Notes: a model not told the origin generated them from the letters alone. Positions 1 to 64,000 are shown, counted from the first letter of the stretch. The stretch is 64,000 nucleotides of DNA from Gemmatimonadota bacterium (GCA_016209885.1 JACQVF010000097.1:1-64000); one strand, 5' to 3'. Program-made: numbers and translations.

Positions 1-530
1 ATGTAGACGATGCCGCGCTCGCACTCGGCGATGTTGAAGTCGGCCGCCTGGAGGAGGCGCACCAGGATGTACTCGACGACCTCGCCGACGTAGCCCGCCT
101 CGGTGAGCGTGGTGGCGTCGGCGATGGTGAAGGGCACCCGCAGCATCTTGGCCAGGGTCTGGGCCAGCAGCGTCTTGCCGGAGCCGGTGGGACCGATGAG
201 CAGGATGTTCGCCTTGTCGATCTCGACCTCGTCGAGCACGCCCTGGTGGTTCACCCGCTTGTAGTGGTTGTAGACCGCCACCGACAGGCTCTTCTTCGCG
301 TGCTCCTGGCCGATCACATACTCGTCGAGGATCGCCTTGATCTCCGTTGGCGTCGGGCTGGGGACTATCGTCTCCGCCGCTTCGCGCTCCTCTTCTTCCG
401 CCAGAATCTCATTGCAGAGCGCGATGCACTCGTTGCAGATGTAGACCGAGGGCCCGGAGATGAACTTCTTGACGCTGTCTTTCGACTTCCCGCAGAAGCT
501 GCAGCGGAGGTGCTTGTCGCTCGTCGGCAT
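1..530 (-). CDS. clpX: ATP-dependent Clp protease ATP-binding subunit ClpX (N-terminal part)
   Basis: ClpX is the AAA+ unfoldase that feeds substrates into the ClpP chamber. The first 176 residues are present; the gene continues beyond the left edge. The N-terminal zinc-binding domain shows Cys10, Cys13, Cys32 and Cys35 (CSFC...CNEC). The Walker A motif GPTGSGKT is at residues 113-120, followed by the family-typical segment EAGYVGEDVE. The ATG at 530 starts [15 protein letters not shown], as expected for ClpX. It lies 55 bases downstream of clpP on the same strand, the usual tig-clpP-clpX order, so co-transcription is likely. No defect is visible in the part seen. Confidence 0.97.
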
Positions 531-585
531 CGTCTCGTCCCCAGTAGCGGCGGACCGGCGGGTCAGTGGAAGCGCATCACGAGCG

Positions 586-1206
586 CTACGGTGCTTTCCT
601 CGGCCCCTGCCGCCCATCCAGCTTCGTGGGCGTCAGCACGTTGTCGATGAGCCCGTACTCCTTCGCCTCGGGCGGGCTCATGAAACGGTCGCGATCCACG
701 TCTTCCGCGACCTTCTCCACCGGCTGGCCGGTATGGACGGCCAGGAGCTCGTTCAGCCGCTCGCGGGCATAGAGGATCTCCTTGGCCTGAATCTCGATGT
801 CCGCTGCGGTGCCCTGGCTGCCGCCCGACGGCTGGTGGATCATGATCCGCGAGTTCGGCAGCGCGTTGCGCTTGCCCTTCGTGCCCGCAGCCAGCAGGAA
901 CGCGCCCATGGAAGCGGCCAGCCCCACGCAGAAGGTCACGATGGGCGCCCGCAGGAACTGCATCGTGTCGTAGATCGCGAGCCCCGAGTAGACGCTGCCG
1001 CCCGGGCAGTTGATGTAGAGATAGACCTCTTTCTCTGGATCCTCGGCGTCCAGGAAGAGGAGTTGCGCAATGATGATGTTCGCCACGTTGTCGTCGATCG
1101 GCGAACCCAGGAACACGATCCGGTCCATGAGGAGCCGGCTGAAGATGTCGTAGCTCCGCTCCCCGCGGCTCGTGCGCTCGATGACGTAAGGCGGGTAAAT
1201 AGGCAT
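586..1206 (-). CDS. clpP: ATP-dependent Clp protease proteolytic subunit ClpP
   Basis: ClpP is the cytoplasmic serine peptidase that forms the tetradecameric chamber used by ClpX. The 206-residue length is normal. The catalytic triad is visible as Ser99 (in [14 protein letters not shown]), His124 (in MIHQPSGG) and Asp173. The start [17 protein letters not shown] is typical, with a short or absent propeptide. It sits 11 bases after the tig stop and 55 bases before clpX, consistent with one transcript. Confidence 0.97.
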
Positions 1207-1217
1207 ACCCTCTGGTT

Positions 1218-2513
1218 TCAGGTTTCGCGCGGTCTCTCGTCCACGATCTCGGACTGCGCCTTGAGCAGCTCGAAAACCTTGTCCTCGGTAATCTCGCGCC
1301 CGATCGCCTCGATGCGCTGCGCGCGCTGAAGCTGGGCGCGCACCTCCGACGCCGAGCGCCCGGCGCGCTGGGCGATCTGCTGAATGCGAGCCTCGACCTC
1401 CTCGTCGCTGGTCAGGAGCGCTTGCGTCTCGGCGATGCGGTCGATGAGAAGGGCCCGCTTGACCTGGCGCTCGGCGTCCGCGCGAAGCGCGGCGCGCGCT
1501 TCCTGGATCCGCTGCTCTGGCACGCCTTCCGGACTGCCGAGCACGCGATCCAGGTAGCGTTCCACCATGGACTCCGGGACCTCGAAGGCGTTCGCTTCCA
1601 GGAGCAGGTCCACGAGCTGCGCCCGCACGGCCGCCTCCTCCCGATCCCGAGCCTCGTGCTCCAGGTCGCGCGCGATCCGGCCGCGCAGGTCGTCGACTCC
1701 CGTGAACTCCCCGAGGGAGCGGGCGAACTCATCATCCAGCTCGGGGATCTCGCGGACCTTGCGCGAAAGCAGCGTGATCCGGAGCCGTTGCTCCTTGCCC
1801 CGCCGCCCCTCGTCCGGGAAGTCGTCGGGGAAGCGCACGGTGAATTCGCCGGAGTTCCGCGGCTCGAGGGTGAGGATGCCAGCCTCGACGTCCGGGAGCG
1901 CGTCTCCCGCACCCAGCACCAGCTCGTACGTTCGCGTCTCGCCCGCCGCGCCATCGGCGTCCACCGGCGCCATCTCCACGGAGACCAAATCCTCCAGCTG
2001 CGGTCGGCCGTCCTCCGCCGGGCGCCAGACCCCCTGCTCCTCCCGAAGGCGCTGGACCACGCGCTCCACCTGCGTCTCGTCCACGCTGAGGACAGGGCGC
2101 CCCACCCGGAAACCGCCGAGCCGCCCCACCTGGATCTCCGGCGCGACGTCGAATGAGACGGCGAACGTGAGGTCGCGCTCCGGCTCGTAATCCACTGCTT
2201 CGATGCGGCCCTCGCTGATGGGCCGGAGCGACTCACGCCGCAACGCCTCCCGATACGCCTCGCCGATCACCTTGTCCAGCGTCTCACGGCGCAGCGCCTC
2301 GCCGTAGCGTTTCTCCACCAGGTCCGCGGGCACCCGCCCCTTGCGGAAACCTGGAAGCTTGAGCCGCCCGGCGAGGTCGCGGGCAATCTCGCGGCGCGCG
2401 GCCTCCACCGCGACTGCGGGCACCCGGACGCTCACCCGGCGGTGCCACCGCTCCCGCTCCTCCACCGCCACCGCGATGTCTTCGATGTGAGACAGCTTGA
2501 GCGTCATCGCCAT
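1218..2513 (-). CDS. tig: Trigger factor
   Basis: Trigger factor is a ribosome-associated chaperone that meets nascent chains at the exit tunnel. The frame is open much further upstream, through the tRNA gene, but the ATG at 2513 gives [12 protein letters not shown] and a 431-residue protein, the usual length; an ATG two codons later is also possible. The ribosome-docking signature is present as [16 protein letters not shown] near residue 55. The middle domain resembles the FKBP-type region but is degenerate. The C-terminal part carries the conserved [13 protein letters not shown] and long chaperone-arm helices. First gene of the tig-clpP-clpX group. Confidence 0.95.
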
Positions 2514-2538
2514 ACGTGCCGTGCGTTTCGGGGGCGCA

Positions 2539-2620
2539 TGCGAAAGGGGGGACTCGAACCCCCACGGCCGGAGCCACGAGATCCTAAATCTCGCGCGTCT
2601 ACCAGTTCCGCCACTTTCGC
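2539..2620 (-). tRNA. tRNA-Leu (anticodon UAG)
   Basis: The minus strand folds as a type II tRNA. The 7-bp acceptor stem is GCGAAAG with CTTTCGC. The anticodon stem CGAGA/TCTCG encloses loop TTTAGGA, giving anticodon TAG (reads CUA). A 13-base variable arm follows, then a T arm GGGGG/CCCCC with loop TTCGAGT. The discriminator base is A and no CCA is encoded. The long variable arm together with the UAG anticodon identifies leucine. It lies 25 bases upstream of tig on the same strand. Confidence 0.93.
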
Positions 2621-2638
2621 AGGATCCACTGATGAAAA

Positions 2639-2666
2639 AGATAACCCTGCACCGTGGGCGGCTCAA
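2639..2666 (-). promoter_or_regulatory. Candidate sigma-70-type promoter for tRNA-Leu (and possibly tig)
   Basis: On the minus strand TTGAGC (2666-2661) is separated by 16 bases from TTATCT (2644-2639). The expected start is about ten bases before the tRNA 5' end at 2620. Both boxes match 4 of 6 consensus bases; the positional fit to the tRNA is the best support. Confidence 0.45.
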
Positions 2667-2732
2667 CTACAGATGGGGAAGGCGCGAAAGGCGCGGGCTC
2701 TACCTGGGTGGACCTCTTGGGTGGACCTCGAG

Positions 2733-2774
2733 AAAACGACGCGCGTCCCGGGTCCGCCCGACCCGGGACGCGCG
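2733..2774 (-). terminator. Rho-independent terminator after htrA
   Basis: A perfect 14-bp inverted repeat (2740-2753 with 2761-2774; core GCGTCCCGGGT) has a 7-base loop. On the minus strand it is followed by TCGTTTTCTC. It lies 25 bases beyond the htrA stop and separates htrA from tRNA-Leu. Confidence 0.85.
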
Positions 2775-2799
2775 CTCTCCTCAGACCGCGGCCGGCGCG

Positions 2800-4380
2800 T
2801 TACTGCGGAACTCGCACGTTGACGATCCGGCTCCGGCCGTCGGGGGTCTCCACCACCAGGGACACGACGTCGCCCGGCTTCGCAGACGACAGCACGCGCT
2901 TCACGTCTTCGGCGCCCGAGATCTCGCGGCCATTCAGCCTGAGGATCCGCACGGGTGCGCTGCCAAGGCCGTAACGCGCGGCGGGGCTGTACGGCGCGAC
3001 GCCGACGATCACCGCGCCGCCCGGTCTCTCGAAGCCGAGGCGCCGGGCCAGCTCGGGCGTCAGATCCTCCACCGCGATGCCGAGCTTCTCCTCCGCACGG
3101 CCGGAGCGCTCCGCCGTGGTCCGGGTCTCGGTGGTGAACGGCGCCTCGCCGAGACGAACCTCGATCTCCTGCGGCGCGCCGTTCCGGTAGAGCCGGAGCC
3201 TCACCGTGTCGCCCGGCTTGCGGCTGGCGATGCGCTGCTGAAGCTCGCCCGAACGCTCGACCGGCGCGCCGTCCACCGCCACCACGACGTCACCCGCCTT
3301 GAGCCCCCCTTGCTTCGCCGGGCTGTCATCGCCGCTGTAGTCGTTGATCAGGGCGCCGGCGACCCGCGGCAGCTTGTAGACCTCGGCATCCTCCGGGCTC
3401 ACTGTGGTGATCGACACGCCCAGCCACGCGCGGCGCACACGCCCGAACTCGATCAGGTCCCGCATGACCCGCCGGGCCAGTGTGATGGGGATCGCGAAGC
3501 CATAGCCCTCGTAGTAACCTGTCCGGCTCGCGATCGCCGAGTTGATCCCGATCACCTCGCCGCGAAGATTTACGAGGGGGCCGCCCGAGTTCCCGGGGTT
3601 GATCACCGCGTCCGTCTGAATGAAGTTCTCGATGGCGTAGTCCGCGAGCTGGTTGAACTGCTCGTCTCGGAGCAGCTCCCCGCGAATGATCGACAGGGGA
3701 CGGCCCTTCGCGCTGATGATCCCGGCAGTCACCGTATAGTCCAGCGAGCTGCCGCCGAACCCGGGGTTCCCGATGGCCAGCACCCACTCACCGACCCGCG
3801 CCGCGTCTGAATCGCCGAAGTTCACCGTCGGCAAGTTGCTCGCGTCGATCTTGATGACCGCAACGTCCGTGGTGGGATCCGTACCCACGACCTTGGCGCT
3901 GAACTCCCGACCGTCCCGCAGCCAGACCCGGATCTTCGCCGCGCCTGCCACCACGTGGTTGTTCGTCAGGACGTAGCCGTCCTGCGAGACGACGAACCCG
4001 CTCCCGCCCGCCATCTCGGGGATCGCCTGGCTGTCCTCGTCCAGGGGCGGGACGTCGAAGAACCGCCGGAACTCCTCCGGGATCTGAGGAAACGCACGCG
4101 CGTGCGGCGAGGCCTCGCGCAGGCGCTGGACCTCGATCCGCACCACCGCGGGGGTTACGGCCCCCGAAATCGCCTCAAACGCCCGGTTCAGCGCGAGCGC
4201 CGGGCCCAGGACGTCCTCCGGAATTGCGCTCGCGCTGCTGCGCGTGCTGCTCTGGGCCGCGGTGGGGCCTGCGTACGAGCCCGCGGTCCATTCCAACCCG
4301 CTGGCCAGTCCTACACCGAACAGGAAGGCCAGGGTGACGTAAAGAATCAGCTTCGTCTTCGCCTTCAGCGGATCTACCAT
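2800..4380 (-). CDS. DegP/HtrA-family periplasmic serine protease with two PDZ domains
   Basis: Exported quality-control protease of the trypsin-like HtrA family. Of its 526 residues, 11-30 form a signal or anchor segment. The protease domain has the triad His142 (LTNNHVV), Asp172 (TTDVAVIK) and Ser265 (NPGNSGGPL). Two PDZ domains follow, at roughly 300-400 and 430-525. The gene is 188 bases downstream of dnaK on the same strand and ends in a strong terminator, so it may be read from the dnaK promoter or its own. Family is certain; the DegP, DegQ or DegS role cannot be told from sequence alone. Confidence 0.94.
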   Translation of the reverse strand: MVDPLKAKTKLILYVTLAFLFGVGLASGLEWTAGSYAGPTAAQSSTRSSASAIPEDVLGPALALNRAFEAISGAVTPAVVRIEVQRLREASPHARAFPQIPEEFRRFFDVPPLDEDSQAIPEMAGGSGFVVSQDGYVLTNNHVVAGAAKIRVWLRDGREFSAKVVGTDPTTDVAVIKIDASNLPTVNFGDSDAARVGEWVLAIGNPGFGGSSLDYTVTAGIISAKGRPLSIIRGELLRDEQFNQLADYAIENFIQTDAVINPGNSGGPLVNLRGEVIGINSAIASRTGYYEGYGFAIPITLARRVMRDLIEFGRVRRAWLGVSITTVSPEDAEVYKLPRVAGALINDYSGDDSPAKQGGLKAGDVVVAVDGAPVERSGELQQRIASRKPGDTVRLRLYRNGAPQEIEVRLGEAPFTTETRTTAERSGRAEEKLGIAVEDLTPELARRLGFERPGGAVIVGVAPYSPAARYGLGSAPVRILRLNGREISGAEDVKRVLSSAKPGDVVSLVVETPDGRSRIVNVRVPQ

Positions 4381-4568
4381 GGAGGTCTCCTGTCTCGATC
4401 TTTGGTGAGCCTTGCCAGCTCACTCCGTGCAAAGACTACCCCGCTTCCGCGATCCCGGATCCCCCGCCCCCGCAGATTTGACGCTTCGGACGGACCCGGT
4501 CGTTGCCCGGGAACGGCGGGGGCCGTCACGCCTGTGGAGTCGATCGCGGCGCCCTTCGTGCGGCCGGC

Positions 4569-6533
4569 CTACTTCTCCTCGTCCATGATCTCGTAGTCGG
4601 CCTCTACGACTTCCTCCTCCTTCGACGGCGCTTCAGCCGCGGGCCCGGGGCCCCCGGGCGCCTCGCCACCTGCGCCACCTGCGCCACCTGCGCCACCTGC
4701 GCCACCTGCGCCACCTGCGCTTGCATCCTGGGCCTGGTAGATCTCCTGCCCGGCGGCGCTGAACGCCTGCATCAGCTCGTCGCGCGCCGCGCGGAGCTTT
4801 GAGGTGTCGAGATCCTGCTTGAGCGCCTCCTTCGACCGCTCCAGCGCGCCTTCCAGCCGTGACTTCGTGCCGGCGCTGAGCTTGTCGGCCCACTCCTTGG
4901 AGTCCTTCTCGACCTGGTAGATCAGGGAGTCGAGCTGATTCCGTGCCTCGACCTTATCGCGCCGCTTCCGGTCCTCCTCCGCGTGACGGTCGGCGTCCTT
5001 GACCATCCGGTCGATCTCCTGCTCATTGAGACCGCTGGACGCCTCGATCCGGACCTTCTGTTCCTTCGCCGTGGCCCGGTCCTTCGCGGAGACGTGCAGG
5101 ATACCGTTGGCGTCGATGTCGAACGTCACCTCGATCTGCGGCATCCCCCGGGGTGCCGGCGGGATCCCCGTGAGCTGGAACCGGCCGATGGTCCGGTTGT
5201 CCAGCGCCATCGGCCGCTCGCCCTGCAGCACGTGGATTTCCACCGTCGTCTGATGGTCTTCCGCCGTGGAGAAGATCTCCGTCTTCTTCGTGGGGATCGT
5301 GGTGTTGCGAGGGATGAGCACCGTCATGACGCCACCCAGCGTCTCGATCCCCAGCGACAGCGGCGTCACGTCCAGGAGCAGCACATCCTTCACCTCACCC
5401 GCGAGCACCGCGCCCTGGATGCCCGCGCCGACGGCCACCACCTCGTCCGGGTTCACACCCTTGTGCGGCTCCTTTCCGAAGAAGTCCCGCACGATCTGCT
5501 GGACCTTGGGGATCCGCGTCGAGCCGCCCACCAGGATCACCTCATCGATATCCGACGGCTTGAGCCCGCCATCCTTGAGAGCCTGCTCCATCGGCGGAAG
5601 GGTCCGCTGGATCAGATCGTCCACGAGCTGCTCGAACTTCGAGCGCGTGAGCGCATAGTTCAGATGCTTCGGACCTTCCTGCGTCGCCGTAATGAACGGC
5701 AGGTTGAGCTCCGTCTGCATCGTCGTGGACAGCTCCATCTTCGCCTTCTCCGCCGCCTCCTTCAGGCGCTGGAGCGCCATGGGATCCTTCGACAGGTCGA
5801 TCCCCTGGTCCCTCTTGAACTCGGCCACCAGCCAGTCGATGATCCGCTGGTCCAGGTCGTCGCCGCCCAGGTGCGTGTCCCCATTCGTCGCCTTCACCTC
5901 GAACACCCCGTCCCCGATCTCCAGGATCGAGATGTCGTACGTGCCGCCGCCCAGGTCGAACACCGCGATCCGCTCGTCCTTCTTCTTGTCCAGCCCGTAC
6001 GCCAGGGAGGCGGCCGTCGGCTCGTTGATGATCCGCAGCACCTCGAGCCCAGCGATGCGACCCGCGTCCTTCGTGGCCTGCCGCTGCGCGTCGTTGAAAT
6101 ACGCGGGCACCGTGATCACCGCCTGCGTCACCCGCTGCCCGAGGTAATCCTCCGCCGTCTGCTTCATTTTCTGCAAGATGATGGCCGAGATCTCCGGCGG
6201 CGTGAACGTGCGATCCACGTTCGCCAGGTGCACCATGACCCGATCTTCAGCGTCGCAGCGCACTTCGTAGGGAACCAGCCGGCGCTCGTGCTCGACCTCC
6301 GAGCAGCGCCGCCCCATGAAGCGCTTGATGGAGTAAACCGTGTTCTTCGGGTTCGTGATCGCCTGCCGGCGAGCGAGCTGCCCGACCAGCCGCTCCCCGT
6401 CCTTGCTGAACGCCACCACGGAAGGGGTTGTCCGCCCGCCCTCCGCGTTCGGGATCACGACGGGCTCGCCCCCCTCCATCACCGCCACCACCGAGTTCGT
6501 CGTACCCAAGTCGATGCCGATGACCTTGGCCAT
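4569..6533 (-). CDS. dnaK: Chaperone protein DnaK (Hsp70)
   Basis: Hsp70 ATPase that folds and refolds cytosolic proteins with DnaJ and GrpE. The ATG at 6533 gives [20 protein letters not shown], the universal DnaK N-terminus, preceded by AGGGGACGAGA as ribosome site; upstream in-frame codons are not needed. Length is 654 residues. Phosphate motifs IDLGTTNS and DLGGGTYD and the adenosine motif [11 protein letters not shown] are present. The disordered tail contains repeated GGA triplets and ends in acidic EIMDEEK, the usual DnaK terminus. No dnaJ, grpE or hrcA lies nearby, and no CIRCE inverted repeat is visible upstream. Confidence 0.97.
4662..4720. repeat. Nine-base tandem repeat inside the dnaK tail
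   Basis: Five exact copies of TGCGCCACC (4671-4715) plus partial flanking copies. On the coding strand each unit gives Gly-Gly-Ala in the linker before the acidic C-terminus of DnaK. Unit length is a multiple of three, so copy-number change keeps the frame. Confidence 0.9.
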
Positions 6534-6735
6534 TCTCGTCCCCTGTGCTGTCGCTGCACCGTTCGCCTCCCCTCGGAAGGCCGCCCCGGCGCCGGGCAAA
6601 GACCTCCCCTACCTATGGGCTTGCAACCCTCGTGCCTCGATTCACCGCGCCTTCGCGCCGCCATTTTGGCGCCTGGCGCCCCTCCACTGCCAGCATGGCG
6701 CACCGCGGCGAGCGAGCTGCCACGGCGGAACCGAT

Positions 6736-6765
6736 TTGACAGCCTTCCTGCGGCGGGAATATCGT
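6736..6765 (+). promoter_or_regulatory. Candidate promoter of the rhomboid gene
   Basis: A perfect TTGACA (6736-6741) is followed after 18 bases by TATCGT (6760-6765). The rhomboid ATG begins at 6794, giving a short leader. The 260-base gap to dnaK must also hold the dnaK promoter, which I could not pinpoint. Confidence 0.55.
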
Positions 6766-6793
6766 TGGCAACCCCATCCGGACCGGGAGCTCG

Positions 6794-7564
6794 ATGGTTC
6801 CACTCTACGACGAGAATCCTACCGAGATCCTTCCGATCTTCACGATCGGGGTGATCGCGGCCGCCGTGGTCGTCTGGGTCTACGCGCAGGGGGCAGGCTT
6901 TTCCCCGGAGGCGCTGGCCAGCTCGGTCTGCGCCCTCGGGATGATCCCGGCGGAGATCACCGGCCGGACGGGGGGCTACGAGGGCGTCCGCTTCGGAGCG
7001 GGGCTCGTTTGTCGGTTCGACGACGTGAGGTGGGTGACCCTGGTGACGTCCATGTTCCTGCACGGGAGCTGGATGCACCTGATCGGGAACATGTGGTTCC
7101 TGTGGATCTTCGGGAACAACGTCGAGGATTCCGTGGGCCACCTGCGGTTCCTGCTTTTCTACCTGGTGTGCGGTCTGGCGGCCGGGGCCGCGCATCTGGT
7201 TTCGGCGCCGGGGTCTCCGGTGCCGACGGTAGGCGCGTCCGGGGCGATCAGCGGGGTCATGGGCGCCTACCTCGTGCTCTACCCGAGGGTCCGGGTCTTC
7301 ACGCTCTTCGTCTTCGTGTTCTTCGTCCGCGTCTTTCCGGTGCCCGCGTGGTTGATCCTTGGCGAATGGCTGGTGGTGCAGGTGCTATCGTCCATGGCGG
7401 ATCCGCTGCCGGGGGGCGGCGGCGTGGCGTTCTGGGCGCACATCGGCGGCTTCGGCGCGGGCGTCGCGCTGGTGAAGCTGTTCGAGAACCCGGCGCTCAC
7501 GCGGGCGAAGCGATCGCGTGTGAAGCTCGAGCGGCGCGATATCCCGCACGGCGGGTGGTGGTGA
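6794..7564 (+). CDS. Rhomboid-family intramembrane serine protease
   Basis: Membrane protease that cuts transmembrane substrates within the bilayer. The 256 residues contain about six hydrophobic segments. The catalytic serine is Ser149 in GASGAISG and the paired histidine is His216 in WAHIGGFGAG. The conserved HGSWMHLIGNMWFLWIFG segment (residues 90-107) matches the oxyanion-loop region of the family. The ATG at 6794 sits just downstream of a TTGACA promoter candidate. It is divergent from dnaK and 40 bases before the nucleoside transporter gene. Substrates are unknown. Confidence 0.93.
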   Translation: MVPLYDENPTEILPIFTIGVIAAAVVVWVYAQGAGFSPEALASSVCALGMIPAEITGRTGGYEGVRFGAGLVCRFDDVRWVTLVTSMFLHGSWMHLIGNMWFLWIFGNNVEDSVGHLRFLLFYLVCGLAAGAAHLVSAPGSPVPTVGASGAISGVMGAYLVLYPRVRVFTLFVFVFFVRVFPVPAWLILGEWLVVQVLSSMADPLPGGGGVAFWAHIGGFGAGVALVKLFENPALTRAKRSRVKLERRDIPHGGWW

Positions 7565-7604
7565 TCGCCCGCGGGCGGTTCCATCGAGCTCGGGGGCGCG
7601 ATCC

Positions 7605-9137
7605 ATGAGACGACCGAGCCGAAAGCTGGCTGCGTTGTGGCTTCTCGCGGGAGTCCTGCTCGGCGCGGGGATCGGAGGTTCGCTGCAGGGTCGCGCTTCC
7701 GCCGCGGCGGTGCAGGAGAGGGGAGACACTGCGGTGGTGGGCGGTTCGTCCGCAGCGCCTTCTCCGGTGGTGCAGGCGGGAGCGGCCGGCGCGGCAGTCC
7801 GGCAGGCGCGGGCTGAGGCGTCGGTGCCGTTCAGCCAGCGGCTGCCCTCCGTATTGGGTCTGGGGGCCATGGTGTTCCTGGCCTGGCTCGCGAGCGTGGA
7901 CCGGCGGGCGGTTCCCTGGCGCGTGGTCCTCTGGGGGACCGCGCTGCAACTCCTTTTCGGAATCTTCATCCTGAAGACGCCGGCGGGCGAGCAGATCTTT
8001 GCGTGGGTGAACCGCGTGGTGGTCGCGCTGCTCTCCTTCACCGTGGACGGTGCGCGCTTCATCTTCGGCGACCTGGTGTTCAACAACGTGCCGGTGGGTG
8101 AGGGGGTGGCTGCCACGAACGCGCCGATTGTTGCGACGCCGGGCCGAGTTGCGCGCACGGGCGCGTTTTTTGCCTTCAACGTCCTGCCCACGATCATCTT
8201 CTTCTCGTCCCTGATGACGGTGCTCTACCACCTGGGGATCATGCAGGTCGTGGTGAAGGCGTTCGCGTGGGCGATGCAGCGGACGATGAGGACGTCCGGG
8301 GCGGAAACGCTGTCGACGGCGGGGAACATCTTCGTCGGGCAGACGGAGGCACCGCTTCTGGTCAAGCCGTTCGTGGCGACCATGACGCGGTCCGAGCTCA
8401 TGGCGGTGATGACCGCTGGCTTCGCGACGGTCGCCGGCGGCGTGATGGCGGCGTACGTGGGGATGCTCGTGGCGTATTTCCCCGACATCGCCGGCCACCT
8501 GATGGCGGCGTCGGTCATGTCCGCGCCGGCGGCCCTCGTCATGGCCAAGACCATAGTGCCGGAGAAGGAGGAGTCGGTCACGGCGGGCACGCTGAAGCTC
8601 GCGTTGGAGAAACCGGATGTGAACGTGATCGACGCGGCGTCGCGGGGCGCCGGCGAGGGGTTACACCTCGCGCTGAACGTGGCCGCCATGCTGCTGGCCT
8701 TCATCGCCCTAATCGCGCTGCTCAACTCGCTGCTCGGGTGGGCGGGGGGGTTGGTGGGGGCGGAAGGGCTGACCCTGGAGCGCGTCTTCGGGTGGGCCAT
8801 GGCGCCGCTGGCGTGGATCATGGGCGTCTCGTGGGCGGATGCACCGGCGGTCGGCGCGCTCATCGGGGTGAAGACGGTAGTGAATGAGTTCGTCGCCTAC
8901 CTCCAGCTCGCGAACCTGTTGGGTGCCGGCACACCCCTCGAGCCGCGGTCCGTGATCATTGCCACGTACGCTCTGTGCGGGTTCGCGAACTTCTCGTCCA
9001 TCGCGATCCAGATCGGCGGGATCGGGGGGATCGCGCCGTCGCGGCGCCACGATCTGTCGGCCCTCGGGCTGCGGGCGATGATCGCAGGTTCCCTGGCGGC
9101 GTTCCAGACCGCGACGGTCGCCGGGATCCTGGTGTGA
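7605..9137 (+). CDS. Concentrative nucleoside transporter (NupC/CNT family)
   Basis: Ion-coupled nucleoside importer of the inner membrane. It has 510 residues with many hydrophobic helices; the CNT signature GQTEAPLLVKP is visible in the middle, with the gate and nucleoside-recognition domains around it. About 75 residues precede the conserved core and contain a signal-like hydrophobic segment, longer than in E. coli NupC. The stop overlaps the GTG of the purine nucleoside phosphorylase gene, so uptake and breakdown of nucleosides are coupled. The cation used cannot be read from the sequence. Confidence 0.93.
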   Translation: MRRPSRKLAALWLLAGVLLGAGIGGSLQGRASAAAVQERGDTAVVGGSSAAPSPVVQAGAAGAAVRQARAEASVPFSQRLPSVLGLGAMVFLAWLASVDRRAVPWRVVLWGTALQLLFGIFILKTPAGEQIFAWVNRVVVALLSFTVDGARFIFGDLVFNNVPVGEGVAATNAPIVATPGRVARTGAFFAFNVLPTIIFFSSLMTVLYHLGIMQVVVKAFAWAMQRTMRTSGAETLSTAGNIFVGQTEAPLLVKPFVATMTRSELMAVMTAGFATVAGGVMAAYVGMLVAYFPDIAGHLMAASVMSAPAALVMAKTIVPEKEESVTAGTLKLALEKPDVNVIDAASRGAGEGLHLALNVAAMLLAFIALIALLNSLLGWAGGLVGAEGLTLERVFGWAMAPLAWIMGVSWADAPAVGALIGVKTVVNEFVAYLQLANLLGAGTPLEPRSVIIATYALCGFANFSSIAIQIGGIGGIAPSRRHDLSALGLRAMIAGSLAAFQTATVAGILV

Positions 9138-10000
9138 CGGCCGAGGACGCGGAGCGGATCGGGGCCGACGTGGAGGCGGCCCGGGCGGCGCTCTACGCCC
9201 GCCTACCGGGGCGGCCGACGCTGTTTCTCGTCGCGGGCTCCGGCCTGAGCGGGCTCGCGGATCTGCTCGAGGACGCCGTGCGCGTCCCGTTCGCCGATGT
9301 GCCGGGCATCCCCGAGCCTGCGGTGGCCGGGCATCCGGGTGCCTTCGTGTTCGGGCGCCTCGAGCGCGTGCCTGCGCTCGTCCAGCTCGGGCGGTTGCAC
9401 CTCTACGAGGGGCACGCGCCCGAGCTCGTCGCTGTCCCGGCGCGGGTGGCGGCGGCGCTGGGCGTGCGGGCCGCCATCCTCACGAACGCGGCGGGCGCGA
9501 TCCACCCCCTCCTGGAGCCCGGCGATCTGTTGCTCATCGACGACCACATCAACCTGATGTGGGGGAATCCCCTCTTGGGGCGGGCGCTCCCGGGAGAGGA
9601 GCGCTTCCCCGACATGAGCGAACCGTACGATCGCGGACTGCAGGCGCTGGCCATGGCGGCGGCCCTGGAGCTGCAGATCCCCCTGAAGCGTGGGACCTAC
9701 GCTGCGGTCGCAGGGCCCAGCTACGAGACGCCCGCGGAGATCCGCATGCTCCGTCGGCTCGGCGCTGATGCCGTCGGGATGTCCACGGTCCCGGAGGTGC
9801 TGGCGGCCCGGGCGCGAGGCGTGCCGGCGCTCGCGATCTCGCTCCTCACGAATCGGGCGGCTGGCCTGAGCCCGGGCCCCCTCTCCCATGAGGAGGTGCT
9901 GGAGGCCGGGCGGCGGGCCGAGCAGCGCCTCGGTCGGCTCATCCGGCAGATCGCCCGGCGGATCGCCGAGCGGGGTGGCGAGCCCGCGGCCGCCCGCTGA
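9134..10000 (+). CDS. Purine nucleoside phosphorylase (PNP I, trimeric type)
   Basis: Splits purine nucleosides with phosphate to the base and ribose-1-phosphate. The frame is open further upstream inside nupC, but the GTG at 9134 overlaps the transporter stop and gives a 288-residue protein of normal size. Family signatures are GPSYETPAEIRMLRRLGADA, AVGMSTVPEVLAARARG and LTNRAAGLSPGPLSHEEVLE. The N-terminal phosphate loop reads GSGLSGLAD, close to the usual GSGLG. Operon with the nucleoside transporter. Confidence 0.93.
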   Translation: MTAEDAERIGADVEAARAALYARLPGRPTLFLVAGSGLSGLADLLEDAVRVPFADVPGIPEPAVAGHPGAFVFGRLERVPALVQLGRLHLYEGHAPELVAVPARVAAALGVRAAILTNAAGAIHPLLEPGDLLLIDDHINLMWGNPLLGRALPGEERFPDMSEPYDRGLQALAMAAALELQIPLKRGTYAAVAGPSYETPAEIRMLRRLGADAVGMSTVPEVLAARARGVPALAISLLTNRAAGLSPGPLSHEEVLEAGRRAEQRLGRLIRQIARRIAERGGEPAAAR

Positions 10001-10065
10001 GTCCGCATCCCGGGGCGGCGGCACGCGTGGTGTGCCGGGTCGGTCTGGGAGGGCCGGGATCCTCG

Positions 10066-10090
10066 AAAAAGGAGCTCGTCCGCTCGCTCC
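10066..10090 (-). terminator. Possible Rho-independent terminator of thiD
   Basis: On the minus strand GGAGC (10090-10086) pairs with GCTCC (10075-10071) across a 10-base loop and is followed by TTTTT. The stem is short. It lies in the 111-base gap between the convergent PNP and thiD genes. Confidence 0.5.
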
Positions 10091-10111
10091 AGCGGGCGGG
10101 CGGCGGCACGG

Positions 10112-10981
10112 CTAGCTTTCCGCCTCCGCGTACACCGCACGGGGGGCGGAGACGAGATGGTTGACCGGACCGTGCCCGTGACCGAGCCCCGGTGCCTGCG
10201 CGATCGCGCGGTGCACGAAATCGACCGCATCGCCGACGGCTTCGGCGAGGGAGCGCCCGGCGGCGAGCCCCGCGGCGATGGCCGAGGAGAGCGTGCAGCC
10301 GGTGCCGTGGATGTTGCGCGTCCGGATGCGAGGATGGCGCCAGAGCCGCTCCTCGCTGCCATCCCACAGCAAGTCGATCACCTCGTCCTCCTCGAGGTGC
10401 CCACCCTTCACCAGGGCGGCGCGCGCGCCCATATCCACCAGTGCACGGGCAGCGGCTCGCATGTCCTCCAGCGCCACCACCTTCCTCCGGGTGAGAATTC
10501 CCGCTTCGTGCAGGTTGGGCGTCACCACGGTCGCCAGAGGCACCAGTGCCTCGGCCACCGCACTCTCCGCATCCTGGTCGAGCAGCCGATCGCCGCTCGA
10601 GGCGACCATCACCGGGTCCAGGACGTAGCTTTCCAGCTCGTGCTCCTGGATCGCTTGAGCGATCGCGCGGACGAGCTCCGCCGTGGCCAGCATCCCGGAC
10701 TTCAGCGCGTCCGGCCGCAGGTCGTCGACCAGCACCCGGATCTGCTCCCGCACGACGTCCACCGGCACGGCATGGACCGCGAAGACACCCACCGTATTCT
10801 GCGCCGTGATCGCCGTGATCGCCGAGGTCCCGAACACGCCGAAGGCATGGAAGGTCTTGAGGTCGGCCTGAATGCCTGCGCCTCCGCCGCTGTCGCTCCC
10901 GGCGATCGTCAGGGCGATGGGGATCTGTCGAGGGCTCACGCGACTCATGCGACTCCCGATGCGCTCGTGGTCATATTGCAT
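10112..10981 (-). CDS. thiD: Hydroxymethylpyrimidine/phosphomethylpyrimidine kinase
   Basis: Phosphorylates HMP and HMP-phosphate in thiamine synthesis. The 289-residue ribokinase-fold protein shows the substrate loop TIAGSDSGGGAGIQADLKTF and the anion-hole motif HGTGCTLSSAIAAGLAAG. Two starts are plausible, the ATG at 10981 or the one eleven codons later (MSRVSPRQIP), which has GGGAG just upstream; the kinase fold starts only at IPIALTIAG. It stands alone here, but thiE lies about 15 kb away in the same window. I saw no clear TPP riboswitch upstream. Confidence 0.94.
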   Translation of the reverse strand: MQYDHERIGSRMSRVSPRQIPIALTIAGSDSGGGAGIQADLKTFHAFGVFGTSAITAITAQNTVGVFAVHAVPVDVVREQIRVLVDDLRPDALKSGMLATAELVRAIAQAIQEHELESYVLDPVMVASSGDRLLDQDAESAVAEALVPLATVVTPNLHEAGILTRRKVVALEDMRAAARALVDMGARAALVKGGHLEEDEVIDLLWDGSEERLWRHPRIRTRNIHGTGCTLSSAIAAGLAAGRSLAEAVGDAVDFVHRAIAQAPGLGHGHGPVNHLVSAPRAVYAEAES

Positions 10982-11094
10982 CGTGGCCGACCTCTGACGA
11001 TGCTTAACCCATCGCCCGGGCCGCCCGGCTCTCGAGGTTCGCCTGCCGCATCATGGAATGATAGCCGCGGCGGCTCCTCCCGCAAAACTACGGA

Positions 11095-11877
11095 ATGGTC
11101 ACCAGGTCCAGAGAGAAGCTGCTGCGTCGCATCGCCCACCGAAAGGCGCGGCACCGCGAGGGGCTGTTCGTCGTGGAAGGGATCCGCGCCACCGAGGAGG
11201 CGCTCGAGGCCGGCCTCGGAATCGAGTTCGCGCTCTGCTCGGCTGCCCTCGAGGAGACCGCGCGCGGACGGTCGCTCGCAGCCCGCCTCTCCGCCGCAGC
11301 CGTCGCCATGGAGCGTGTGGAGGACGGTGAGCTCGCGCGCTTCGCGGACAGCGAGACGCCGCAGGGGATCCTCCTCGTCTGCGAGCAGCTGCGCCGCTCC
11401 CTGGCGGACATCCCCCTGTCGCCCGCGGCGATGCTTCTCGTGTGCGATGGAGTGCAGGACCCCGGGAACCTGGGCACCCTGGTCCGTTCCGCTGTGGCGT
11501 TCGGCGCCGCCGGCGTGGTGGCCCTCGAGGGCACCGTGGATGCCTGGAACCCGAAGGCGGTGCGCGCCTCCGCGGGCGCGGCGTTCCGTGTCCCCATCGT
11601 CGTGGAGCGCTGGGAGGCGCTGTACCGCTGGCTCGCCGAACGGGGGATCGAGCTCCTGGTGGCCGACGCGGCGGGCGAGGATGCGGCGAGCTTGCGAAGG
11701 CGCGGCGCGGTCGCCCTCGTGGTCGGAAACGAGGGAGCCGGCGTGCGGCCGGAGATCAAGGCGGCGTCCGCGCTCCGCATCGCCGTACCCATGCGCGGGT
11801 CCGTGGAGTCCCTGAACGTGGCGGCCGCGGGCTCGATCCTCCTCTACGAGCTGAGCCGAAGGCTCCGGGATGCCTGA
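11095..11877 (+). CDS. SpoU/TrmH-family RNA 2'-O-ribose methyltransferase
   Basis: SAM-dependent methyltransferase of the SPOUT class acting on rRNA or tRNA ribose. The 260 residues comprise an N-terminal substrate-binding domain (RKARHREGLFVVEGIR) and the knotted catalytic domain with motif 1 DGVQDPGNLGTLVRSAVAFG, motif 2 VVGNEGAGVRPEI and motif 3 PMRGSVESLNVAAAGSILLY. The overall form resembles RlmB/TsnR-like rRNA enzymes; the target nucleotide cannot be assigned. Its last 8 bases overlap the start of the prepilin peptidase gene. Confidence 0.92.
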   Translation: MVTRSREKLLRRIAHRKARHREGLFVVEGIRATEEALEAGLGIEFALCSAALEETARGRSLAARLSAAAVAMERVEDGELARFADSETPQGILLVCEQLRRSLADIPLSPAAMLLVCDGVQDPGNLGTLVRSAVAFGAAGVVALEGTVDAWNPKAVRASAGAAFRVPIVVERWEALYRWLAERGIELLVADAAGEDAASLRRRGAVALVVGNEGAGVRPEIKAASALRIAVPMRGSVESLNVAAAGSILLYELSRRLRDA

Positions 11878-12643
11878 GATCTGGGGGCTCGTGCTGGCCG
11901 CCCTTTTGGGGCTCGCGGTCGGATCGTTCCTGAACGTCTGCGTGATGCGCTGGCCCGAGGACGAGTCCGTGCTCTCGCCGCCGTCCCGCTGCCCGCGCTG
12001 CCAGGCACGCATCGCCTGGTACGACAACGTTCCGATTCTCAGCTATCTGCTCCTGCAGCGTCGCTGTCGCGCCTGCCGCGAGCCGATCTCCATGCAGTAC
12101 CCGCTGGTGGAGGCGGCGACCGCGCTGCTTTGGGCCGCCGCCGCCGTGCGCCACGGGGTCGAGCTCGAGGCGCTGCGCACCGCGGTTTTCCTCTCGGTCC
12201 TGTTCGGGATCGCGCTCACGGACGCCCGCTTCTACATCATCCCCAACCAGTTCTCCGTGGGCGGCCTCGCCCTCGGCCTCGCGTTCGCCCCGGCGCCCGG
12301 CGGCATCACGGCGCTTCAGGCCGTGGCCGGCGCGGCGCTGGGTTTCGCGCTCCTGTGGGCCGTCGCTCGCCTCGGAAAGCTGGCGTTCCGGAAGGAGGCC
12401 ATGGGCCTCGGCGACGTGAAGATGATGGCCATGGTGGGCGCATTCGTGGGGCCCGCCGGCGTCCTGCTCACCGTATTCCTGGGCGCGCTGCTGGGCGCCT
12501 TCATCTTCGGGCCCATCTCGCTCAAGACCGGAAAGCTGGTGCCTTTCGGGATCTTCCTCGCCGTCGGCGCGGCGCTGGTGCAGGGGTGGGGCGACGTGCT
12601 GCTTGCGTGGTACGCGACCACGATTCTGGGGCGGCCCGGGTGA
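11870..12643 (+). CDS. Prepilin peptidase (PilD/GspO type, A24 family)
   Basis: Membrane aspartic protease that removes prepilin leader peptides and usually N-methylates the new N-terminus. The 257 residues show two CxxC pairs (CPRCQ and CRACR) in the cytoplasmic loop typical of bifunctional enzymes. The two catalytic aspartates are in LTDARFYIIPN and GLGDVKMMAMVGAF. Multiple transmembrane helices follow. The start overlaps the upstream methyltransferase gene by 8 bases. No pilus genes are in the window. Confidence 0.94.
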   Translation: MPEIWGLVLAALLGLAVGSFLNVCVMRWPEDESVLSPPSRCPRCQARIAWYDNVPILSYLLLQRRCRACREPISMQYPLVEAATALLWAAAAVRHGVELEALRTAVFLSVLFGIALTDARFYIIPNQFSVGGLALGLAFAPAPGGITALQAVAGAALGFALLWAVARLGKLAFRKEAMGLGDVKMMAMVGAFVGPAGVLLTVFLGALLGAFIFGPISLKTGKLVPFGIFLAVGAALVQGWGDVLLAWYATTILGRPG

Positions 12644-12649
12644 GTGGGT

Positions 12650-12747
12650 GAATCGCGATTCGTGAGTGGCTGCCGCGCCGGTCACGCGAATGACGGCGCC
12701 GTAACAGCTGGAAATACTCGATTGCCACGCGCGAATCGCTAATCGCG
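12650..12747. repeat. Intergenic repeat region, copy 1 of the GCGAATCGCT motif
   Basis: The gap after the prepilin peptidase gene contains the palindrome GAATCGCGATTC (12650-12661) and the 16-mer GCGAATCGCTAATCGC (12731-12746). The latter matches GCGAATCGCTNNTCGC, also found near 24063 and 53359. The function of the repeat is unknown. Confidence 0.6.
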
Positions 12748-12752
12748 AGTAC

Positions 12753-13013
12753 CTACGGATCCGTGCAGTCGCGCTCATACCCGCAGTTCGGGCACACGAT
12801 CTTGCAGTGGCGCTCGTACATCGCCCAGCCGCACCTCTCGCAGACCGGCCCGCGCACGCCGGGACCGACGTCCCCGGGCTCGCCGGGCACGCTTCCGGCG
12901 GCCGCACCCGCTTGACCGGAGCTCACAGGCGTGGGCCCGGTCGGCCGCGGCGCCGGGCGCTCCGCGTCCTGGCGCGAGCGGCGCCGGCCCGCCGGATCAA
13001 CGTGCGCCGTCAT
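12753..13013 (-). CDS. Small zinc-ribbon protein
   Basis: This 86-residue protein has a low-complexity, Pro/Gly-rich N-terminal half and a C-terminal zinc ribbon, CERCGWAMYERHCKIVCPNC, with two CxxC knuckles about 15 residues apart and an extra Cys near the end (YERDCTDP). Its ATG lies inside the 3' end of the gamma-carbonic-anhydrase-like gene (17-base overlap), so translational coupling is likely. Zinc binding is a motif-based inference; no specific function can be given. Confidence 0.72.
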   Translation of the reverse strand: MTAHVDPAGRRRSRQDAERPAPRPTGPTPVSSGQAGAAAGSVPGEPGDVGPGVRGPVCERCGWAMYERHCKIVCPNCGYERDCTDP

Positions 13014-13572
13014 CGCCGCTCTCGGGCCACCACTCCCGTGGCACCGTCCCGATCCCCTGACTCAGATAGGAGCGGGAGAGCTTCACGTAGTGGTCGGCGC
13101 TGCGCCGGATCCAATTGGCCGCGGAACCCATCAGCTCCTTGCGCACGCGGGCGGGCGACCCCGCCACCAGCATCCGGGGTGGCACCTCGGTCCCTTCCAG
13201 CACTACGCTCAACGCCGCAACCACGGCTTCCTCCCCGATCACTGCCCTCTGGAGGATCACTGTGTTCATCCCGATCAGAGCACGATCACGAATCTCGCAG
13301 CTCTCGAAGACCGCCCCGTGGCCCACCGTAACCTCGCGGCCTATGCGCGTGGGACCCCGTGCGCCGACGTGGATCACGCAGTTGTCCTGGACGCTCGAGC
13401 GCGGACCCACGGCGATCTCGTGCTCCGGCTCGTCGCCTCGTAGCACCGCACCGAACCACACGCTCGCCTCGCTGCCGATCCGCACGTTGCCGATGATCAC
13501 GGCGCTCGGCGCCAGGAACGCGTCGCGGGCGATGCGTGGGCGGATCCCGTCGTAGGGAAGGATGATCGCCAT
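12997..13572 (-). CDS. Gamma-carbonic-anhydrase-like hexapeptide protein
   Basis: Left-handed beta-helix protein of the gamma-CA/YrdA family, 191 residues, with many hexapeptide turns (IGNVRIG, IGREVTVG, IGMNTVI). In active gamma-CAs three histidines bind the metal. Here His68 (VIHVG) and His85 (VGHGAVF) are present, but the expected third His, normally in GHGAVLHGC, is Glu90 (GHGAVFESC). Carbonic anhydrase activity is therefore doubtful. The gene overlaps the downstream zinc-ribbon gene and follows the CNNM/CBS gene by 13 bases on the same strand. Confidence 0.9.
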   Translation of the reverse strand: MAIILPYDGIRPRIARDAFLAPSAVIIGNVRIGSEASVWFGAVLRGDEPEHEIAVGPRSSVQDNCVIHVGARGPTRIGREVTVGHGAVFESCEIRDRALIGMNTVILQRAVIGEEAVVAALSVVLEGTEVPPRMLVAGSPARVRKELMGSAANWIRRSADHYVKLSRSYLSQGIGTVPREWWPESGDDGAR

Positions 13573-13585
13573 CCAGCCTGCCCCG

Positions 13586-14854
13586 CTACGCCGCCTCGCC
13601 GTCGCCCGCGGCCTGGAGCTTCTTGAGACGTGCTCGCACGACCTGTGTCTCCGTGGCCTCCACGATCTCGAAGGAGAGTCCGGCCCGCTCGAAGGTCTCG
13701 CCCGTGTCCGGCACGCGGCCCAGCTCCTCCTGGATGTACCCGTTCAGCGAGCGATGCTCCAGATGCGGCAGTGACACATTGAACGCGTGGTTGATCTCCC
13801 GGAGGTCCACGCCGCCGTCCACCACGATCTCGGTACGGGACACCCGCACGATGGGCTCCTCTGCGGCGACGTCGGTCTCGTCGGCGATCTCTCCCACCAG
13901 CTCTTCCAGCACGTCCTCGAGGGTCACCAGACCGTCGGTGCCGCCGAACTCGTCCGCTACGATCCCCATGTGGATGCGGCGCGTCTGGAACGCGCGGAGC
14001 AGTCGGGTCAGCGGGAGCGAGCCGGGCACGAAGAACGGCTCGCGGGAAAGCTGCTGAAGCCGGGCGTCTCCGCGGCCGGCCACGTACGCCTGGTACGCGT
14101 CCCGGATGTAGAGGACTCCTGTGACGTCGTCGATCGTCTGGTGATAGATGGGGACGCGGGAGTAAGGAACATCCTTGAGCTCGCCCACGATCTGCTCCAG
14201 GGTCAGCTGGTCCGGCCACGCGAAGATGTCGACTCGCGGCGTCATCACGTCCCAGGTGCGGAGCTCGTCCAGCCGGAACGCCCGTTCCACGAGCTGGCGC
14301 TCCTGTTCATCCACTACGCCTTCCTTACGGCCGAGCGCCGCGAGCTCCCGCACCTCCCGTGCCTCGCGTACCTCCGTCTCGGGCTCGGCGGTCGCGTGGC
14401 GCGACGGGGTGACCGGCAGCAGCCACGCAAGCGGAGCGAGCAGCGGCCGGACGGCGCGCAGCGCAAGAGCGAGCGCAGGCGCGCTGACCAGAGCGAAGCG
14501 AATCGGGTGGCGCGCCGCGAGCGCTCGCGGCAGGGTCTCGCCCACTGCGAGGACGAGCACCAGGCTGCTCGCGCCCGCGACCGCCGCGCCGGGAAGTGCC
14601 CAGGCGCGGTGGGCGACTGCCACGGCGAGGGCGATCGCGGTGGCGTTCACCGCCATGTTCACAACGAACAGCCCGAGGGCCACGGGCTGAGGATCGGCAC
14701 GCAGCGCGGACAGCGCCCTGGCTCCACGAAACCCCTCCTCAACCAGGGTGCGCAGCCGCGGCGCGCCCACAGCGAAGATGGCAGCCTCGGCGGCGGACAG
14801 TGCGGCGGACAGGACGAGCAGAGCGATGACGGGGACGAAGGCGAGGAGCGTCAC
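13586..14854 (-). CDS. CNNM/CorC-type membrane protein with CBS pair (hemolysin C family)
   Basis: Inner-membrane protein of the family linked to Mg2+/Co2+ transport or efflux. An N-terminal DUF21/CNNM membrane domain (residues 1-170) is followed by two CBS domains (about 195-320, including TPRVDIFAWPDQLTLEQIV) and a C-terminal CorC_HlyC domain. A longer frame exists, but the GTG at 14854 is preceded by GGGAGGGCCGC, an excellent ribosome site, giving 422 residues and clearing the moxR stop by 49 bases. The ion handled cannot be told from sequence. Confidence 0.9.
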   Translation of the reverse strand: MTLLAFVPVIALLVLSAALSAAEAAIFAVGAPRLRTLVEEGFRGARALSALRADPQPVALGLFVVNMAVNATAIALAVAVAHRAWALPGAAVAGASSLVLVLAVGETLPRALAARHPIRFALVSAPALALALRAVRPLLAPLAWLLPVTPSRHATAEPETEVREAREVRELAALGRKEGVVDEQERQLVERAFRLDELRTWDVMTPRVDIFAWPDQLTLEQIVGELKDVPYSRVPIYHQTIDDVTGVLYIRDAYQAYVAGRGDARLQQLSREPFFVPGSLPLTRLLRAFQTRRIHMGIVADEFGGTDGLVTLEDVLEELVGEIADETDVAAEEPIVRVSRTEIVVDGGVDLREINHAFNVSLPHLEHRSLNGYIQEELGRVPDTGETFERAGLSFEIVEATETQVVRARLKKLQAAGDGEAA

Positions 14855-14903
14855 GCGGCCCTCCCACGCCTCGGCGGACGGTCCTCCGCCGGGCTGCTTC
14901 CAT

Positions 14904-15923
14904 CTACGTCCATGCACGGCTCTCGCGAAGCAGTTCTTCGATGATGTCATCCGCGTCGCGCCCGTCCGCCTCGGCCTCGAAGTTCAGGACCAGACGGTGG
15001 CGCAGCACCAGGGGCGCCACCGCGCGAACGTCCTCGAACGTCGGCAGTGCCCGGCCGTCCGTGGCCGCCCGCGCCTTCGCCCCCAGAATCAGGAACTGGG
15101 AGGCGCGCGGGCCCGTGCCCCAGCGCACGTACCGCCGGCTGATCGCGGAGGCTTCCGAATCGCCAGGCCTGGTCGCGCGCGCCAGCCGCACGGCGAACGC
15201 GATCAGAGACGGAGGCGCCGGCACGCGCCGCACCAGTCGCTGAAGCTCGATCAGCTCCCCGGCACTCAGCGCCGGCCGGATCTCCGCCTCGTCCGCGCCC
15301 GTGGTGCGCAGCGCGATCTCCTCTTCCTCGGCCCGGCTCGGGTAGTCGATCCGCAGCTCGAGCATGAAGCGATCGAGCTGCGCCTCCGGGAGCGGATACG
15401 TCCCCTCCTGCTCGATGGGGTTCTGGGTCGCCAGCACGAAGAACGGAGGCTCCAGCGCATACGTCTGCCCCGCCGCCGTCACCGACCGCTCCTGCATCGC
15501 TTGCAGCAGCGCGGCCTGCGTCTTCGGAGGCGTACGGTTGATCTCATCCGCCAGCACGATGTTCGCGAAGATGGGGCCGCGAACGAAGCGAAAGGTGCGT
15601 CGGCCCGTCGAGCGGTCCTCCTCGATGACCTCCGTCCCGGTGATGTCCGTAGGCATGAGGTCCGGCGTGAACTGGATACGGCTGAACTTGAGCGCCAGGG
15701 CATCTGCCAGCGTCGAGATGAGCAGCGTCTTCGCGAGGCCCGGCACCCCCACCAGGAGCGCGTGACCGTTGGCGAGAAGCGACGTGAGCAGTCCGTCCAC
15801 CACCTGCCGCTGCCCCACGATCCGCTTCTCGACCTCGGTCCGGAGATCACCTACCGCCTCGGCCAGACGGCCAAGAAGCACGACATCCCGGTCTTCGACG
15901 ACCGGCTCTCGCTTCGTCGCCAT
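14904..15923 (-). CDS. MoxR-family AAA+ ATPase
   Basis: Cytoplasmic AAA+ ATPase thought to act as a chaperone for maturation of partner complexes. The ATG at 15923 (MATKREPVVE) gives 339 residues. Walker A is GVPGLAKT (59-66), Walker B VLADEINR (123-130), with the family-typical TQNPIEQEGTYPLPEAQLDR. The frame stays open upstream for about 100 codons, but that part is low-complexity and unlike MoxR. The usual downstream DUF58 and VWA partners are missing; a CNNM/CBS gene follows instead. Confidence 0.93.
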   Translation of the reverse strand: MATKREPVVEDRDVVLLGRLAEAVGDLRTEVEKRIVGQRQVVDGLLTSLLANGHALLVGVPGLAKTLLISTLADALALKFSRIQFTPDLMPTDITGTEVIEEDRSTGRRTFRFVRGPIFANIVLADEINRTPPKTQAALLQAMQERSVTAAGQTYALEPPFFVLATQNPIEQEGTYPLPEAQLDRFMLELRIDYPSRAEEEEIALRTTGADEAEIRPALSAGELIELQRLVRRVPAPPSLIAFAVRLARATRPGDSEASAISRRYVRWGTGPRASQFLILGAKARAATDGRALPTFEDVRAVAPLVLRHRLVLNFEAEADGRDADDIIEELLRESRAWT

Positions 15924-16394
15924 GTCGCTGAGCCTCGCCCTCTCGGTTCGTGCCGCAGTGAAGCGGCGCCGGCCGCCATCGCTTCTGGCCTGCCCACCCC
16001 AGCGGAGGCGTCCTCCACCCCGGCCTCTGGCTGGCCGGTTCCAGACGCGGCCTCCCCCGGCCCACGCGCCGGTTCCCGAGGCCGCCCATCCTGCCCGCGA
16101 GATGGACACGCCCCCGCGGCGAGAGGAACCCTCGCAACCCCTCGCCCCGAGGGCGACTCCCTTTTCGTCAGCTTCGACGCCCACACCCGCGCCGGGACCG
16201 GGACCCCGGGTTCCCACGCGAGCGAAACGCAAGATAGGAGCCGCGTTTCGTGGCCGTCAACCCGCCGGAAACGCCACCAGGAACTTGGCGTCCGCGGCGG
16301 TGCGCCTTGGTGTCCGCCGCTTGCGACGAAATTCACAAGCTTCTATCTTTGCGCCGCGTGCCGCCATTCTCGGTGCGCAGGAAGGTGGAGGCCG
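15924..16394. other. Non-coding gap between divergent moxR and the ATP synthase operon
   Basis: About 470 bases. Open frames cross it on both strands but show no recognisable protein and are best explained by the high GC. The right end holds the candidate atp promoter; no moxR promoter could be identified. Confidence 0.6.
16321..16349 (+). promoter_or_regulatory. Candidate promoter of the atp operon
   Basis: TTGCGA (16321-16326), a 17-base spacer, then TATCTT (16344-16349). Each box matches 4 of 6 consensus bases and the spacing is ideal. The atpZ ATG begins at 16395 with GGTGGAGG as ribosome site, giving a leader of about 40 bases. Confidence 0.5.
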
Positions 16395-16661
16395 ATGTCC
16401 GGGGACCGCTCCCAGGAGGGGGGCCGCCAGGCGCTCATCGCAGCGGCGGGGCGGTACATGGGGTACGGGCTCACCTGGGCGCTTTCCACAGCGCTCTTTC
16501 TTTTTGTGGGGCGCTGGCTGGACGGCAGGCTGGGAACGGACCCCTGGTTGATGATTCTCGGGGCGTTCGTAGGCGGGGGGGCGGGGTTCTACAGTCTTTA
16601 CTACCACCTGGTGGTGGAGCCCGGGGCGGAGAAGAGAGAGCGGAAGGATACGCCGGATTGA
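16395..16661 (+). CDS. atpZ: ATP synthase accessory protein AtpZ (AtpI/gene 1-like)
   Basis: Small membrane protein of the kind found at the front of F-type ATP synthase operons, implicated in c-ring assembly or cation supply. The 88 residues contain two transmembrane segments (ALSTALFLFVG and MILGAFVGGGAGFYSLYYHL) with the conserved DPWLMILGAFVGGGAGFY. The frame is open far upstream, but the ATG at 16395 has GGAGG just upstream and gives the family length. The stop overlaps the TTG start of the next gene (TTGA). Confidence 0.85.
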   Translation: MSGDRSQEGGRQALIAAAGRYMGYGLTWALSTALFLFVGRWLDGRLGTDPWLMILGAFVGGGAGFYSLYYHLVVEPGAEKRERKDTPD

Positions 16662-17065
16662 GGCCATTCGCCGCCTACCTCGGGACCTCGGCGGTCGCTG
16701 TCACCGCGGCTGTGGCGCTGGTATGGCCGTGGCTGGACGGTGGGGGGCGGGCCGGCGTTCTGGTCGGGGCCGCAGTCGCCCTGCTCGTGCAGGCGGTCGC
16801 CTTCGGTCTGTTGTTGCGGTATCGCGCCTCCGGACATGCCTTCGTCGCCGTGCTGGCCGGCGGTACGGCGCTGCGGTTCGCGGCTGTCGCCATGGTCGCC
16901 ATCGCGGTGATCCGCTGGCCGATTGTGCCGGTAGCGCCAACCCTGTTGGCGCTCGCCGGGTTCCTGTTCGGCCTCCTGCTTCTTGAGCCGCTCTTCTTGC
17001 GCCGTGCGGCAGGTCGGAGCGGCCGCGCCGCGCCGGAGAGCGCGGGTGAGCCGGCGGCACGCTGA
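16658..17065 (+). CDS. atpI: ATP synthase subunit I-like membrane protein
   Basis: A 135-residue protein with four predicted transmembrane helices and an Arg/Ala-rich tail, in the position and with the topology of AtpI, an accessory protein in c-ring assembly. The likely start is TTG at 16658 (MRPFAAYLGTSAV), overlapping the atpZ stop, with GGAAGGA upstream. Sequence conservation in this family is low, so the call rests mainly on topology and context. atpB begins 41 bases later. Confidence 0.72.
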   Translation: MRPFAAYLGTSAVAVTAAVALVWPWLDGGGRAGVLVGAAVALLVQAVAFGLLLRYRASGHAFVAVLAGGTALRFAAVAMVAIAVIRWPIVPVAPTLLALAGFLFGLLLLEPLFLRRAAGRSGRAAPESAGEPAAR

Positions 17066-17106
17066 GGCGCTGCGAGCGGGTCGCGGACACGGGGCCAGGG
17101 TCAGCC

Positions 17107-17985
17107 ATGGGGGGAACGACGATCGCGCAGACGCCAGAGGGGGCCGGCCCCGACCTCGGGAGCATGCTCCTGCACCACACCTCGAACTCGCACGAGATCG
17201 AGTTCTTCAACTACCCGGTCGAGTTGCCCCGGTGGCCGCCGCTGCACCTGGGCCCGCTGGTCATCGACGTGTCGCCCACGAAGCACGTCGTCTTCATGCT
17301 CCTCGCCGCCGCGCTGTGCGCCATCGTCTTCATCAGCGTGGCTCGCATCATGAGGCGCCGCTATACGACGCGGGCGCCGCGAGGCCTGGCGAACGCGATC
17401 GAGGCGTTCGTGATCTACTTCCGCGACGAAGTCGCGCTGGCGAACATCGGGCATGGAGGGGAGAGGTACGTCCCGTACGTGCTGACGCTCTTCTTCTTCA
17501 TCCTCTTCATGAACCTGTTGGGCCTGGTTCCCTTCGGGGCCACCGCCACGGGGAACCTCTCGGTCACGGCGGCGCTGGCGCTCTTGTCGCTCCTCATGAT
17601 CGAGGTCTCGGGGCTCCTGAGCCTGGGGCCGAAGGGTTACCTGCGGACGATCTTCTTCGCGCCCAAGGGGATGCATCCGGTGGGCCAGGTCGTGATCATG
17701 CTGATCATGGCGCCGGTCGAGTTATTGGGGAAGCTGGCGAAGCCGTTCGCGTTGGCGATTCGACTGTTCGCGAACATGACGGCGGGACATTTTATTGTGC
17801 TTTCGCTCCTGGGCCTCATCGCGTTGTACGGCCACCTCACCGTGGCTCGGTGGCTCGTCGCGGGGAGCTCAGTGCTCATGTCCACGGCGATCATGCTCCT
17901 GGAGATCTTCGTGGCGTTCCTCCAGGCGTACATCTTCGCCATGTTGACGTCGGTGTTCATCGGCTTGATCCGCCACGCGCACTAA
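17107..17985 (+). CDS. atpB: F0F1 ATP synthase subunit a
   Basis: Membrane stator subunit that forms the two proton half-channels against the c-ring. It has 292 residues and multiple helices; the essential arginine is Arg219 in FALAIRLFANMTAGH. A hydrophilic N-terminal tail of about 55 residues precedes the first helix. Start at ATG 17107. atpE begins 117 bases further on. Confidence 0.96.
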   Translation: MGGTTIAQTPEGAGPDLGSMLLHHTSNSHEIEFFNYPVELPRWPPLHLGPLVIDVSPTKHVVFMLLAAALCAIVFISVARIMRRRYTTRAPRGLANAIEAFVIYFRDEVALANIGHGGERYVPYVLTLFFFILFMNLLGLVPFGATATGNLSVTAALALLSLLMIEVSGLLSLGPKGYLRTIFFAPKGMHPVGQVVIMLIMAPVELLGKLAKPFALAIRLFANMTAGHFIVLSLLGLIALYGHLTVARWLVAGSSVLMSTAIMLLEIFVAFLQAYIFAMLTSVFIGLIRHAH

Positions 17986-18102
17986 CGCACGAATCAGGTC
18001 GCCGAGCGGCGGGCGCTCGCTTCGCAGGCGGCAGGGCCGGCAGGATGGCCGTACCATAACGGTGGATGGCAACGTGAACCTTGCACAAGCAGCGGAGAGA
18101 AC

Positions 18103-18381
18103 ATGCTGAACGCACTGCTCACGGCGGTACAGGAAGCTGGAGGCGCGCTCTCCCCGGAGGCGGCCAAGAACTACCTGAGCATGCTGGGCTCGGGGCTGAG
18201 CATCGGGCTCGTCGTGATCGGCGTCGGGCTCGGGATCGGCCGCATCGGCGGCTCCGCCGCGGAGGGGATCTCGCGGCAGCCGGAGGCGGCAGGGACGATC
18301 CAGACCGCGGCCATCATTCTCGCGGCGCTCATCGAGGGGGTCGCCCTCTTCGGTCTGGTGATCACCATCCTCTACATGTGA
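18103..18381 (+). CDS. atpE: F0F1 ATP synthase subunit c
   Basis: Ring-forming proteolipid of the rotor, 92 residues with two helices. The ion-binding carboxylate is Glu78 in AALIEGVALFG. The polar loop is ISRQPEAAG and the Gly-rich first helix is GVGLGIGRIGG. The Na+-type signature (Gln in helix 1 and Ser/Thr after the Glu) is not seen, so proton coupling is likely. The stop TGA overlaps the ATG of atpF (TGATG). GGAGAG precedes the start. Confidence 0.96.
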   Translation: MLNALLTAVQEAGGALSPEAAKNYLSMLGSGLSIGLVVIGVGLGIGRIGGSAAEGISRQPEAAGTIQTAAIILAALIEGVALFGLVITILYM

Positions 18382-19103
18382 TGGCTTCGAGGATGGCGCG
18401 ACGGATTGCAGACATGCGGGCGGTCCCGGCGACCGGGGCCCCCATGACGCGCGGGCGCCCGCCGCGGCGCGTGCGAGCGGCGACGGCTCGCGCGCTGCCG
18501 TTCCTCTCGGTCGCTCTCCTTGTCCTCGCGTTTCCGCTGGCCGCCCGCGCGCAGGAGCACGCCGAGGAGGCTGCGGGCGGCGGTGCGGGTGGCAACCCGC
18601 TCTTCACCTTCGAGCTGGGCCTCAGCATCTGGACCATCGTCGTGTTCCTTTTCCTCCTGTGGGTGCTGGGCAAGTTTGCGTGGAGGCCGATCCTGGGCGC
18701 CCTCGAGGCGCGGGAGGAGCGCATCGAGGAGGCGATCGCCGAGGCGACGCGCATGCGCGAGGAAGCCGCCAAGCTCCTGGAGGAGCAGCGCAAGCAGCTC
18801 GTGCAGACACGGGAGCATGCCCAGCAGATCCTGGTGGATAGCCGGCAAGCGGCCGAAAGGCTGCGTCGCGATATGGAGGATCGGGCCCGCCGCGAGGGCG
18901 AGGAGATGCTGGAGCGCGCGCGGCGAGAGATCGAACGGGAGCGGGAGAAGGCGGTCGACGCGCTGCGGCGTGAGGCGGTGGATCTCGCCATGGCCGCGGC
19001 GTCGCGGCTCCTGCACAGGCGGCTCGACTCGGCGGCGGACCGCGATCTCGTTCTCGAGTACCTGGACGCGGTGAAGAGGGAAGAGGGGGGCGCGCGCGCG
19101 TGA
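18381..19103 (+). CDS. atpF: F0F1 ATP synthase subunit b with N-terminal extension
   Basis: Peripheral-stalk subunit. After the extension there is one membrane helix (LGLSIWTIVVFLFLLWVLGK) and a long charged coiled coil (EAREERIEEAIAEATRMREE onward). The extension of about 60 residues contains a signal-like hydrophobic stretch ending ARAQEHAEE, not found in E. coli subunit b. With the ATG at 18381 overlapping the atpE stop the protein has 240 residues; in-frame ATGs at codons 5, 12 and 22 are alternatives. Its stop overlaps the GTG of atpH. Confidence 0.93.
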   Translation: MASRMARRIADMRAVPATGAPMTRGRPPRRVRAATARALPFLSVALLVLAFPLAARAQEHAEEAAGGGAGGNPLFTFELGLSIWTIVVFLFLLWVLGKFAWRPILGALEAREERIEEAIAEATRMREEAAKLLEEQRKQLVQTREHAQQILVDSRQAAERLRRDMEDRARREGEEMLERARREIEREREKAVDALRREAVDLAMAAASRLLHRRLDSAADRDLVLEYLDAVKREEGGARA

Positions 19104-19663
19104 GAATTCCTACGGTCGCCCGCAACTACGCTGAGACGCTCTTCGAGCTCGGGCGCAGGCACGACGCCGTGGAGGCGTTCGGTCGCGCCCTCGACGAGTT
19201 CGTGCGGCTCCTGGGCGAAGTTCCCGGGTTCCGCCTCTTCCTGGAGACGCCGCGCGTCGCCGCGCAGGAGAAGAAGCGGGTCCTTCGCGCCGTCCTCGAG
19301 GGGAAGGTGCCGAAGCTGTTTCTCCACTTTCTCCTCGTGATCGTCGACAAGCGGCGGCAGCGGCTCTTCCCCGGAATCGCGGCGGCGTATCACGACCTGG
19401 TGGACCAGCATTTCGGGCGCGAGCGCGTCGAGGTCCTCGTCGCCCGCGAGATCGAGCCGCAGCTCAGGGAGGACATCGCGGATCGGCTCTCTGCGCTCCT
19501 CGGCAAGACGGCGATCCCCGAGGTGCGGGTTCGGCCCCAGATCCTGGGCGGCATCGTCGTGCGCGCGGGCCACCGGATCCTGGACGGCTCGCTGCGTCGC
19601 CAGATCGATGAGCTGCGGCGGCGTATGCTCCGGGCGCCGCTCCCGCTGCGGGCTGCGGGTTGA
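19100..19663 (+). CDS. atpH: F0F1 ATP synthase subunit delta
   Basis: Links the peripheral stalk to the F1 head. The 187 residues show an N-terminal helical domain ([15 protein letters not shown]...) and the C-terminal family motif [21 protein letters not shown]. The GTG start at 19100 overlaps the atpF stop. The gene is 47 bases upstream of the atpA start. Confidence 0.94.
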
Positions 19664-19710
19664 CAGGCCCAGAAGACAGACCATCGGCGTCACAACTGCG
19701 AGGTGCAGGA

Positions 19711-21321
19711 ATGGCCACCGGCGAAACCCCACTCAGGTCGAGCGAGATCAGGGATATCCTTCTCTCCGAGATCGAGCGCTATGAGGAAGATCTCCATGCC
19801 GAGGAGGTCGGCGAGGTTCTTGAGGTGAAGGACGGGGTCGTGCGCATCTATGGGCTGACCCGAGCCATGTCCAGCGAGATGCTCGAGATCACGGCTGCGG
19901 AGACAGGCCAGACGGTCACGGCCCTGGCACTCAATCTCGAGGAGGACAATATCGGCGCGGTCATCATGGGCGACTGGACCCACCTCCAGGAGGGCGACTC
20001 GGTTCGCCGCACGGGCCGTGTGCTGGAGGTTCAGGTGGGGTCCGGCTACCTCGGCCGCGTGGTGGACCCGTTGGGCAACCCCGTGGACGGCAAGGGACGC
20101 ATCGAGCCCATTGAGGGGAGTCGCCAGATCGATATCGTGGCGCCGGGGATCGTGCTCCGCCAGCCGGTGAAGGAGCCGCTGCAGACGGGGCTCAAGGCGA
20201 TCGACTCCATGATCCCCATTGGTCGCGGGCAGCGCGAGCTCATCCTCGGCGATCGCGGGACCGGAAAGACGGCCATCGCCATCGATACGATCATCAACCA
20301 GCGGGGCGGCGATGTGATCTGCATCTACTGCGCGGTGGGCCAGCGGGCAGGAAAGGTGGCCGCCGTCGTGGAGACGCTGAAAGAGTACGGGGCGATGGAC
20401 CACGCCATCGTCGTGGCGGCGAACGCCGCGGACCCCGCGCCCATGCAGTACATCGCGCCCTACGCCTCCTGCGCCTTGGCAGAGCACTTCATGTGGCAGG
20501 GCAAGCACACACTCGTGGTCTACGACGACCTGACGAAGCAGGCGCAGGCGTACCGCCAGCTCTCGCTGGTGCTCCGGCGCCCGCCGGGTCGCGAGGCGTT
20601 CCCCGGCGACGTCTTCTACCTGCACTCGCGGCTGCTCGAGCGCGCTGCGAAGCTGGCCGACGCCCTGGGCGCCGGATCACTCACCGCGCTCCCGATTGTG
20701 GAGACGCAGGCGGGCGACGTCTCGGCCTACATCCCCACGAACGTGATCTCGATCACCGACGGGCAGATCTACCTGGAGGCCGATCTCTTTTACGCAGGCG
20801 TGCGTCCCGCCATCAACGTGGGGATCTCGGTCTCCCGCGTGGGCGGCGCGGCACAGATCAAGGCGATGAAGAGCGTGGCGGGGGGGCTGCGCCTCGATCT
20901 GGCCCAGTACCGGGCGCTCGAGGCCTTCGCCCAGTTCGGCACCGAGCTCGACCCGGCGACGCAGCGGCAGCTCGCCCGCGGGCAGCGCACCGTCGAGATC
21001 CTCAAGCAGCCGCAGTACCAGCCCATGGCCGTGGAGCACCAGATCGCCGCGATCTACGCCGTGACCAACGGCTACCTGGACCCGATCCCGGTAAGCCGGA
21101 TCCGCGCCTGGGCGGCCGGCTTCCACGACTACCTGGACGCCCAGCACCCAGGGGTGCTGGCCACGATTCGCGAGAGGAAGGTCATGGACCAAGGCACCGA
21201 GCAGGGGCTGGTCCAGGCGATCCGCGCGTACAACGAGATCTTCAACACGGGCGAACCGGCGGCCGAAGACATGACGAAGGAGACGGCCTCGCAGCCAGCC
21301 GCGGCCGCGGCCGCCAGCTGA
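19711..21321 (+). CDS. atpA: F0F1 ATP synthase subunit alpha
   Basis: Non-catalytic nucleotide-binding F1 subunit. A TTG further upstream is open, but the ATG at 19711 ([17 protein letters not shown]) follows GAGGTGCAGGA and gives 536 residues with the expected N-terminus. Walker A is GDRGTGKT at 180-187, and the alpha signature [17 protein letters not shown] is present. The Ala-rich C-terminal tail is slightly extended. atpG starts 13 bases later. Confidence 0.97.
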
Positions 21322-21334
21322 GGCGGACGGATCT

Positions 21335-22195
21335 ATGGCGAAGCCACGCGAGCTCAGGCGGCGCATCCGCTCCGTGGAGAACACCGGGCAGATCACCTAC
21401 ACCATGGAGATGGTCGCGACGTCGAAGCTCAAGCGTGCGACCGAGCGCGTGCATGCGGTGCGCCCCTATGCCGCGGGGTTCCGGGACGTGATTCACGCGC
21501 TGTACGACCCGGCGCTCGTGGAGCTGGAACCACTCCTCCGCATCCCGGAGCCGACGCGCGCGGCCGCGGTGTTGCTCCTCACGGCGAACCGGGGGCTGTG
21601 CGGTGGGTTCAACACGAACCTGATCCGTGAGGCAAGGCGACTACTGGACCGGCTCCGCGCGCATGGGGTCGAGAGTAAGCTGCATGTGGTAGGCCGCAAA
21701 GGCGTCACGTACTTCCGCTTCCGACGCGAGCCCCTGGCGAGCCAGCGCATGGACATCCCGGACCGGCCCACGCTCGAGCACGCCGAATCCGTCGTGGCGC
21801 CGCTCCGCCAGGCATTCGGCGGCAGGGCGGTGGACGCGGTCTACCTGGTGAGCTCCGAGTTCCGCTCGCCGCTCTCCACACCCCCGGGCGTCCTGGAGCT
21901 GCTGCCGATTCGGGCGCCGGACCGGGCGGCTCGACTGGTGAACCCGATCGTGTCGCCCCCGCCCCAGAAGCTGCTTGCGCAGCTGCTTCCCCTCTATCTG
22001 CGGAACGCGGTGTACCGTGCGCTCGTAGAGAATGCGGCGGCCGAGCAGGGCGCGCGCCGCACCGCCATGAAGAACGCGACGGACAACGCCGGCGAGATGC
22101 TCGACGTTCTGCGCCGCACCTACAACCGGGCGCGCCAGGCGCAGATCACCCAGGAGATCGCCGAGATCGTAGGAGGCGCCGAGGCCCTCGGATAG
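21335..22195 (+). CDS. atpG: F0F1 ATP synthase subunit gamma
   Basis: Central rotor shaft. The 286 residues have the characteristic N-terminal helix RRRIRSVENTGQITYTMEMV and the C-terminal helix with ATDNAGEMLDVLRRTYNRAR and QAQITQEIAEIVGGAEAL, which together make the coiled-coil shaft. Start at ATG 21335. The 79 bases before the atpD start contain no other feature. Confidence 0.96.
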   Translation: MAKPRELRRRIRSVENTGQITYTMEMVATSKLKRATERVHAVRPYAAGFRDVIHALYDPALVELEPLLRIPEPTRAAAVLLLTANRGLCGGFNTNLIREARRLLDRLRAHGVESKLHVVGRKGVTYFRFRREPLASQRMDIPDRPTLEHAESVVAPLRQAFGGRAVDAVYLVSSEFRSPLSTPPGVLELLPIRAPDRAARLVNPIVSPPPQKLLAQLLPLYLRNAVYRALVENAAAEQGARRTAMKNATDNAGEMLDVLRRTYNRARQAQITQEIAEIVGGAEALG

Positions 22196-22265
22196 ATGCT
22201 GCCGCCGGAGGCGCGCTCGGCGGTCGACGTGGGCCGCGCGCCAGGGCGCTCCGGCTCCACGGTGA

Positions 22266-23714
<1,449 letters not shown>

Positions 23715-23715
23715 A

Positions 23716-23991
23716 ATGGCCGCCGAGCGCTTGACCGTCCGCGTGATCTCGCCGGAGCGCACCGTCTTCGAGGGGAGCGCGCTCTCCGTCGTGGCGCCCG
23801 CCTGGGACGGGATGCTCGGGATCCTCCGCGGCCACGCGCCTATGGTCACGCTCCTGGGCACAGGCGAGCTCCGGGTGCGCGACGCCACCCGCGAGTCCCG
23901 CTTCCGGGTGGACGGCGGCGTGCTCCAGGTCCGCGGCGACCGGGTCACCGTGCTCTCGGACAGCGCCGAAGAAATCGCGGTCAGCGACTAG
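23716..23991 (+). CDS. atpC: F0F1 ATP synthase subunit epsilon, short form
   Basis: Rotor subunit of F1. Only 91 residues: the N-terminal beta-sandwich is complete (LTVRVISPERTVFEGSALSV ... MLGILRGHAPMVTLLGTGEL), but the C-terminal helical hairpin that inhibits ATP hydrolysis in E. coli and Bacillus is absent. The start at 23716 lies one base after the atpD stop. Last gene of the operon; no clear T-tract terminator follows, but a repeat region does. Confidence 0.93.
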   Translation: MAAERLTVRVISPERTVFEGSALSVVAPAWDGMLGILRGHAPMVTLLGTGELRVRDATRESRFRVDGGVLQVRGDRVTVLSDSAEEIAVSD

Positions 23992-24001
23992 CGATGCGCG
24001 A

Positions 24002-24078
24002 TGCGCGATTGGTCAGGGCTTGGCGATCAGGGGCCTCTCTGGCGAATCGCCGATCGCTAATTGCGAATCGCTAGTCGC
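24002..24078. repeat. Intergenic repeat region, copy 2 of the GCGAATCGCT motif
   Basis: Between atpC and the PHP gene. It contains GCGAATCGCTAGTCGC (24063-24078) and a one-mismatch copy GCGAATCGCCGATCGC (24042-24057), after short GATGCGC duplications. It runs right up to the PHP start codon and leaves no room for a usual ribosome site. Confidence 0.6.
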
Positions 24079-24894
24079 GTGCGCATTGACCTCCACCTTC
24101 ACTCTACGGCCTCGGACGGCGAGTTCACCCCGGAGGCCGTGGTCGAGGCGGCGGCGGCCGGCCGCCTCGACGTCATCGCCCTGGCCGACCACGACACGAC
24201 CGTGGGCGTGCCTCTGGCCGTCGAGGCGGCCCGCGACCGGCGCGTTCATGTCATTCCCGCCATCGAGGTGACCAGTAGCGGGCGCGGCGCCGAGCTCCAC
24301 ATGCTCGGCTACTTCGTGGACCCGGGTGCGGAGGCCCTCCGCCGCCACCACGAGAGCGCACGCACGGGACGCGCGCGCCGCATGGAAGGCATGATCGCGC
24401 GGTTGCAGGAGCAGGGTATCCCGATCACGCTCGAGGACGTGATGGCTCAGGTGTCCTCCGGCCGCACCGTGCTCTCCCGCCCGCACCTGGCCCGCGCCCT
24501 CGTTGCGGCCGGCCACGTGGGCTCCGTCACGGAGGCGTTCAACCGCTACATCGGCGAGGGCGGCCCCGCCTTCCGTCCCACGGAGTTCCTCGACCCCGCC
24601 GGCGCCGTGCGCCTGATCCTGGAGTCGAAGGGGATTCCCGTCTGGGCACACCCGCCCCTGGACCTGCTGGACAAGCTGCTGGGCGAGCTCGTCGAGGCGG
24701 GCCTCCGCGGCCTCGAGGTCTATCGCCTCCGTACACCGGCGGGCCAGTGGCCCCGGCTCGAAGCGGCCGCGCAGCGCACCGGGCTCCTCGTGACGGGAGG
24801 GTCCGATTGGCACGGGCCCCAGCATGGGCGGCTGGGCGACTTCTGCGTGACGCGCGAGCAGGTGGCCGCCTTCCTGGACGCCGGCGGGCTCTGA
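24079..24894 (+). CDS. PHP-domain metal-dependent phosphoesterase
   Basis: Cytoplasmic phosphoesterase of the PHP superfamily, YciV/RNase AM-like, which acts on nucleotides or short RNAs. Metal-binding motifs in order are DLHLHSTASDG near the N-terminus, ALADHDTT, the Glu in PAIEVTSSG, SRPHLARAL, and the C-terminal GSDWHG. I chose the GTG at 24079 (MRIDLHLHS, 271 residues) because the upstream TTG at 24061 lies in repeat sequence. No ribosome site is visible, so the start is uncertain. The substrate is not determined. Confidence 0.88.
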   Translation: MRIDLHLHSTASDGEFTPEAVVEAAAAGRLDVIALADHDTTVGVPLAVEAARDRRVHVIPAIEVTSSGRGAELHMLGYFVDPGAEALRRHHESARTGRARRMEGMIARLQEQGIPITLEDVMAQVSSGRTVLSRPHLARALVAAGHVGSVTEAFNRYIGEGGPAFRPTEFLDPAGAVRLILESKGIPVWAHPPLDLLDKLLGELVEAGLRGLEVYRLRTPAGQWPRLEAAAQRTGLLVTGGSDWHGPQHGRLGDFCVTREQVAAFLDAGGL

Positions 24895-25137
24895 ACCCCC
24901 GGCAGTTTGAGCGGCTTGCTCCCGCGTTGGCGCCCGGCGAGGGCCGGCGCTTGCCGGCTCGTGGCCTGGCTCCGCTGCGATCCTCCGCTCGCGCGCTGCC
25001 TTGATTCCCGGACCTCGGCGCCTCGCGCGTCGCTGCATCGCGGCGGTGCGCGGGGGGTGGCGTCCTGCGGCGCGCCCGCCTTATTCTTCGCTGGATTATT
25101 CCTTCGGTTCTCCTGGATCCGCGACGGCGAGGCCGCG

Positions 25138-26005
25138 ATGTCGAAATCCGGACTCACCGTGCTCCTCGTGGACGACGAGGAGTTCATGATCGAGAGCGGC
25201 CGCCGCATCCTCCAGCACGAAGGTTTTCGCGTTGTAACGGCGATGCGGGGCCAGGCGGCGCTGGAGCTGTTGCGGCGCGAATCGCCGGACGTCGTCCTCA
25301 CGGATCTCCGGCTTCCGGATCTGGATGGGCTCGTGCTGCTGCGGGCGGCGAAGGATTTCGATCCCGACCTTCTGGTCATCATGATCACGGGCTTCGCAGC
25401 GGAAGATCCGTCGCGTGGGCGGGAACTCCGAGATGGCGGTGGACATCCGCGTCGTCGCGGCGACAAACCGCGACCCGGAGCAGGCGGTCGAGGAAGGGGT
25501 CCTCCGCCGCGACCTGTACTTCCGGCTGAACGTCATTCCGCTGCGCCTGCCGGCGCTCCGGCAGCGGCGGGACGACATCCCGGCCCTCGCGCACCATTTC
25601 CTCGTCCACTACGCGGAGCGGTATGGCAAGGACGCGGCGGGCCTCCTGCGCCTCAGCCCGGAGGCGCTGGACGCCCTCTGCGCGTACGCGTGGCCCGGCA
25701 ATGTGCGTGAGCTGCAGAACGTGATGGAGCGGGTCGCATCGCCGTCGTTACCGGGCCAGGAGATTCGCGTCGCCGATCTGCCCGACGAGGTGCGGGGCGA
25801 GGACCGGCGTCTCACCCCGCACGCGGTCTTCCTGGCCGACCGGCCGTTCCACGAGGCCAAAGGGGCGGCCGTCGCCCGCTTCGAAGAAGCGTATCTACGT
25901 GACCTTCTGCGGCGCCACGAAGGAAACGTTTCGCGGGCGGCCCGCGCCGCGAGGATCGACCGAAAGACGGTACACCGGTTGCTCAGGAAGTACGGGATCC
26001 GGTGA
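25138..26005 (+). pseudogene. NtrC-family response regulator with internal deletion and frameshift
   Basis: From ATG 25138 (preceded by GGCGAGG) a normal receiver domain is read: VLLVDDEEF, phospho-acceptor in VVLTDLRLPDLDG, and VIMITGF. At about 25395-25405 the sequence jumps into a different frame that matches the late part of a sigma-54 AAA+ domain (IRRVGGNSEMAVDIRVVAAT), then FRLNVIPLRLPALRQRRDDI, WPGNVRELQNVMER and a Fis-like helix-turn-helix ending at 26005. Walker A, the GAFTGA loop and Walker B, about 200 residues, are missing. As written no working activator can be made. It is a true deletion or an assembly join. The 3' end overlaps convergent thiE by 23 bases. Confidence 0.82.
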
Positions 26006-26669
26006 ACGCCGCCAGGATCTTCGCGGCCACAGCGCCGGGGTCCGGCGCCGCCATGATGCCGCGGATCACAGCGACGCCGGTCGCGCGAGTGCGGGCCACC
26101 TCACGGGCCCGAGCCGCATCGATTCCCCCGATTCCCACGACGGGCACTCCCACGCTCTGAGCGACCTCGTCGAGCCGGGCCAGGCCGATCGCCTCTCCCG
26201 CGTCTCCTTTGCTGGCCGTGGCGTACACCGTGCCGCAGCCGATGTAGTCGGCGCCGTCGGCGGCCGCCCGCCGAGCGACTTCAGGATCATCGGTGGAGTA
26301 TCCGATGAGGAAACCCGCGGGCGCGGCTCGGCGCACGTCGAGCACAGGCAGATCCTCCGGTCCCAGGTGCACGCCGTCGGCCCCGGCGGCCAGCGCCACG
26401 TCGAAGCGGTCGTTCACGAACAGGAGCGCCCCGTACGGCGAGGTCAGGGCGCGGAGCCGCCGCGCCTGCTCGAGGAGCGCACGCGCGCCCGCCGCCTTGT
26501 CCCGTAGCTGGATCGCCCGGACGCCCATCCGGAGAACTGCAGCCACGACCTCTTCCACGGGGTGGGGCCGGGCGAGCTCACGGTCCGTGATGACGATGAG
26601 GCGCAATGCATCCCGCAGGGTGCCAACGGACTTCTGACTCGGGACACTCGGGACACTAGGGTTTGGCAT
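25983..26669 (-). CDS. thiE: Thiamine-phosphate synthase
   Basis: Joins HMP-pyrophosphate and thiazole phosphate to thiamine phosphate. The TIM-barrel protein shows LIVITDRELARPHPVEEVV, AIQLRDKAAGARALLEQARR, LFVNDRFDVALAAGADGVHL and GVPVVGIGGIDAARAREV. With ATG 26669 it has 228 residues and overlaps the mltG end by 14 bases. The first 20 residues (SVPSVPSQKSVG) come from a short DNA repeat and are not family-like, so an internal start near LRLIVITDRE is possible. Convergent with the damaged regulator. Confidence 0.92.
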   Translation of the reverse strand: MPNPSVPSVPSQKSVGTLRDALRLIVITDRELARPHPVEEVVAAVLRMGVRAIQLRDKAAGARALLEQARRLRALTSPYGALLFVNDRFDVALAAGADGVHLGPEDLPVLDVRRAAPAGFLIGYSTDDPEVARRAAADGADYIGCGTVYATASKGDAGEAIGLARLDEVAQSVGVPVVGIGGIDAARAREVARTRATGVAVIRGIMAAPDPGAVAAKILAAFTGSRTS

Positions 26670-27669
26670 CCGCCGCTGCGCCCCTCGAGCGGGCGCCGCC
26701 TTCGCGGCGGACCTGCAACCGCGCGCGGTTGTGCTCGTCGAGCGTACGGGTGAACACATGGGAGCCGTCGCCCCGGGCTACGAAGTAGAGATAGTCCACC
26801 TTCGCGGGATACAGGACGGCGGTGAGCGCTCGCTCCCCTGGGGAGCTGATGGGTCCCGGCGGCAGCCCGAGGTGCGTGTAGGTGTTGTATGGGTGGTCCG
26901 CCACCGAGTCGATGTCGGCGTACAGGAGCCGGGGCCGGTGCTCGCCCATCGCATAGAGCACGGTCGGATCGGCTTGAAGCGGGTAGCCGCGCACCAGACG
27001 GTTGTGGTAGACCGCCGAGATGAGCGCCAGCTCCTCGGCCCGCCGCACCTCGTTCTCGACGATGGACGCAAGGGTGGTGACCTGCAGCTCGGACATCCCG
27101 AGGGTATCCGCCCGCGCCCTCCGCCCAGGCGTCCAGAACTCCCGGTACCGGCGCGTCAGAACGGCGATAATGCTGTCCAGGTCGGTACCCGGCGCGAAGA
27201 GATAGGTGTCGGGGTACAGGTAGCCCTCGAGGCTGGGACCCGGGACGCCGAATCGCTCCGGCAGCCGCTCGGCGGACAGGCGCACGGCGACGGATTCGGG
27301 ATGAAGCTCCGTGACCGCGGCGATTCGCGCCGTGATCTCGCGGAGGCTGAGGCCTTCGGGGATCGTGACGGACACCATGATCCCGCGGCCACGGGTGAGA
27401 TCGCGCAGGACGGCGGTCCACCCCGTGCCCGGCCGGAACGCGTAGGTCCCGGCGCGAATCTCCCGGTCCACGCCGAGGAGCCGCCCCCACAGCGTGAACA
27501 GCGCAGGGGACTTGATGATCCCTCGCGCGGCAAGGGAATCGGCGACGACCGAGAGGGTCGCGCCCGCGGGCACTACGACCTCCACCGGAGCGGCAGGCGG
27601 CGACGAAGCGGAGCAGGCGGCCAGCAGCAACGCCTCGGCTGCCACCATCGAGAGGCGGCCGGGCCTCAT
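26656..27669 (-). CDS. mltG: Endolytic murein transglycosylase MltG, lipoprotein form
   Basis: Cleaves nascent peptidoglycan strands and sets glycan length. The YceG domain spans residues 70-325; the catalytic glutamate is Glu205 in LASIVENEVRR, and the family motif LQADPTVLYAMG follows. The N-terminus reads ALLLAACSASS with a lipobox and Cys19, so this copy is probably lipid-anchored rather than held by the usual transmembrane helix. It has 337 residues. The ATG overlaps the ruvX stop (ATGA) and the 3' end overlaps thiE. Confidence 0.93.
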   Translation of the reverse strand: MRPGRLSMVAAEALLLAACSASSPPAAPVEVVVPAGATLSVVADSLAARGIIKSPALFTLWGRLLGVDREIRAGTYAFRPGTGWTAVLRDLTRGRGIMVSVTIPEGLSLREITARIAAVTELHPESVAVRLSAERLPERFGVPGPSLEGYLYPDTYLFAPGTDLDSIIAVLTRRYREFWTPGRRARADTLGMSELQVTTLASIVENEVRRAEELALISAVYHNRLVRGYPLQADPTVLYAMGEHRPRLLYADIDSVADHPYNTYTHLGLPPGPISSPGERALTAVLYPAKVDYLYFVARGDGSHVFTRTLDEHNRARLQVRREGGARSRGAAADAKP

Positions 27670-28094
27670 GAACGTGCGCTTCCGTCCAGCCAGGCCTGGA
27701 GGATCAGAACCGCGGCCGCGGCGTCGACCCGCTCCTTGCGCTCGCGCTCCCTCCTCGGCAGTCCCAGCGACCGGACGGCCCGCTCGGCCCGCACCGAGGT
27801 GAGGCGCTCGTCTACGTAGTGGACCGGGACGCCCAGGCGCCGCGCGAGCTCATCCCCCACGCCGCGCGCTGCGGCGGTCCATGCCGTCTCGTGGCCCGCC
27901 AGATCGAGGGGGAGTCCCACCACGATCGCGTCGACCTCGTAGCGGCGAGCGATCTCCAATATCGCCTGATAGGGCGGGCGGCGCCCCACCCGGCGCCGCA
28001 GCGTCGGCAGCGGCTGCGCGATCGTCCGCGTCGGATCGCTGATCGCCATCCCGATTCGGCGCTCCCCGTAGTCGATCCCCAGCACCCGCGTCAT
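27666..28094 (-). CDS. ruvX: Putative pre-16S rRNA nuclease (RuvX/YqgF)
   Basis: RNase H-fold nuclease implicated in 16S rRNA 5' processing. With ATG 28094 the protein is 142 residues and begins MTRVLGIDYGERRIGMAISD, the family signature. VVGLPLDLAGHET, VHYVDERLTSVRAE and the C-terminal DAAAAVLILQAWLDG complete the catalytic set. The gene sits in a minus-strand cluster V4R, ruvX, mltG, thiE with a 4-base overlap to mltG. Confidence 0.93.
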   Translation of the reverse strand: MTRVLGIDYGERRIGMAISDPTRTIAQPLPTLRRRVGRRPPYQAILEIARRYEVDAIVVGLPLDLAGHETAWTAAARGVGDELARRLGVPVHYVDERLTSVRAERAVRSLGLPRRERERKERVDAAAAVLILQAWLDGSARS

Positions 28095-28138
28095 GCCCCT
28101 CGCCGCGCAGTGCGCCCCGACCGCTGCGCCCTCCTTCC

Positions 28139-28681
28139 CTACAGGCTGGAGGCCGCCTCCTCGAACGGGGCGCCGTCGAGCAACCGCCCGTACAGCGCGT
28201 GGACAGCCGCTTCGGAGCCGAAAGCGAAGCAACACTCGGGATCCCCACGGGCGCGACACTGCACCTCGAGCACGGAAACTTCTCCGCCGCCGCCCCGCCC
28301 CAGAAGGTTCGCAAGGAGCCCCATGGTGAAATGGCAGGACGGCTGTTGTTCTCCGCCGGAACTTTCGGCCTCGACCCAGTCGCTGGACGTCACGGTCCCG
28401 AGCGCGGAGCCGACTTCGCGGTGCGCCAGCGAGCCCCAGCCGCGGCGCGCCAGGAAGTCCGAGAGCTGAAGCCAGAACCTGCGCGCCCCCAGCTCGCCCA
28501 CCGGCCTGTCCAGCGAGATCGCGAAGAGGTCGAAGAGTGAATCGCCCGCTGCGTACCCGGCAGCGTGCAGCGCGTGGGCCGCCACCAGGGGGCCTGCCTC
28601 GGCGCGGAGGCCGTGGCGGAGCGCCGTGAGAGCGGCGGCCGGGAGCAGAACTTCCCGGCGATTCCGCTGGAACCGGTTCAT
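28139..28681 (-). CDS. V4R-domain (4-vinyl reductase-like) protein
   Basis: A 180-residue cytoplasmic protein. The C-terminal half matches the V4R small-molecule-binding fold: SCHFTMGLLANLLGR, EVSVLEVQCRARGDPECCF and AVHALYGRLLDG. The Cys in CRARGDPECCF lies where V4R proteins often have conserved Cys. The N-terminal half (ALRHGLRAEAGPLVAAHAL) is helical, as in V4R regulators of the BchJ and XylR/DmpR sensor type. No output domain is attached. First gene of the ruvX-mltG-thiE cluster and divergent from the M24 peptidase. Ligand unknown. Confidence 0.75.
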   Translation of the reverse strand: MNRFQRNRREVLLPAAALTALRHGLRAEAGPLVAAHALHAAGYAAGDSLFDLFAISLDRPVGELGARRFWLQLSDFLARRGWGSLAHREVGSALGTVTSSDWVEAESSGGEQQPSCHFTMGLLANLLGRGGGGEVSVLEVQCRARGDPECCFAFGSEAAVHALYGRLLDGAPFEEAASSL

Positions 28682-28942
28682 GATGCCTCCAGAATCGTGG
28701 CGTCTTCGGCATCCGCCGTGCGGCGCCCGCCCCGGTCCCGCGGCGTCGCGGCACCCGCGCCGCAGAAGCGGCTTGGCCAGGACGATAACGCGATAATAGA
28801 GCCGGGCAGAACCCGGTACAAGGGAACCCGGGTCCGGAGCCGGCCCGGCGGGCCATGGCCGGTTGCGATTGCGCGCCCGGGCCCCAGGGCCCTATCCTCC
28901 GTCGCTCGACCCGTCTTCATTCCAGACTCAGGAGGAAGCGCA

Positions 28943-30328
28943 TTGAGCGTTCTTGCACGGGCGCTCGCCGCAACGATGGCGGGAACCTGCCTCGCGATTC
29001 GGGCGCTGTCCGCCCAGCCGGGCTCACCTGCCGGCCCCGTACCCGTCGAGCGCCTCGCCGCGCGCCGTGCCGCCCTGATCGAGAGGGTGGGAGGCGGAAT
29101 GGCGATTTTCGGGTCCGAGGAGCTGCGGGATATCGAGCGGGATTATCCACAGGACTCGGATTTCCGGCAGGACAACCATTTCTTCTACCTCACCGGCCTC
29201 GAAACGCCCGCCTCGTGGCTGGTGCTGCGGGGCGGCGAGCCAGGAGGCGGCACGGTCACCCTCTACCTACCGCCCCGTGACCCGCCGAGCGAGCGCTGGA
29301 CCGGCCCCAAGCTGGGTCCGGGCCCGGAGGCGACGCGCCTCACCGGGATCACCGACGTGCGCTCCGCGGAGGCGTTCGAGTCCGACGTCGCGGCGTGGCT
29401 CGCCGGGCTCGGCCGCAGTGGCTCCGCGGCGGCGGCATACGTGTCCCAGGGCTCGCCCGCCCACCGGGAACTGATCAAGCGGCTTGCCGGGAGCTACCGC
29501 GGCAGTGTTGCGGACGCCGCAGAGCTGCTGGCGCAGATGCGCCTCGTCAAGGACGACGAGGAGCTGCGCCGCCTGCGCAAGGCCATCGAGATCACCGGGG
29601 AGGCGCATCGCGAGGGCATGCGCCTGACCGCCGCCGGGCTCTTCGAGTACCACGTCGAGGCGGCCGTGGAGTACGTGTTCCGGGCCAGCGGCGCCGAGCG
29701 TGTAGGATTCCCGTCCATCATAGGCTCGGGGCCCAACAGCGTGACCCTCCACTACGACAAGAATCGGCGCCAGACACGGGACGGCGAGCTGGTGGTCATC
29801 GACATCGGCGCCGAGTTCGGCTACTACACTGCCGACGTGACCCGTACGATCCCGGTCTCCGGAACCTTCACGCCGCGACAGCGCGCTGTCTATGAGCTCG
29901 TGCTCGGTGCGCAGGAGGCGGCGCTCAAGGCGGTGCGCCCGGGGGTCACCACAAAGGAACTCGATGCGGTCGCCCGGGTCTATATGGACGGCCACTCGGG
30001 GGACCTGTGTGGCTCTCAGTCGTGCAGCCGATACTTCGTACACAGCCTCTCGCACTGGCTCGGCATGGATGTCCACGATGTGGGTGACTACCAGAGTCGC
30101 CTCGAGCCCGGGATGGTCCTGACCATCGAGCCCGGCATCTACATCCCGGATGAGGAGCTCGGCATCCGGATCGAGGACGATGTGCTCGTAACCTCGGAGG
30201 GAGGCGAGCTGCTCACCGCCGAGGCGCCGCGCACGCCGGACGCCATCGAGGCGGTGATGCGCGAACCACCGCTGTGGCTGAGGTCCCCGGAGGACGCCTC
30301 GTCGGGCGATCCGCGGAGAAGGCCGTAA
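28943..30328 (+). CDS. Exported Xaa-Pro aminopeptidase (M24 family)
   Basis: Metallopeptidase of the aminopeptidase P type. The start is TTG at 28943, six bases after a perfect AGGAGG, giving a signal peptide (MSVLARALAATMAGTCLAIR, then ALSAQ) and 461 residues. An N-terminal AMP_N domain (RRAALIERVGGGMAIFGSEE) precedes the pita-bread catalytic domain. Metal ligands are seen in VIDIGAEFGYYTADVTRTIP (two Asp), SHWLGMDVHDVG (His), TIEPGIYIP (Glu) and GIRIEDDVLV (Glu). Export suggests use on peptides outside the cytoplasm. Confidence 0.92.
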   Translation: MSVLARALAATMAGTCLAIRALSAQPGSPAGPVPVERLAARRAALIERVGGGMAIFGSEELRDIERDYPQDSDFRQDNHFFYLTGLETPASWLVLRGGEPGGGTVTLYLPPRDPPSERWTGPKLGPGPEATRLTGITDVRSAEAFESDVAAWLAGLGRSGSAAAAYVSQGSPAHRELIKRLAGSYRGSVADAAELLAQMRLVKDDEELRRLRKAIEITGEAHREGMRLTAAGLFEYHVEAAVEYVFRASGAERVGFPSIIGSGPNSVTLHYDKNRRQTRDGELVVIDIGAEFGYYTADVTRTIPVSGTFTPRQRAVYELVLGAQEAALKAVRPGVTTKELDAVARVYMDGHSGDLCGSQSCSRYFVHSLSHWLGMDVHDVGDYQSRLEPGMVLTIEPGIYIPDEELGIRIEDDVLVTSEGGELLTAEAPRTPDAIEAVMREPPLWLRSPEDASSGDPRRRP

Positions 30329-30350
30329 CAGGTTGGAGCGGGCTGCCTGC

Positions 30351-30397
30351 GCGGGCCCGGGCCACACGCCCGGAGCCGTGCAGCACGGCGGGCCCGC
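30351..30397 (+). other. Branched inverted repeats upstream of the YtxH gene
   Basis: GCGGGCCCG (30351-30359) pairs with CGGGCCCGC (30389-30397). Between them are two smaller hairpins, CCGGGC/GCCCGG (30357-30373, sharing bases with the outer stem) and GCCGTG/CACGGC (30375-30389). No T tract follows. It could end the upstream transcript or structure the leader of the next gene, whose AAAGGAG lies just downstream. Confidence 0.45.
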
Positions 30398-30415
30398 CGA
30401 AGCAAAGGAGTGGAA

Positions 30416-30691
30416 ATGCGTAAAGGAGACCAGACACAGGATAGGGAACACGAGGAAGAGGGTTTCCGGTTCGTGAACTTCGTGACCGGCTTGGTGCTCG
30501 GCGCTGTGATCGGCGCGGGCGCGGCCCTCTTGTTCGCGCCGCAAAGTGGCCGCCGGACTCGCCGGATCATCCGGCGCCGGGCTGAGGAGCTAGCGGAGTC
30601 GGCCGGCGACCGGTGGCAAGAGCTGGCGGGCGGGGCGCGCGGGAAGGTGGACGAGGCGCTGGAGGGCGCACGCAAACGCTTCGCCGGCTGA
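30416..30691 (+). CDS. YtxH-domain membrane protein
   Basis: A 91-residue protein with a charged N-terminus, one glycine-rich transmembrane helix (VTGLVLGAVIGAGAALLFAP) followed at once by QSGRRTRRIIRRRAEEL, and an amphipathic C-terminal helix. This helix-then-APxSGxxTR pattern is the YtxH signature; members are often stress-related but have no defined activity. ATG 30416 is chosen because AAAGGAG precedes it by five bases; a GTG two codons earlier overlaps that site. Confidence 0.85.
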   Translation: MRKGDQTQDREHEEEGFRFVNFVTGLVLGAVIGAGAALLFAPQSGRRTRRIIRRRAEELAESAGDRWQELAGGARGKVDEALEGARKRFAG

Positions 30692-30730
30692 CCGGACTCC
30701 GGAAAGGCCTCGTCCGCTGAGGCGGCCCGG

Positions 30731-31010
30731 TCATGGGCTGCGCTGGCGTGTGGGGATCTGCACGCAGAGATCCTGCGCCTCCTCGTTGTAGCCGGGGGTA
30801 TTGGGGATCGTGCCCCTCCACAGGGGGCAGCTCGAGCGCACTCAGAACCGCTCTACGAGCCCGGTCACGCCGCTGCGCATCCCGGTAAATCTTGGCGAGC
30901 TCCAGATGGTCGACGACGCGGTCCGGCTCGAGCGCGGCCGCCCGGACCAGCAGCCGTTCCGCCTGGTCCCACCAGGCCTCCGCCAGGATAGCCGATAGGC
31001 TTGCCCATGA
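30731..31010 (-). pseudogene. C-terminal remnant of a TPR protein with a frameshift
   Basis: On the minus strand the translation AILAEAWWDQAERLL ... AALEPDRVVDHLELAKIY, then RDAQRRDRARRAVL, is a typical last tetratricopeptide repeat. After HDPQY the frame is broken in a run of five C (TACCCCCGGC). Dropping one C restores PGYNEEAQDLCVQIPTRQ, ending at TGA 30733-30731. There is no start codon, and the upstream part is replaced by the phosphorylase gene, which begins in the opposite direction. I read this as a truncated, frameshifted remnant; a sequencing error could explain the shift but not the missing 5' part. Confidence 0.6.
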
Positions 31011-32350
31011 TCGCGTATCGCATCATCGAGCGGAAACGGGATGGCGTCGAGCTGGAGTCCTCCGAGATCGAGGGATTCTTTCGCGGCTACCTCGCTGGCT
31101 CGGTAGACGACTGCCAGGTGGCTGCCTTCCTCATGGCCGTGTTCTTCCGGGGGCTGTCGGCGGGCGAGCTTGATGCCCTCGTGGAGGTGATGCTGCGGTC
31201 GGGGACCGTGCTCGACCGATGGGACGTCCCCGGTCCCACGGTGGACAAACACTCCACCGGCGGCGTGGGCGACAAGGTCTCGCTGGTGCTGGCACCGCTG
31301 GGCGCGGCGCTCGGGCTCCGTGTTCCCATGATGTCCGGACGCGGCCTCGGCCACACCGGCGGCACGCTCGACAAACTGGAGGCGATACCCGGATTCCGCA
31401 CGGACCTGTCTCTGGCCGAGTTTCGGGCCGTGCTGGAGCGGGTGGGCTGCGCCATGATCAGCCAGACGCGGGAGATCGCGCCGCTCGACGGCCGGCTCTA
31501 CGCCCTGCGGCACGCAACGGGTACGGTGCCATCGATCCCCCTCATCGCCGCCAGCATCATGAGCAAGAAGCTCGCGGAGGGGCTGGACGCGCTGGTGCTC
31601 GATGTGAAGCGAGGCTCCGGCGCCTTCATCCCTGAGGAGGGACGTGCTCTCGAGCTGGCCCGCATCATGGTGGCGATCGGGGAGCGGCGAGGGCTGCGCA
31701 CCGTCGCGCTGCTCACCGCGATGGACTGCCCTCTCGGGCGCGCCGTCGGGAACGCCCTCGAGGCGCGAGAGGCGATGCAGTGCCTCGGGGGCCAGGGACC
31801 CGAGGACCTCCGCACCCTCGTCCTTGCCCTCGCCGCGGAGATGCTACTCGCCGTCGGCGTCGCCGATTCGCGCGCAGCAGCAGCAGCAGCCGCAGCGCGA
31901 GCGCTGGACGACGGGAGTGCCCGGGAGAAGTGTGCCGAGCTGGTCGCGGCGCAAGGCGGCGACCCGCGGGTCGTGAAGGACCCGGCGCTCTTGCCCGTAG
32001 GACCCGAGACGGCGGCGTTTCGAGCGCCGCGGGACGGTGTGGTGCGCTGTGTCTGCCCGGAGCGGCTGGGATCCGGCGTGGTGGAGTTGGGCGGCGGTCG
32101 CGTGCGCCCGGGAGAGCGTATCGATCCCCGGGTCGGTTTCACCCTCGAAGTACGCCCGGGCACGCCCGTTCGCGGCCGCCAGGTCATGGCCACCGCCTAC
32201 GCGGGTAGCGCGTCCGGCGCCGCCCGCGGGCTCAAGATCCTCCAGGAAGCGATCGAGGTCGGCGACGAGGTGAAGGGCCGACCGCTTCCCCTCATCTCGC
32301 ACCGAGTCACGGCGGCGGGAGTCGAGGAGGTAGCGACCTCAAGGGTATAG
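31007..32350 (+). CDS. Pyrimidine-nucleoside/thymidine phosphorylase
   Basis: Splits thymidine or uridine with phosphate. The 447 residues contain the phosphate-binding KHSTGGVGDKVSL (81-93) and the family signature SGRGLGHTGGTLDKLEAIPG (110-129); the C-terminal domain near AAFRAPRDGVVRC is that of the DeoA/Pdp family. ATG 31007 is preferred over TTG 31001 since MIAYRIIERKRDG is the normal N-terminus. No clear ribosome site is seen. An eight-alanine run lies near residue 290. Whether it prefers thymidine or all pyrimidine nucleosides is not decidable here. Confidence 0.93.
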   Translation: MIAYRIIERKRDGVELESSEIEGFFRGYLAGSVDDCQVAAFLMAVFFRGLSAGELDALVEVMLRSGTVLDRWDVPGPTVDKHSTGGVGDKVSLVLAPLGAALGLRVPMMSGRGLGHTGGTLDKLEAIPGFRTDLSLAEFRAVLERVGCAMISQTREIAPLDGRLYALRHATGTVPSIPLIAASIMSKKLAEGLDALVLDVKRGSGAFIPEEGRALELARIMVAIGERRGLRTVALLTAMDCPLGRAVGNALEAREAMQCLGGQGPEDLRTLVLALAAEMLLAVGVADSRAAAAAAAARALDDGSAREKCAELVAAQGGDPRVVKDPALLPVGPETAAFRAPRDGVVRCVCPERLGSGVVELGGGRVRPGERIDPRVGFTLEVRPGTPVRGRQVMATAYAGSASGAARGLKILQEAIEVGDEVKGRPLPLISHRVTAAGVEEVATSRV

Positions 32351-32557
32351 GCGGTGCGGCACCCCTTCTTCGAGGAGCGCGCCTTCCAGGGTCGGGATGA
32401 GGGTCGGGAAGGTGCGGAGCGCCAGGTCGCACTTGGCGCCGGACTCCGCGGGTGCGGGAACCACCTCGGCGGCGATCTCTCGCTCCCGCGCCACGTCCTC
32501 GGCCCAGAGGGCGTGGTGGGTCGTATCGAAGACGAAGAGCCGGTCCTTACCGCTCAT
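32339..32557 (-). CDS. DUF3343 protein (putative Se/S carrier-like)
   Basis: A 72-residue protein (MSGKDRLFVFDTTHHALWAE...) matching the DUF3343 pattern, including the conserved cysteine in GAKCDLALRTFP and the end GVPHRLYP. Members have been proposed to carry sulfur or selenium, but this is not established. The frame stays open upstream, but that stretch is low-complexity. It lies 140 bases downstream of the PBP1A gene on the same strand and overlaps the convergent phosphorylase end by 12 bases. No selenium genes are nearby. Confidence 0.7.
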   Translation of the reverse strand: MSGKDRLFVFDTTHHALWAEDVAREREIAAEVVPAPAESGAKCDLALRTFPTLIPTLEGALLEEGVPHRLYP

Positions 32558-32697
32558 CGCGGCTCGCTCGCGGCCCGCATGTCTCGCCGCCCGCCGCCCG
32601 TGCAAGGGCCCCGCTGAAGGGCGCGCGCCAGGGAGGGCTGATCCCCGACGGCCCGCCGGCCCGCGCCACCGCACTCGCCTGCCCACTCGCCCGGGGA

Positions 32698-34854
32698 TCA
32701 GAAGATTCGGTCAAGGACCCTACGGAAGAGGCCGATGAGCGACGGCCCATGGAGATCGCACGGCTCCGTCGGCTCCGTACCGGGGATGTAGATCTCCGTA
32801 TAGATGAGGTCTCTAGGGCACCAGTCGGTCTTGAGCTTCCCACTCCTGGCGTCGACCTCCCGCGTGATGAGCTCCGGCGGCGTGGGCCAGGGGTCCGGGA
32901 TCGGGCGCAGTGGCTCGATTCCAAGCTCCGCGTCACCGGCATACACCGCCTGCATGAACTGACCCCAGACGGGGGCGGCGTACAGGCCGCCCGCGGCCCT
33001 GGGCAGAATCGTCTTCGGGCGGTCGAACCCGAACCAGACTGCCGCGAGCAGGTCGGGCGTGAACCCTACAAACCACACGTCCGTCGCATCGTTCGTCGTG
33101 CCCGTCTTGCCCGCAGCCGCGATCTCCCACGGGAGATACTCCCGGATGCGCCCGCCGGTCCCGCGGTTCGCCGCGTCCTGCAGCAGCGAAAGCATCACGG
33201 CCGAGACCAGGCTGTCCAGCACCTGCGTTCTCTCCGGCCGTGCCTCCCAGAGCACGCGGCCGTTCGCGTCCTCGACCCGCTGGATCGGGTACGGACGGAC
33301 CTTGATGCCCCGGGCCGCGAACGGAGTGAACGCCTCCGCCATCTCCACGGGGATGACCGTGGCTGCGCCGATGGAGGTGGACGGGTACGGCGGCACCTCG
33401 GTACGGATGCCGAGCCGCCGCCCATACTGCGCCACCGTCTCGAGCCCTACCTCCATGCCCAGCTTGATGGCGATCATGTTCCGGGAGTGGCGCAGCCCCT
33501 CGCGGATCGTCATGGGGCCGAGGAAGTCACTCTCGTAGTTCTGCGGCCGCCACTCCGTGCCGTCCACCTGCTCCAGGATCACCGGCGCGTCTACGATGAC
33601 ATGAGAGGGCGGGATCCCGCTGGCGATGGCTGCCGCGTACACGATCGGCTTGAAGGTGGAGCCCGCCTGCCGCCGGGCCTGCGTGACCCGGTTGAACTTC
33701 GAATCCTCGAAGTCGCGTCCCCCGATCAGCGCCTTCACCTCGCCGGTGAACGGGTCCACCGCCACGAAGAGACCCTGGAGGTACGGTGTCTCGTCCGCGG
33801 GCCAGCCTTCAGGGGGACGCACCGCTGGATCGTACTTGGGATGCCGGTACCCGGGCGCGCTCTCGACACGCCGGTAGCCCTCCTCCATAACGCGGCGCGC
33901 GATCCGCTGCATATCTAAGTTGAGGGTCGTGTGAATCCGGAGACCGCTCGTGTAGAGCTCGCGCCCATAACGCTCGTCCAGGATCCGGCGCACCCACTCC
34001 ACGAAGTACGGCGCTTCCACCTCGCGGTCCGCGTACCGATGCTCGGGGAGCGGATGCTGCTTCCAACGGTCTACCTCCTCCTCGGCCAGATAGCCCTGCT
34101 CCGCCATGAGCGTGAGGATGAGGTTCCGGCGCGCGCTGGCTCGATCCGGATGCAGGAACGGCGAGTAACGCGTGGGCGCCTTCACGACCGCGGCGAGCAA
34201 CGCCGCCTCCGCCGCATCGACCTCTGAAGCCGACTTGCCGAAATAGTGCCGCGCCGCCGTCTCGATCCCGTGCCAGCCGTGGCCAAAATGAACCTGATTC
34301 AGGTACGCCTCGAGGATCTGGTCCTTGCCATAGGCCTCCTCCAGCTCCAGCGCCACCTTCGCTTCCTTCAGCTTGCGCCGGATTCGACGCGCAAACCCGA
34401 TCTCCTCCGGGAACATGTTCCGGGTGAGCTGCTGCGTGATCGTGCTCCCACCGCCGGCGCCGCCGCCCTGAAGGATGTTCTGCACGACCGCCCGCGTGAT
34501 CCCGATGTAGTCCAGCCCGTGATGCCGATAAAACCGCTTGTCCTCGACCGCGATGAACGCCTGGGCCACATGCGGTGGGAGCTGCGAGAGAGAGACCGGC
34601 GTTCGCCGCTCGATGAAGAGCTCGTCCAGCAGGCGACCGTCGTCCGCCAGAAGCTGGGTCGCCTCGATCGGCTCCCAGACGTAAATCTGCGCGATGGACG
34701 GACAGTCGACGCAGAGGTTGCGCCACGAGCCGAACCCCAGCCCCGCCGCGCCCGACAACAGGAACACCAGGCCCAGAGCTACAGCAAGACGGCCGGCCCG
34801 GGACGCCAGCCATTGCCCAACCGCGGTCCGGATCGCCTTGCTCGTCGCCGCCAC
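32698..34854 (-). CDS. Class A penicillin-binding protein (PBP1A)
   Basis: Bifunctional peptidoglycan polymerase and crosslinker, anchored by a helix at residues 22-42. The GT51 domain has the catalytic Glu104 in AVEDKRFYRHHGLD and the GGGSTITQQLTRNMF motif. The transpeptidase domain has Ser399 (AGSTFKP), SRN at 457-459 and KTG at 583-585. It has 718 residues. The start is GTG at 34854, five bases after GGAG, within a decameric DNA repeat. The N-terminal sequence is Cys-containing (NLCVDCPSIAQI) just outside the membrane helix. Confidence 0.95.
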   Translation of the reverse strand: MAATSKAIRTAVGQWLASRAGRLAVALGLVFLLSGAAGLGFGSWRNLCVDCPSIAQIYVWEPIEATQLLADDGRLLDELFIERRTPVSLSQLPPHVAQAFIAVEDKRFYRHHGLDYIGITRAVVQNILQGGGAGGGSTITQQLTRNMFPEEIGFARRIRRKLKEAKVALELEEAYGKDQILEAYLNQVHFGHGWHGIETAARHYFGKSASEVDAAEAALLAAVVKAPTRYSPFLHPDRASARRNLILTLMAEQGYLAEEEVDRWKQHPLPEHRYADREVEAPYFVEWVRRILDERYGRELYTSGLRIHTTLNLDMQRIARRVMEEGYRRVESAPGYRHPKYDPAVRPPEGWPADETPYLQGLFVAVDPFTGEVKALIGGRDFEDSKFNRVTQARRQAGSTFKPIVYAAAIASGIPPSHVIVDAPVILEQVDGTEWRPQNYESDFLGPMTIREGLRHSRNMIAIKLGMEVGLETVAQYGRRLGIRTEVPPYPSTSIGAATVIPVEMAEAFTPFAARGIKVRPYPIQRVEDANGRVLWEARPERTQVLDSLVSAVMLSLLQDAANRGTGGRIREYLPWEIAAAGKTGTTNDATDVWFVGFTPDLLAAVWFGFDRPKTILPRAAGGLYAAPVWGQFMQAVYAGDAELGIEPLRPIPDPWPTPPELITREVDARSGKLKTDWCPRDLIYTEIYIPGTEPTEPCDLHGPSLIGLFRRVLDRIF

Positions 34855-34855
34855 C

Positions 34856-34885
34856 TGAACTCCGTTGAACTCCGTTGAACTCCGT
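34856..34885. repeat. Triple decameric repeat carrying the PBP1A ribosome-binding site
   Basis: Three exact tandem copies of TGAACTCCGT (34856-34865, 34866-34875, 34876-34885). On the minus strand each unit reads ACGGAGTTCA and carries a GGAG core; the nearest lies five bases before the PBP1A GTG. Confidence 0.85.
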
Positions 34886-35553
34886 CAGTTCGCCTGCCCG
34901 AACCCGCTGCGTATCGCACCGTTACCCACATTCCGCCCTGCGGGTCCCTCGAGCCTGAGCGACGCCTGCACCCCCACGGCCTCCGCGCCGGCAGCCGCGA
35001 CACCTCCGGGTCAGCTCACCGTGCCTCCGGCCGCACGGCTGGGTAGCAAACGCGGCCCGCGTTCTCACGCGATAGCAGCCGCCTGGCGAGCGTCCGCCAC
35101 CCGAGGCGGACCCCGCGGCCAGGCACGCAGACGTGTGTCGGGCGCCTCTAGAGACGCCTCTAGGCTGACCGATTTGTTCGTAAAACGGACTTCAGAGGTT
35201 GAATTATGGGGCGCGCATGACGAAAACGGACAAAGACTATTGACATCCAGAGGGTCGTGGCTTAGGCGTCTTATGCTTTAACGAACTTTCGTTCGAAATG
35301 CCGGGAGCGACACGGTGCGGTGGCGCGCTCCCCGGGGGACCTCGGGGACCACGGCGCTGTGGGACGTCCAGACGTGATGTGTCATGTCGGCAGACCTCTG
35401 TGGGAATCCCAGCCTCAAAAGTCGAAGGTACACTCCTCGCCCGTGCGAGCCCGATCGCGGCGGGTGCGGGCGTTCGAGCGCGGTCCGATCCACCGCTCCC
35501 CCGTGCCTGAGGTTTCCGTGAAGAGGCTGAAGAGGGTGAAGAAGGAGGCGACC
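34886..35553. other. Long upstream region between PBP1A and the first receptor gene
   Basis: About 670 bases with no credible gene. Visible elements: a direct repeat of CGCCTCTAG (35143 and 35155), a direct repeat of AAAACGGAC (35182-35190 and 35223-35231), a TTGACA at 35240-35245 without a good -10 box at normal spacing, and the palindrome at 35280. The A+T content rises between 35165 and 35295. It probably holds the control region of cassette A and, on the other strand, the PBP1A promoter. Confidence 0.55.
35280..35293. promoter_or_regulatory. Inverted repeat, possible operator of cassette A
   Basis: AACGAA-CT-TTCGTT is a perfect 6-bp inverted repeat with a 2-base centre, flanked by TTT and CGAAA. 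It lies 35 bases after a TTGACA and about 260 bases before the receptor start. A regulator binding site is only a suggestion. Confidence 0.35.
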
Positions 35554-38500
35554 ATGCGAGTCCAGCCGTTCGCGCGGTTCACATCCGGGACCGTCCTCGG
35601 TATGTCGTTTGCGCTCCTCTTGGCGCCGGTCACGCCCGTGCTGGCGCAGACGGGGAAGGTTACGGGGGTGGTGACGGACCAGAGCACGGGGCAGCCGCTC
35701 TCGGGCGTGCAGGTGTTCCTGGAGGGTACGGGGCGGGGCGTGCTCGCCCAGGAGAACGGGCGTTACTTCCTCATCAACATTCCGCCGGGGACGTATACGG
35801 CGGTGGCCGAGCTGGTCGGCTATGCCAGCGTGCGCAAGCAAGGCGTGCTCGTTTCCATCGACGTGACCCGCACCGTGGACTTCGAGCTGCCGCTGCAGGC
35901 GGTGGCGGTGCGCGAGGTGGTGGTCGAGGCGGAACGCGTGCCGTTGGTCGAGCTCTCTACGACCGGGAGCGGGACGCAGCTATCCTTGGAGGATATCTCC
36001 GCGCTGCCGGTGGACGACATCACGGGCGCGCTCGAGCTGCAGTCGGGGTTTCTGCACGTGCCGCAGAACACGGACGTCATCGCGTTCGCGGAGGAGCGCC
36101 GGGGGGTGACGCCGCTGCGGATCCGGGGTGGGCGTGGCGCCGAGACCCTCACCCTCGTGGACGGCGTTCCGGTGAACAACTTCGTGTTGGGCGGCCCGGC
36201 GGTGAACCTGACGCGCATGGCCGTCGGCCAGATCGACTTCGTGAAGGGTGGGTTCGAGCCGCAGTACGGGAACGCCCTCTCCGGCTTCATCAACATCGCG
36301 ACCCGGGAACCCACGGATGACCTGGAGGGCTCCATCGAGTACCGGAGCACGCGGCTGGGCGCGGCGCTGGGGAACGGCTACGACGAGGCGGGCAACTCGG
36401 ACATCTTCGAGGGCTTCATCTCCGGGCCCGTCCCTCTCTTGGGCGACCGCCTCCGCTTCCTCTTCGCGGGCCGACACGGCTATGGGCCGGATCGAGTCCT
36501 CGAGTTCGACGACGAGGTGTACCGGCCGACACAGGTCGGCAGCCAGCGCAACCCGCCTCACGCCTTGGACGTGATCCCGGGCTGGCGCGCCGTGGGATTC
36601 GATGCGCAGCGGGACGCGTTCTCGAAGCTGGTCTACTACGTCACGCCGGCGGCGAAGCTGTCCGCGTCATGGCTTACGTACCAGAGGCAGTCGAAGACAT
36701 TCGACTTCCGCTGGATGTTCGCGGGCGTCGATCCGCTCGCCGATCAGCTGACGGAGGCGGATTCGGCGTTCTATGGCACCGCGGAAAGCAGGAACCGGCT
36801 GACCCAGTTCCTGCAGCAGAACTCGTACTTCCAGAAGCGGAACCTGTATGTGCTGCGCTGGGACCACACTCTGGGGCGCACCGCCTACCAGCTCACGGCG
36901 GGCCGCTTCGACCAGTTCCGTGAGACGTGCAACGTGGCCCAGGGCGTGTGCCTGGGGAACGAGTTCGAGGATCCTAACTTCGACGGTGCCGGCTACGTGC
37001 GCGATGGCTCCGATTTCACGCGCACGCCCACCACGGGCACCGATCGCTTCTGGGGTGGTGAGGACATCACCACGTCGGTGGCGCGCGCCGACCTGCAGAG
37101 CCAGCTCACGGACCATCACAACTTCAGGCTGGGCGTCTTCTACCAGAACCACGAGGTGACGTACGACGAATGGGAGTGCGGTTGCGTCAACCAGGCGAAC
37201 AAGATCCAGAACTTCTGGAAGGCGGAGCCCTGGGACTTTGCCGCCTTCATCCAGGACCAGATCGAATACGACTTCATCACGATCAACCTGGGCTTTCGCT
37301 TCGACCACGGCGAGGCGAACGGCACGTTCCTGGCGAACCCGCTGGATCCGACGAACGGGACGACCGCGCTCGAGGTCTGCGCGAACCCGTCGGCGTTCGG
37401 GCAGTCGGGCACGCTGGAGTGCGCGGATCTCGAGGACCGGGCTGTCGCCACGGAGCTCGCGGCGAGGGACGACTTCGCGGAGGCGGAGGCGCGCTCCCAG
37501 TTCTCGCCGCGCATTGGCGTGAACATCCCGGTGACGGAGTCGGCGAGCCTGTTCTTCAACTTCGGGCGCTTCAGTCAGAACCCGCTCCTCAAGAACCTTT
37601 TCCAGTGGACGAAGGTCGGGACGGCGGAGGAGGGCACGGCGAAGGCGCTCACGCTGGAGGAGTTCGAGGGCCGGCAGCCGTTCCTGGGCAACCCGAAACT
37701 CAAGATCGAGCAGACCACCTCGTACGAGGTGGGGTACGTCCAGGAGATCGGGAACGTCTATGCGCTTTCGGTCGTGGCGTTCACGAAGGACCAGTTCGGG
37801 CTCACCGGGGTGCGGACCGTGGGCCTGCCGCCGTTCACGACCTTCGATCCCGGGGCCACGTACGGGACGAACAATCCGCGCTACCTGATCCTGGTGAACG
37901 GCGACTTCTCCACGACGCGCGGCTTCGAGATCGGGCTCAGACGCCGGCTCACGGACTTCTGGGGCTTCGATCTGAACTACGCGTACACGCGAGCGACGAC
38001 GAACGCCGCGGACCCCGAGCGTGAGCGCGAGCGCGTGGACTTCGAGAACGATCCCCAGCTCCTCAAGGAGATCCGCTCGGAGATCGACCAGCCGCACGTC
38101 TTCAACGGCACGATCCGCTTCGCGGCGCGGGAGGAGGCGCCGCGGTTGGGCGCGTTCGGCGAGGCGCTCCGGCACACGCGGGCGAGCCTGACGCTTCAGG
38201 CCGCGAGCGGCCTGCCCTACACGCCGATCCTGGATTTCTTCGGCGGTGAGGAGGCCGACCGTCTCGAAAGGAACAGCGGCCGCCAGCCCAGCACGCTCAT
38301 CGTGAACCTTCGGGTGGAGAAGGATGTCTTCTGGTCCAATCTGCGGTACGGCGTTTTCGTCGACGTCCGTAACCTGCTGGACAACAAGTACTGCCTGCAG
38401 GTCTTCGAGACCACCGGCGACTGCCGGGGCGGCACGGAGGACCAGTCGCGCCGCCGGGTTTCGAACGGCTTCTCCGACCAGGCGCCCAGCACGGTCTGGG

Positions 38501-38562
38501 ACCGCCCGAACTTCTTCGGAGAGCGGCGGTCCATTCAGGCCGGCGTGCGCGTCAACTTCTGA
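35554..38562 (+). CDS. TonB-dependent receptor, cassette A
   Basis: Outer-membrane active-transport channel. The ATG at 35554 follows AAGGAGGCGACC and gives 1,002 residues with a signal peptide ending PVLAQ. A carboxypeptidase-regulatory-like domain follows (residues 35-120: GVVTDQSTGQPLSGVQVFLE), then a TonB-box-like EVVVEAERVP, the plug (GGRGAETLTLVDGVPVNNFV, GGFEPQYGNALSGFINIATR) and a 22-strand-type barrel ending in RVNF. It is similar to SusC/RagA-type receptors, but no SusD is present. First gene of cassette A; 79 bases precede the giant exported protein. The substrate is unknown. Confidence 0.93.
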   Translation: MRVQPFARFTSGTVLGMSFALLLAPVTPVLAQTGKVTGVVTDQSTGQPLSGVQVFLEGTGRGVLAQENGRYFLINIPPGTYTAVAELVGYASVRKQGVLVSIDVTRTVDFELPLQAVAVREVVVEAERVPLVELSTTGSGTQLSLEDISALPVDDITGALELQSGFLHVPQNTDVIAFAEERRGVTPLRIRGGRGAETLTLVDGVPVNNFVLGGPAVNLTRMAVGQIDFVKGGFEPQYGNALSGFINIATREPTDDLEGSIEYRSTRLGAALGNGYDEAGNSDIFEGFISGPVPLLGDRLRFLFAGRHGYGPDRVLEFDDEVYRPTQVGSQRNPPHALDVIPGWRAVGFDAQRDAFSKLVYYVTPAAKLSASWLTYQRQSKTFDFRWMFAGVDPLADQLTEADSAFYGTAESRNRLTQFLQQNSYFQKRNLYVLRWDHTLGRTAYQLTAGRFDQFRETCNVAQGVCLGNEFEDPNFDGAGYVRDGSDFTRTPTTGTDRFWGGEDITTSVARADLQSQLTDHHNFRLGVFYQNHEVTYDEWECGCVNQANKIQNFWKAEPWDFAAFIQDQIEYDFITINLGFRFDHGEANGTFLANPLDPTNGTTALEVCANPSAFGQSGTLECADLEDRAVATELAARDDFAEAEARSQFSPRIGVNIPVTESASLFFNFGRFSQNPLLKNLFQWTKVGTAEEGTAKALTLEEFEGRQPFLGNPKLKIEQTTSYEVGYVQEIGNVYALSVVAFTKDQFGLTGVRTVGLPPFTTFDPGATYGTNNPRYLILVNGDFSTTRGFEIGLRRRLTDFWGFDLNYAYTRATTNAADPERERERVDFENDPQLLKEIRSEIDQPHVFNGTIRFAAREEAPRLGAFGEALRHTRASLTLQAASGLPYTPILDFFGGEEADRLERNSGRQPSTLIVNLRVEKDVFWSNLRYGVFVDVRNLLDNKYCLQVFETTGDCRGGTEDQSRRRVSNGFSDQAPSTVWDRPNFFGERRSIQAGVRVNF

Positions 38563-38641
38563 GCAGCTTGACCCTTGACCTCGCGTCCGGGCCCGGAGCT
38601 TCAGCGGTCCGGCGCCTGGACCCTCAACCCCAGGGGACCGT

Positions 38642-41600
38642 ATGATCGAGCGTTTCCTGTCCGAGCATAACTGCGCCCCGTGCTCGGCTGCCGGACGGCT
38701 CTCCCGGCTCGCCGCCTCCCTCGTGCTCCTCTGCAGCCTCGTGCCGCCGGCGCTCGCGCAGGACTGGCCGAGCATCCCGGAGAACGACGCCCGCTTCGCG
38801 GCGTCGCCCTTCACGCTCCACGCCCGGGGCGACCTTGGCCGGGTGGGGTTCCGGCCCTCCGGCGCCTTGAGCGAGTGCGCGAGCAACGTGGCAGGCATGA
38901 ACGCGCCCCGTTTTGTGGGCTGCCGGGAGTCACGCGTCTTCAACACGTCCGAGGGCACCCGCTTCCTCAACTTCGAGCAGCCGTTCATCCTTGCGGCGCC
39001 AGCCACAGATGTGCCATCGGGGGTGGATCGCAACCAGCTCAACGGCAAAGGCTACAACTTCCAGACGAACGCGATTCTGCCCTCGCGGCGCGAGGAGCTT
39101 CTCGCGTCTGACCGCTCGGGCCGCGACCTGCTGGCGCTGGGCGTGACGGCGACGACCGACGGGAGCTGCCGCGACTTCAGCGGGCTCATCAACGGAGACG
39201 TGTTCGAGGGCACGCAACTCCTCCCCCACACGAGCTGCCAGCCCACGTGGCCGCGGGCGGGGAACTGGGAGGGTCGCAAGCGGATCACGCTCGAAGGCTT
39301 CGTCGCCGCGCAGGGGGTCGTAAACGCAACCGGCAAGGGCGATCCCTTCGCATTCTGGCGGGTGCCAGACGAGCTCACCACGGGGCGGCCGCTGGGCGAC
39401 CAGGCGACGTTCGGCGAGTTCGTCGACTACTCCGTGGACCTCATTGCCCGCTACCCGACCGTCGTCCCGGGTGGCGGTGGGCAGGAGCCGCTCCTCCGCG
39501 GCTGGCCCATGGGGATCACCGTGCAGTTCGATGCGTTCTACTTCAATCTGCCGGGGATCAACAACGCCTACTTCTTCCAGTACCTGATCATCAACGACTC
39601 CGAGAAGGTCTGGGGGAAGCCGGTGGACTACGACTCGCTGTACGTGGGCACGCTCCGCCTCCAGGGCAACTTCGGCCAGCAGCAGGCGAACCACATTGAC
39701 ATCCCCCGCGGCGGGCTCTACGTGCGGCCGTGCACCCGCCGCATCGCGACGGCCAAGCCATCGCCGTTCACCGGCAGCCTGGCATCGTGCCAGAACAACG
39801 ACGGGTTCATCGGCGGCGCCCAGGGGTGGATGATCCTCAAGAGCCCCATCGGCGACCTCAGAAACAAGCTGCTGTCCGACGCCACGAGCCCGTTCTTCAA
39901 CCCGACGCACCCCGAGGCGGGCGACACGATCACGTTCAATCACTCGCACGGGTGCAACTTCATCGTCTGCACGGCCATCACCATGGACTTCTCCGAGCGC
40001 TCGGCGTTCGGGCTCGTCTCCTCCACGCTGGACAACCTGCTGGACGGACGTGACCCTGCGGCCCTCGACGAGGCGGGCTACTTCAACTCCGTGCACCCGA
40101 GCGAGGTCTGGCCCACGCGGGGCGACTTCAACAAGTACGTTCCTGGCGTGCACGACAGCAAGCCGAAGTGGGACTACAACGAGGACGGCAAGCCGGATAC
40201 TCTTTACGTGGACACCTGCGGCTCGAAGGGCTGCGTCGCGCTCTGGCAGGACACCGTGCCCGGCGGCTACATCAACCGCTTCGGCCAGGTGGCGCCGCTG
40301 TTCATGGGGCCCTTCAAGCTCGCGGCCGGCGACACGACCTCGCTCATCATCGCGTTCGTAGCCGACCGTGACAGCGCATCCTTCGAGTCCACGGTCCAGA
40401 ACGCCTACAACCTCTACATGTCGTTCTTCCTGGTGCCCGAACCGGCGCCCGTCCCGGACATCTCAACGATCGGGATCGGGGTCACGGGCGGACAGGGGGA
40501 CAGCGCGGAGGTGCGGGTCCACCTCACGGACGAGGCCCGCAACTTCGTGGATCCCTTCCTGCTCAAGCTCGCCAGCGAAATCAGCGCCGCGTCGCCCGGC
40601 AGCGACCTGGGCAAGCTCAGGTCGCTCAACCCCTGGCTCGTGGACAGCTTGCGCGCACGGGCGAGGAAGAACGTGAAGGCGATCTATGCGTTCAAGTCGT
40701 GCGATGGCGCCCAGACCTTCACGGACGACGGGAACTGCCTGCCGGATCCCGTCCCGGTGGCCGATCAGACGTCGAAGTGGAACGGCATCGGCTGGCTCCC
40801 CTTCGCGCAGCTCGACCCCGAAACGAGCGTCTTCAGGGATCAGACCGTGATCTCCGGGCTCAGCTATCTCTACTCGCTGGTCACGGAGACCGTGGGAGCG
40901 AAATGGCGCCTGCTTGTGGACAACGGCCCGGGCACGGTGCCCACGGATGCGGCCGGCAAGCCGATCTGCGTTCCGTCGCGCTGCCGGGCGCATGAGATCG
41001 AGTTCGCGCCCTCGATCCTGTCGCCGCTGAACAAGACGCCGGACGCCAGAGGGGTGGTGGCGGTCTACGTGCCGGTGCGCCGGCAGGCGGGCTCCGTGGC
41101 GGCGGCGTCACGGGTTGAATCGGCGCTGGGCGAGGCGCTGGTCCCGGTGAGGGTCTCCCTGACCCTCGGTGCCCGGGACGGCGCCTACCGGGCGATCTTC
41201 GCGGACACTCTCGTGGTAACCACCACGGTTGTCACGACGGACAAAGGCGGCGGCCGGCTGGACACGGTGAGCGTGAGCGCTTCGGTCCGGACGAGCGGTG
41301 CGAGCCCGGCGACCTTCACGGCGAACCGGCTCGTCACGCTGCGGGGCGAGACGCTCGTGTCCACGGAGACGACGCCGGACCCGTCCGACCCCAAGCGCGC
41401 CACCACGAGGACGGTGCACCGCGTCGTGCGCGTGACCGCGGGGGCCGTGCCCCTGCTCCTTGTCGAAACCACCGCGGGCGCGAACCGCCCGCTCTTGGCC
41501 ACGGGCGTGCTCGAGACGAACAAGACGACGCCGGGCGCGTTCCTGGAGCGGCCCGACTTCCCCGGCTTCTTGATCGACGTGGACGCCGGCTCGGGCACGC

Positions 41601-42592
41601 GCTTCGCGCGGCAGTACTTCCAGCGCCCGCGCGGCGACTCGCTGCCCTCGAACGTCACGGCGGGCCAGGCGATCGAGTGGCAGACCGCGCAGTCGCGGGC
41701 TCTGGCGGGCGTCTACGGTCACTACCTCATCGAGTGGGCGGACCGGCCGTACGGGCCGGGTGAGGAGTTCCGCGTGGGGGCGGCGCTCCAGAACCAGTTC
41801 ACGACGTCCCTGAACGGGCGAGCTGCGGCGACGACGTCTGTCACCAGCGCCGAGATCGCGACGAAGATCGCAACCGCCTTGGGGATCAGGGCGCCGACGC
41901 TCAAAGCCTTCGCCCTGCCGTTCAAGGTCCGGAACCTCACGGACAACCGGGAGGTGCAGGTGGCCGTGGTCGAGCACTTCGACAAGGTGCTCCTGGGGCA
42001 GGGGAGGGATACGGCCACGGTCACGGGGCCCGACGGGAAGTGGACGCCGGGCGACCGTATCGTCCTCGTGGAGAGCATCGGCGGGACGGCCACGCCGACG
42101 TGGGATGTGATCCTCGGCTGCACGAGCACGGTGCGTCGCGTCTGCGACGCCACGAACCAGTCTGCCTATGCGGCGGTGGTGGAAGCGGGCGTTCGGCACA
42201 ACCTGGTCTACTACCGCCCGCTCAGCGCGAGGGTCGAGTTCACGGTGACGGTCACGCCGTCGGGGAATGATCCGGCCCGTACCACCGCGGATCTCGCAAA
42301 CATTCGCGTCGTCCCGAACCCGTACGTGTTCTTCTCGCGATACGAGCGCTCGGGCGCTGCGCGGGTGATCAAGTTCGCGGGCGTCCCCGAGGAGGGGAAG
42401 GTCCGCATCTACACGGTGACGGGCCAGTTCGTGCAGGAAATCACGTGGGCAGCCGCGGACCTCAACGCCGCCGGTGACTTGGAGTGGGATCTCACCACCC
42501 GGGAGAACACCGAGATCGCGTTCGGGCTCTACATCTGGGTGCTGGACAGCCCCGCGGGCCAGGCGCGCGGCAAGTTCGTGGTCATCCGCTGA
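38642..42592 (+). CDS. Giant exported protein with C-terminal PNPY/KFVVIR domain, cassette A
   Basis: A 1,316-residue protein with a signal peptide cut at PPALA/QD. No catalytic domain is recognised. Landmarks shared with the cassette B partner are YDSLYVG, KSPIGDLRNKL (400-410), GDTITF, a Ca2+-loop-like DYNEDGKPD (511-519), DTCGSKGC, FKLAAGDTTS, KSCDGAQTFTDD, NKTTPGAF and DFPGF. The last 95 residues start VVPNPYVFFSRY, contain KVRIYTVTGQFVQEITW and end GKFVVIR. That shape resembles Por-secretion/FlgD-like C-terminal domains, so surface or extracellular export is inferred. The ATG follows AGGGGACCGT. Paired with a PorV-like gene 20 bases downstream. Confidence 0.85.
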   Translation: MIERFLSEHNCAPCSAAGRLSRLAASLVLLCSLVPPALAQDWPSIPENDARFAASPFTLHARGDLGRVGFRPSGALSECASNVAGMNAPRFVGCRESRVFNTSEGTRFLNFEQPFILAAPATDVPSGVDRNQLNGKGYNFQTNAILPSRREELLASDRSGRDLLALGVTATTDGSCRDFSGLINGDVFEGTQLLPHTSCQPTWPRAGNWEGRKRITLEGFVAAQGVVNATGKGDPFAFWRVPDELTTGRPLGDQATFGEFVDYSVDLIARYPTVVPGGGGQEPLLRGWPMGITVQFDAFYFNLPGINNAYFFQYLIINDSEKVWGKPVDYDSLYVGTLRLQGNFGQQQANHIDIPRGGLYVRPCTRRIATAKPSPFTGSLASCQNNDGFIGGAQGWMILKSPIGDLRNKLLSDATSPFFNPTHPEAGDTITFNHSHGCNFIVCTAITMDFSERSAFGLVSSTLDNLLDGRDPAALDEAGYFNSVHPSEVWPTRGDFNKYVPGVHDSKPKWDYNEDGKPDTLYVDTCGSKGCVALWQDTVPGGYINRFGQVAPLFMGPFKLAAGDTTSLIIAFVADRDSASFESTVQNAYNLYMSFFLVPEPAPVPDISTIGIGVTGGQGDSAEVRVHLTDEARNFVDPFLLKLASEISAASPGSDLGKLRSLNPWLVDSLRARARKNVKAIYAFKSCDGAQTFTDDGNCLPDPVPVADQTSKWNGIGWLPFAQLDPETSVFRDQTVISGLSYLYSLVTETVGAKWRLLVDNGPGTVPTDAAGKPICVPSRCRAHEIEFAPSILSPLNKTPDARGVVAVYVPVRRQAGSVAAASRVESALGEALVPVRVSLTLGARDGAYRAIFADTLVVTTTVVTTDKGGGRLDTVSVSASVRTSGASPATFTANRLVTLRGETLVSTETTPDPSDPKRATTRTVHRVVRVTAGAVPLLLVETTAGANRPLLATGVLETNKTTPGAFLERPDFPGFLIDVDAGSGTRFARQYFQRPRGDSLPSNVTAGQAIEWQTAQSRALAGVYGHYLIEWADRPYGPGEEFRVGAALQNQFTTSLNGRAAATTSVTSAEIATKIATALGIRAPTLKAFALPFKVRNLTDNREVQVAVVEHFDKVLLGQGRDTATVTGPDGKWTPGDRIVLVESIGGTATPTWDVILGCTSTVRRVCDATNQSAYAAVVEAGVRHNLVYYRPLSARVEFTVTVTPSGNDPARTTADLANIRVVPNPYVFFSRYERSGAARVIKFAGVPEEGKVRIYTVTGQFVQEITWAAADLNAAGDLEWDLTTRENTEIAFGLYIWVLDSPAGQARGKFVVIR

Positions 42593-42612
42593 ATCGGGAA
42601 AGGAGACGACTC

Positions 42613-43734
42613 ATGCTTCGCTCTCTCCTCATCGCGCTCGCGCTCGTCGTGCCGGTCTCGGTGGCCGGGCCGCCGGCGTTCGCCCAGCAGGGCACGACGC
42701 TCAGGCCCACGGACGAGACGGAGGCCACCCGGGTGGCGACCCGCGGTGCCGCGTTCCTGAATCTTCAGGTCGGGGCACGGGCCCAGGCGCTGGGTGGCGC
42801 GTACACGGCCATCGCGTCAGGGGTTCCCGCGCTCTACTGGAACACCGCGGCAACGGCGTTCGACGAGCGCACACTGCTGGGCGCCAGCCTGTCCAACCTG
42901 TATGAGGACCTGGACATCCAGCACCTCTTCGCGGGGATCATGCTCCCCATCGGGATCAACCGCTTCGCGGTGAGCGTCAATCAGCTCTCCAGCGGCTCCA
43001 TGCTCCGCACGGACGAAGAGTTCCCGGAAGGGAACAACCCACTCTTCGGCGCCGAGTTCGAGTACACGGCCACCGCCGTCGGCGTGCACCTCTCACGCCT
43101 GATCACGGATCGCCTGGCCTTCGGCGTCGCCGGGAAATGGATCACGGAGGGGATTCCCGGGGCAAAGGCGAGCTTCATCGCCGCCGACTTCAGCGTGAAG
43201 TTCTACACCGGGCTCCTGGGCACCAACCTCGCCGCCGCGCTCACGAACGTGGGAAGCGACGGACGCATCGAAGGCGCGCTCGTGGAGCGGCAGGTCGACC
43301 AGCGTACGAGCAGCGCCAACGTGTTCGACGTGCGCCGGCTCATCACCACCGAGTTCAGTACGGCCAGGGTCGAGCTCCCCACGGGCTTCCGCTTCGGGAT
43401 CAGCACTGAGCTCATCGGCGACGCCACGGCCGTTCTGGCCCCCTCGCCGCACCACAACCTGCTCCTGCTGATGGATGTCTCGGACCGCACGGACGCGCCC
43501 ATGTCGCCTACGTTCGGGCTGGAGTACGCGTTCCGTGACATCCTCTATCTGCGTGGCGGGAAGCGGTTCGCGAACGAGGAGCAGATCAACCGCGAGTTCT
43601 CGCACCTGCTCTCCTTCGGGGCGGGCGTCGCGCTCCCGGTGTCCGGCGCGCGCCGCATCCTGTTCGACTACGCGTACACCACGGTGGGCGACCTCGATAA
43701 CGTGCAGACCTTCAGCCTCGAACTCGCGTTCTGA
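42613..43734 (+). CDS. PorV/PorQ-family outer-membrane protein, cassette A
   Basis: A 373-residue beta-barrel protein with a signal peptide cut at AFA/QQ. The family start RVATRGAAFLNLQVGARAQA then LGGAYTAIASGVPALYWNTA is clear, and the protein ends in the barrel-closing SLELAF. In Bacteroidota, PorV shuttles type IX cargo to the surface; members of this wider family often lack a proven role. The ATG at 42613 has AAAGGAGACGACTC upstream. It lies directly behind the giant exported protein, supporting a cargo-handling role. Confidence 0.87.
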   Translation: MLRSLLIALALVVPVSVAGPPAFAQQGTTLRPTDETEATRVATRGAAFLNLQVGARAQALGGAYTAIASGVPALYWNTAATAFDERTLLGASLSNLYEDLDIQHLFAGIMLPIGINRFAVSVNQLSSGSMLRTDEEFPEGNNPLFGAEFEYTATAVGVHLSRLITDRLAFGVAGKWITEGIPGAKASFIAADFSVKFYTGLLGTNLAAALTNVGSDGRIEGALVERQVDQRTSSANVFDVRRLITTEFSTARVELPTGFRFGISTELIGDATAVLAPSPHHNLLLLMDVSDRTDAPMSPTFGLEYAFRDILYLRGGKRFANEEQINREFSHLLSFGAGVALPVSGARRILFDYAYTTVGDLDNVQTFSLELAF

Positions 43735-43755
43735 GCGAGTAGGGAGACGCACTCC

Positions 43756-44439
43756 ATGAACCCGAAGAGCACGTTCTGCGTCGCCGGGATCGCCGCGGCG
43801 CTCGCGGCGGCGCCGCTCGCGGTCGCGTATGCTCAGGTCCGGACGGGCACGTTCCAGGTGACCCCCTACGCCGCGTTCCTGAGCCCGGACAACTCCTCCG
43901 CCATCAGGGACGCGGGCATGGTGGGAATCGAGGCGGCGTACTACTTCGCGCCTAGCTTCGCGGTGGGCGTCACCGGGAATTTCGGCCGCTCGAAGAGCGA
44001 CGGCACCTACTTCGGGGCCGCCCGCTTCCCGCTGGGCGATTCCCTCGTCACCCTGCACATCGATCAGAAGCTCTCCATCGCGACCTACGGAGCGATCGCG
44101 AAGGTGGGTCTCTCCGTCGGCCGACTCTCCCCGTTCGTGGCCGGGGGCGTGGGCGGATACTTCCTCTTCCTCGACCCTCAGTCGAACGACAAGCCGGTCA
44201 CGGTCAGCGATCTCGGCTTCGAGGTGGGGGGCGGCTTCCACCTGGCGCTCACCGAGCGCGCCGGCATCCGCGCCGATTTGCGGGATCTCGTCTTCACCGG
44301 CTACGACCGCGACGCTTTGAACCTGGTGAATCCGCGCTTCCGCACGGACACGTTCCTCGAGGGTGCGCCGCCGCCCGAGAAGGCCACCATCCACAACGTC
44401 CGGGTCTCCTTCGGCTTCAGCTATCTGTCCGGGCGGTGA
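43756..44439 (+). CDS. Small outer-membrane beta-barrel protein, cassette A
   Basis: A 227-residue protein with a signal peptide cut at AYA/QV and alternating beta-strand pattern throughout, like OmpA/OmpW-type eight-stranded barrels. It ends RVSFGFSYLSGR. Homologous to the slot-4 protein of cassette B: compare LRDLVFTGYDRDALNLVNP with IRDLVYTDWDREMLNPVAP. Starts 21 bases after the PorV-like gene with AGGGAGACGC upstream. Specific role unknown. Confidence 0.8.
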   Translation: MNPKSTFCVAGIAAALAAAPLAVAYAQVRTGTFQVTPYAAFLSPDNSSAIRDAGMVGIEAAYYFAPSFAVGVTGNFGRSKSDGTYFGAARFPLGDSLVTLHIDQKLSIATYGAIAKVGLSVGRLSPFVAGGVGGYFLFLDPQSNDKPVTVSDLGFEVGGGFHLALTERAGIRADLRDLVFTGYDRDALNLVNPRFRTDTFLEGAPPPEKATIHNVRVSFGFSYLSGR

Positions 44440-44812
44440 CGAGAAGCGTCCGCAGGCCAGGAGCTGGTGAATGCGATGACTGACTTGACAGGTCTGACAC
44501 CGGGGACTAATCATAACCTTGCCAGCTTGTAGAAATCCGACGTTGCCGTGGCGGGTCCGTTTGGTGCGTTGGCAGGACTCGGAGCCCGAATCCGGGCGTG
44601 TGGCGGCGGAAGGTGGCGGAGGATCCGGGGCGTCCGGCACTTCGGGTAGCATCGGAAGGAGGGCGTGTTTGGATCCAACGCTCGTTGGCATCTTCCCAGA
44701 TCCAATCAGGCATACACTTCAGTGGCGTCTCCCGGGACCGGGTCGCTCGGGTGCTTGTGTGCCCATCTCCGGCTCGGGGTCCATCGGCCATGTCCATGCA
44801 AGGAGGGATCGC
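44440..44812. other. Gap and probable long leader between cassettes A and B
   Basis: 373 bases without a credible gene. A promoter candidate lies at 44485-44513, leaving a leader of nearly 300 bases before the receptor GTG at 44813. No terminator hairpin with a T tract is visible after cassette A. Confidence 0.5.
44485..44513 (+). promoter_or_regulatory. Candidate promoter of cassette B
   Basis: A perfect TTGACA (44485-44490), 17-base spacer, then TAATCA (44508-44513). The -35 box is perfect and the -10 box weak. Confidence 0.45.
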
Positions 44813-47800
44813 GTGAAGCGGGTCGCGTGGGGTCTCATGCTCGTGGCCCTCGGCCTCCTGGCAAGCCGTAGCGCGAGTGCCCAGGCCGTGGGGTCGGTGA
44901 CCGGCGTGGTGACGGACCAGCAGAGTGGCCAGCCGCTCGCCGGGGTCCAGGTCTTCCTCGAGGGTACCGGCCGAGGTGTCCTCACTCAGGAGAACGGCCG
45001 CTACTTCCTCATCAACGTTCCGGTGGGCACCTACACCCTGGTGGCCGAGCTCATCGGCTATGCCACCGTGCAGCACCAGAACGTGGTGGTGGCCACGGAC
45101 ATCGCGCGGGTCATCAACGTTCAGATGGTCACGCAGGCCGTGGCGGTGGCCGAGGTCGTGGTGGAGGCGGAGCGTGTGCCGCTCGTGGAGCTCAGGGCGA
45201 GCGGGAGCTCGAACACGCTCACGTCCGAAGACATCGAGGCGCTGCCGGTCACGAGTATCCAGGGCGCGCTGGCCTTTCAGCAGGGTTTCCTGGAGGTGCC
45301 GGACAACACGGACGTGCTCTCGTACGGCGAGTCGCGGCGCAACGTCCTTTCCCCGATTCGCATCCGAGGGGGCCGCGGTGCCGAGACGCTCACCTTGATC
45401 GACGGGATCCCGGTACAGAACTGGGTGCTGGGCGGGCCTACGCTGGATCCGAACCTGCCCTCTGTCGCGCAGCTCGACTACGTCAAGGGCGGCTTCGAGC
45501 CCCAGTACGGGAACGCGCTCTCGGGAATCATCAACATTGCGCTGCGTGAAGGCGGCGACGAGCTGGAGGGATCCCTCGAGTACCAGACTTCGCGCTTCGG
45601 CGGCTGGCTCGGCAATACGCAGGACGAGCTCCTGGGCCTCGATCTCTACCAGGGCTTCCTGTCCGGGCCGATCCCCGGGACCGGCGGCAAGGGCCGGTTC
45701 ATGGTCTCCGGCCGGCATCAGAACGCGAAGGACCGGGTGCTCGAGTTCGACGACGATGTCTACGACCCCAACAACCCGCGCGCCGGCTTCAACACGCCGT
45801 TCCTCACGGACATCTTTCCGGGCTGGCGGGGCGTGGGCTACGATGCCCGCTACGATGTCGTCGGCAAGCTGACCTACTACTTCACGCCGGCGATCAAGCT
45901 CAACGTCTCCGGCATCCGCTATGAGCGCGAGCGCCAGCCGTTTGACTTCCTGTTCCTCTACACGTATGACGATCCGCTCTCCGCTCCGAACCTGCGCACG
46001 GCGGCGGACTCGGCGTACTACGGGGGGAACCTGTCCCAGTATCGGCTGGCGCCCACGGACTTCCCGAACGTGATTCAGGGCACCTCGCGCCTCGAGCGCA
46101 CACTGCTCGTCGCGAACTGGGACCATACGCTGCAGCGCTCGAGCTACCGCATTTCCGTCGGGCGCTTCGACCAGCAGCGCCTGACGTGCAACTGGTTCCA
46201 GGGCGTGTGCCTGGGCGGCGGTGACGAAGGGTTCCAGGACCCGAACTTCACGGATGACCGCTTCCACGGCCCGGCACCCGTGGGCCAGCGCGGGCTGCAT
46301 CCCACCATGGGCACGGACTTCCTCTACGGCGGAGAGGATATCACGACCTGGGTGGGCCGCGGGGACTGGCAGTGGCAGGCGTCGGACCACCACAACTTTC
46401 AGGCGGGCGTCTACTGGCAGCAGCACGACCTGGGTTACGACGAGTCGGAGTGCACGTGCGGCAACATCCGGATCGTGGTGAACCAGAAGTACTCCATCGA
46501 CCCGTGGGATGCCGCCTTCTACGTCCAGGACCGCATCGAATACGATTTCCTCACCGCCCGCATCGGCTTCCGCTTCGACTACGGCAAGGCGCCGGGTGTC
46601 TTCCTCCGCGACCCCATCGACCCGACGGCGGGCAGCACGGCCGCTGATGTCTGCAAGGACCCGAATGGCATGAGCTCGCACCTGGACAAGAGCTGGGTCG
46701 AGCTCGGCGCAGATCCGGCGTGGGCCCGGCTCGGCGAAGGGTGTGGCGGCAACGCGGACATCACCCGCCGGGCGGCGCTCGTCGCCTTCGAGGATGATTT
46801 CGTCGGCACCCGCACGCGCACCCAGTTCTCTCCGCGTATCGGGATCTCGTTCCCGGTCACGGAGACATCGTCGGTATTCTTCAACTACGGGGTCTACTCC
46901 CAGAACCCGGTGATCAAGAACCTCTACAACTTCACGGGCGTCGGCACGCCCCACGAGGGCTGCCCCCTCGGCTTCGCGCTCGGCTTCGCGGGCGAGAACG
47001 GGCTCAAGAAGTGCGGACTCTCGGAGCCCGTCACCATGGCGCAATACCGCGGTCCTTACACGCATGAGACGCGGCCGGAGGGTGTGGACAAGATCCTGGG
47101 GAACACGAACCTCCAGATCGAGCGCACGAGCTCTTACGAGGTGGGGCTCCTGACGCAGATCAGCGACATCTACGCCCTGGGGATCACCCTCTTCGCGAAG
47201 GACCAGACCGGCCTCACAGGCTTCCGGGACGGCGGGGTGCTCCCGGACGGCACCGGCGTCTTCGACATCGGGCAGACCTATGGGACGGCGCGGCCCCGCT
47301 ACACCGCGCTGGTGAACTCGGACTACCAGACGGTCCGCGGGATCGAGCTGCAGCTCCGGCGCGGGATCCTGGACTTCTGGGGCTTCGACATCAACTACTC
47401 GTTCTCTCAAGCCCGCACGAACGGCGCGGCGCTCGACCGCGCCCTCGAGGACGACATCTCGCGCGAACAGGCGCTCTTCACCAACGCGGAGTTCCCCTCG
47501 GAGATCGATATCCCGCACGTCTTCAACGCGGTGCTGCGCTTCGTGGCCCGGGAGGAGACGCCGGACGTCCCCTTCGGCGAGTGGCTGAAGAACACGACGG
47601 CCACGCTTACGGCGCGGGCGGCTGGCGGGGTCCCCTACACCCCGACCACGACGCTCACGGGTGGCGGCAGCACCATCAACACGACGGCACGCCTGGACGC
47701 GAACAGTAAGCGGGGGCCCTCGACCTTCGAGATGGACTTCCAGCTCACGAAGGACTGGAGCGTGACAAACATGAACTACGGGTTCTTCCTCCGGGCGGAG

Positions 47801-47998
47801 AACCTCCTGGACGCCAAGAACTGCATCCAGGTGTTCACGAGCACGGGCCGCTGCGAGGCGGGCCAGGCCGATCAGGCGCGGCGCGCTACCGGCAACCCGC
47901 TCACGGATCCGAGCTCGATTTCAAGCTCGTACCTGGACCGGCCCCAGTACTTCGCCCAGCGGCGGACGATCGTGGCCGGCCTTAGGGTGAGCTTCTGA
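44813..47998 (+). CDS. TonB-dependent receptor, cassette B
   Basis: A 1,061-residue homologue of the cassette A receptor. The GTG at 44813 has AAGGAGG six bases upstream and yields a signal peptide ending SASAQ. The carboxypeptidase-like domain (GVVTDQQSGQPLAGVQVFLE), EVVVEAERVP and plug (GGRGAETLTLIDGIPVQNWV) are very close to cassette A, while the barrel loops diverge and are longer by about 60 residues overall. It ends GLRVSF. No SusD-like gene. The strong conservation of the periplasmic part suggests a shared energy partner and different external ligands. Confidence 0.93.
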   Translation: MKRVAWGLMLVALGLLASRSASAQAVGSVTGVVTDQQSGQPLAGVQVFLEGTGRGVLTQENGRYFLINVPVGTYTLVAELIGYATVQHQNVVVATDIARVINVQMVTQAVAVAEVVVEAERVPLVELRASGSSNTLTSEDIEALPVTSIQGALAFQQGFLEVPDNTDVLSYGESRRNVLSPIRIRGGRGAETLTLIDGIPVQNWVLGGPTLDPNLPSVAQLDYVKGGFEPQYGNALSGIINIALREGGDELEGSLEYQTSRFGGWLGNTQDELLGLDLYQGFLSGPIPGTGGKGRFMVSGRHQNAKDRVLEFDDDVYDPNNPRAGFNTPFLTDIFPGWRGVGYDARYDVVGKLTYYFTPAIKLNVSGIRYERERQPFDFLFLYTYDDPLSAPNLRTAADSAYYGGNLSQYRLAPTDFPNVIQGTSRLERTLLVANWDHTLQRSSYRISVGRFDQQRLTCNWFQGVCLGGGDEGFQDPNFTDDRFHGPAPVGQRGLHPTMGTDFLYGGEDITTWVGRGDWQWQASDHHNFQAGVYWQQHDLGYDESECTCGNIRIVVNQKYSIDPWDAAFYVQDRIEYDFLTARIGFRFDYGKAPGVFLRDPIDPTAGSTAADVCKDPNGMSSHLDKSWVELGADPAWARLGEGCGGNADITRRAALVAFEDDFVGTRTRTQFSPRIGISFPVTETSSVFFNYGVYSQNPVIKNLYNFTGVGTPHEGCPLGFALGFAGENGLKKCGLSEPVTMAQYRGPYTHETRPEGVDKILGNTNLQIERTSSYEVGLLTQISDIYALGITLFAKDQTGLTGFRDGGVLPDGTGVFDIGQTYGTARPRYTALVNSDYQTVRGIELQLRRGILDFWGFDINYSFSQARTNGAALDRALEDDISREQALFTNAEFPSEIDIPHVFNAVLRFVAREETPDVPFGEWLKNTTATLTARAAGGVPYTPTTTLTGGGSTINTTARLDANSKRGPSTFEMDFQLTKDWSVTNMNYGFFLRAENLLDAKNCIQVFTSTGRCEAGQADQARRATGNPLTDPSSISSSYLDRPQYFAQRRTIVAGLRVSF

Positions 47999-48145
47999 GC
48001 GGACTCGGCGCCCGGTTGCCGGGTGCCTGGCTCCCGGTGCCGATCAGGAAGGGCTGCACGCCAGGAGCCAGGTCCGAGGAACCGGACAGAAAGAACTTGG
48101 CGAGAGGCGTGAAGGCTCGAGAACGGAAAGAGTAGAGGACGATCC

Positions 48146-51100
48146 ATGAGACTCCATCACCAGAGGCACGGCGTGCTCCCGCTCCTCGTGGGAAGCCTTC
48201 TCCTGCTCCCTGGCGGCGGCGGCGAGCTCCGAGCGCAGGTCCCGCAGCTCTCGGACCTGAGCCGGAAATGGGTGCTCGGGCCGGACGGCGAGCCCGTGGA
48301 GCCGGAACTCGGGCGGCGCCCCTCGCATTTCCAGCTCTTCTCTGACAAGGACTTCGCACGGGCCTTCATGACCCCCGGCGCGAGCATCAGTGGCTCGGTG
48401 CTGGAGCTCTGCTGGGAGAACTGGCCCGACGACGAGATCTGCCCGTACGGCATCTTCCGGCGCGTGAGGAGCGACAACGTGCTTACCCTGGCGTACAGGC
48501 AGGGCGACTACTTCTATGGGGTGCCGCGCACCGAGTGGCTCAAGCACCGGCAGAAGGTGCAAAGCCTGGCCAATGCGAAGGGGCGCGGCTACAACGTCTT
48601 CACGAACACGAGCTCCCCACTCTTCATTCTCCCGAAGGACGGGACGGTGGGCATCCTGCACTCGGGCGTGACCGCTCAGGCAGACGGTACGTGCAAGGAC
48701 ACGCACCGCTGGCTCACCGGGGACCCCCTGCTCCCGCTCTCGGACTGCCCGGTTACCTGGGGCTCCGCCGGCTGGCGCGGCGCCCAGCTTATCGCGAAAG
48801 AGGACTATGAGGCGGCGTTCAGGGCCAACGGGAACAGCTTCACCTTCGACTACTGGCGGATGCCCGGTGCCTACGCCGCCGGTTCCGTGGACGCAGGACG
48901 CCTGCTCGGGAGCTGGCAGGGCTACGGCGTCTCGAGCGACTGGAGCATCGACAAGGCCGCGCTCTACGGGAACGTCGTGCCCCGCGGCTCCGGCGAGCCG
49001 CAGGTGCCCGGCTGGCCTCTGGGGCTCGAGATTCGGAGCGACGCGTTCGTGTACGCGCTTCCCACCCTGGCCGGGGTCCTGTTCGTCCAGGCGCTCATCA
49101 TCAACCGGAGCGAGGACGTGTATGGCGTCCCCCTGGATTACGACTCACTCTACTTCGGCTTCTCGCCGTCGTGGTGGTTTCACTCGAGCCTCCAGACGGC
49201 CGCACAGTACTGGGAGCCGGCCACCGGCGCGTTCAAGGCGGCGACCACGGAGGAGAAGGTGGGCTGCCCGAACGCGCGGGCGGACCGGGTCACGGACATC
49301 CTCTGCCCCGGGCTCCGTGGGATCATCGGCGGCAGCCGGCACGGTGCGGCCATGATGATGGTGCTCAAGAGCCCCATCGGCGACCTGCGCAACAAGCTGT
49401 TTACCCGGGCGGGCTCGCCGTTCTACAACCCGAGCCACCCGAGCGCCGGCGACACGATCACGTTCCAGCACGGCCACATGTGCGGTTTCCGGGCGTGCGT
49501 GCAGACCACGTATAACCGCTGGGCGGACCCGGACGGCGAGCAGCGCATGTTCGGGATGATCGCGTCGGTAGCGGCGGACGTGGCGGGCGCCCGCAACCTG
49601 AACGACCCCACCTCCTTCAGCGATCGCGACTACTGGCACACCCTCCGCTCGGAGCGCTTCCCGGAGCGCTCGGGGTTCAACCGCTACGTGCCCGGCACCT
49701 GGGACTGGAACCACGACGGCAAGCCCGACACGCTCTACCTGGACTCGTGCGGGAGCAAGGGCTGCGTGGCCGCGTGGAGCGACACCCTGCCCGGCGGCTG
49801 GCTCAACGGATACGGGAACGTGGGCGTCACGAACACGGTGGGCCCGATCCGGCTCGCCGCGGGCGACACCACCGGCTACATCTGGGCGTTCGCCGTGGCC
49901 CCCGAGGGTGCCGCGCAGCTCGATCAGTTCGTGAAGAACATCACGGACATGTACTTCAACTTCTTCAAGGGGCCGTCGGCGGCGGCGCTGACAATCGTCC
50001 GCGGTGTGGACGTCTCGAGCACGCGACTCGGGCGCCGGGTCTCCCTCTTCCTCGACGACTCCCAGGTCCGCAAGTGGGCGGACCAGTTCCTGCTGGACCA
50101 GGCCGCGGCGCTCGAGGGATCCCGGCCCGCAGCGCTGAACCCGACCCTGCTTGCTGACATTCGGGCTCGGGCCCGGGACAACGTGGAGGCGGTGCACCTC
50201 CTCAAGTCGTGCGATGGCGGCGACACCTTCACGGACGACAACGACTGCGAAGGCGATGAGGCGAAGGACGGGAAGTTCAAGGACCTGGGCTGGTTCCCGT
50301 ACAAGTCGTGGGCGGCGAACCAGGTGCCCTCCGCCTTCACGGACGAGACGGTCACCCCCGGCCGCACCTACCTCTACGTCCTGGTGAGCGAGACGCGCGG
50401 CGCATCCTTCCCTGTGGTGGAGGATGGCCCGGGCGGCACCTTCAAGGCCGGCAGCCTCGACCTCGCGCCCAAGATCTTCAATCCCATCAGCCGCGCCGCG
50501 GACGCGCCGCAGGTCGCCCGCGTCTACGTGACCGCGTCCTTGCAGGCGGGCGCGCAGCGGGCCTCGGCGACACTGGCCGCGCAGTCCGGGCCGGCCAAGG
50601 TCGCGCCCGACGGCTTCGAGATCCTTACCATCACCCCGGCCACAGACGCGCCGACCGCCGGCGCGTACAGGGTCCTGTTCGCCGACGACGTGACCGTCGT
50701 GCGCACGGAGACCTACGAGACCGCGGCGCTCGCTAAGCTGAGCAGCGTGACGACGCGTATCGATGCCAAGGACAAGGCGACGGGCCAGACGATCCTCAGC
50801 ACGCAGGTCCAGGGCGCGGACGGGATCACGCTGAGCGGAGAGTCGTCATCCCAGCGGACCGTGGAGGGCAGGGTCGTCAGCATCGTCTCGACGTTCAAGC
50901 AGCTCACGGCCATGCTGCTCAGGGGGACCAACGTCCCGCTCCTGGCCAGCGCGGTGCTGGACGGGGAGAAGACCACGCCCGGCGCCTTCATCGGCCGCGC
51001 GGACTTCCCGGGCATCCTGCTGAACGTGAAGCACTCGCCCGGCACCCTCGCGGGCTCGTTCTACATGCAGCGCGAGGAGAAGCTCGACCCCCTCACCTCA

Positions 51101-52168
51101 CCCGCGGTGGGCTGGCGCTCCGCGTCGGTGAGGCCGGGTCCCGCCGCCCGGTACGGTGAGCTGGTCTTCGACTGGGAGGCTGACGCCTTCGGGCCGGCCG
51201 CGCCGTTCGCGCTGAACTTCGCGAACCCGCAGGCGACCGCGGACGCCCTGGCGCAATCCGTGCGCGCCCGTCCGGCCGCGCAGCGCACGCTGGCGGCGAG
51301 CCAGCCGGTGCTCGACCTGGCGAAGGCGGCGCTCCGCGCCCGGGGCAGCAGGGCCGACTCGCTGCGGGCGAATGCGCTCGTTGCCGCCGATATCGTGCAG
51401 GCCGCACTGCCGTTCACCATCCGCAACGCCACGTTCAACGCGAACGTGGACGCCATCATGCTGAAGCGGAGCGCCGACGTGCGGCGCCTGGGGAGCGGGC
51501 CGGATACGCTGACGGTCGCGGTTCCGTCCGACATCTGGCTGCCCGGTGACGATCTCATCCTGGTGGAGAACACGGGCGCCGGGAACGCGGTGACGTGGGC
51601 GACGGCCGCGCTTGGTTGCGATCCCGGGAGCGTCTTCCGGCCGCTCACCTGCAACCCGGTGTCGGGCCGCGGCTCGACCTTCTACGTGGCCACGAACGCG
51701 GACCATCGGCTGCACGTCCAGTATTACGTGGGGTTCAGCACCAGGAGCCAGTTCACCTTTGACGTGCGGGCCGCCAAGGTGGCCGCCGAGCTCACGGCCG
51801 AGGAGATCCGCACCGGGCTCGAGGACGTGAAGGCCGTCCCCAACCCGTTCATGAGCTTCTCGCAGCTGGTCTACCCCGGCACCGAACGGGATGAGGCCAT
51901 CGTCTTCACGCACCTGCCGCCGCGGGGGCGCCTCCGCATCTACACGGTGGCCGGCCACTTCGTGCAGGAGCTGACCTGGGAGGCGGGCGACCTGGCGCAG
52001 ACGCAGTTCGGGGCGACCACGTCGGGGCAGGGCGACCTGTTCTTCAACCTGCGGACCCGGGAAGGGAACCGGATGGCCTCCGGCCTCTACCTCTTCGTGG
52101 TCACGGCCCTGGGTGCGGACGGGAGCGAGATCGGAAGCAAGATCGGCAAGTTCGTCATCATTCGTTGA
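48146..52168 (+). CDS. Giant exported protein with C-terminal PNPF/KFVIIR domain, cassette B
   Basis: A 1,340-residue partner of the cassette A giant protein, with a signal peptide cut near ELRA/QV. Shared landmarks: YDSLYFG, KSPIGDLRNKL (408-418), SPFYNPSHPSAGDTITF, a DxNxDGxxD loop DWNHDGKPD (520-528), DSCGSKGC, RLAAGDTTG, KSCDGGDTFTDD, KTTPGAF and DFPGI. The C-terminal 111 residues start VPNPFMSF, contain RLRIYTVAGHFVQELTW and end GKFVIIR. The first 130 residues differ from cassette A. No enzyme motif is recognised. It is followed after 15 bases by a PorV-like gene. Confidence 0.85.
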   Translation: MRLHHQRHGVLPLLVGSLLLLPGGGGELRAQVPQLSDLSRKWVLGPDGEPVEPELGRRPSHFQLFSDKDFARAFMTPGASISGSVLELCWENWPDDEICPYGIFRRVRSDNVLTLAYRQGDYFYGVPRTEWLKHRQKVQSLANAKGRGYNVFTNTSSPLFILPKDGTVGILHSGVTAQADGTCKDTHRWLTGDPLLPLSDCPVTWGSAGWRGAQLIAKEDYEAAFRANGNSFTFDYWRMPGAYAAGSVDAGRLLGSWQGYGVSSDWSIDKAALYGNVVPRGSGEPQVPGWPLGLEIRSDAFVYALPTLAGVLFVQALIINRSEDVYGVPLDYDSLYFGFSPSWWFHSSLQTAAQYWEPATGAFKAATTEEKVGCPNARADRVTDILCPGLRGIIGGSRHGAAMMMVLKSPIGDLRNKLFTRAGSPFYNPSHPSAGDTITFQHGHMCGFRACVQTTYNRWADPDGEQRMFGMIASVAADVAGARNLNDPTSFSDRDYWHTLRSERFPERSGFNRYVPGTWDWNHDGKPDTLYLDSCGSKGCVAAWSDTLPGGWLNGYGNVGVTNTVGPIRLAAGDTTGYIWAFAVAPEGAAQLDQFVKNITDMYFNFFKGPSAAALTIVRGVDVSSTRLGRRVSLFLDDSQVRKWADQFLLDQAAALEGSRPAALNPTLLADIRARARDNVEAVHLLKSCDGGDTFTDDNDCEGDEAKDGKFKDLGWFPYKSWAANQVPSAFTDETVTPGRTYLYVLVSETRGASFPVVEDGPGGTFKAGSLDLAPKIFNPISRAADAPQVARVYVTASLQAGAQRASATLAAQSGPAKVAPDGFEILTITPATDAPTAGAYRVLFADDVTVVRTETYETAALAKLSSVTTRIDAKDKATGQTILSTQVQGADGITLSGESSSQRTVEGRVVSIVSTFKQLTAMLLRGTNVPLLASAVLDGEKTTPGAFIGRADFPGILLNVKHSPGTLAGSFYMQREEKLDPLTSPAVGWRSASVRPGPAARYGELVFDWEADAFGPAAPFALNFANPQATADALAQSVRARPAAQRTLAASQPVLDLAKAALRARGSRADSLRANALVAADIVQAALPFTIRNATFNANVDAIMLKRSADVRRLGSGPDTLTVAVPSDIWLPGDDLILVENTGAGNAVTWATAALGCDPGSVFRPLTCNPVSGRGSTFYVATNADHRLHVQYYVGFSTRSQFTFDVRAAKVAAELTAEEIRTGLEDVKAVPNPFMSFSQLVYPGTERDEAIVFTHLPPRGRLRIYTVAGHFVQELTWEAGDLAQTQFGATTSGQGDLFFNLRTREGNRMASGLYLFVVTALGADGSEIGSKIGKFVIIR

Positions 52169-52183
52169 CCGGAGACGGGTCCC

Positions 52184-53272
52184 ATGAGCGCGATCCTTCG
52201 ATTCGGCCTTGCGCTGACTTTCGTGACGGCGGCTGTCTCGCCCGCGGCGGCCCAGACGGGCGAGCAGCTCCAGGGCGACCCCGAAACCCCGAACGCACGC
52301 ACCGCGACCCGCGGCGCTCAGTTCCTCGCCATCCCCGTTGGCGCGCGCGCCCTGGCCCTGGGCGGCGCCGTCACGGCCGACGTCTCGGGCGTGGCCGCCA
52401 TGTTCTGGAACCCGGCCGGCCTCGCCCACGGGGAGGGGGTCGGCTTCGGCTACAGCTACAGCGAGCTGTTCGAGGACACGGACATCACGCATCAGTACGC
52501 CGGCGTCTATGTGCCGCTGCCCTGGGCCACCCTCGGGGTCAGCGTAGTGAGCCTCTCGAGCGGCGACATCACGCGCACCACGCTCGCGTTCCCCGATGGC
52601 GGCGACCCGCTCTTCGGGGGGACGTTCGAGTACTCGGCGACCGCCATTGGAGTGCACGCGGCGAAGCGCCTCACGGACCGCTTCGTGTTCGGCGGTGCCC
52701 TCAAGTCGGTGCACGAGGGGATCGACAACGCCTCCTCCTCGTGGGTCGCTCTCGACGTCGGACTTCAGTTCGAGACGGGGCTGTTTGGGACCACCATCGG
52801 CGCAAGCCTGGTGAACCTGAGCGGCGACGCGAAGTGGGAGGGGATCGACCGGCGGTTGTCGGACGAGCTGAACACGGAGCAGATCGTGGACGTGACGGTG
52901 AAGACCCGGGACGTGGCGCTCCCCATGGCCTTCCGGTTCAGCCTGGCGGTCGACCTGGTCGGCGCGCCCACCGCCATCCTCACGCCCTCGGGGATGCACT
53001 CCCTCCGCGTGATCGCCGATGCCACCGACGCCATCGACACGAACCCGAATGTGGCGCTCGGGGCGGAGTACGCACTCCGGGACATCCTCTTCCTGCGGGG
53101 CGGCTGGCGCTCCCTCAACGAGGACCGGGGGCCGTGGGAGACGAGCGACCAGTTGTCCGGCGGCTTCGGGCTTAAGCTGCCGGTGGGCCCGGCCGCGCGC
53201 CTCGACTACGCATTCGCGCAGTTCGGCGAGCTGGGCAACCGGCAGGTGTTCAGCATCGAAGTGGAGTTCTGA
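52184..53272 (+). CDS. PorV/PorQ-family outer-membrane protein, cassette B
   Basis: A 362-residue barrel protein with a signal peptide cut at AAA/QT. N-terminal signature ARTATRGAQFLAIPVGARAL then ALGGAVTADVSGVAAMFWNP. Barrel segments FEYSATAIGVHAAKRLTDRF correspond to FEYTATAVGVHLSRLITDRL in cassette A. Ends FSIEVEF. GGAGACGGG precedes the ATG. Same slot and same inferred role as the cassette A PorV-like protein. Confidence 0.87.
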   Translation: MSAILRFGLALTFVTAAVSPAAAQTGEQLQGDPETPNARTATRGAQFLAIPVGARALALGGAVTADVSGVAAMFWNPAGLAHGEGVGFGYSYSELFEDTDITHQYAGVYVPLPWATLGVSVVSLSSGDITRTTLAFPDGGDPLFGGTFEYSATAIGVHAAKRLTDRFVFGGALKSVHEGIDNASSSWVALDVGLQFETGLFGTTIGASLVNLSGDAKWEGIDRRLSDELNTEQIVDVTVKTRDVALPMAFRFSLAVDLVGAPTAILTPSGMHSLRVIADATDAIDTNPNVALGAEYALRDILFLRGGWRSLNEDRGPWETSDQLSGGFGLKLPVGPAARLDYAFAQFGELGNRQVFSIEVEF

Positions 53273-53282
53273 GCCGCGGTTG

Positions 53283-53374
53283 GCGCTTAGCGCTCAGCAA
53301 TTGGCGATTGGCGAGCGGGACTCAGGGCCTTAGGGCCGCGAGCGCAGCGATCCTGACTGCGAATCGCTCATCGC
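53283..53374. repeat. Intergenic repeat region, copy 3 of the GCGAATCGCT motif
   Basis: The 139-base gap between the PorV-like and small-barrel genes contains GCGAATCGCTCATCGC (53359-53374) and, before it, CAATTGGCGATTGGCGA and a stretch resembling the copy after atpC. The matching gap in cassette A is only 21 bases, so this element was probably inserted into cassette B. Confidence 0.55.
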
Positions 53375-53411
53375 CACATTCGCTCCCGAATACGAGGAAC
53401 GGGAGGAGATC

Positions 53412-54077
53412 ATGAACCGGTTGAGCCTGTGTAGTGTTATCCTCGTCCTCGGCGTCACGGCGGCCGCCATGGCCCAGACGCCCGAAGCCACCTTCGTGGT
53501 GACGCCCATGGGCGGGTACGGGCTCATCGACGAGGCGAGCGCCCTCGATCCCATGGCAGCCGGCGGCATCGATGCCATCTACCGGCACTCGAGTGGGATC
53601 GTCTTCGGCATCGGTGCGAACGCGGCCCGCGCGAAGACGCAGAAGGACTTCTTCCCGCGGGCGCGCCTGGTGTACGGTCAGCGCACGGAGCTGTACGACG
53701 TGCAGCAGCCCGTGTTCGTATACGCCTACCGGGCGCAGGCGGGCTATCACGTGAGCGGCCGGCTCGCACCCTACGTGCTGGGCGGCGTCGGCGGCTACGC
53801 CGTCTACACGGATCCCGAACAGAGCCGGGGCGGGAAGTTCCGGCACGCGCTCCACTTCGCCTTCGGGGGCGGCATCGACCTCGCCCTCGAGGAGCGCACC
53901 GGCCTGCGGCTGGACATCCGCGACCTCGTCTACACGGACTGGGACCGCGAGATGCTGAACCCCGTCGCGCCGGAGTTCCGGGACGACTTCTTCCCCGAGT
54001 TCCAGCCCGCACCCCCGGAACCCAAGGACATGATCCACAACATCGTTATCAGCATCGGGTTCAACTTCGTTCCGTGA
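53412..54077 (+). CDS. Small outer-membrane beta-barrel protein, cassette B
   Basis: A 221-residue protein with a signal peptide cut at AMA/QT; the beta-strand pattern ends VISIGFNFVP. Homologous to the cassette A slot-4 protein (shared VTPMGGYGLID/VTPYAAFLSP region, LAPYVLGGVGGYAVYTDPEQ and IRDLVYTDWDREMLNPVAP). GGGAGGAGATC precedes the ATG. Role unknown; barrel by pattern. Confidence 0.8.
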   Translation: MNRLSLCSVILVLGVTAAAMAQTPEATFVVTPMGGYGLIDEASALDPMAAGGIDAIYRHSSGIVFGIGANAARAKTQKDFFPRARLVYGQRTELYDVQQPVFVYAYRAQAGYHVSGRLAPYVLGGVGGYAVYTDPEQSRGGKFRHALHFAFGGGIDLALEERTGLRLDIRDLVYTDWDREMLNPVAPEFRDDFFPEFQPAPPEPKDMIHNIVISIGFNFVP

Positions 54078-54114
54078 GTTCCGTGAGCGGCGAAGCGGCG
54101 ACAAGGAGAGCGTT

Positions 54115-55854
54115 ATGAAGAAGCAGGTCAGGCTGGGATGGCCCGGGCGCCTGGCGCTCCTGGCGGCCTTCGGCCTCCTTCTCGGTGCCTGCGTCTCGGA
54201 AGACCTGAACGACCGGGTCCTCGGCCCGGGCGGCGCGGAGAACGTGTTCAACTTCACGCTGTCGTCGGGCGCTGGCTTCGGTCTGCCAGCCGGAAGGTAC
54301 ACCGTGCCGAAGAGCCCGACGGACGCGTGGGGGCGCGCGGGCCGCACCAAGATCTTCAACACGCAGAACGCGTTCGCGATTCTTTCCTACTCGCTCAACC
54401 TCTCCCTGCGAAACGCGAAGCAGGATCCACGGCTGCCGCGGCTCGCCGATGACGACGCCGCGGTGGGCGGCTACGGCTATCACCTGCAGCCGTGGGCGCT
54501 CGGCGCGAACGGGTGGTGGGACTTCTGGACGGAGTTCACGAAGCTGAAGCCGAACACCACGTACACCGTCATGTTCGTGCGCTACGGGCTCAAGGTGAAC
54601 GGGACGCTCGATGCCGCCGACGTGCTGCGAGGTCGCGCCGTGACGAGCCCGGATGAGCTGGTGGTGCTCGGCGGTACGCCCAGGGGCACGCCCAACTATG
54701 TGTGTGAGTTCTCGTTCGACGGGTACCCGGTCGTCCAGATTGACGCGAACCCGTTCGTCCTCGGCTACTTCACGACGGACGGCACGGGGACCGGGGTGGG
54801 CGACTGCGTCGTTTCGGCCCACGGCAAGAAATGGTGGAACAACGCGGCGAGCGCGTTTCCGCCGGGCGCCATCGACTCGCTGCCCATCGCGGCGAACGAC
54901 GTCAGGGCTTTCAGCCTGCCCACCTACAACTACATCGTCGTCGTCGAGGGCAAGGGCACCGATGCGAGCCCCGTTCCCACGGGACCCCATGCGCTTCGCT
55001 TCCAGGTGGGCCATGATCTGGACCTGAACGGCAATCCGCTCCCCAACGCGCTAGCGCCGTTCCCGACGCAGAAGCAGCTCCTCGTCGAGACGACCTTCGA
55101 GTTCACGGGCGCGTCCAAGCTGGCGTCCGGCAACCAGTACCGCTTCTGGGCTTACAACTCCGCTGATGCCTCGAAGTCCGTTCCGCTCGTCGGAAACTGG
55201 AGGCTGGTCAACGAGGACGGCGTAGCCATCGACTCCGCATCCAAAGTGAGCGGAATCCCCGGTCGCGGCGGGCCGCGTGACCCCAACCTGGTGACGGTTT
55301 CCAGCGATACCTGGGACGGCGACCTTTTCGACTACGATCGCATTCGAATCACCATCGATGCGGCGAACGCCACGAGACCGGGCAATGTGGTTGTGCTGGA
55401 TGCCCGGTTCGTCGATGCCGTCGGCAAGCTCGAGACGCTGCGGAGGAGCGGAGCCTTCACGTTCGGCGGCGGCTACGCGTACACGGGCGAGGGTCGCGGC
55501 CACTTCTACGGAGACGATTTCCGCCTGGCGCTCCGGGGGCTGTCGCGGCCGCCCGCGGGCTACTTCTACGAGGTCTGGCTGGTGAACGCGGCCACGGGGC
55601 AGGCGGCGTCCCTGGGCGAGCTCAAGGGGCCGTATCCCGAGTACCCCTCCCTCAAGGACGCGGACACGAACGCAAGCCTCGCGCCGGGAGGGCTCATCCC
55701 GGATGCCGCCATCGTGGTGAACCGCACGAACGTCGGGGTCGACTACAAGGCATTCACGCACGTCTACGTGACGCTCTCGCCGAAGCTGCGTGACGGGCTC
55801 CCCGTTCAGGTCGCGCTCCAGGGCGAGATCCCGGGCCAGGTGCTGGGAAAGTGA
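54115..55854 (+). CDS. Exported lipoprotein with RskA-like C-terminal region
   Basis: A 579-residue lipoprotein: the lipobox LLLGAC gives a lipid-bound Cys at about residue 25. The middle is beta-rich and unassigned. The last 110 residues (ALRGLSRPPAGYFYEVWLVN, ASLGELKGPYPEY, THVYVTLSPKLRDGLPVQ) resemble the C-terminal domain of anti-sigma-K factors, here without the membrane helix and zinc-finger N-terminus. It lies 37 bases after the small barrel gene with AAGGAGAGCGTT upstream and is followed by a terminator, so it closes cassette B. Cassette A has no equivalent. Confidence 0.75.
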   Translation: MKKQVRLGWPGRLALLAAFGLLLGACVSEDLNDRVLGPGGAENVFNFTLSSGAGFGLPAGRYTVPKSPTDAWGRAGRTKIFNTQNAFAILSYSLNLSLRNAKQDPRLPRLADDDAAVGGYGYHLQPWALGANGWWDFWTEFTKLKPNTTYTVMFVRYGLKVNGTLDAADVLRGRAVTSPDELVVLGGTPRGTPNYVCEFSFDGYPVVQIDANPFVLGYFTTDGTGTGVGDCVVSAHGKKWWNNAASAFPPGAIDSLPIAANDVRAFSLPTYNYIVVVEGKGTDASPVPTGPHALRFQVGHDLDLNGNPLPNALAPFPTQKQLLVETTFEFTGASKLASGNQYRFWAYNSADASKSVPLVGNWRLVNEDGVAIDSASKVSGIPGRGGPRDPNLVTVSSDTWDGDLFDYDRIRITIDAANATRPGNVVVLDARFVDAVGKLETLRRSGAFTFGGGYAYTGEGRGHFYGDDFRLALRGLSRPPAGYFYEVWLVNAATGQAASLGELKGPYPEYPSLKDADTNASLAPGGLIPDAAIVVNRTNVGVDYKAFTHVYVTLSPKLRDGLPVQVALQGEIPGQVLGK

Positions 55855-55889
55855 CCTAGCGCCGGGATCCTGCGCCCGGGGCACGGACG

Positions 55890-55925
55890 CGCCCCGCCGG
55901 CCAGGTGCCGGTGGGGCGTTGTGTC
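55890..55925 (+). terminator. Rho-independent terminator of cassette B
   Basis: CGCCCCGCCGGC (55890-55901) pairs with GCCGGTGGGGCG (55907-55918) with one G-T pair and a 5-base loop, followed by TTGTGTC. It lies 36 bases after the lipoprotein stop. Confidence 0.7.
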
Positions 55926-56070
55926 TCGGTATGCCCTCGGGCCGTTCCTCGCGGGGACACCCGGGGCTCGGCTTGTACCCTGGACGCGGCGCGTCTAGGT
56001 TTTCGGCGTGAGGGCCGCGGGGCACACGCTGGCCGCCGCCCGGCAGAGGGGCCTCGAAGCGGGGGGACCG

Positions 56071-57306
56071 TTGGCGAAGTTACCTTGGGTCGCCGAGCAG
56101 ATGGACGTGATCCTCCGAGATGCCGTGGAGGTCGTGCCGGAGGAGGATCTCGTGCGCAAGCTCGAGCGCTCGGCGCGCACGGGCGAGCCGCTTCGGGTGA
56201 AGCAGGGCTTCGATCCGACGCGTCCGGACCTGCACATCGGCCACGCGGTCTCGCTGCGGAAGCTCCGCGATCTGCAGGATCTGGGGCATCAGGTGATCTT
56301 CGTGGTGGGCGACTACACGGGGCGGGTAGGCGACCCGAGCGGGCGCAGCGAGGAACGGCCCCGGCTCTCGCCGGAAGAAGTGCGGGAGAATGCGCGCACA
56401 TACGTGGAGCAGGTGAGTCACATCCTGGATATGTCGCGGGCGCGCGTCGAATACAACTCCACGTGGCTCGAGCCACTCCATCTCTCCGATGTCCTCGAGC
56501 TCACGGCGACGTATACGGTAGCGCGGCTGCTGGAACGGGACGATTTTGCGGAGCGCTACCGCGAGGGCCGGCCGATCTCGATCCTGGAGTTCATGTACCC
56601 GCTCCTGCAGGCGTACGACTCCGTCGCTCTCCGTGCCGACATCGAAGTCGGCGGCACCGACCAGAAGTTCAACCTGCTGGTGGGCCGTACGGTCCAGGAG
56701 CGCTATGGCCAGGATCCCCAGGTCTGCCTGATGATGCCGCTGCTGCGGGGCACGGACGGGTCGATGAAGATGTCGAAGAGCTATGACAACTTCATCGGCC
56801 TGGCGGAGGCGCCGGAGGAGCAGTTCGGCAAGACGATGTCTATCTCGGACGTGCTTCTGCCGGAGTGGATCGCGCTCTCCGGCGTCTACCGGCGCCCCAA
56901 GCTGAGGGAGGCGCTGGCCGTTGCGGAGCGCGACCCGTACGCGGCGAAGCGCGCGCTGGCCCGAGGCATCGTCGGGCTCTACCACGGGGCGGCGGCGGCC
57001 GCATCGGCCGAGGCCCACTTCAATCGGCTGTTCAGGGAGAGGAGGGCGCCCGAGGAAGTGCCCGCGGTGGACGTGGACGCGGCGGACCCGCAGCTCCGCG
57101 TCGAGGACGGGAAGGTCTGGGTGCCGCGGCTCCTCGTGGCCGCGGGCCTCGCCAGCTCGAACAGCGAGGCGGTGCGCCTTATCGAGCAGGGCGCCATCGC
57201 CGTGGATGGGCGAGTCGTGGATAGCATGCAGGCGAGCGTCCCGGCCTCCGGAGCCGTGCTCCTCCGGCGCGGGAAGCGGCGCTTCGCGATGGTGCGCTTC
57301 CGGTGA
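56071..57306 (+). CDS. tyrS: Tyrosine--tRNA ligase
   Basis: Charges tRNA-Tyr. Class I signatures are HIGH at 55-58 (RPDLHIGHAVSLRKL) and KMSKS at 233-237 (MKMSKSYDN). A C-terminal S4 RNA-binding domain (VPRLLVAAGLASSNSEAVRL, IEQGAIAVDGRVV) is present. The frame opens at GTG 56008, but the family begins near LPWVAEQ, so I prefer TTG 56071 (AAGCGGGGGG upstream, 411 residues); ATG 56101 is a second option. The stop overlaps the start of a possible small gene. Confidence 0.95.
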   Translation: MAKLPWVAEQMDVILRDAVEVVPEEDLVRKLERSARTGEPLRVKQGFDPTRPDLHIGHAVSLRKLRDLQDLGHQVIFVVGDYTGRVGDPSGRSEERPRLSPEEVRENARTYVEQVSHILDMSRARVEYNSTWLEPLHLSDVLELTATYTVARLLERDDFAERYREGRPISILEFMYPLLQAYDSVALRADIEVGGTDQKFNLLVGRTVQERYGQDPQVCLMMPLLRGTDGSMKMSKSYDNFIGLAEAPEEQFGKTMSISDVLLPEWIALSGVYRRPKLREALAVAERDPYAAKRALARGIVGLYHGAAAAASAEAHFNRLFRERRAPEEVPAVDVDAADPQLRVEDGKVWVPRLLVAAGLASSNSEAVRLIEQGAIAVDGRVVDSMQASVPASGAVLLRRGKRRFAMVRFR

Positions 57307-57464
57307 GGACTCAGCGGGCAGACGCGATTCGTGAGGCGACGTTGCGTGGCAAAGGACTGCACGTGTTGACCAGCGTGGCCCGGCACTTCGATGTGGTGGA
57401 AGCAGTCCAGGGGATCGACCCAGGCGGGGTAGGTTCCGGCCCCGGCGCTGCGAGGGGTGCGTAG
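57303..57464 (+). CDS. Possible small gene of 53 codons between tyrS and the cupin gene
   Basis: The GTG at 57303 overlaps the tyrS stop (GTGA) and the TAG at 57462-57464 overlaps the cupin GTG by one base, so the frame exactly fills the gap. The first 35 residues (ADAIREATLRGKGLHVLTSV ...) look like a mixed helix-strand segment and the last 18 are Gly/Pro-rich. No family is recognised. Coupled overlaps at both ends favour a translated gene; the short length and GC-rich DNA argue for caution. Confidence 0.4.
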   Translation: MRTQRADAIREATLRGKGLHVLTSVARHFDVVEAVQGIDPGGVGSGPGAARGA

Positions 57465-57832
57465 TGAAGGCGGAGGCGCGCCGAGTCGAGAAGCCTTGGG
57501 GCTACGAGCTGATCTGGGCGGAAACGGACCGCTACGTGGGGAAGATTCTCCACGTGAGGGCGGGAGAGGCGCTGTCGCTCCAGTATCACGAGCGCAAGGA
57601 TGAGACGATCCACGTTCTTTCGGGCGGGATGCGGTTCTGGGTCGGGCCGTCGGCAGATCGGTTGGAGGAGATCGAGCTGGCTGCCGGCGAGTGCTTCCGC
57701 ATCACGCCCGGGACCGTGCACCGCATGGAGGCCGTCACGGACTGCGACATCCTGGAGGCCTCGACGCCGCACCTGGATGACGTGGTGCGGCTGGAAGACC
57801 GCTACGGCCGGGTGCCTGGGGCGAGGGAATGA
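57464..57832 (+). CDS. Cupin-domain protein, mannose-6-phosphate isomerase type II-like
   Basis: A 122-residue single cupin. Motif 1 is LSLQYHERKDETIHVLSGG with metal ligands His, Glu and His, and motif 2 is ITPGTVHRMEAV with the second-strand His. The start VEKPWGYELIW is typical of cupins fused to or resembling phosphomannose isomerase/GDP-mannose pyrophosphorylase. Acting alone, it may isomerise a sugar phosphate, but this is not proven. GTG start; the stop overlaps the folK ATG (ATGA). Confidence 0.85.
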   Translation: MKAEARRVEKPWGYELIWAETDRYVGKILHVRAGEALSLQYHERKDETIHVLSGGMRFWVGPSADRLEEIELAAGECFRITPGTVHRMEAVTDCDILEASTPHLDDVVRLEDRYGRVPGARE

Positions 57833-58428
57833 GCGGGCGAGCGGCTGAGCGCGGGAATGGGGCTGCGGCAATGAGCCGCTCTGCCTCCCGCCATGGTTCC
57901 GTCGGCGGCGCAACCGTGAGGACCCGCGTCGTGTTGGGTCTGGGCTCGAATGTGGGGGACCGACTCCTGCATCTTCGCAGCGGGCTCGCGGCGCTGTCCC
58001 CTTGGGTACAGGTGGACGTGGTGTCGTCGGTGTACGAGAGCCGGGCGGTCGGCTATCGGGAGCAGCCCGACTTTCTCAACTTGGTGGCGCTCGGCGAGAC
58101 GGAGCTCAGCGCAGTGGAGCTCCTGGCGAGGATCCACGACGTGGAGGCGGCGCAAGGGCGGATGCGGAGCTTTGCGAACGCACCTCGGACCCTGGACATC
58201 GATCTGCTCTTCTGCGGCGACCGAACCGTACGGGGAGAGGGACTCATCGTGCCGCACCCCGCTTGGGCGGAACGCTCGTTCGTGCTGGCGCCTCTGTGTG
58301 AGGTTGCGCCATCCTGGACGGACCCGGTCAGCGGAATCACCGTAGTGGAGCACTGGCGGGCGCAAGCGGCGGAGCTGGAGCCGGTGCGCCTGGTGGCACC
58401 GCCGAACGCGGTGTGGGAGGGGCGGTGA
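57829..58428 (+). CDS. folK: 2-amino-4-hydroxy-6-hydroxymethyldihydropteridine pyrophosphokinase
   Basis: Transfers pyrophosphate to the pterin in folate synthesis. The HPPK signatures are VVLGLGSNVGDR, FLNLVALGET, FANAPRTLDIDLLF with the Mg2+-binding Asp pair, and VPHPAWAERSFVLAPL. The ATG at 57829 overlaps the cupin stop and gives 199 residues with about 30 extra at the N-terminus; a start at GTG 57916 (VRTRVVLGLGSN) would fit the family better. The stop overlaps the next gene. Confidence 0.93.
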   Translation: MSGRAAERGNGAAAMSRSASRHGSVGGATVRTRVVLGLGSNVGDRLLHLRSGLAALSPWVQVDVVSSVYESRAVGYREQPDFLNLVALGETELSAVELLARIHDVEAAQGRMRSFANAPRTLDIDLLFCGDRTVRGEGLIVPHPAWAERSFVLAPLCEVAPSWTDPVSGITVVEHWRAQAAELEPVRLVAPPNAVWEGR

Positions 58429-59651
58429 CGGTGCTGCCGCTGGCGCTCGCCCTGGCGGTGGTTGCCGGATGTGGCACGGAGTGCGGTGACACCGTGCGCG
58501 TGCAGAGCTCCGACCCGGGGCTCAAGGCGGCGGTCCTGGGCCTGTTGCCGGACATCGAAAAGCGTGCGGGACTCGAGGCGCGGGGTCCGTTGCGGGTCGA
58601 GTGGCGCGACCGAGCGCAGCTCGAGCGCTATCTTCGGGCGCGGCTGGACGAGGAATTACCCCCCGGCGTGGCGCGTTGGGTCGCGGAGGTCTACGCGCGC
58701 CTCGGACTGTTCGCCGACACGCTCGACCTACGAGCGCTGCTCCTGGCGATCTATGCGGAGCAGGTCGCGGGCTTCTACGATCCCGACTCGGCGACGCTGT
58801 TCGTGCTGAGGGGCGAGCCGGGGGGCGAGCTCGAGGCGGTACTCGCCCATGAGCTCGTGCACGCGCTGCAGGACCAGCACGTCAACCTGGACTCGCTCAC
58901 CGCACGCGGACGTGGGAACGACCCGCGCGTAGCGGCCCACGCCATCATCGAGGGACACGCGACGCTGGTCATGTTCGAGCGCATGCTCGCGCAGACCGCG
59001 GGTAGCCCGGTGGACCTGGCGGACCTTCCGGATCTCGGCGAAGGGCTGCGCCCGGCACTGGAGGCTCTGAACGCCCAGTTCCCGATGCTCTCTCGTGCGC
59101 CGCTCATCATCCGGGAAGGGATGCTCTTCCCGTACCTGGGAGGCGCGCGCTACGTCCAGACGCTGTGGCAGCGAAATAGTCCAGGCCGTCCTCCGCCGTT
59201 CGGAGGCTATCTCCCCAGATCGAGCGAGCAGGTCATGGACCCCGACCGCGCCCTGGGCGCCGTCCGGGATGAGCCTACGGAACTGGTGATCGAGCTCCCG
59301 CAAGGGGCACGCCAGCTCTACTCTGACAACTTGGGTCAGCTGGAGCTCTCCGTCTTCCTGCGGCAGCACCTGGGCGCCGGCGCGGCGGAGCTGGCCCGCG
59401 ACTGGGACGGAGACCGCTATACACTCTTCACGACCCGACGTGGCGAGCGGGTGCTGGTTTGGTACAGCGTGTGGGACCACGCGCGGGCGAGGAGCCGCTT
59501 CCTCGATGGGCTCCACCCCGTGCTGGAGCGGCTGCCGGGCCGGGCCGCCGCCAGCGCGGTCGAGATCTCGGGACGCCCGGGGGTACGCCTTGCCGTCGGC
59601 AATGCCAGCGGGGCTACGGTGCGCATCGGGAACGGCGCGCCCGTCAGGTGA
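58425..59651 (+). CDS. Lipoprotein zinc metallopeptidase (HExxH)
   Basis: Exported peptidase of unassigned family. The GTG at 58425 overlaps the folK stop, follows GGGAGGGGCG and gives a lipobox ALAVVAGC with Cys16. The zinc motif is LAHELVHALQDQH (His142, Glu143, His146), with a likely third ligand Glu176 in AIIEGHATLVMFERM, as in gluzincins. It has 408 residues and no second domain. Substrate unknown. The 3' end overlaps the convergent CPBP gene by 8 bases. Confidence 0.85.
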   Translation: MTVLPLALALAVVAGCGTECGDTVRVQSSDPGLKAAVLGLLPDIEKRAGLEARGPLRVEWRDRAQLERYLRARLDEELPPGVARWVAEVYARLGLFADTLDLRALLLAIYAEQVAGFYDPDSATLFVLRGEPGGELEAVLAHELVHALQDQHVNLDSLTARGRGNDPRVAAHAIIEGHATLVMFERMLAQTAGSPVDLADLPDLGEGLRPALEALNAQFPMLSRAPLIIREGMLFPYLGGARYVQTLWQRNSPGRPPPFGGYLPRSSEQVMDPDRALGAVRDEPTELVIELPQGARQLYSDNLGQLELSVFLRQHLGAGAAELARDWDGDRYTLFTTRRGERVLVWYSVWDHARARSRFLDGLHPVLERLPGRAAASAVEISGRPGVRLAVGNASGATVRIGNGAPVR

Positions 59652-60417
59652 AGGCGACGAGGAGCGACCAGCGGATGAACGCGTGAAGGATCGCGGGTCC
59701 CGCGATGTTCTGGATGCGCGTCATGAACCATCCCAGGAGGAACGACGGCACGAGCATGAGGCCCGTCGCCTGGAATGCGGAGGCGGGCGTCAGGTTCTGC
59801 GACACGAGGTAGTGGGGGAGCGGCGAGAGCGCCATGACGACGGCGGCCACCGCGAGGGCGGGCACCGGCCCCATCGCCCAGCTGAGGCGCGTCTGGAAAT
59901 AGCCCCGGAAGGTAGCCTCCTCGATGAAGCCGACGACGAGGCAGACGCTGAGTGCGATCCAGGATTTGGGCTCCGTCATGGCGGGTACGGACGCCGGGTC
60001 CAGGGCCAAGGTCACGATGGCGAAGCCGAGACCCAAGACAGGCCCCAACAGGATCGCCCGCAATAGGTTCCGCCGGCTGATCCCGACCGTGGCGAGGGGA
60101 CTCCTGCGGACCGCCAGCACCAACCAGACGGGAAGGCTGGCGACCGCGTACGCCGAGAGGATTCGGAGCGCGGATTCGAGATCGAGCTCGGGCACTGCGG
60201 TGCCGGGGACGAACGGGAACGGCGCCAGGACTTCGAACGCGAAGACGCCCAGCACCATCGTGGCGAGCACGACGAAGAGGGCGATGCGCGACTCCGCACG
60301 AGGGTGCTCGACGCGTGCGCGCCGCCGGTCCACGGCGAGGATGCGGGTGGCCGGGTGAATCACCAGCCCCAGCACGATCAGTAGCACAAGCTGCCACAGA
60401 AACGTTATCGGTCCCAT
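59644..60417 (-). CDS. CPBP-family intramembrane metalloprotease (CAAX/Abi)
   Basis: A 257-residue membrane protein with about seven helices. Family motifs: EEATFRGYFQTRL (Glu166-Glu167 and Arg171), a His in MALSPLPHYLV and the C-terminal AGPAILHAFIRW. Such proteins process prenylated or other membrane substrates, or modify bacteriocin resistance; the function here is unknown. Its ATG (60417-60415) overlaps that of divergent aroB, so at least one promoter lies inside the neighbouring gene. Confidence 0.88.
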   Translation of the reverse strand: MGPITFLWQLVLLIVLGLVIHPATRILAVDRRRARVEHPRAESRIALFVVLATMVLGVFAFEVLAPFPFVPGTAVPELDLESALRILSAYAVASLPVWLVLAVRRSPLATVGISRRNLLRAILLGPVLGLGFAIVTLALDPASVPAMTEPKSWIALSVCLVVGFIEEATFRGYFQTRLSWAMGPVPALAVAAVVMALSPLPHYLVSQNLTPASAFQATGLMLVPSFLLGWFMTRIQNIAGPAILHAFIRWSLLVAFT

Positions 60418-61513
60418 GCACTCGATCTGGGTTCGTTCCCAGCCCCCGTCAACGGACTACGAGATCCGTGTCGAGCCGGGCGTATTGGTCGACCTGCCAC
60501 GCCTGGCCCAGGATCGCGCGCACGCGCACCGCTACGCCATCATCTCGGACGAGACCGTCGCGGAGCTCTACGCCCGGGGCATCTGCGAAGCCATGCGCAC
60601 CCGGGGCCTCGACGCCGACCTCTTCACGTTTCCGCCCGGGGAGGCGAGCAAGACGCGGGAGACCTGGACGCGCCTCACGGATGCTATGGTCGAGCACGGA
60701 TTCGGGCGCGACACGGCGGTCGTGGCCGTGGGGGGAGGCGTGACCGGAGACCTGGCCGGCTTCGTCGCGGCCACCTACATGCGCGGCCTCCTGCTCATCC
60801 AGGTTCCTACCTCGCTCGTGGCCATGATCGATGCGTCCGTGGGCGGAAAGGCCGGGGTCGACGTCGCCGCCGGGAAGAATCTCGTCGGCGCGTTCCATCC
60901 CCCGCGCCTCGTGCTCGTGGATCCGCTGGTCTTGCGGACATTGCCACGCCGGGAGCGCGCGGAAGGGCTCGCTGAGGCCGTCAAGCACGGCGCGATCCAG
61001 GACGTCACCTACTTCGAGTCCATCGAAGCGTCCGCTGCGTCGCTGCTGGAAGCGGATCACGTCCGCGTCTCCGAACTGGTCGTGCGCTCCGTGGCGATCA
61101 AGGCCCAAATCGTGACCCGGGACGAGCGGGAGACGGGTGTCCGCAAGATCCTGAACTTCGGCCACACGCTGGGCCACGCCGTCGAGGCCGCCACGGGATA
61201 CGCACAGTCTCACGGGTACGCCATCGCCATTGGCATGGTCCTGGAAGCGCGCGTCGGCGAGATGCTGGGGATCACCCAGCAAGGCACCGCCCGGCAGCTC
61301 TCCGACCTCCTCGCCCGGCTCGAGCTGCCGGCCACACTCCCCGCCGGGGTCTCGGCCGGAGACGTGTTCCGGCACACGCGCACAGACAAGAAGCGGCGCG
61401 CCGACCGGGGTCAATACATACTCCTGCGCCGGATCGGCGACGTGGCCGAAGGCGACAACTGGACCCACGACGTGCCTGACGACCTGGTGCGGCAGGTGTT
61501 GCACACGCCGTGA
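60416..61513 (+). CDS. aroB: 3-dehydroquinate synthase
   Basis: Second step of the shikimate pathway: NAD-dependent conversion of DAHP to dehydroquinate. The 365 residues show the NAD-binding VVAVGGGVTGDLAGFVAATY, IDASVGGKAGVDVAAGKNLV, the zinc ligands in AEAVKHGAI and NFGHTLGHAVEA with SHGYAIAIGM, and KKRRADRGQYILL near the end. Start at ATG 60416, without a clear ribosome site; a short way into the gene no better start is seen. Confidence 0.96.
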   Translation: MHSIWVRSQPPSTDYEIRVEPGVLVDLPRLAQDRAHAHRYAIISDETVAELYARGICEAMRTRGLDADLFTFPPGEASKTRETWTRLTDAMVEHGFGRDTAVVAVGGGVTGDLAGFVAATYMRGLLLIQVPTSLVAMIDASVGGKAGVDVAAGKNLVGAFHPPRLVLVDPLVLRTLPRRERAEGLAEAVKHGAIQDVTYFESIEASAASLLEADHVRVSELVVRSVAIKAQIVTRDERETGVRKILNFGHTLGHAVEAATGYAQSHGYAIAIGMVLEARVGEMLGITQQGTARQLSDLLARLELPATLPAGVSAGDVFRHTRTDKKRRADRGQYILLRRIGDVAEGDNWTHDVPDDLVRQVLHTP

Positions 61514-61651
61514 TATTCGGACGCCGGGCTCGAAGATGCCATCGCGCCGCCGCCGCGGCAAGGCCGCACAGGTCGCACCCCGCGTTTGACGACACCCCGC
61601 AACCCCGCTAACTTTCTCGCGTTTCGCCGTCGACCCCCCACCGGAGGTGCC

Positions 61652-63253
61652 ATGGGGCCTGGCGAGCGCTACCGTGGGCTCACGGTTGCCTCTTGCCTTG
61701 CGAATCGCGCGACAACGGACCCCGAGGCGACGTTCCTCCTCGCCGGCGACCAGGCCCTGAGCTTCGGCTTGGTCGACGCGCGCGCGGAAGCGCTCGCCGC
61801 GGCGCTGCATAACCTCGGGATCGAGGCTGGCGACCGCATCGCTATCGTCCTGCCGAACCGCCCGGAATTCGTCATCGCGATGTTCGCCGCGGCCAAGCTT
61901 GGGGCCGCCATCGTTCCGCTGAGCCCCCAGTACAGCGCCCAGGAGCTCCAGTACCTTCTCCGTCATTCGGAAGCTGCGGTCGCCGTCGCCGTGGAGCAGG
62001 CGGATGGCATCGATTTCCTCGACCTGTTCGAAGGGATGATGCCTCGCCTGCCGGCTCTTCAGTACCTGGTCACCGTGGGCGAGGAAGACCTGTGGTACGA
62101 CGACCGGATCTTCCAGTTCGAGGATCTCCTGTCCGCAGGGGAGGGGCGGGATTTCCCGGCGGTGCAGGTGGATCCGGAGCGCGACGTATTCGCGATCCTC
62201 TACACGTCCGGGACGATGGGGAAGCCGAAGGGGGTCGAGCTCACACACACGAACCTGCTTGCGCCGGCGTGCGGAACCGTGGAGGCGATCTCCCTCGGAT
62301 GCGGCGACCGCGTCATCGGTGTGACCATGCTTTCCCAGGTCTTCGGATTGGGCCCAGGGGTGCTGGGCACGCTGCTCGCGGGCGCGACGCTCGTGCTCCA
62401 GGAGGAGGTGGACGCGGGAGCCACGTTGGATCTTATTGAGCGCCACGGGGTTACTGTTCACTATGGTGTGCCGACCGTTTTCGTCACGGAGCTGCAGGAG
62501 CTGCGGCGCCGGTCGCGCGACGCTTCGACCCTCCGGGTAGGGATCGTGGCGGGTGCCCCGGTGAGCGACCGGATGGTGGCCGAAGTGCGCCAGACGCTCT
62601 GCCCGAATCTCCAGATCGCGTATTCGCTCGCGGAGACGGGCTCCACAGTGTGTGTGACGCGGCCCGATGACCCCCAGGAGGCGCAGTTGTTCACCGTCGG
62701 ACGGCCCTTGAGCGGCACCGAGGCCCGGATCCTCGACGCGGACCGCCGGGATCTGCCGGTGGAGAGCGTGGGTGAGATCGCCGTGCGGGGCCCCGGCGTG
62801 ATGAAGGGCTATTACCGGCAGCCGGTGGAGACGCGGCGGGCGTTCACGGACGACGGGTTCTTCCTGACCGGCGATCTGGGGATCGTCGACGAGGGCGGTT
62901 TCCTGCACGTGGTCGGCCGGCGCAAGGAGATCATCATCCGGGGCGGCTACAACGTCTATCCCCGGGAAGTCGAGGGCCGGATCCAAGCGCATCCGGCGGT
63001 ACGGGAAGCTGTGGCGGTCGGAGTGCCGGATCGGATCCTGGGGGAGGCCATCTGTGCGTGCATCGTCCCGGTCGAGGGGGCGATCGTGACTGGCACCGAG
63101 ATTCAGGAGTGGTGCCGAGCCACGCTGGCGGACTATAAGGTGCCGGACTTGGTCCGCTTTCTCGAGACGCTCCCGATGACGGGAGCGGGAAAGGTGCGGC
63201 GGCTCGAGCTGGTCCGCATGATCTACATGGAGGACGCGAGTCGCCGGGAATGA
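61652..63253 (+). CDS. Acyl-CoA synthetase (AMP-forming), long-chain fatty acid ligase type
   Basis: Activates a carboxylic acid as acyl-adenylate and transfers it to CoA. The ATG at 61652 follows CGGAGGTGCC and gives 533 residues. Core motifs: YTSGTMGKPKGVELTHTN from residue 184, AYSLAETGS (usual YGxTE), FLTGDLGIVDEGG, GRRKEIIIRGGYNVYPREVE and the catalytic Lys514 in GAGKVRR. No carrier or transferase domain is attached. The chain length of the substrate cannot be told. Confidence 0.92.
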   Translation: MGPGERYRGLTVASCLANRATTDPEATFLLAGDQALSFGLVDARAEALAAALHNLGIEAGDRIAIVLPNRPEFVIAMFAAAKLGAAIVPLSPQYSAQELQYLLRHSEAAVAVAVEQADGIDFLDLFEGMMPRLPALQYLVTVGEEDLWYDDRIFQFEDLLSAGEGRDFPAVQVDPERDVFAILYTSGTMGKPKGVELTHTNLLAPACGTVEAISLGCGDRVIGVTMLSQVFGLGPGVLGTLLAGATLVLQEEVDAGATLDLIERHGVTVHYGVPTVFVTELQELRRRSRDASTLRVGIVAGAPVSDRMVAEVRQTLCPNLQIAYSLAETGSTVCVTRPDDPQEAQLFTVGRPLSGTEARILDADRRDLPVESVGEIAVRGPGVMKGYYRQPVETRRAFTDDGFFLTGDLGIVDEGGFLHVVGRRKEIIIRGGYNVYPREVEGRIQAHPAVREAVAVGVPDRILGEAICACIVPVEGAIVTGTEIQEWCRATLADYKVPDLVRFLETLPMTGAGKVRRLELVRMIYMEDASRRE

Positions 63254-63435
63254 GTGACCGGGAGGCCACCCCGGATTCCCGGCAGGGAGCGAGAGGCATC
63301 GCTCGAGGCGCACGAGAGGGTGCGCGGATGGGACGGATGCGATGCGGGCTTCGCCCCCGGCCCCGTGCAGGGGAGGCTGGGAATCGGGGAGGTCTCGCGG
63401 CGGGGTATGGCGGTTAACCTCAGCGAGACTGGACA

Positions 63436-64000
63436 ATGAACCAACTGTTTACGCGGGCGCCCCACGTGGGTAGCCCGCAGCCCGTACATTCGCACGCGCC
63501 GAATGCTGCGCTCCTGATCGACTTCGACAACGTCACGATGGCGATCCGGAGTGACCTTTCGCGCGAGCTCAAAGCGCTTCTCAATTCGGAGATCATCCGC
63601 GGGAAGGTCGCCGTGCTGCGTGCCTACGCCGACTGGCGCCGCTACCCGCAGTACATCGTCCCGCTGTCCGAGTCTTCCATCGACCTGATCTTCGCGCCGG
63701 CGGTCGGGAGCTCGCGGAAGAACGCGACGGACATCCGCCTGGCGATCGACGCGCTCGAGCTGGTATTCACTCGCCCGGAGATCGGGACCTTCATTCTCCT
63801 CAGCGGGGACAGTGACTTCTCGAGCCTGGTCGTCAAGCTGAAGGAATACGGGAAGTACATCATCGGCGTGGGGATCCGGGAGTCCACCTCCGATCTCCTC
63901 ATCCAGAACTGCGACGAGTACTACTCGTACAATGCGCTGACCGGGCTCACCCGCGAGACGGATGAGGAGCGGATCCGCATAGACCCGTGGCTTCTGGTGG
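63436..64000 (+). CDS. NYN-domain (PIN-like) protein, 5' part
   Basis: The right edge cuts this gene after 188 codons. The visible part is an NYN/LabA-type PIN-like nuclease domain: ALLIDFDNVTMAI with the first acidic residues, SSRKNATDIRLAIDALELV, and FILLSGDSDFSSLVVKLKEY with the second acidic cluster. Such proteins are predicted RNases and often continue into an OST-HTH/LOTUS domain; whether this one does is not visible. The ATG at 63436 has no strong ribosome site. The preceding 182 bases after the ligase gene contain no other feature that I can see. Confidence 0.88.
   Translation, partial: MNQLFTRAPHVGSPQPVHSHAPNAALLIDFDNVTMAIRSDLSRELKALLNSEIIRGKVAVLRAYADWRRYPQYIVPLSESSIDLIFAPAVGSSRKNATDIRLAIDALELVFTRPEIGTFILLSGDSDFSSLVVKLKEYGKYIIGVGIRESTSDLLIQNCDEYYSYNALTGLTRETDEERIRIDPWLLV

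Follow-up and report, generated by a model that had tools for sequence, protein, structure and literature searches.

Type IX secretion (T9SS) is commonly presented as a system of Bacteroidota in which a single PorV takes all type A cargoes from the SprA translocon. An earlier survey found the T9SS in Bacteroidetes only (PMC4793230), and a later paper regarded it as possibly present in Gemmatimonadetes (PMC11285876). Type A cargoes, as known from Porphyromonas and Flavobacterium, combine a Sec signal with an Ig-like C-terminal domain (CTD) that has a Lys residue near its end, and for type A CTDs that bind PorV this residue has been described as invariant and as important for function (PMC10994853). 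Type B cargoes of Bacteroidota, such as Flavobacterium johnsoniae SprB with SprF and Porphyromonas gingivalis PG1035 with PorP, have cognate SprF/PorP barrels, many per genome, which are often encoded directly 3′ of the cargo and seemingly anchor it (PMC12618676; PMC9143113). The SusC/SusD systems of Bacteroidota pair a CarboxypepD_reg-containing TonB-dependent receptor with a large surface partner and can be multiplied within a genome, while an Oar-type TonB-dependent transporter, whose subclass features an N-terminal CarboxypepD_reg domain and plug, has been proposed to export PopC in Myxococcus xanthus (PMC6434023).

Here we describe, from sequence analysis, a gene cassette of Gemmatimonadota that encodes a TonB-dependent receptor, a giant exported protein (the giant) and a PorV-family barrel, followed in the type found here by a small barrel and a lipoprotein; a literature search with partial coverage found no description of a receptor–giant–PorV unit. 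The cassette resembles T9SS type A in its Sec signal, its Ig-like CTD with a Lys near the end, its PorV-family barrel and the presence of SprA. It differs in that each cassette cargo has its own PorV beside it rather than one shared PorV, in that the CTD lies under the TIGR04183 cut-off and PorU was undetected in the genome concerned, and in the added receptor, small barrel and lipoprotein, as well as in the phylum. A cognate shuttle directly 3′ of the cargo, many pairs per genome and a shuttle thought to anchor its cargo are reminiscent of type B, although the cassette's signal and shuttle are type-A/PorV-like and its unit includes a TonB-dependent receptor. The receptor architecture, the large putative surface partner and the genomic expansion (17 pairs in genome G001) recall SusC/SusD; the large partner, however, would be a T9SS-type cargo and not a lipoprotein, and neither the giant nor the lipoprotein contains a SusD domain. 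Oar shares the N-terminal CarboxypepD_reg domain and plug of the receptor, but the cassette has a separate predicted export route for the giant and gives no sign of protein export through the receptor.

Results and Discussion

The window analysed is a stretch of 64,000 nucleotides from a Gemmatimonadota draft genome (GCA_016209885.1; 115 contigs, 94% complete, 5.2% contamination), in which nine genes, all on the plus strand, fill positions 35554–55854 (Table 1). The original prediction placed the order receptor, giant, PorV-like barrel and small barrel at 35554–44439 and again at 44813–54077; these coordinates proved correct, and the starts are backed by ribosome-binding sites (GGAGG for receptor A at 35554, AGGAGG for the GTG start of receptor B at 44813). 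The slot pairs agree in order and strand and are homologous as had been proposed, with pairwise BLASTP identities of 49% over 1057 columns for the receptors, 34% over the whole length for the giants, 45% for the PorV-like proteins and 40% for the small barrels. Intergenic gaps measure 15–147 bases inside each cassette and 373 bases from cassette A to cassette B, and no terminator-like site was found in the latter. A hydrophobic segment and an A-x-A/Q site at the N-termini of the giants read as a Sec signal peptide in the translations, and the similar cleavage sites noted earlier are visible in all eight exported non-lipoproteins, the ninth protein having the lipobox LLGAC. This A-x-A/Q motif may be ordinary for the lineage. 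The original prediction had missed the sorting domain, the lipoprotein as fifth gene and, on contig C115, a third gene set.

Table 1. Coordinates of features in positions 35554–55854 of the window.
Feature	Position	Strand	Evidence
Cassette A slot 1: TonB-dependent receptor, N-terminal CarboxypepD_reg-like domain and plug	35554..38562	+	PF13715 5.5e-16, PF07715, PF00593 barrel 1.2e-20
Cassette A slot 2: giant exported protein, 1316 aa, T9SS type-A-like C-terminal domain	38642..42592	+
Giant A C-terminal sorting-like domain (VVPNP...GKFVVIR)	42287..42592	+	Profile match 2.3e-39; PorZ model 3.6e-6; PorU model 0.0025
Cassette A slot 3: PorV/PorQ-family outer-membrane barrel, proposed dedicated shuttle	42613..43734	+	NF033709 124 bits; start by SD
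Cassette A slot 4: small outer-membrane beta-barrel	43756..44439	+	PF13505 2.7e-10
Promoter-like TTGACA-18-AATCAT between cassettes	44485..44514	+	Weak evidence; 1 found vs 0.1 expected
Cassette B slot 1: TonB-dependent receptor	44813..47998	+	PF13715 4.8e-18, PF00593 2.1e-17, PF07715 2.8e-8
Cassette B slot 2: giant exported protein, 1340 aa	48146..52168	+	Full-length relative of giant A; own-genome search
Giant B C-terminal sorting-like domain	51812..52168	+	Profile match 6.5e-42
Cassette B slot 3: PorV/PorQ-family barrel	52184..53272	+	NF033709 135 bits
Cassette B slot 4: small outer-membrane beta-barrel	53412..54077	+	PF13505 7.2e-10
Slot 5: large lipoprotein, LLGAC lipobox, single one for both cassettes	54115..55854	+	Homologues 3′ of small barrel elsewhere

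A pattern-based scan of one genome per species returned 14 loci, all in Gemmatimonadota. A profile of the giant matched 96 of the 395 Gemmatimonadota genomes sampled, 42 of them strongly, that is, over the window-type body and not the C-terminus alone; many of the surveyed genomes are drafts, and models of these families perform weakly beyond Bacteroidota. At 55 loci where sequence flanks the giant on either side, the genes run in the order TonB-dependent receptor, giant, PorV-family barrel. Where window-type loci retain both flanks, the three genes share order and strand in 24/24; the small barrel comes next after PorV in all 22 window-type loci with a continuing contig, and among 21 other cassettes on contigs that extend further, 18 have a lipoprotein homologue (E<1e-3) directly 3′ of the small barrel. 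Because the small barrel and then the lipoprotein recur downstream of PorV elsewhere, the window-type unit comprises five genes. The four slots first recognised stand, but four is not the full count: the lipoprotein at 54115–55854 occupies a fifth slot, of which cassette A has no copy of its own.

The small barrel is present in 44 genomes, 40 of which also have a strong giant (40 genomes with both versus 6 with one alone; Fisher p ~1e-47, uncorrected for relatedness), and 38 of 48 strong small-barrel matches sit 1.1–1.3 kb 3′ of a giant on the same contig, several of the remaining ones lying next to incomplete cassettes or on contigs that are short. The idea that the genes are neighbours by chance and form no functional unit finds a single point in its favour, the sole order exception found (locus L096 in genome G350, where the giant is flanked by neither a receptor nor a PorV). 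It is refuted by the common order of the 55 loci, by the co-occurrence of giant and small barrel and by the adjacency of CTD and PorV in 44 of 44 cases discussed below, and we regard it as almost certainly wrong. The worry attached to the original prediction, that the families might seldom occur together, was thus not borne out, and the cassette is a real conserved unit in Gemmatimonadota.

The description of the cassette as present twice in tandem holds for the layout, but not in the sense of a recent local doubling. In the giant tree (support 100/100) and the receptor tree (100/99), copy A clusters with the one cassette present in genus g5 of the same family, whereas copy B clusters with cassettes from other families (100/99 and 85/98, respectively). 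Trees constrained to unite A and B are rejected for the giant (AU p=0.0006) and, by a narrow margin, for the receptor (p=0.04), while the PorV (p=0.61) and small-barrel (p=0.39) trees cannot tell, so a recent tandem duplication is ruled out for the giants and weakly so for the receptors. Giants A and B are not sisters in the tree, and the neighbours are thus two old cassette lineages that came to lie side by side through old duplication or transfer. The agreement between slots that had been suggested as a check was found in large part: distances of the four main slots correlate (r 0.81–0.93, 0/2000 permutations, 14–16 representatives, partly reflecting species history), with r=0.93 for receptor and giant. 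Within the diverse clade to which both A and B belong, congruence is significant for receptor–giant and giant–PorV, but not for the small barrel against receptor, giant or PorV.

Contig C115 of the same genome carries a related three-gene set of receptor, giant and PorV, followed by a GWxTD protein. Relatives of this set were read at 31 loci, including those of the distant family f11, in which expansions amount to 17 giant–PorV pairs in G001 and 6 in genome G003. The C115-type and f11 giants are homologous to one another over most of their length. Their C-terminal domain is related to that of the window-type giants (hhalign 99.3%); without it, hhalign aligned three short collinear body stretches only. 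Full-length homology of the two types of giant is likely.

The giant matched no Pfam domain, and no enzyme domain in Pfam or in NCBIfam, and its profile returned nothing from PDB sequences at E<=1. Foldseek, run with a predicted giant of weakly resolved fold (mean pLDDT 69.5), placed PorU first and PorZ (prob 1.00) fourth. Fibronectin-like modules also occur among its matches; a likeness to glycoside phosphorylases (best E ~6e-4, TM 0.1) was too weak and was discarded. The last ~110 residues of the giant (VVPNPY...RIYTVSGQFVQE...GDL.W.LRTREG...ASGLY.FV...GKFVIIR) always stand at the C-terminus and close with GKF-hydrophobic-R/K. In single scans of 19 of these CTDs, counted at E<=0.1 and with most matches below curated cut-offs, NF033707 (PorU CTD) matched 19/19, TIGR04183 16/19 (best 1e-5) and the PorZ model 15/19; the TIGR04183 cut-off of 23 bits was not reached by the CTD of giant A (15.1 bits) or by the C115 giant (22.2 bits). 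Type B CTD and PorP-family models were not among the matches at E<=0.1. The sole PDB sequence match to the CTD was the PorU CTD (6za2, E=0.007), and the Lys near the C-terminus, K105, is invariant in 19/19. Judged by these matches, the giant ends in a divergent type-A-like T9SS C-terminal signal, which is newly recognised here.

The same domain could also be read as an ordinary FlgD-like Ig module of a giant that stays in the periplasm, with the PorV-family proteins acting as plain fatty-acid-type porins. FlgD_ig (PF13860) does match 9/19 CTDs (best 3.7e-6), and PorV/PorQ-family proteins of phyla other than Bacteroidota are poorly characterised. However, the models matched by most CTDs are those of PorU, PorZ and TIGR04183, and the strictly C-terminal position, the conserved ending and the unbroken adjacency to PorV all argue against a periplasmic giant, which we consider quite improbable.

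Both PorV-like proteins of the window exceed the cut-off of NF033709 for the PorV/PorQ family (124 and 135 bits versus 90), but not that of NF033710, the equivalog model for PorV proper (38 bits for both copies versus 250). A PorV-family match lies directly 3′ and on the same strand, after a gap of 136–244 bases, at 44/44 strong matches to a CTD profile in 20 genomes; this profile was built from cassette giants, with the f11 members left out, and so favours that class, but it is blind to PorV. The pairing is exclusive to cassette-class CTDs in G001, where PorV adjoins 17/17 of these versus 0/30 classical CTDs (Fisher p=4e-13, one genome). Among the 13 expansion cassettes of G001 and G003, distances to PorV correlate both for the CTD (r=0.42, p=1/2000) and for the giant body (r=0.50, p=10/2000). 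As these cassettes are mostly paralogues within one genome, species history matters little, and the giant and its PorV thus diverge as a pair. The T9SS-like CTD and its constant PorV neighbour support the earlier idea that the PorV-like protein handles export of the giant, and export as such appears well supported.

The SprA/Sov translocon (TIGR04189) is encoded in the window's genome (1.1e-60) and in 42/42 genomes with a strong giant, compared to 280/395 overall (hypergeometric P=2e-7, uncorrected for relatedness). A search of the 94% complete genome for the PorU sortase gave matches to the CTD region only, whereas the same search finds PorU in G001 at 5.9e-176; a candidate subtilase (C21) is S8-like and not PorU. 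As no PorU sortase was detected in this genome, the giant is probably uncut and unattached to LPS. The GldM motor was matched in 0/10 genomes and GldK matches were below cut-off; T9SS-rich G001 was among the ten, which indicates that the GldM model may be blind in Gemmatimonadota.

Receptors A and B carry the CarboxypepD_reg and Plug domains together with PF00593, and score 36 and 58 bits against the SusC model TIGR04056, under its cut-off of 368 bits. A SusD-like giant or lipoprotein was dismissed because no SusD model matched either protein. The small barrels exceed the threshold of Pfam OMP_b-brl (PF13505), and the lipoprotein model (mean pLDDT 55.9) was too poor for a structure search. The receptor N-terminus, with its CarboxypepD_reg domain and plug as in the Oar subclass (PMC6434023), would also fit a receptor that works as an exporter, carrying the giant or another protein out so that PorV merely receives it. 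This domain pair is, however, common in importers such as SusC, and the T9SS-type signal, PorV and the SprA gene already provide an export route, which makes an exporting receptor decidedly unlikely.

We propose that the products of each cassette form an uptake complex at the cell surface, assembled with the help of type IX secretion. Sec would export the giant, its type-A-like CTD would be recognised at the SprA translocon, and the PorV-family shuttle encoded next door would pull its own giant out. A type B layout made of type-A-like parts suggests that the giant, drawn out by its own PorV, stays bound to it without a sortase, as type B cargoes do with SprF/PorP; its own PorV thus probably keeps the giant at the cell surface. 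There the giant may capture or condition a substrate that the TonB-dependent receptor, whose gene lies upstream, would take up, with the small barrel and the lipoprotein as putative accessory subunits. Substrate capture is the most economical role for the giant, given the constant upstream receptor, its CarboxypepD_reg/SusC-like architecture and the 17-copy expansion, all of which recall SusCD systems, and it is plausible that the receptor imports something that the giant captures or prepares. Taken as a whole, from surface complex and private shuttle to uptake, we would give this explanation an even chance.

The giant might instead be a structural or adhesive protein, serving as a coat, as a scaffold or in cell contact, that is exported by the T9SS and anchored by its PorV; the receptor would then belong to the operon for regulatory reasons or as an otherwise unrelated barrel partner, and would import nothing specific to the giant. 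This would account for the lack of a Pfam or NCBIfam enzyme domain in the giant and for the fibronectin-like modules among the Foldseek matches, and operons of F. johnsoniae that combine a cargo with its cognate shuttle encode putative adhesins (PMC12618676). The receptor, however, lies directly 5′ at all complete loci but one, including the 13 expansion loci in two genomes, and the close correlation of receptor and giant distances (r=0.93) would be needless for a pure adhesin. We therefore regard a purely adhesive giant as unlikely, and favour the uptake complex.

Conclusion

A whole phylum outside Bacteroidota thus seems to serve a divergent class of CTD with private PorV shuttles, and to do so in a fixed unit with a receptor. 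The cognate and paralogous CTD–shuttle pairs form a natural set in which recognition specificity and anchoring by the shuttle could be studied. Somewhat tentatively, and at slightly less than an even chance, the cassettes may represent a distinct class of uptake machine, an analogue of SusCD in which giant T9SS capture cargoes with private PorV proteins occur in up to 17 copies per genome and are independent of PorU in some lineages. The cassette could then be a new way to build nutrient-capturing machines at the cell surface, and it suggests a possible mode of feeding for the mostly uncultured and little-studied Gemmatimonadota.

The giants, the large exported proteins of slot 2, among them the two in the window, have near-invariant cysteines and Asp/Asn-rich loops (for example, DYNxDGxxDT) in common in the giant alignment A7, and these look like the disulfides and putative calcium-binding loops of an extracellular protein.

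Related loci of the same genome

The genome carries a third receptor–giant–PorV set on contig C115, followed by a GWxTD-domain protein (see table). One half of an adjoining 849-aa reading frame resembles a class A beta-lactamase (100 bits, below the cut-off of 200), and the frame also matches the murein tripeptide amidase MpaA weakly. On contig C21, a further PorV/PorQ-family gene lies directly 3' of a gene for an S8 subtilase-like protein whose C-terminus resembles a sorting domain; the opposite strand carries a receptor/lipoprotein pair, SusC/SusD-like in appearance.

Features and their coordinates
Feature	Location
Giants	window 38642-42592, 48146-52168
Third receptor-giant-PorV set	L017:3842-12066 (C115)
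GWxTD-domain protein	L017:12121-13566 (C115)
849-aa frame	L017:13653-16202 (C115)
S8 subtilase-like protein (1113 aa), then PorV/PorQ-family gene	L018:6257-10569 (C21)
Lone giant	L096:3384-8153 (G350)
Slot-5 lipoprotein of one lineage	L079:12022-13440; also L080, L081

Other Gemmatimonadota genomes

The slot-5 lipoprotein of one lineage has an apparent extra C-terminal carboxypeptidase-regulatory-like segment. The sole exception found to the receptor–giant–PorV neighbourhood is in genome G350, where a giant with the same C-terminal domain lacks an adjoining receptor or PorV. Genome G001 of family f11, from the same phylum, encodes 17 giant–PorV pairs (L118-L127 and L082-L083), with a receptor upstream at all 12 loci read. 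Its other T9SS genes include a full-length PorU, and 30 of its proteins end in classical T9SS sorting domains. Two cargo classes thus coexist in G001, giant–PorV pairs alongside classical sorting-domain cargoes.
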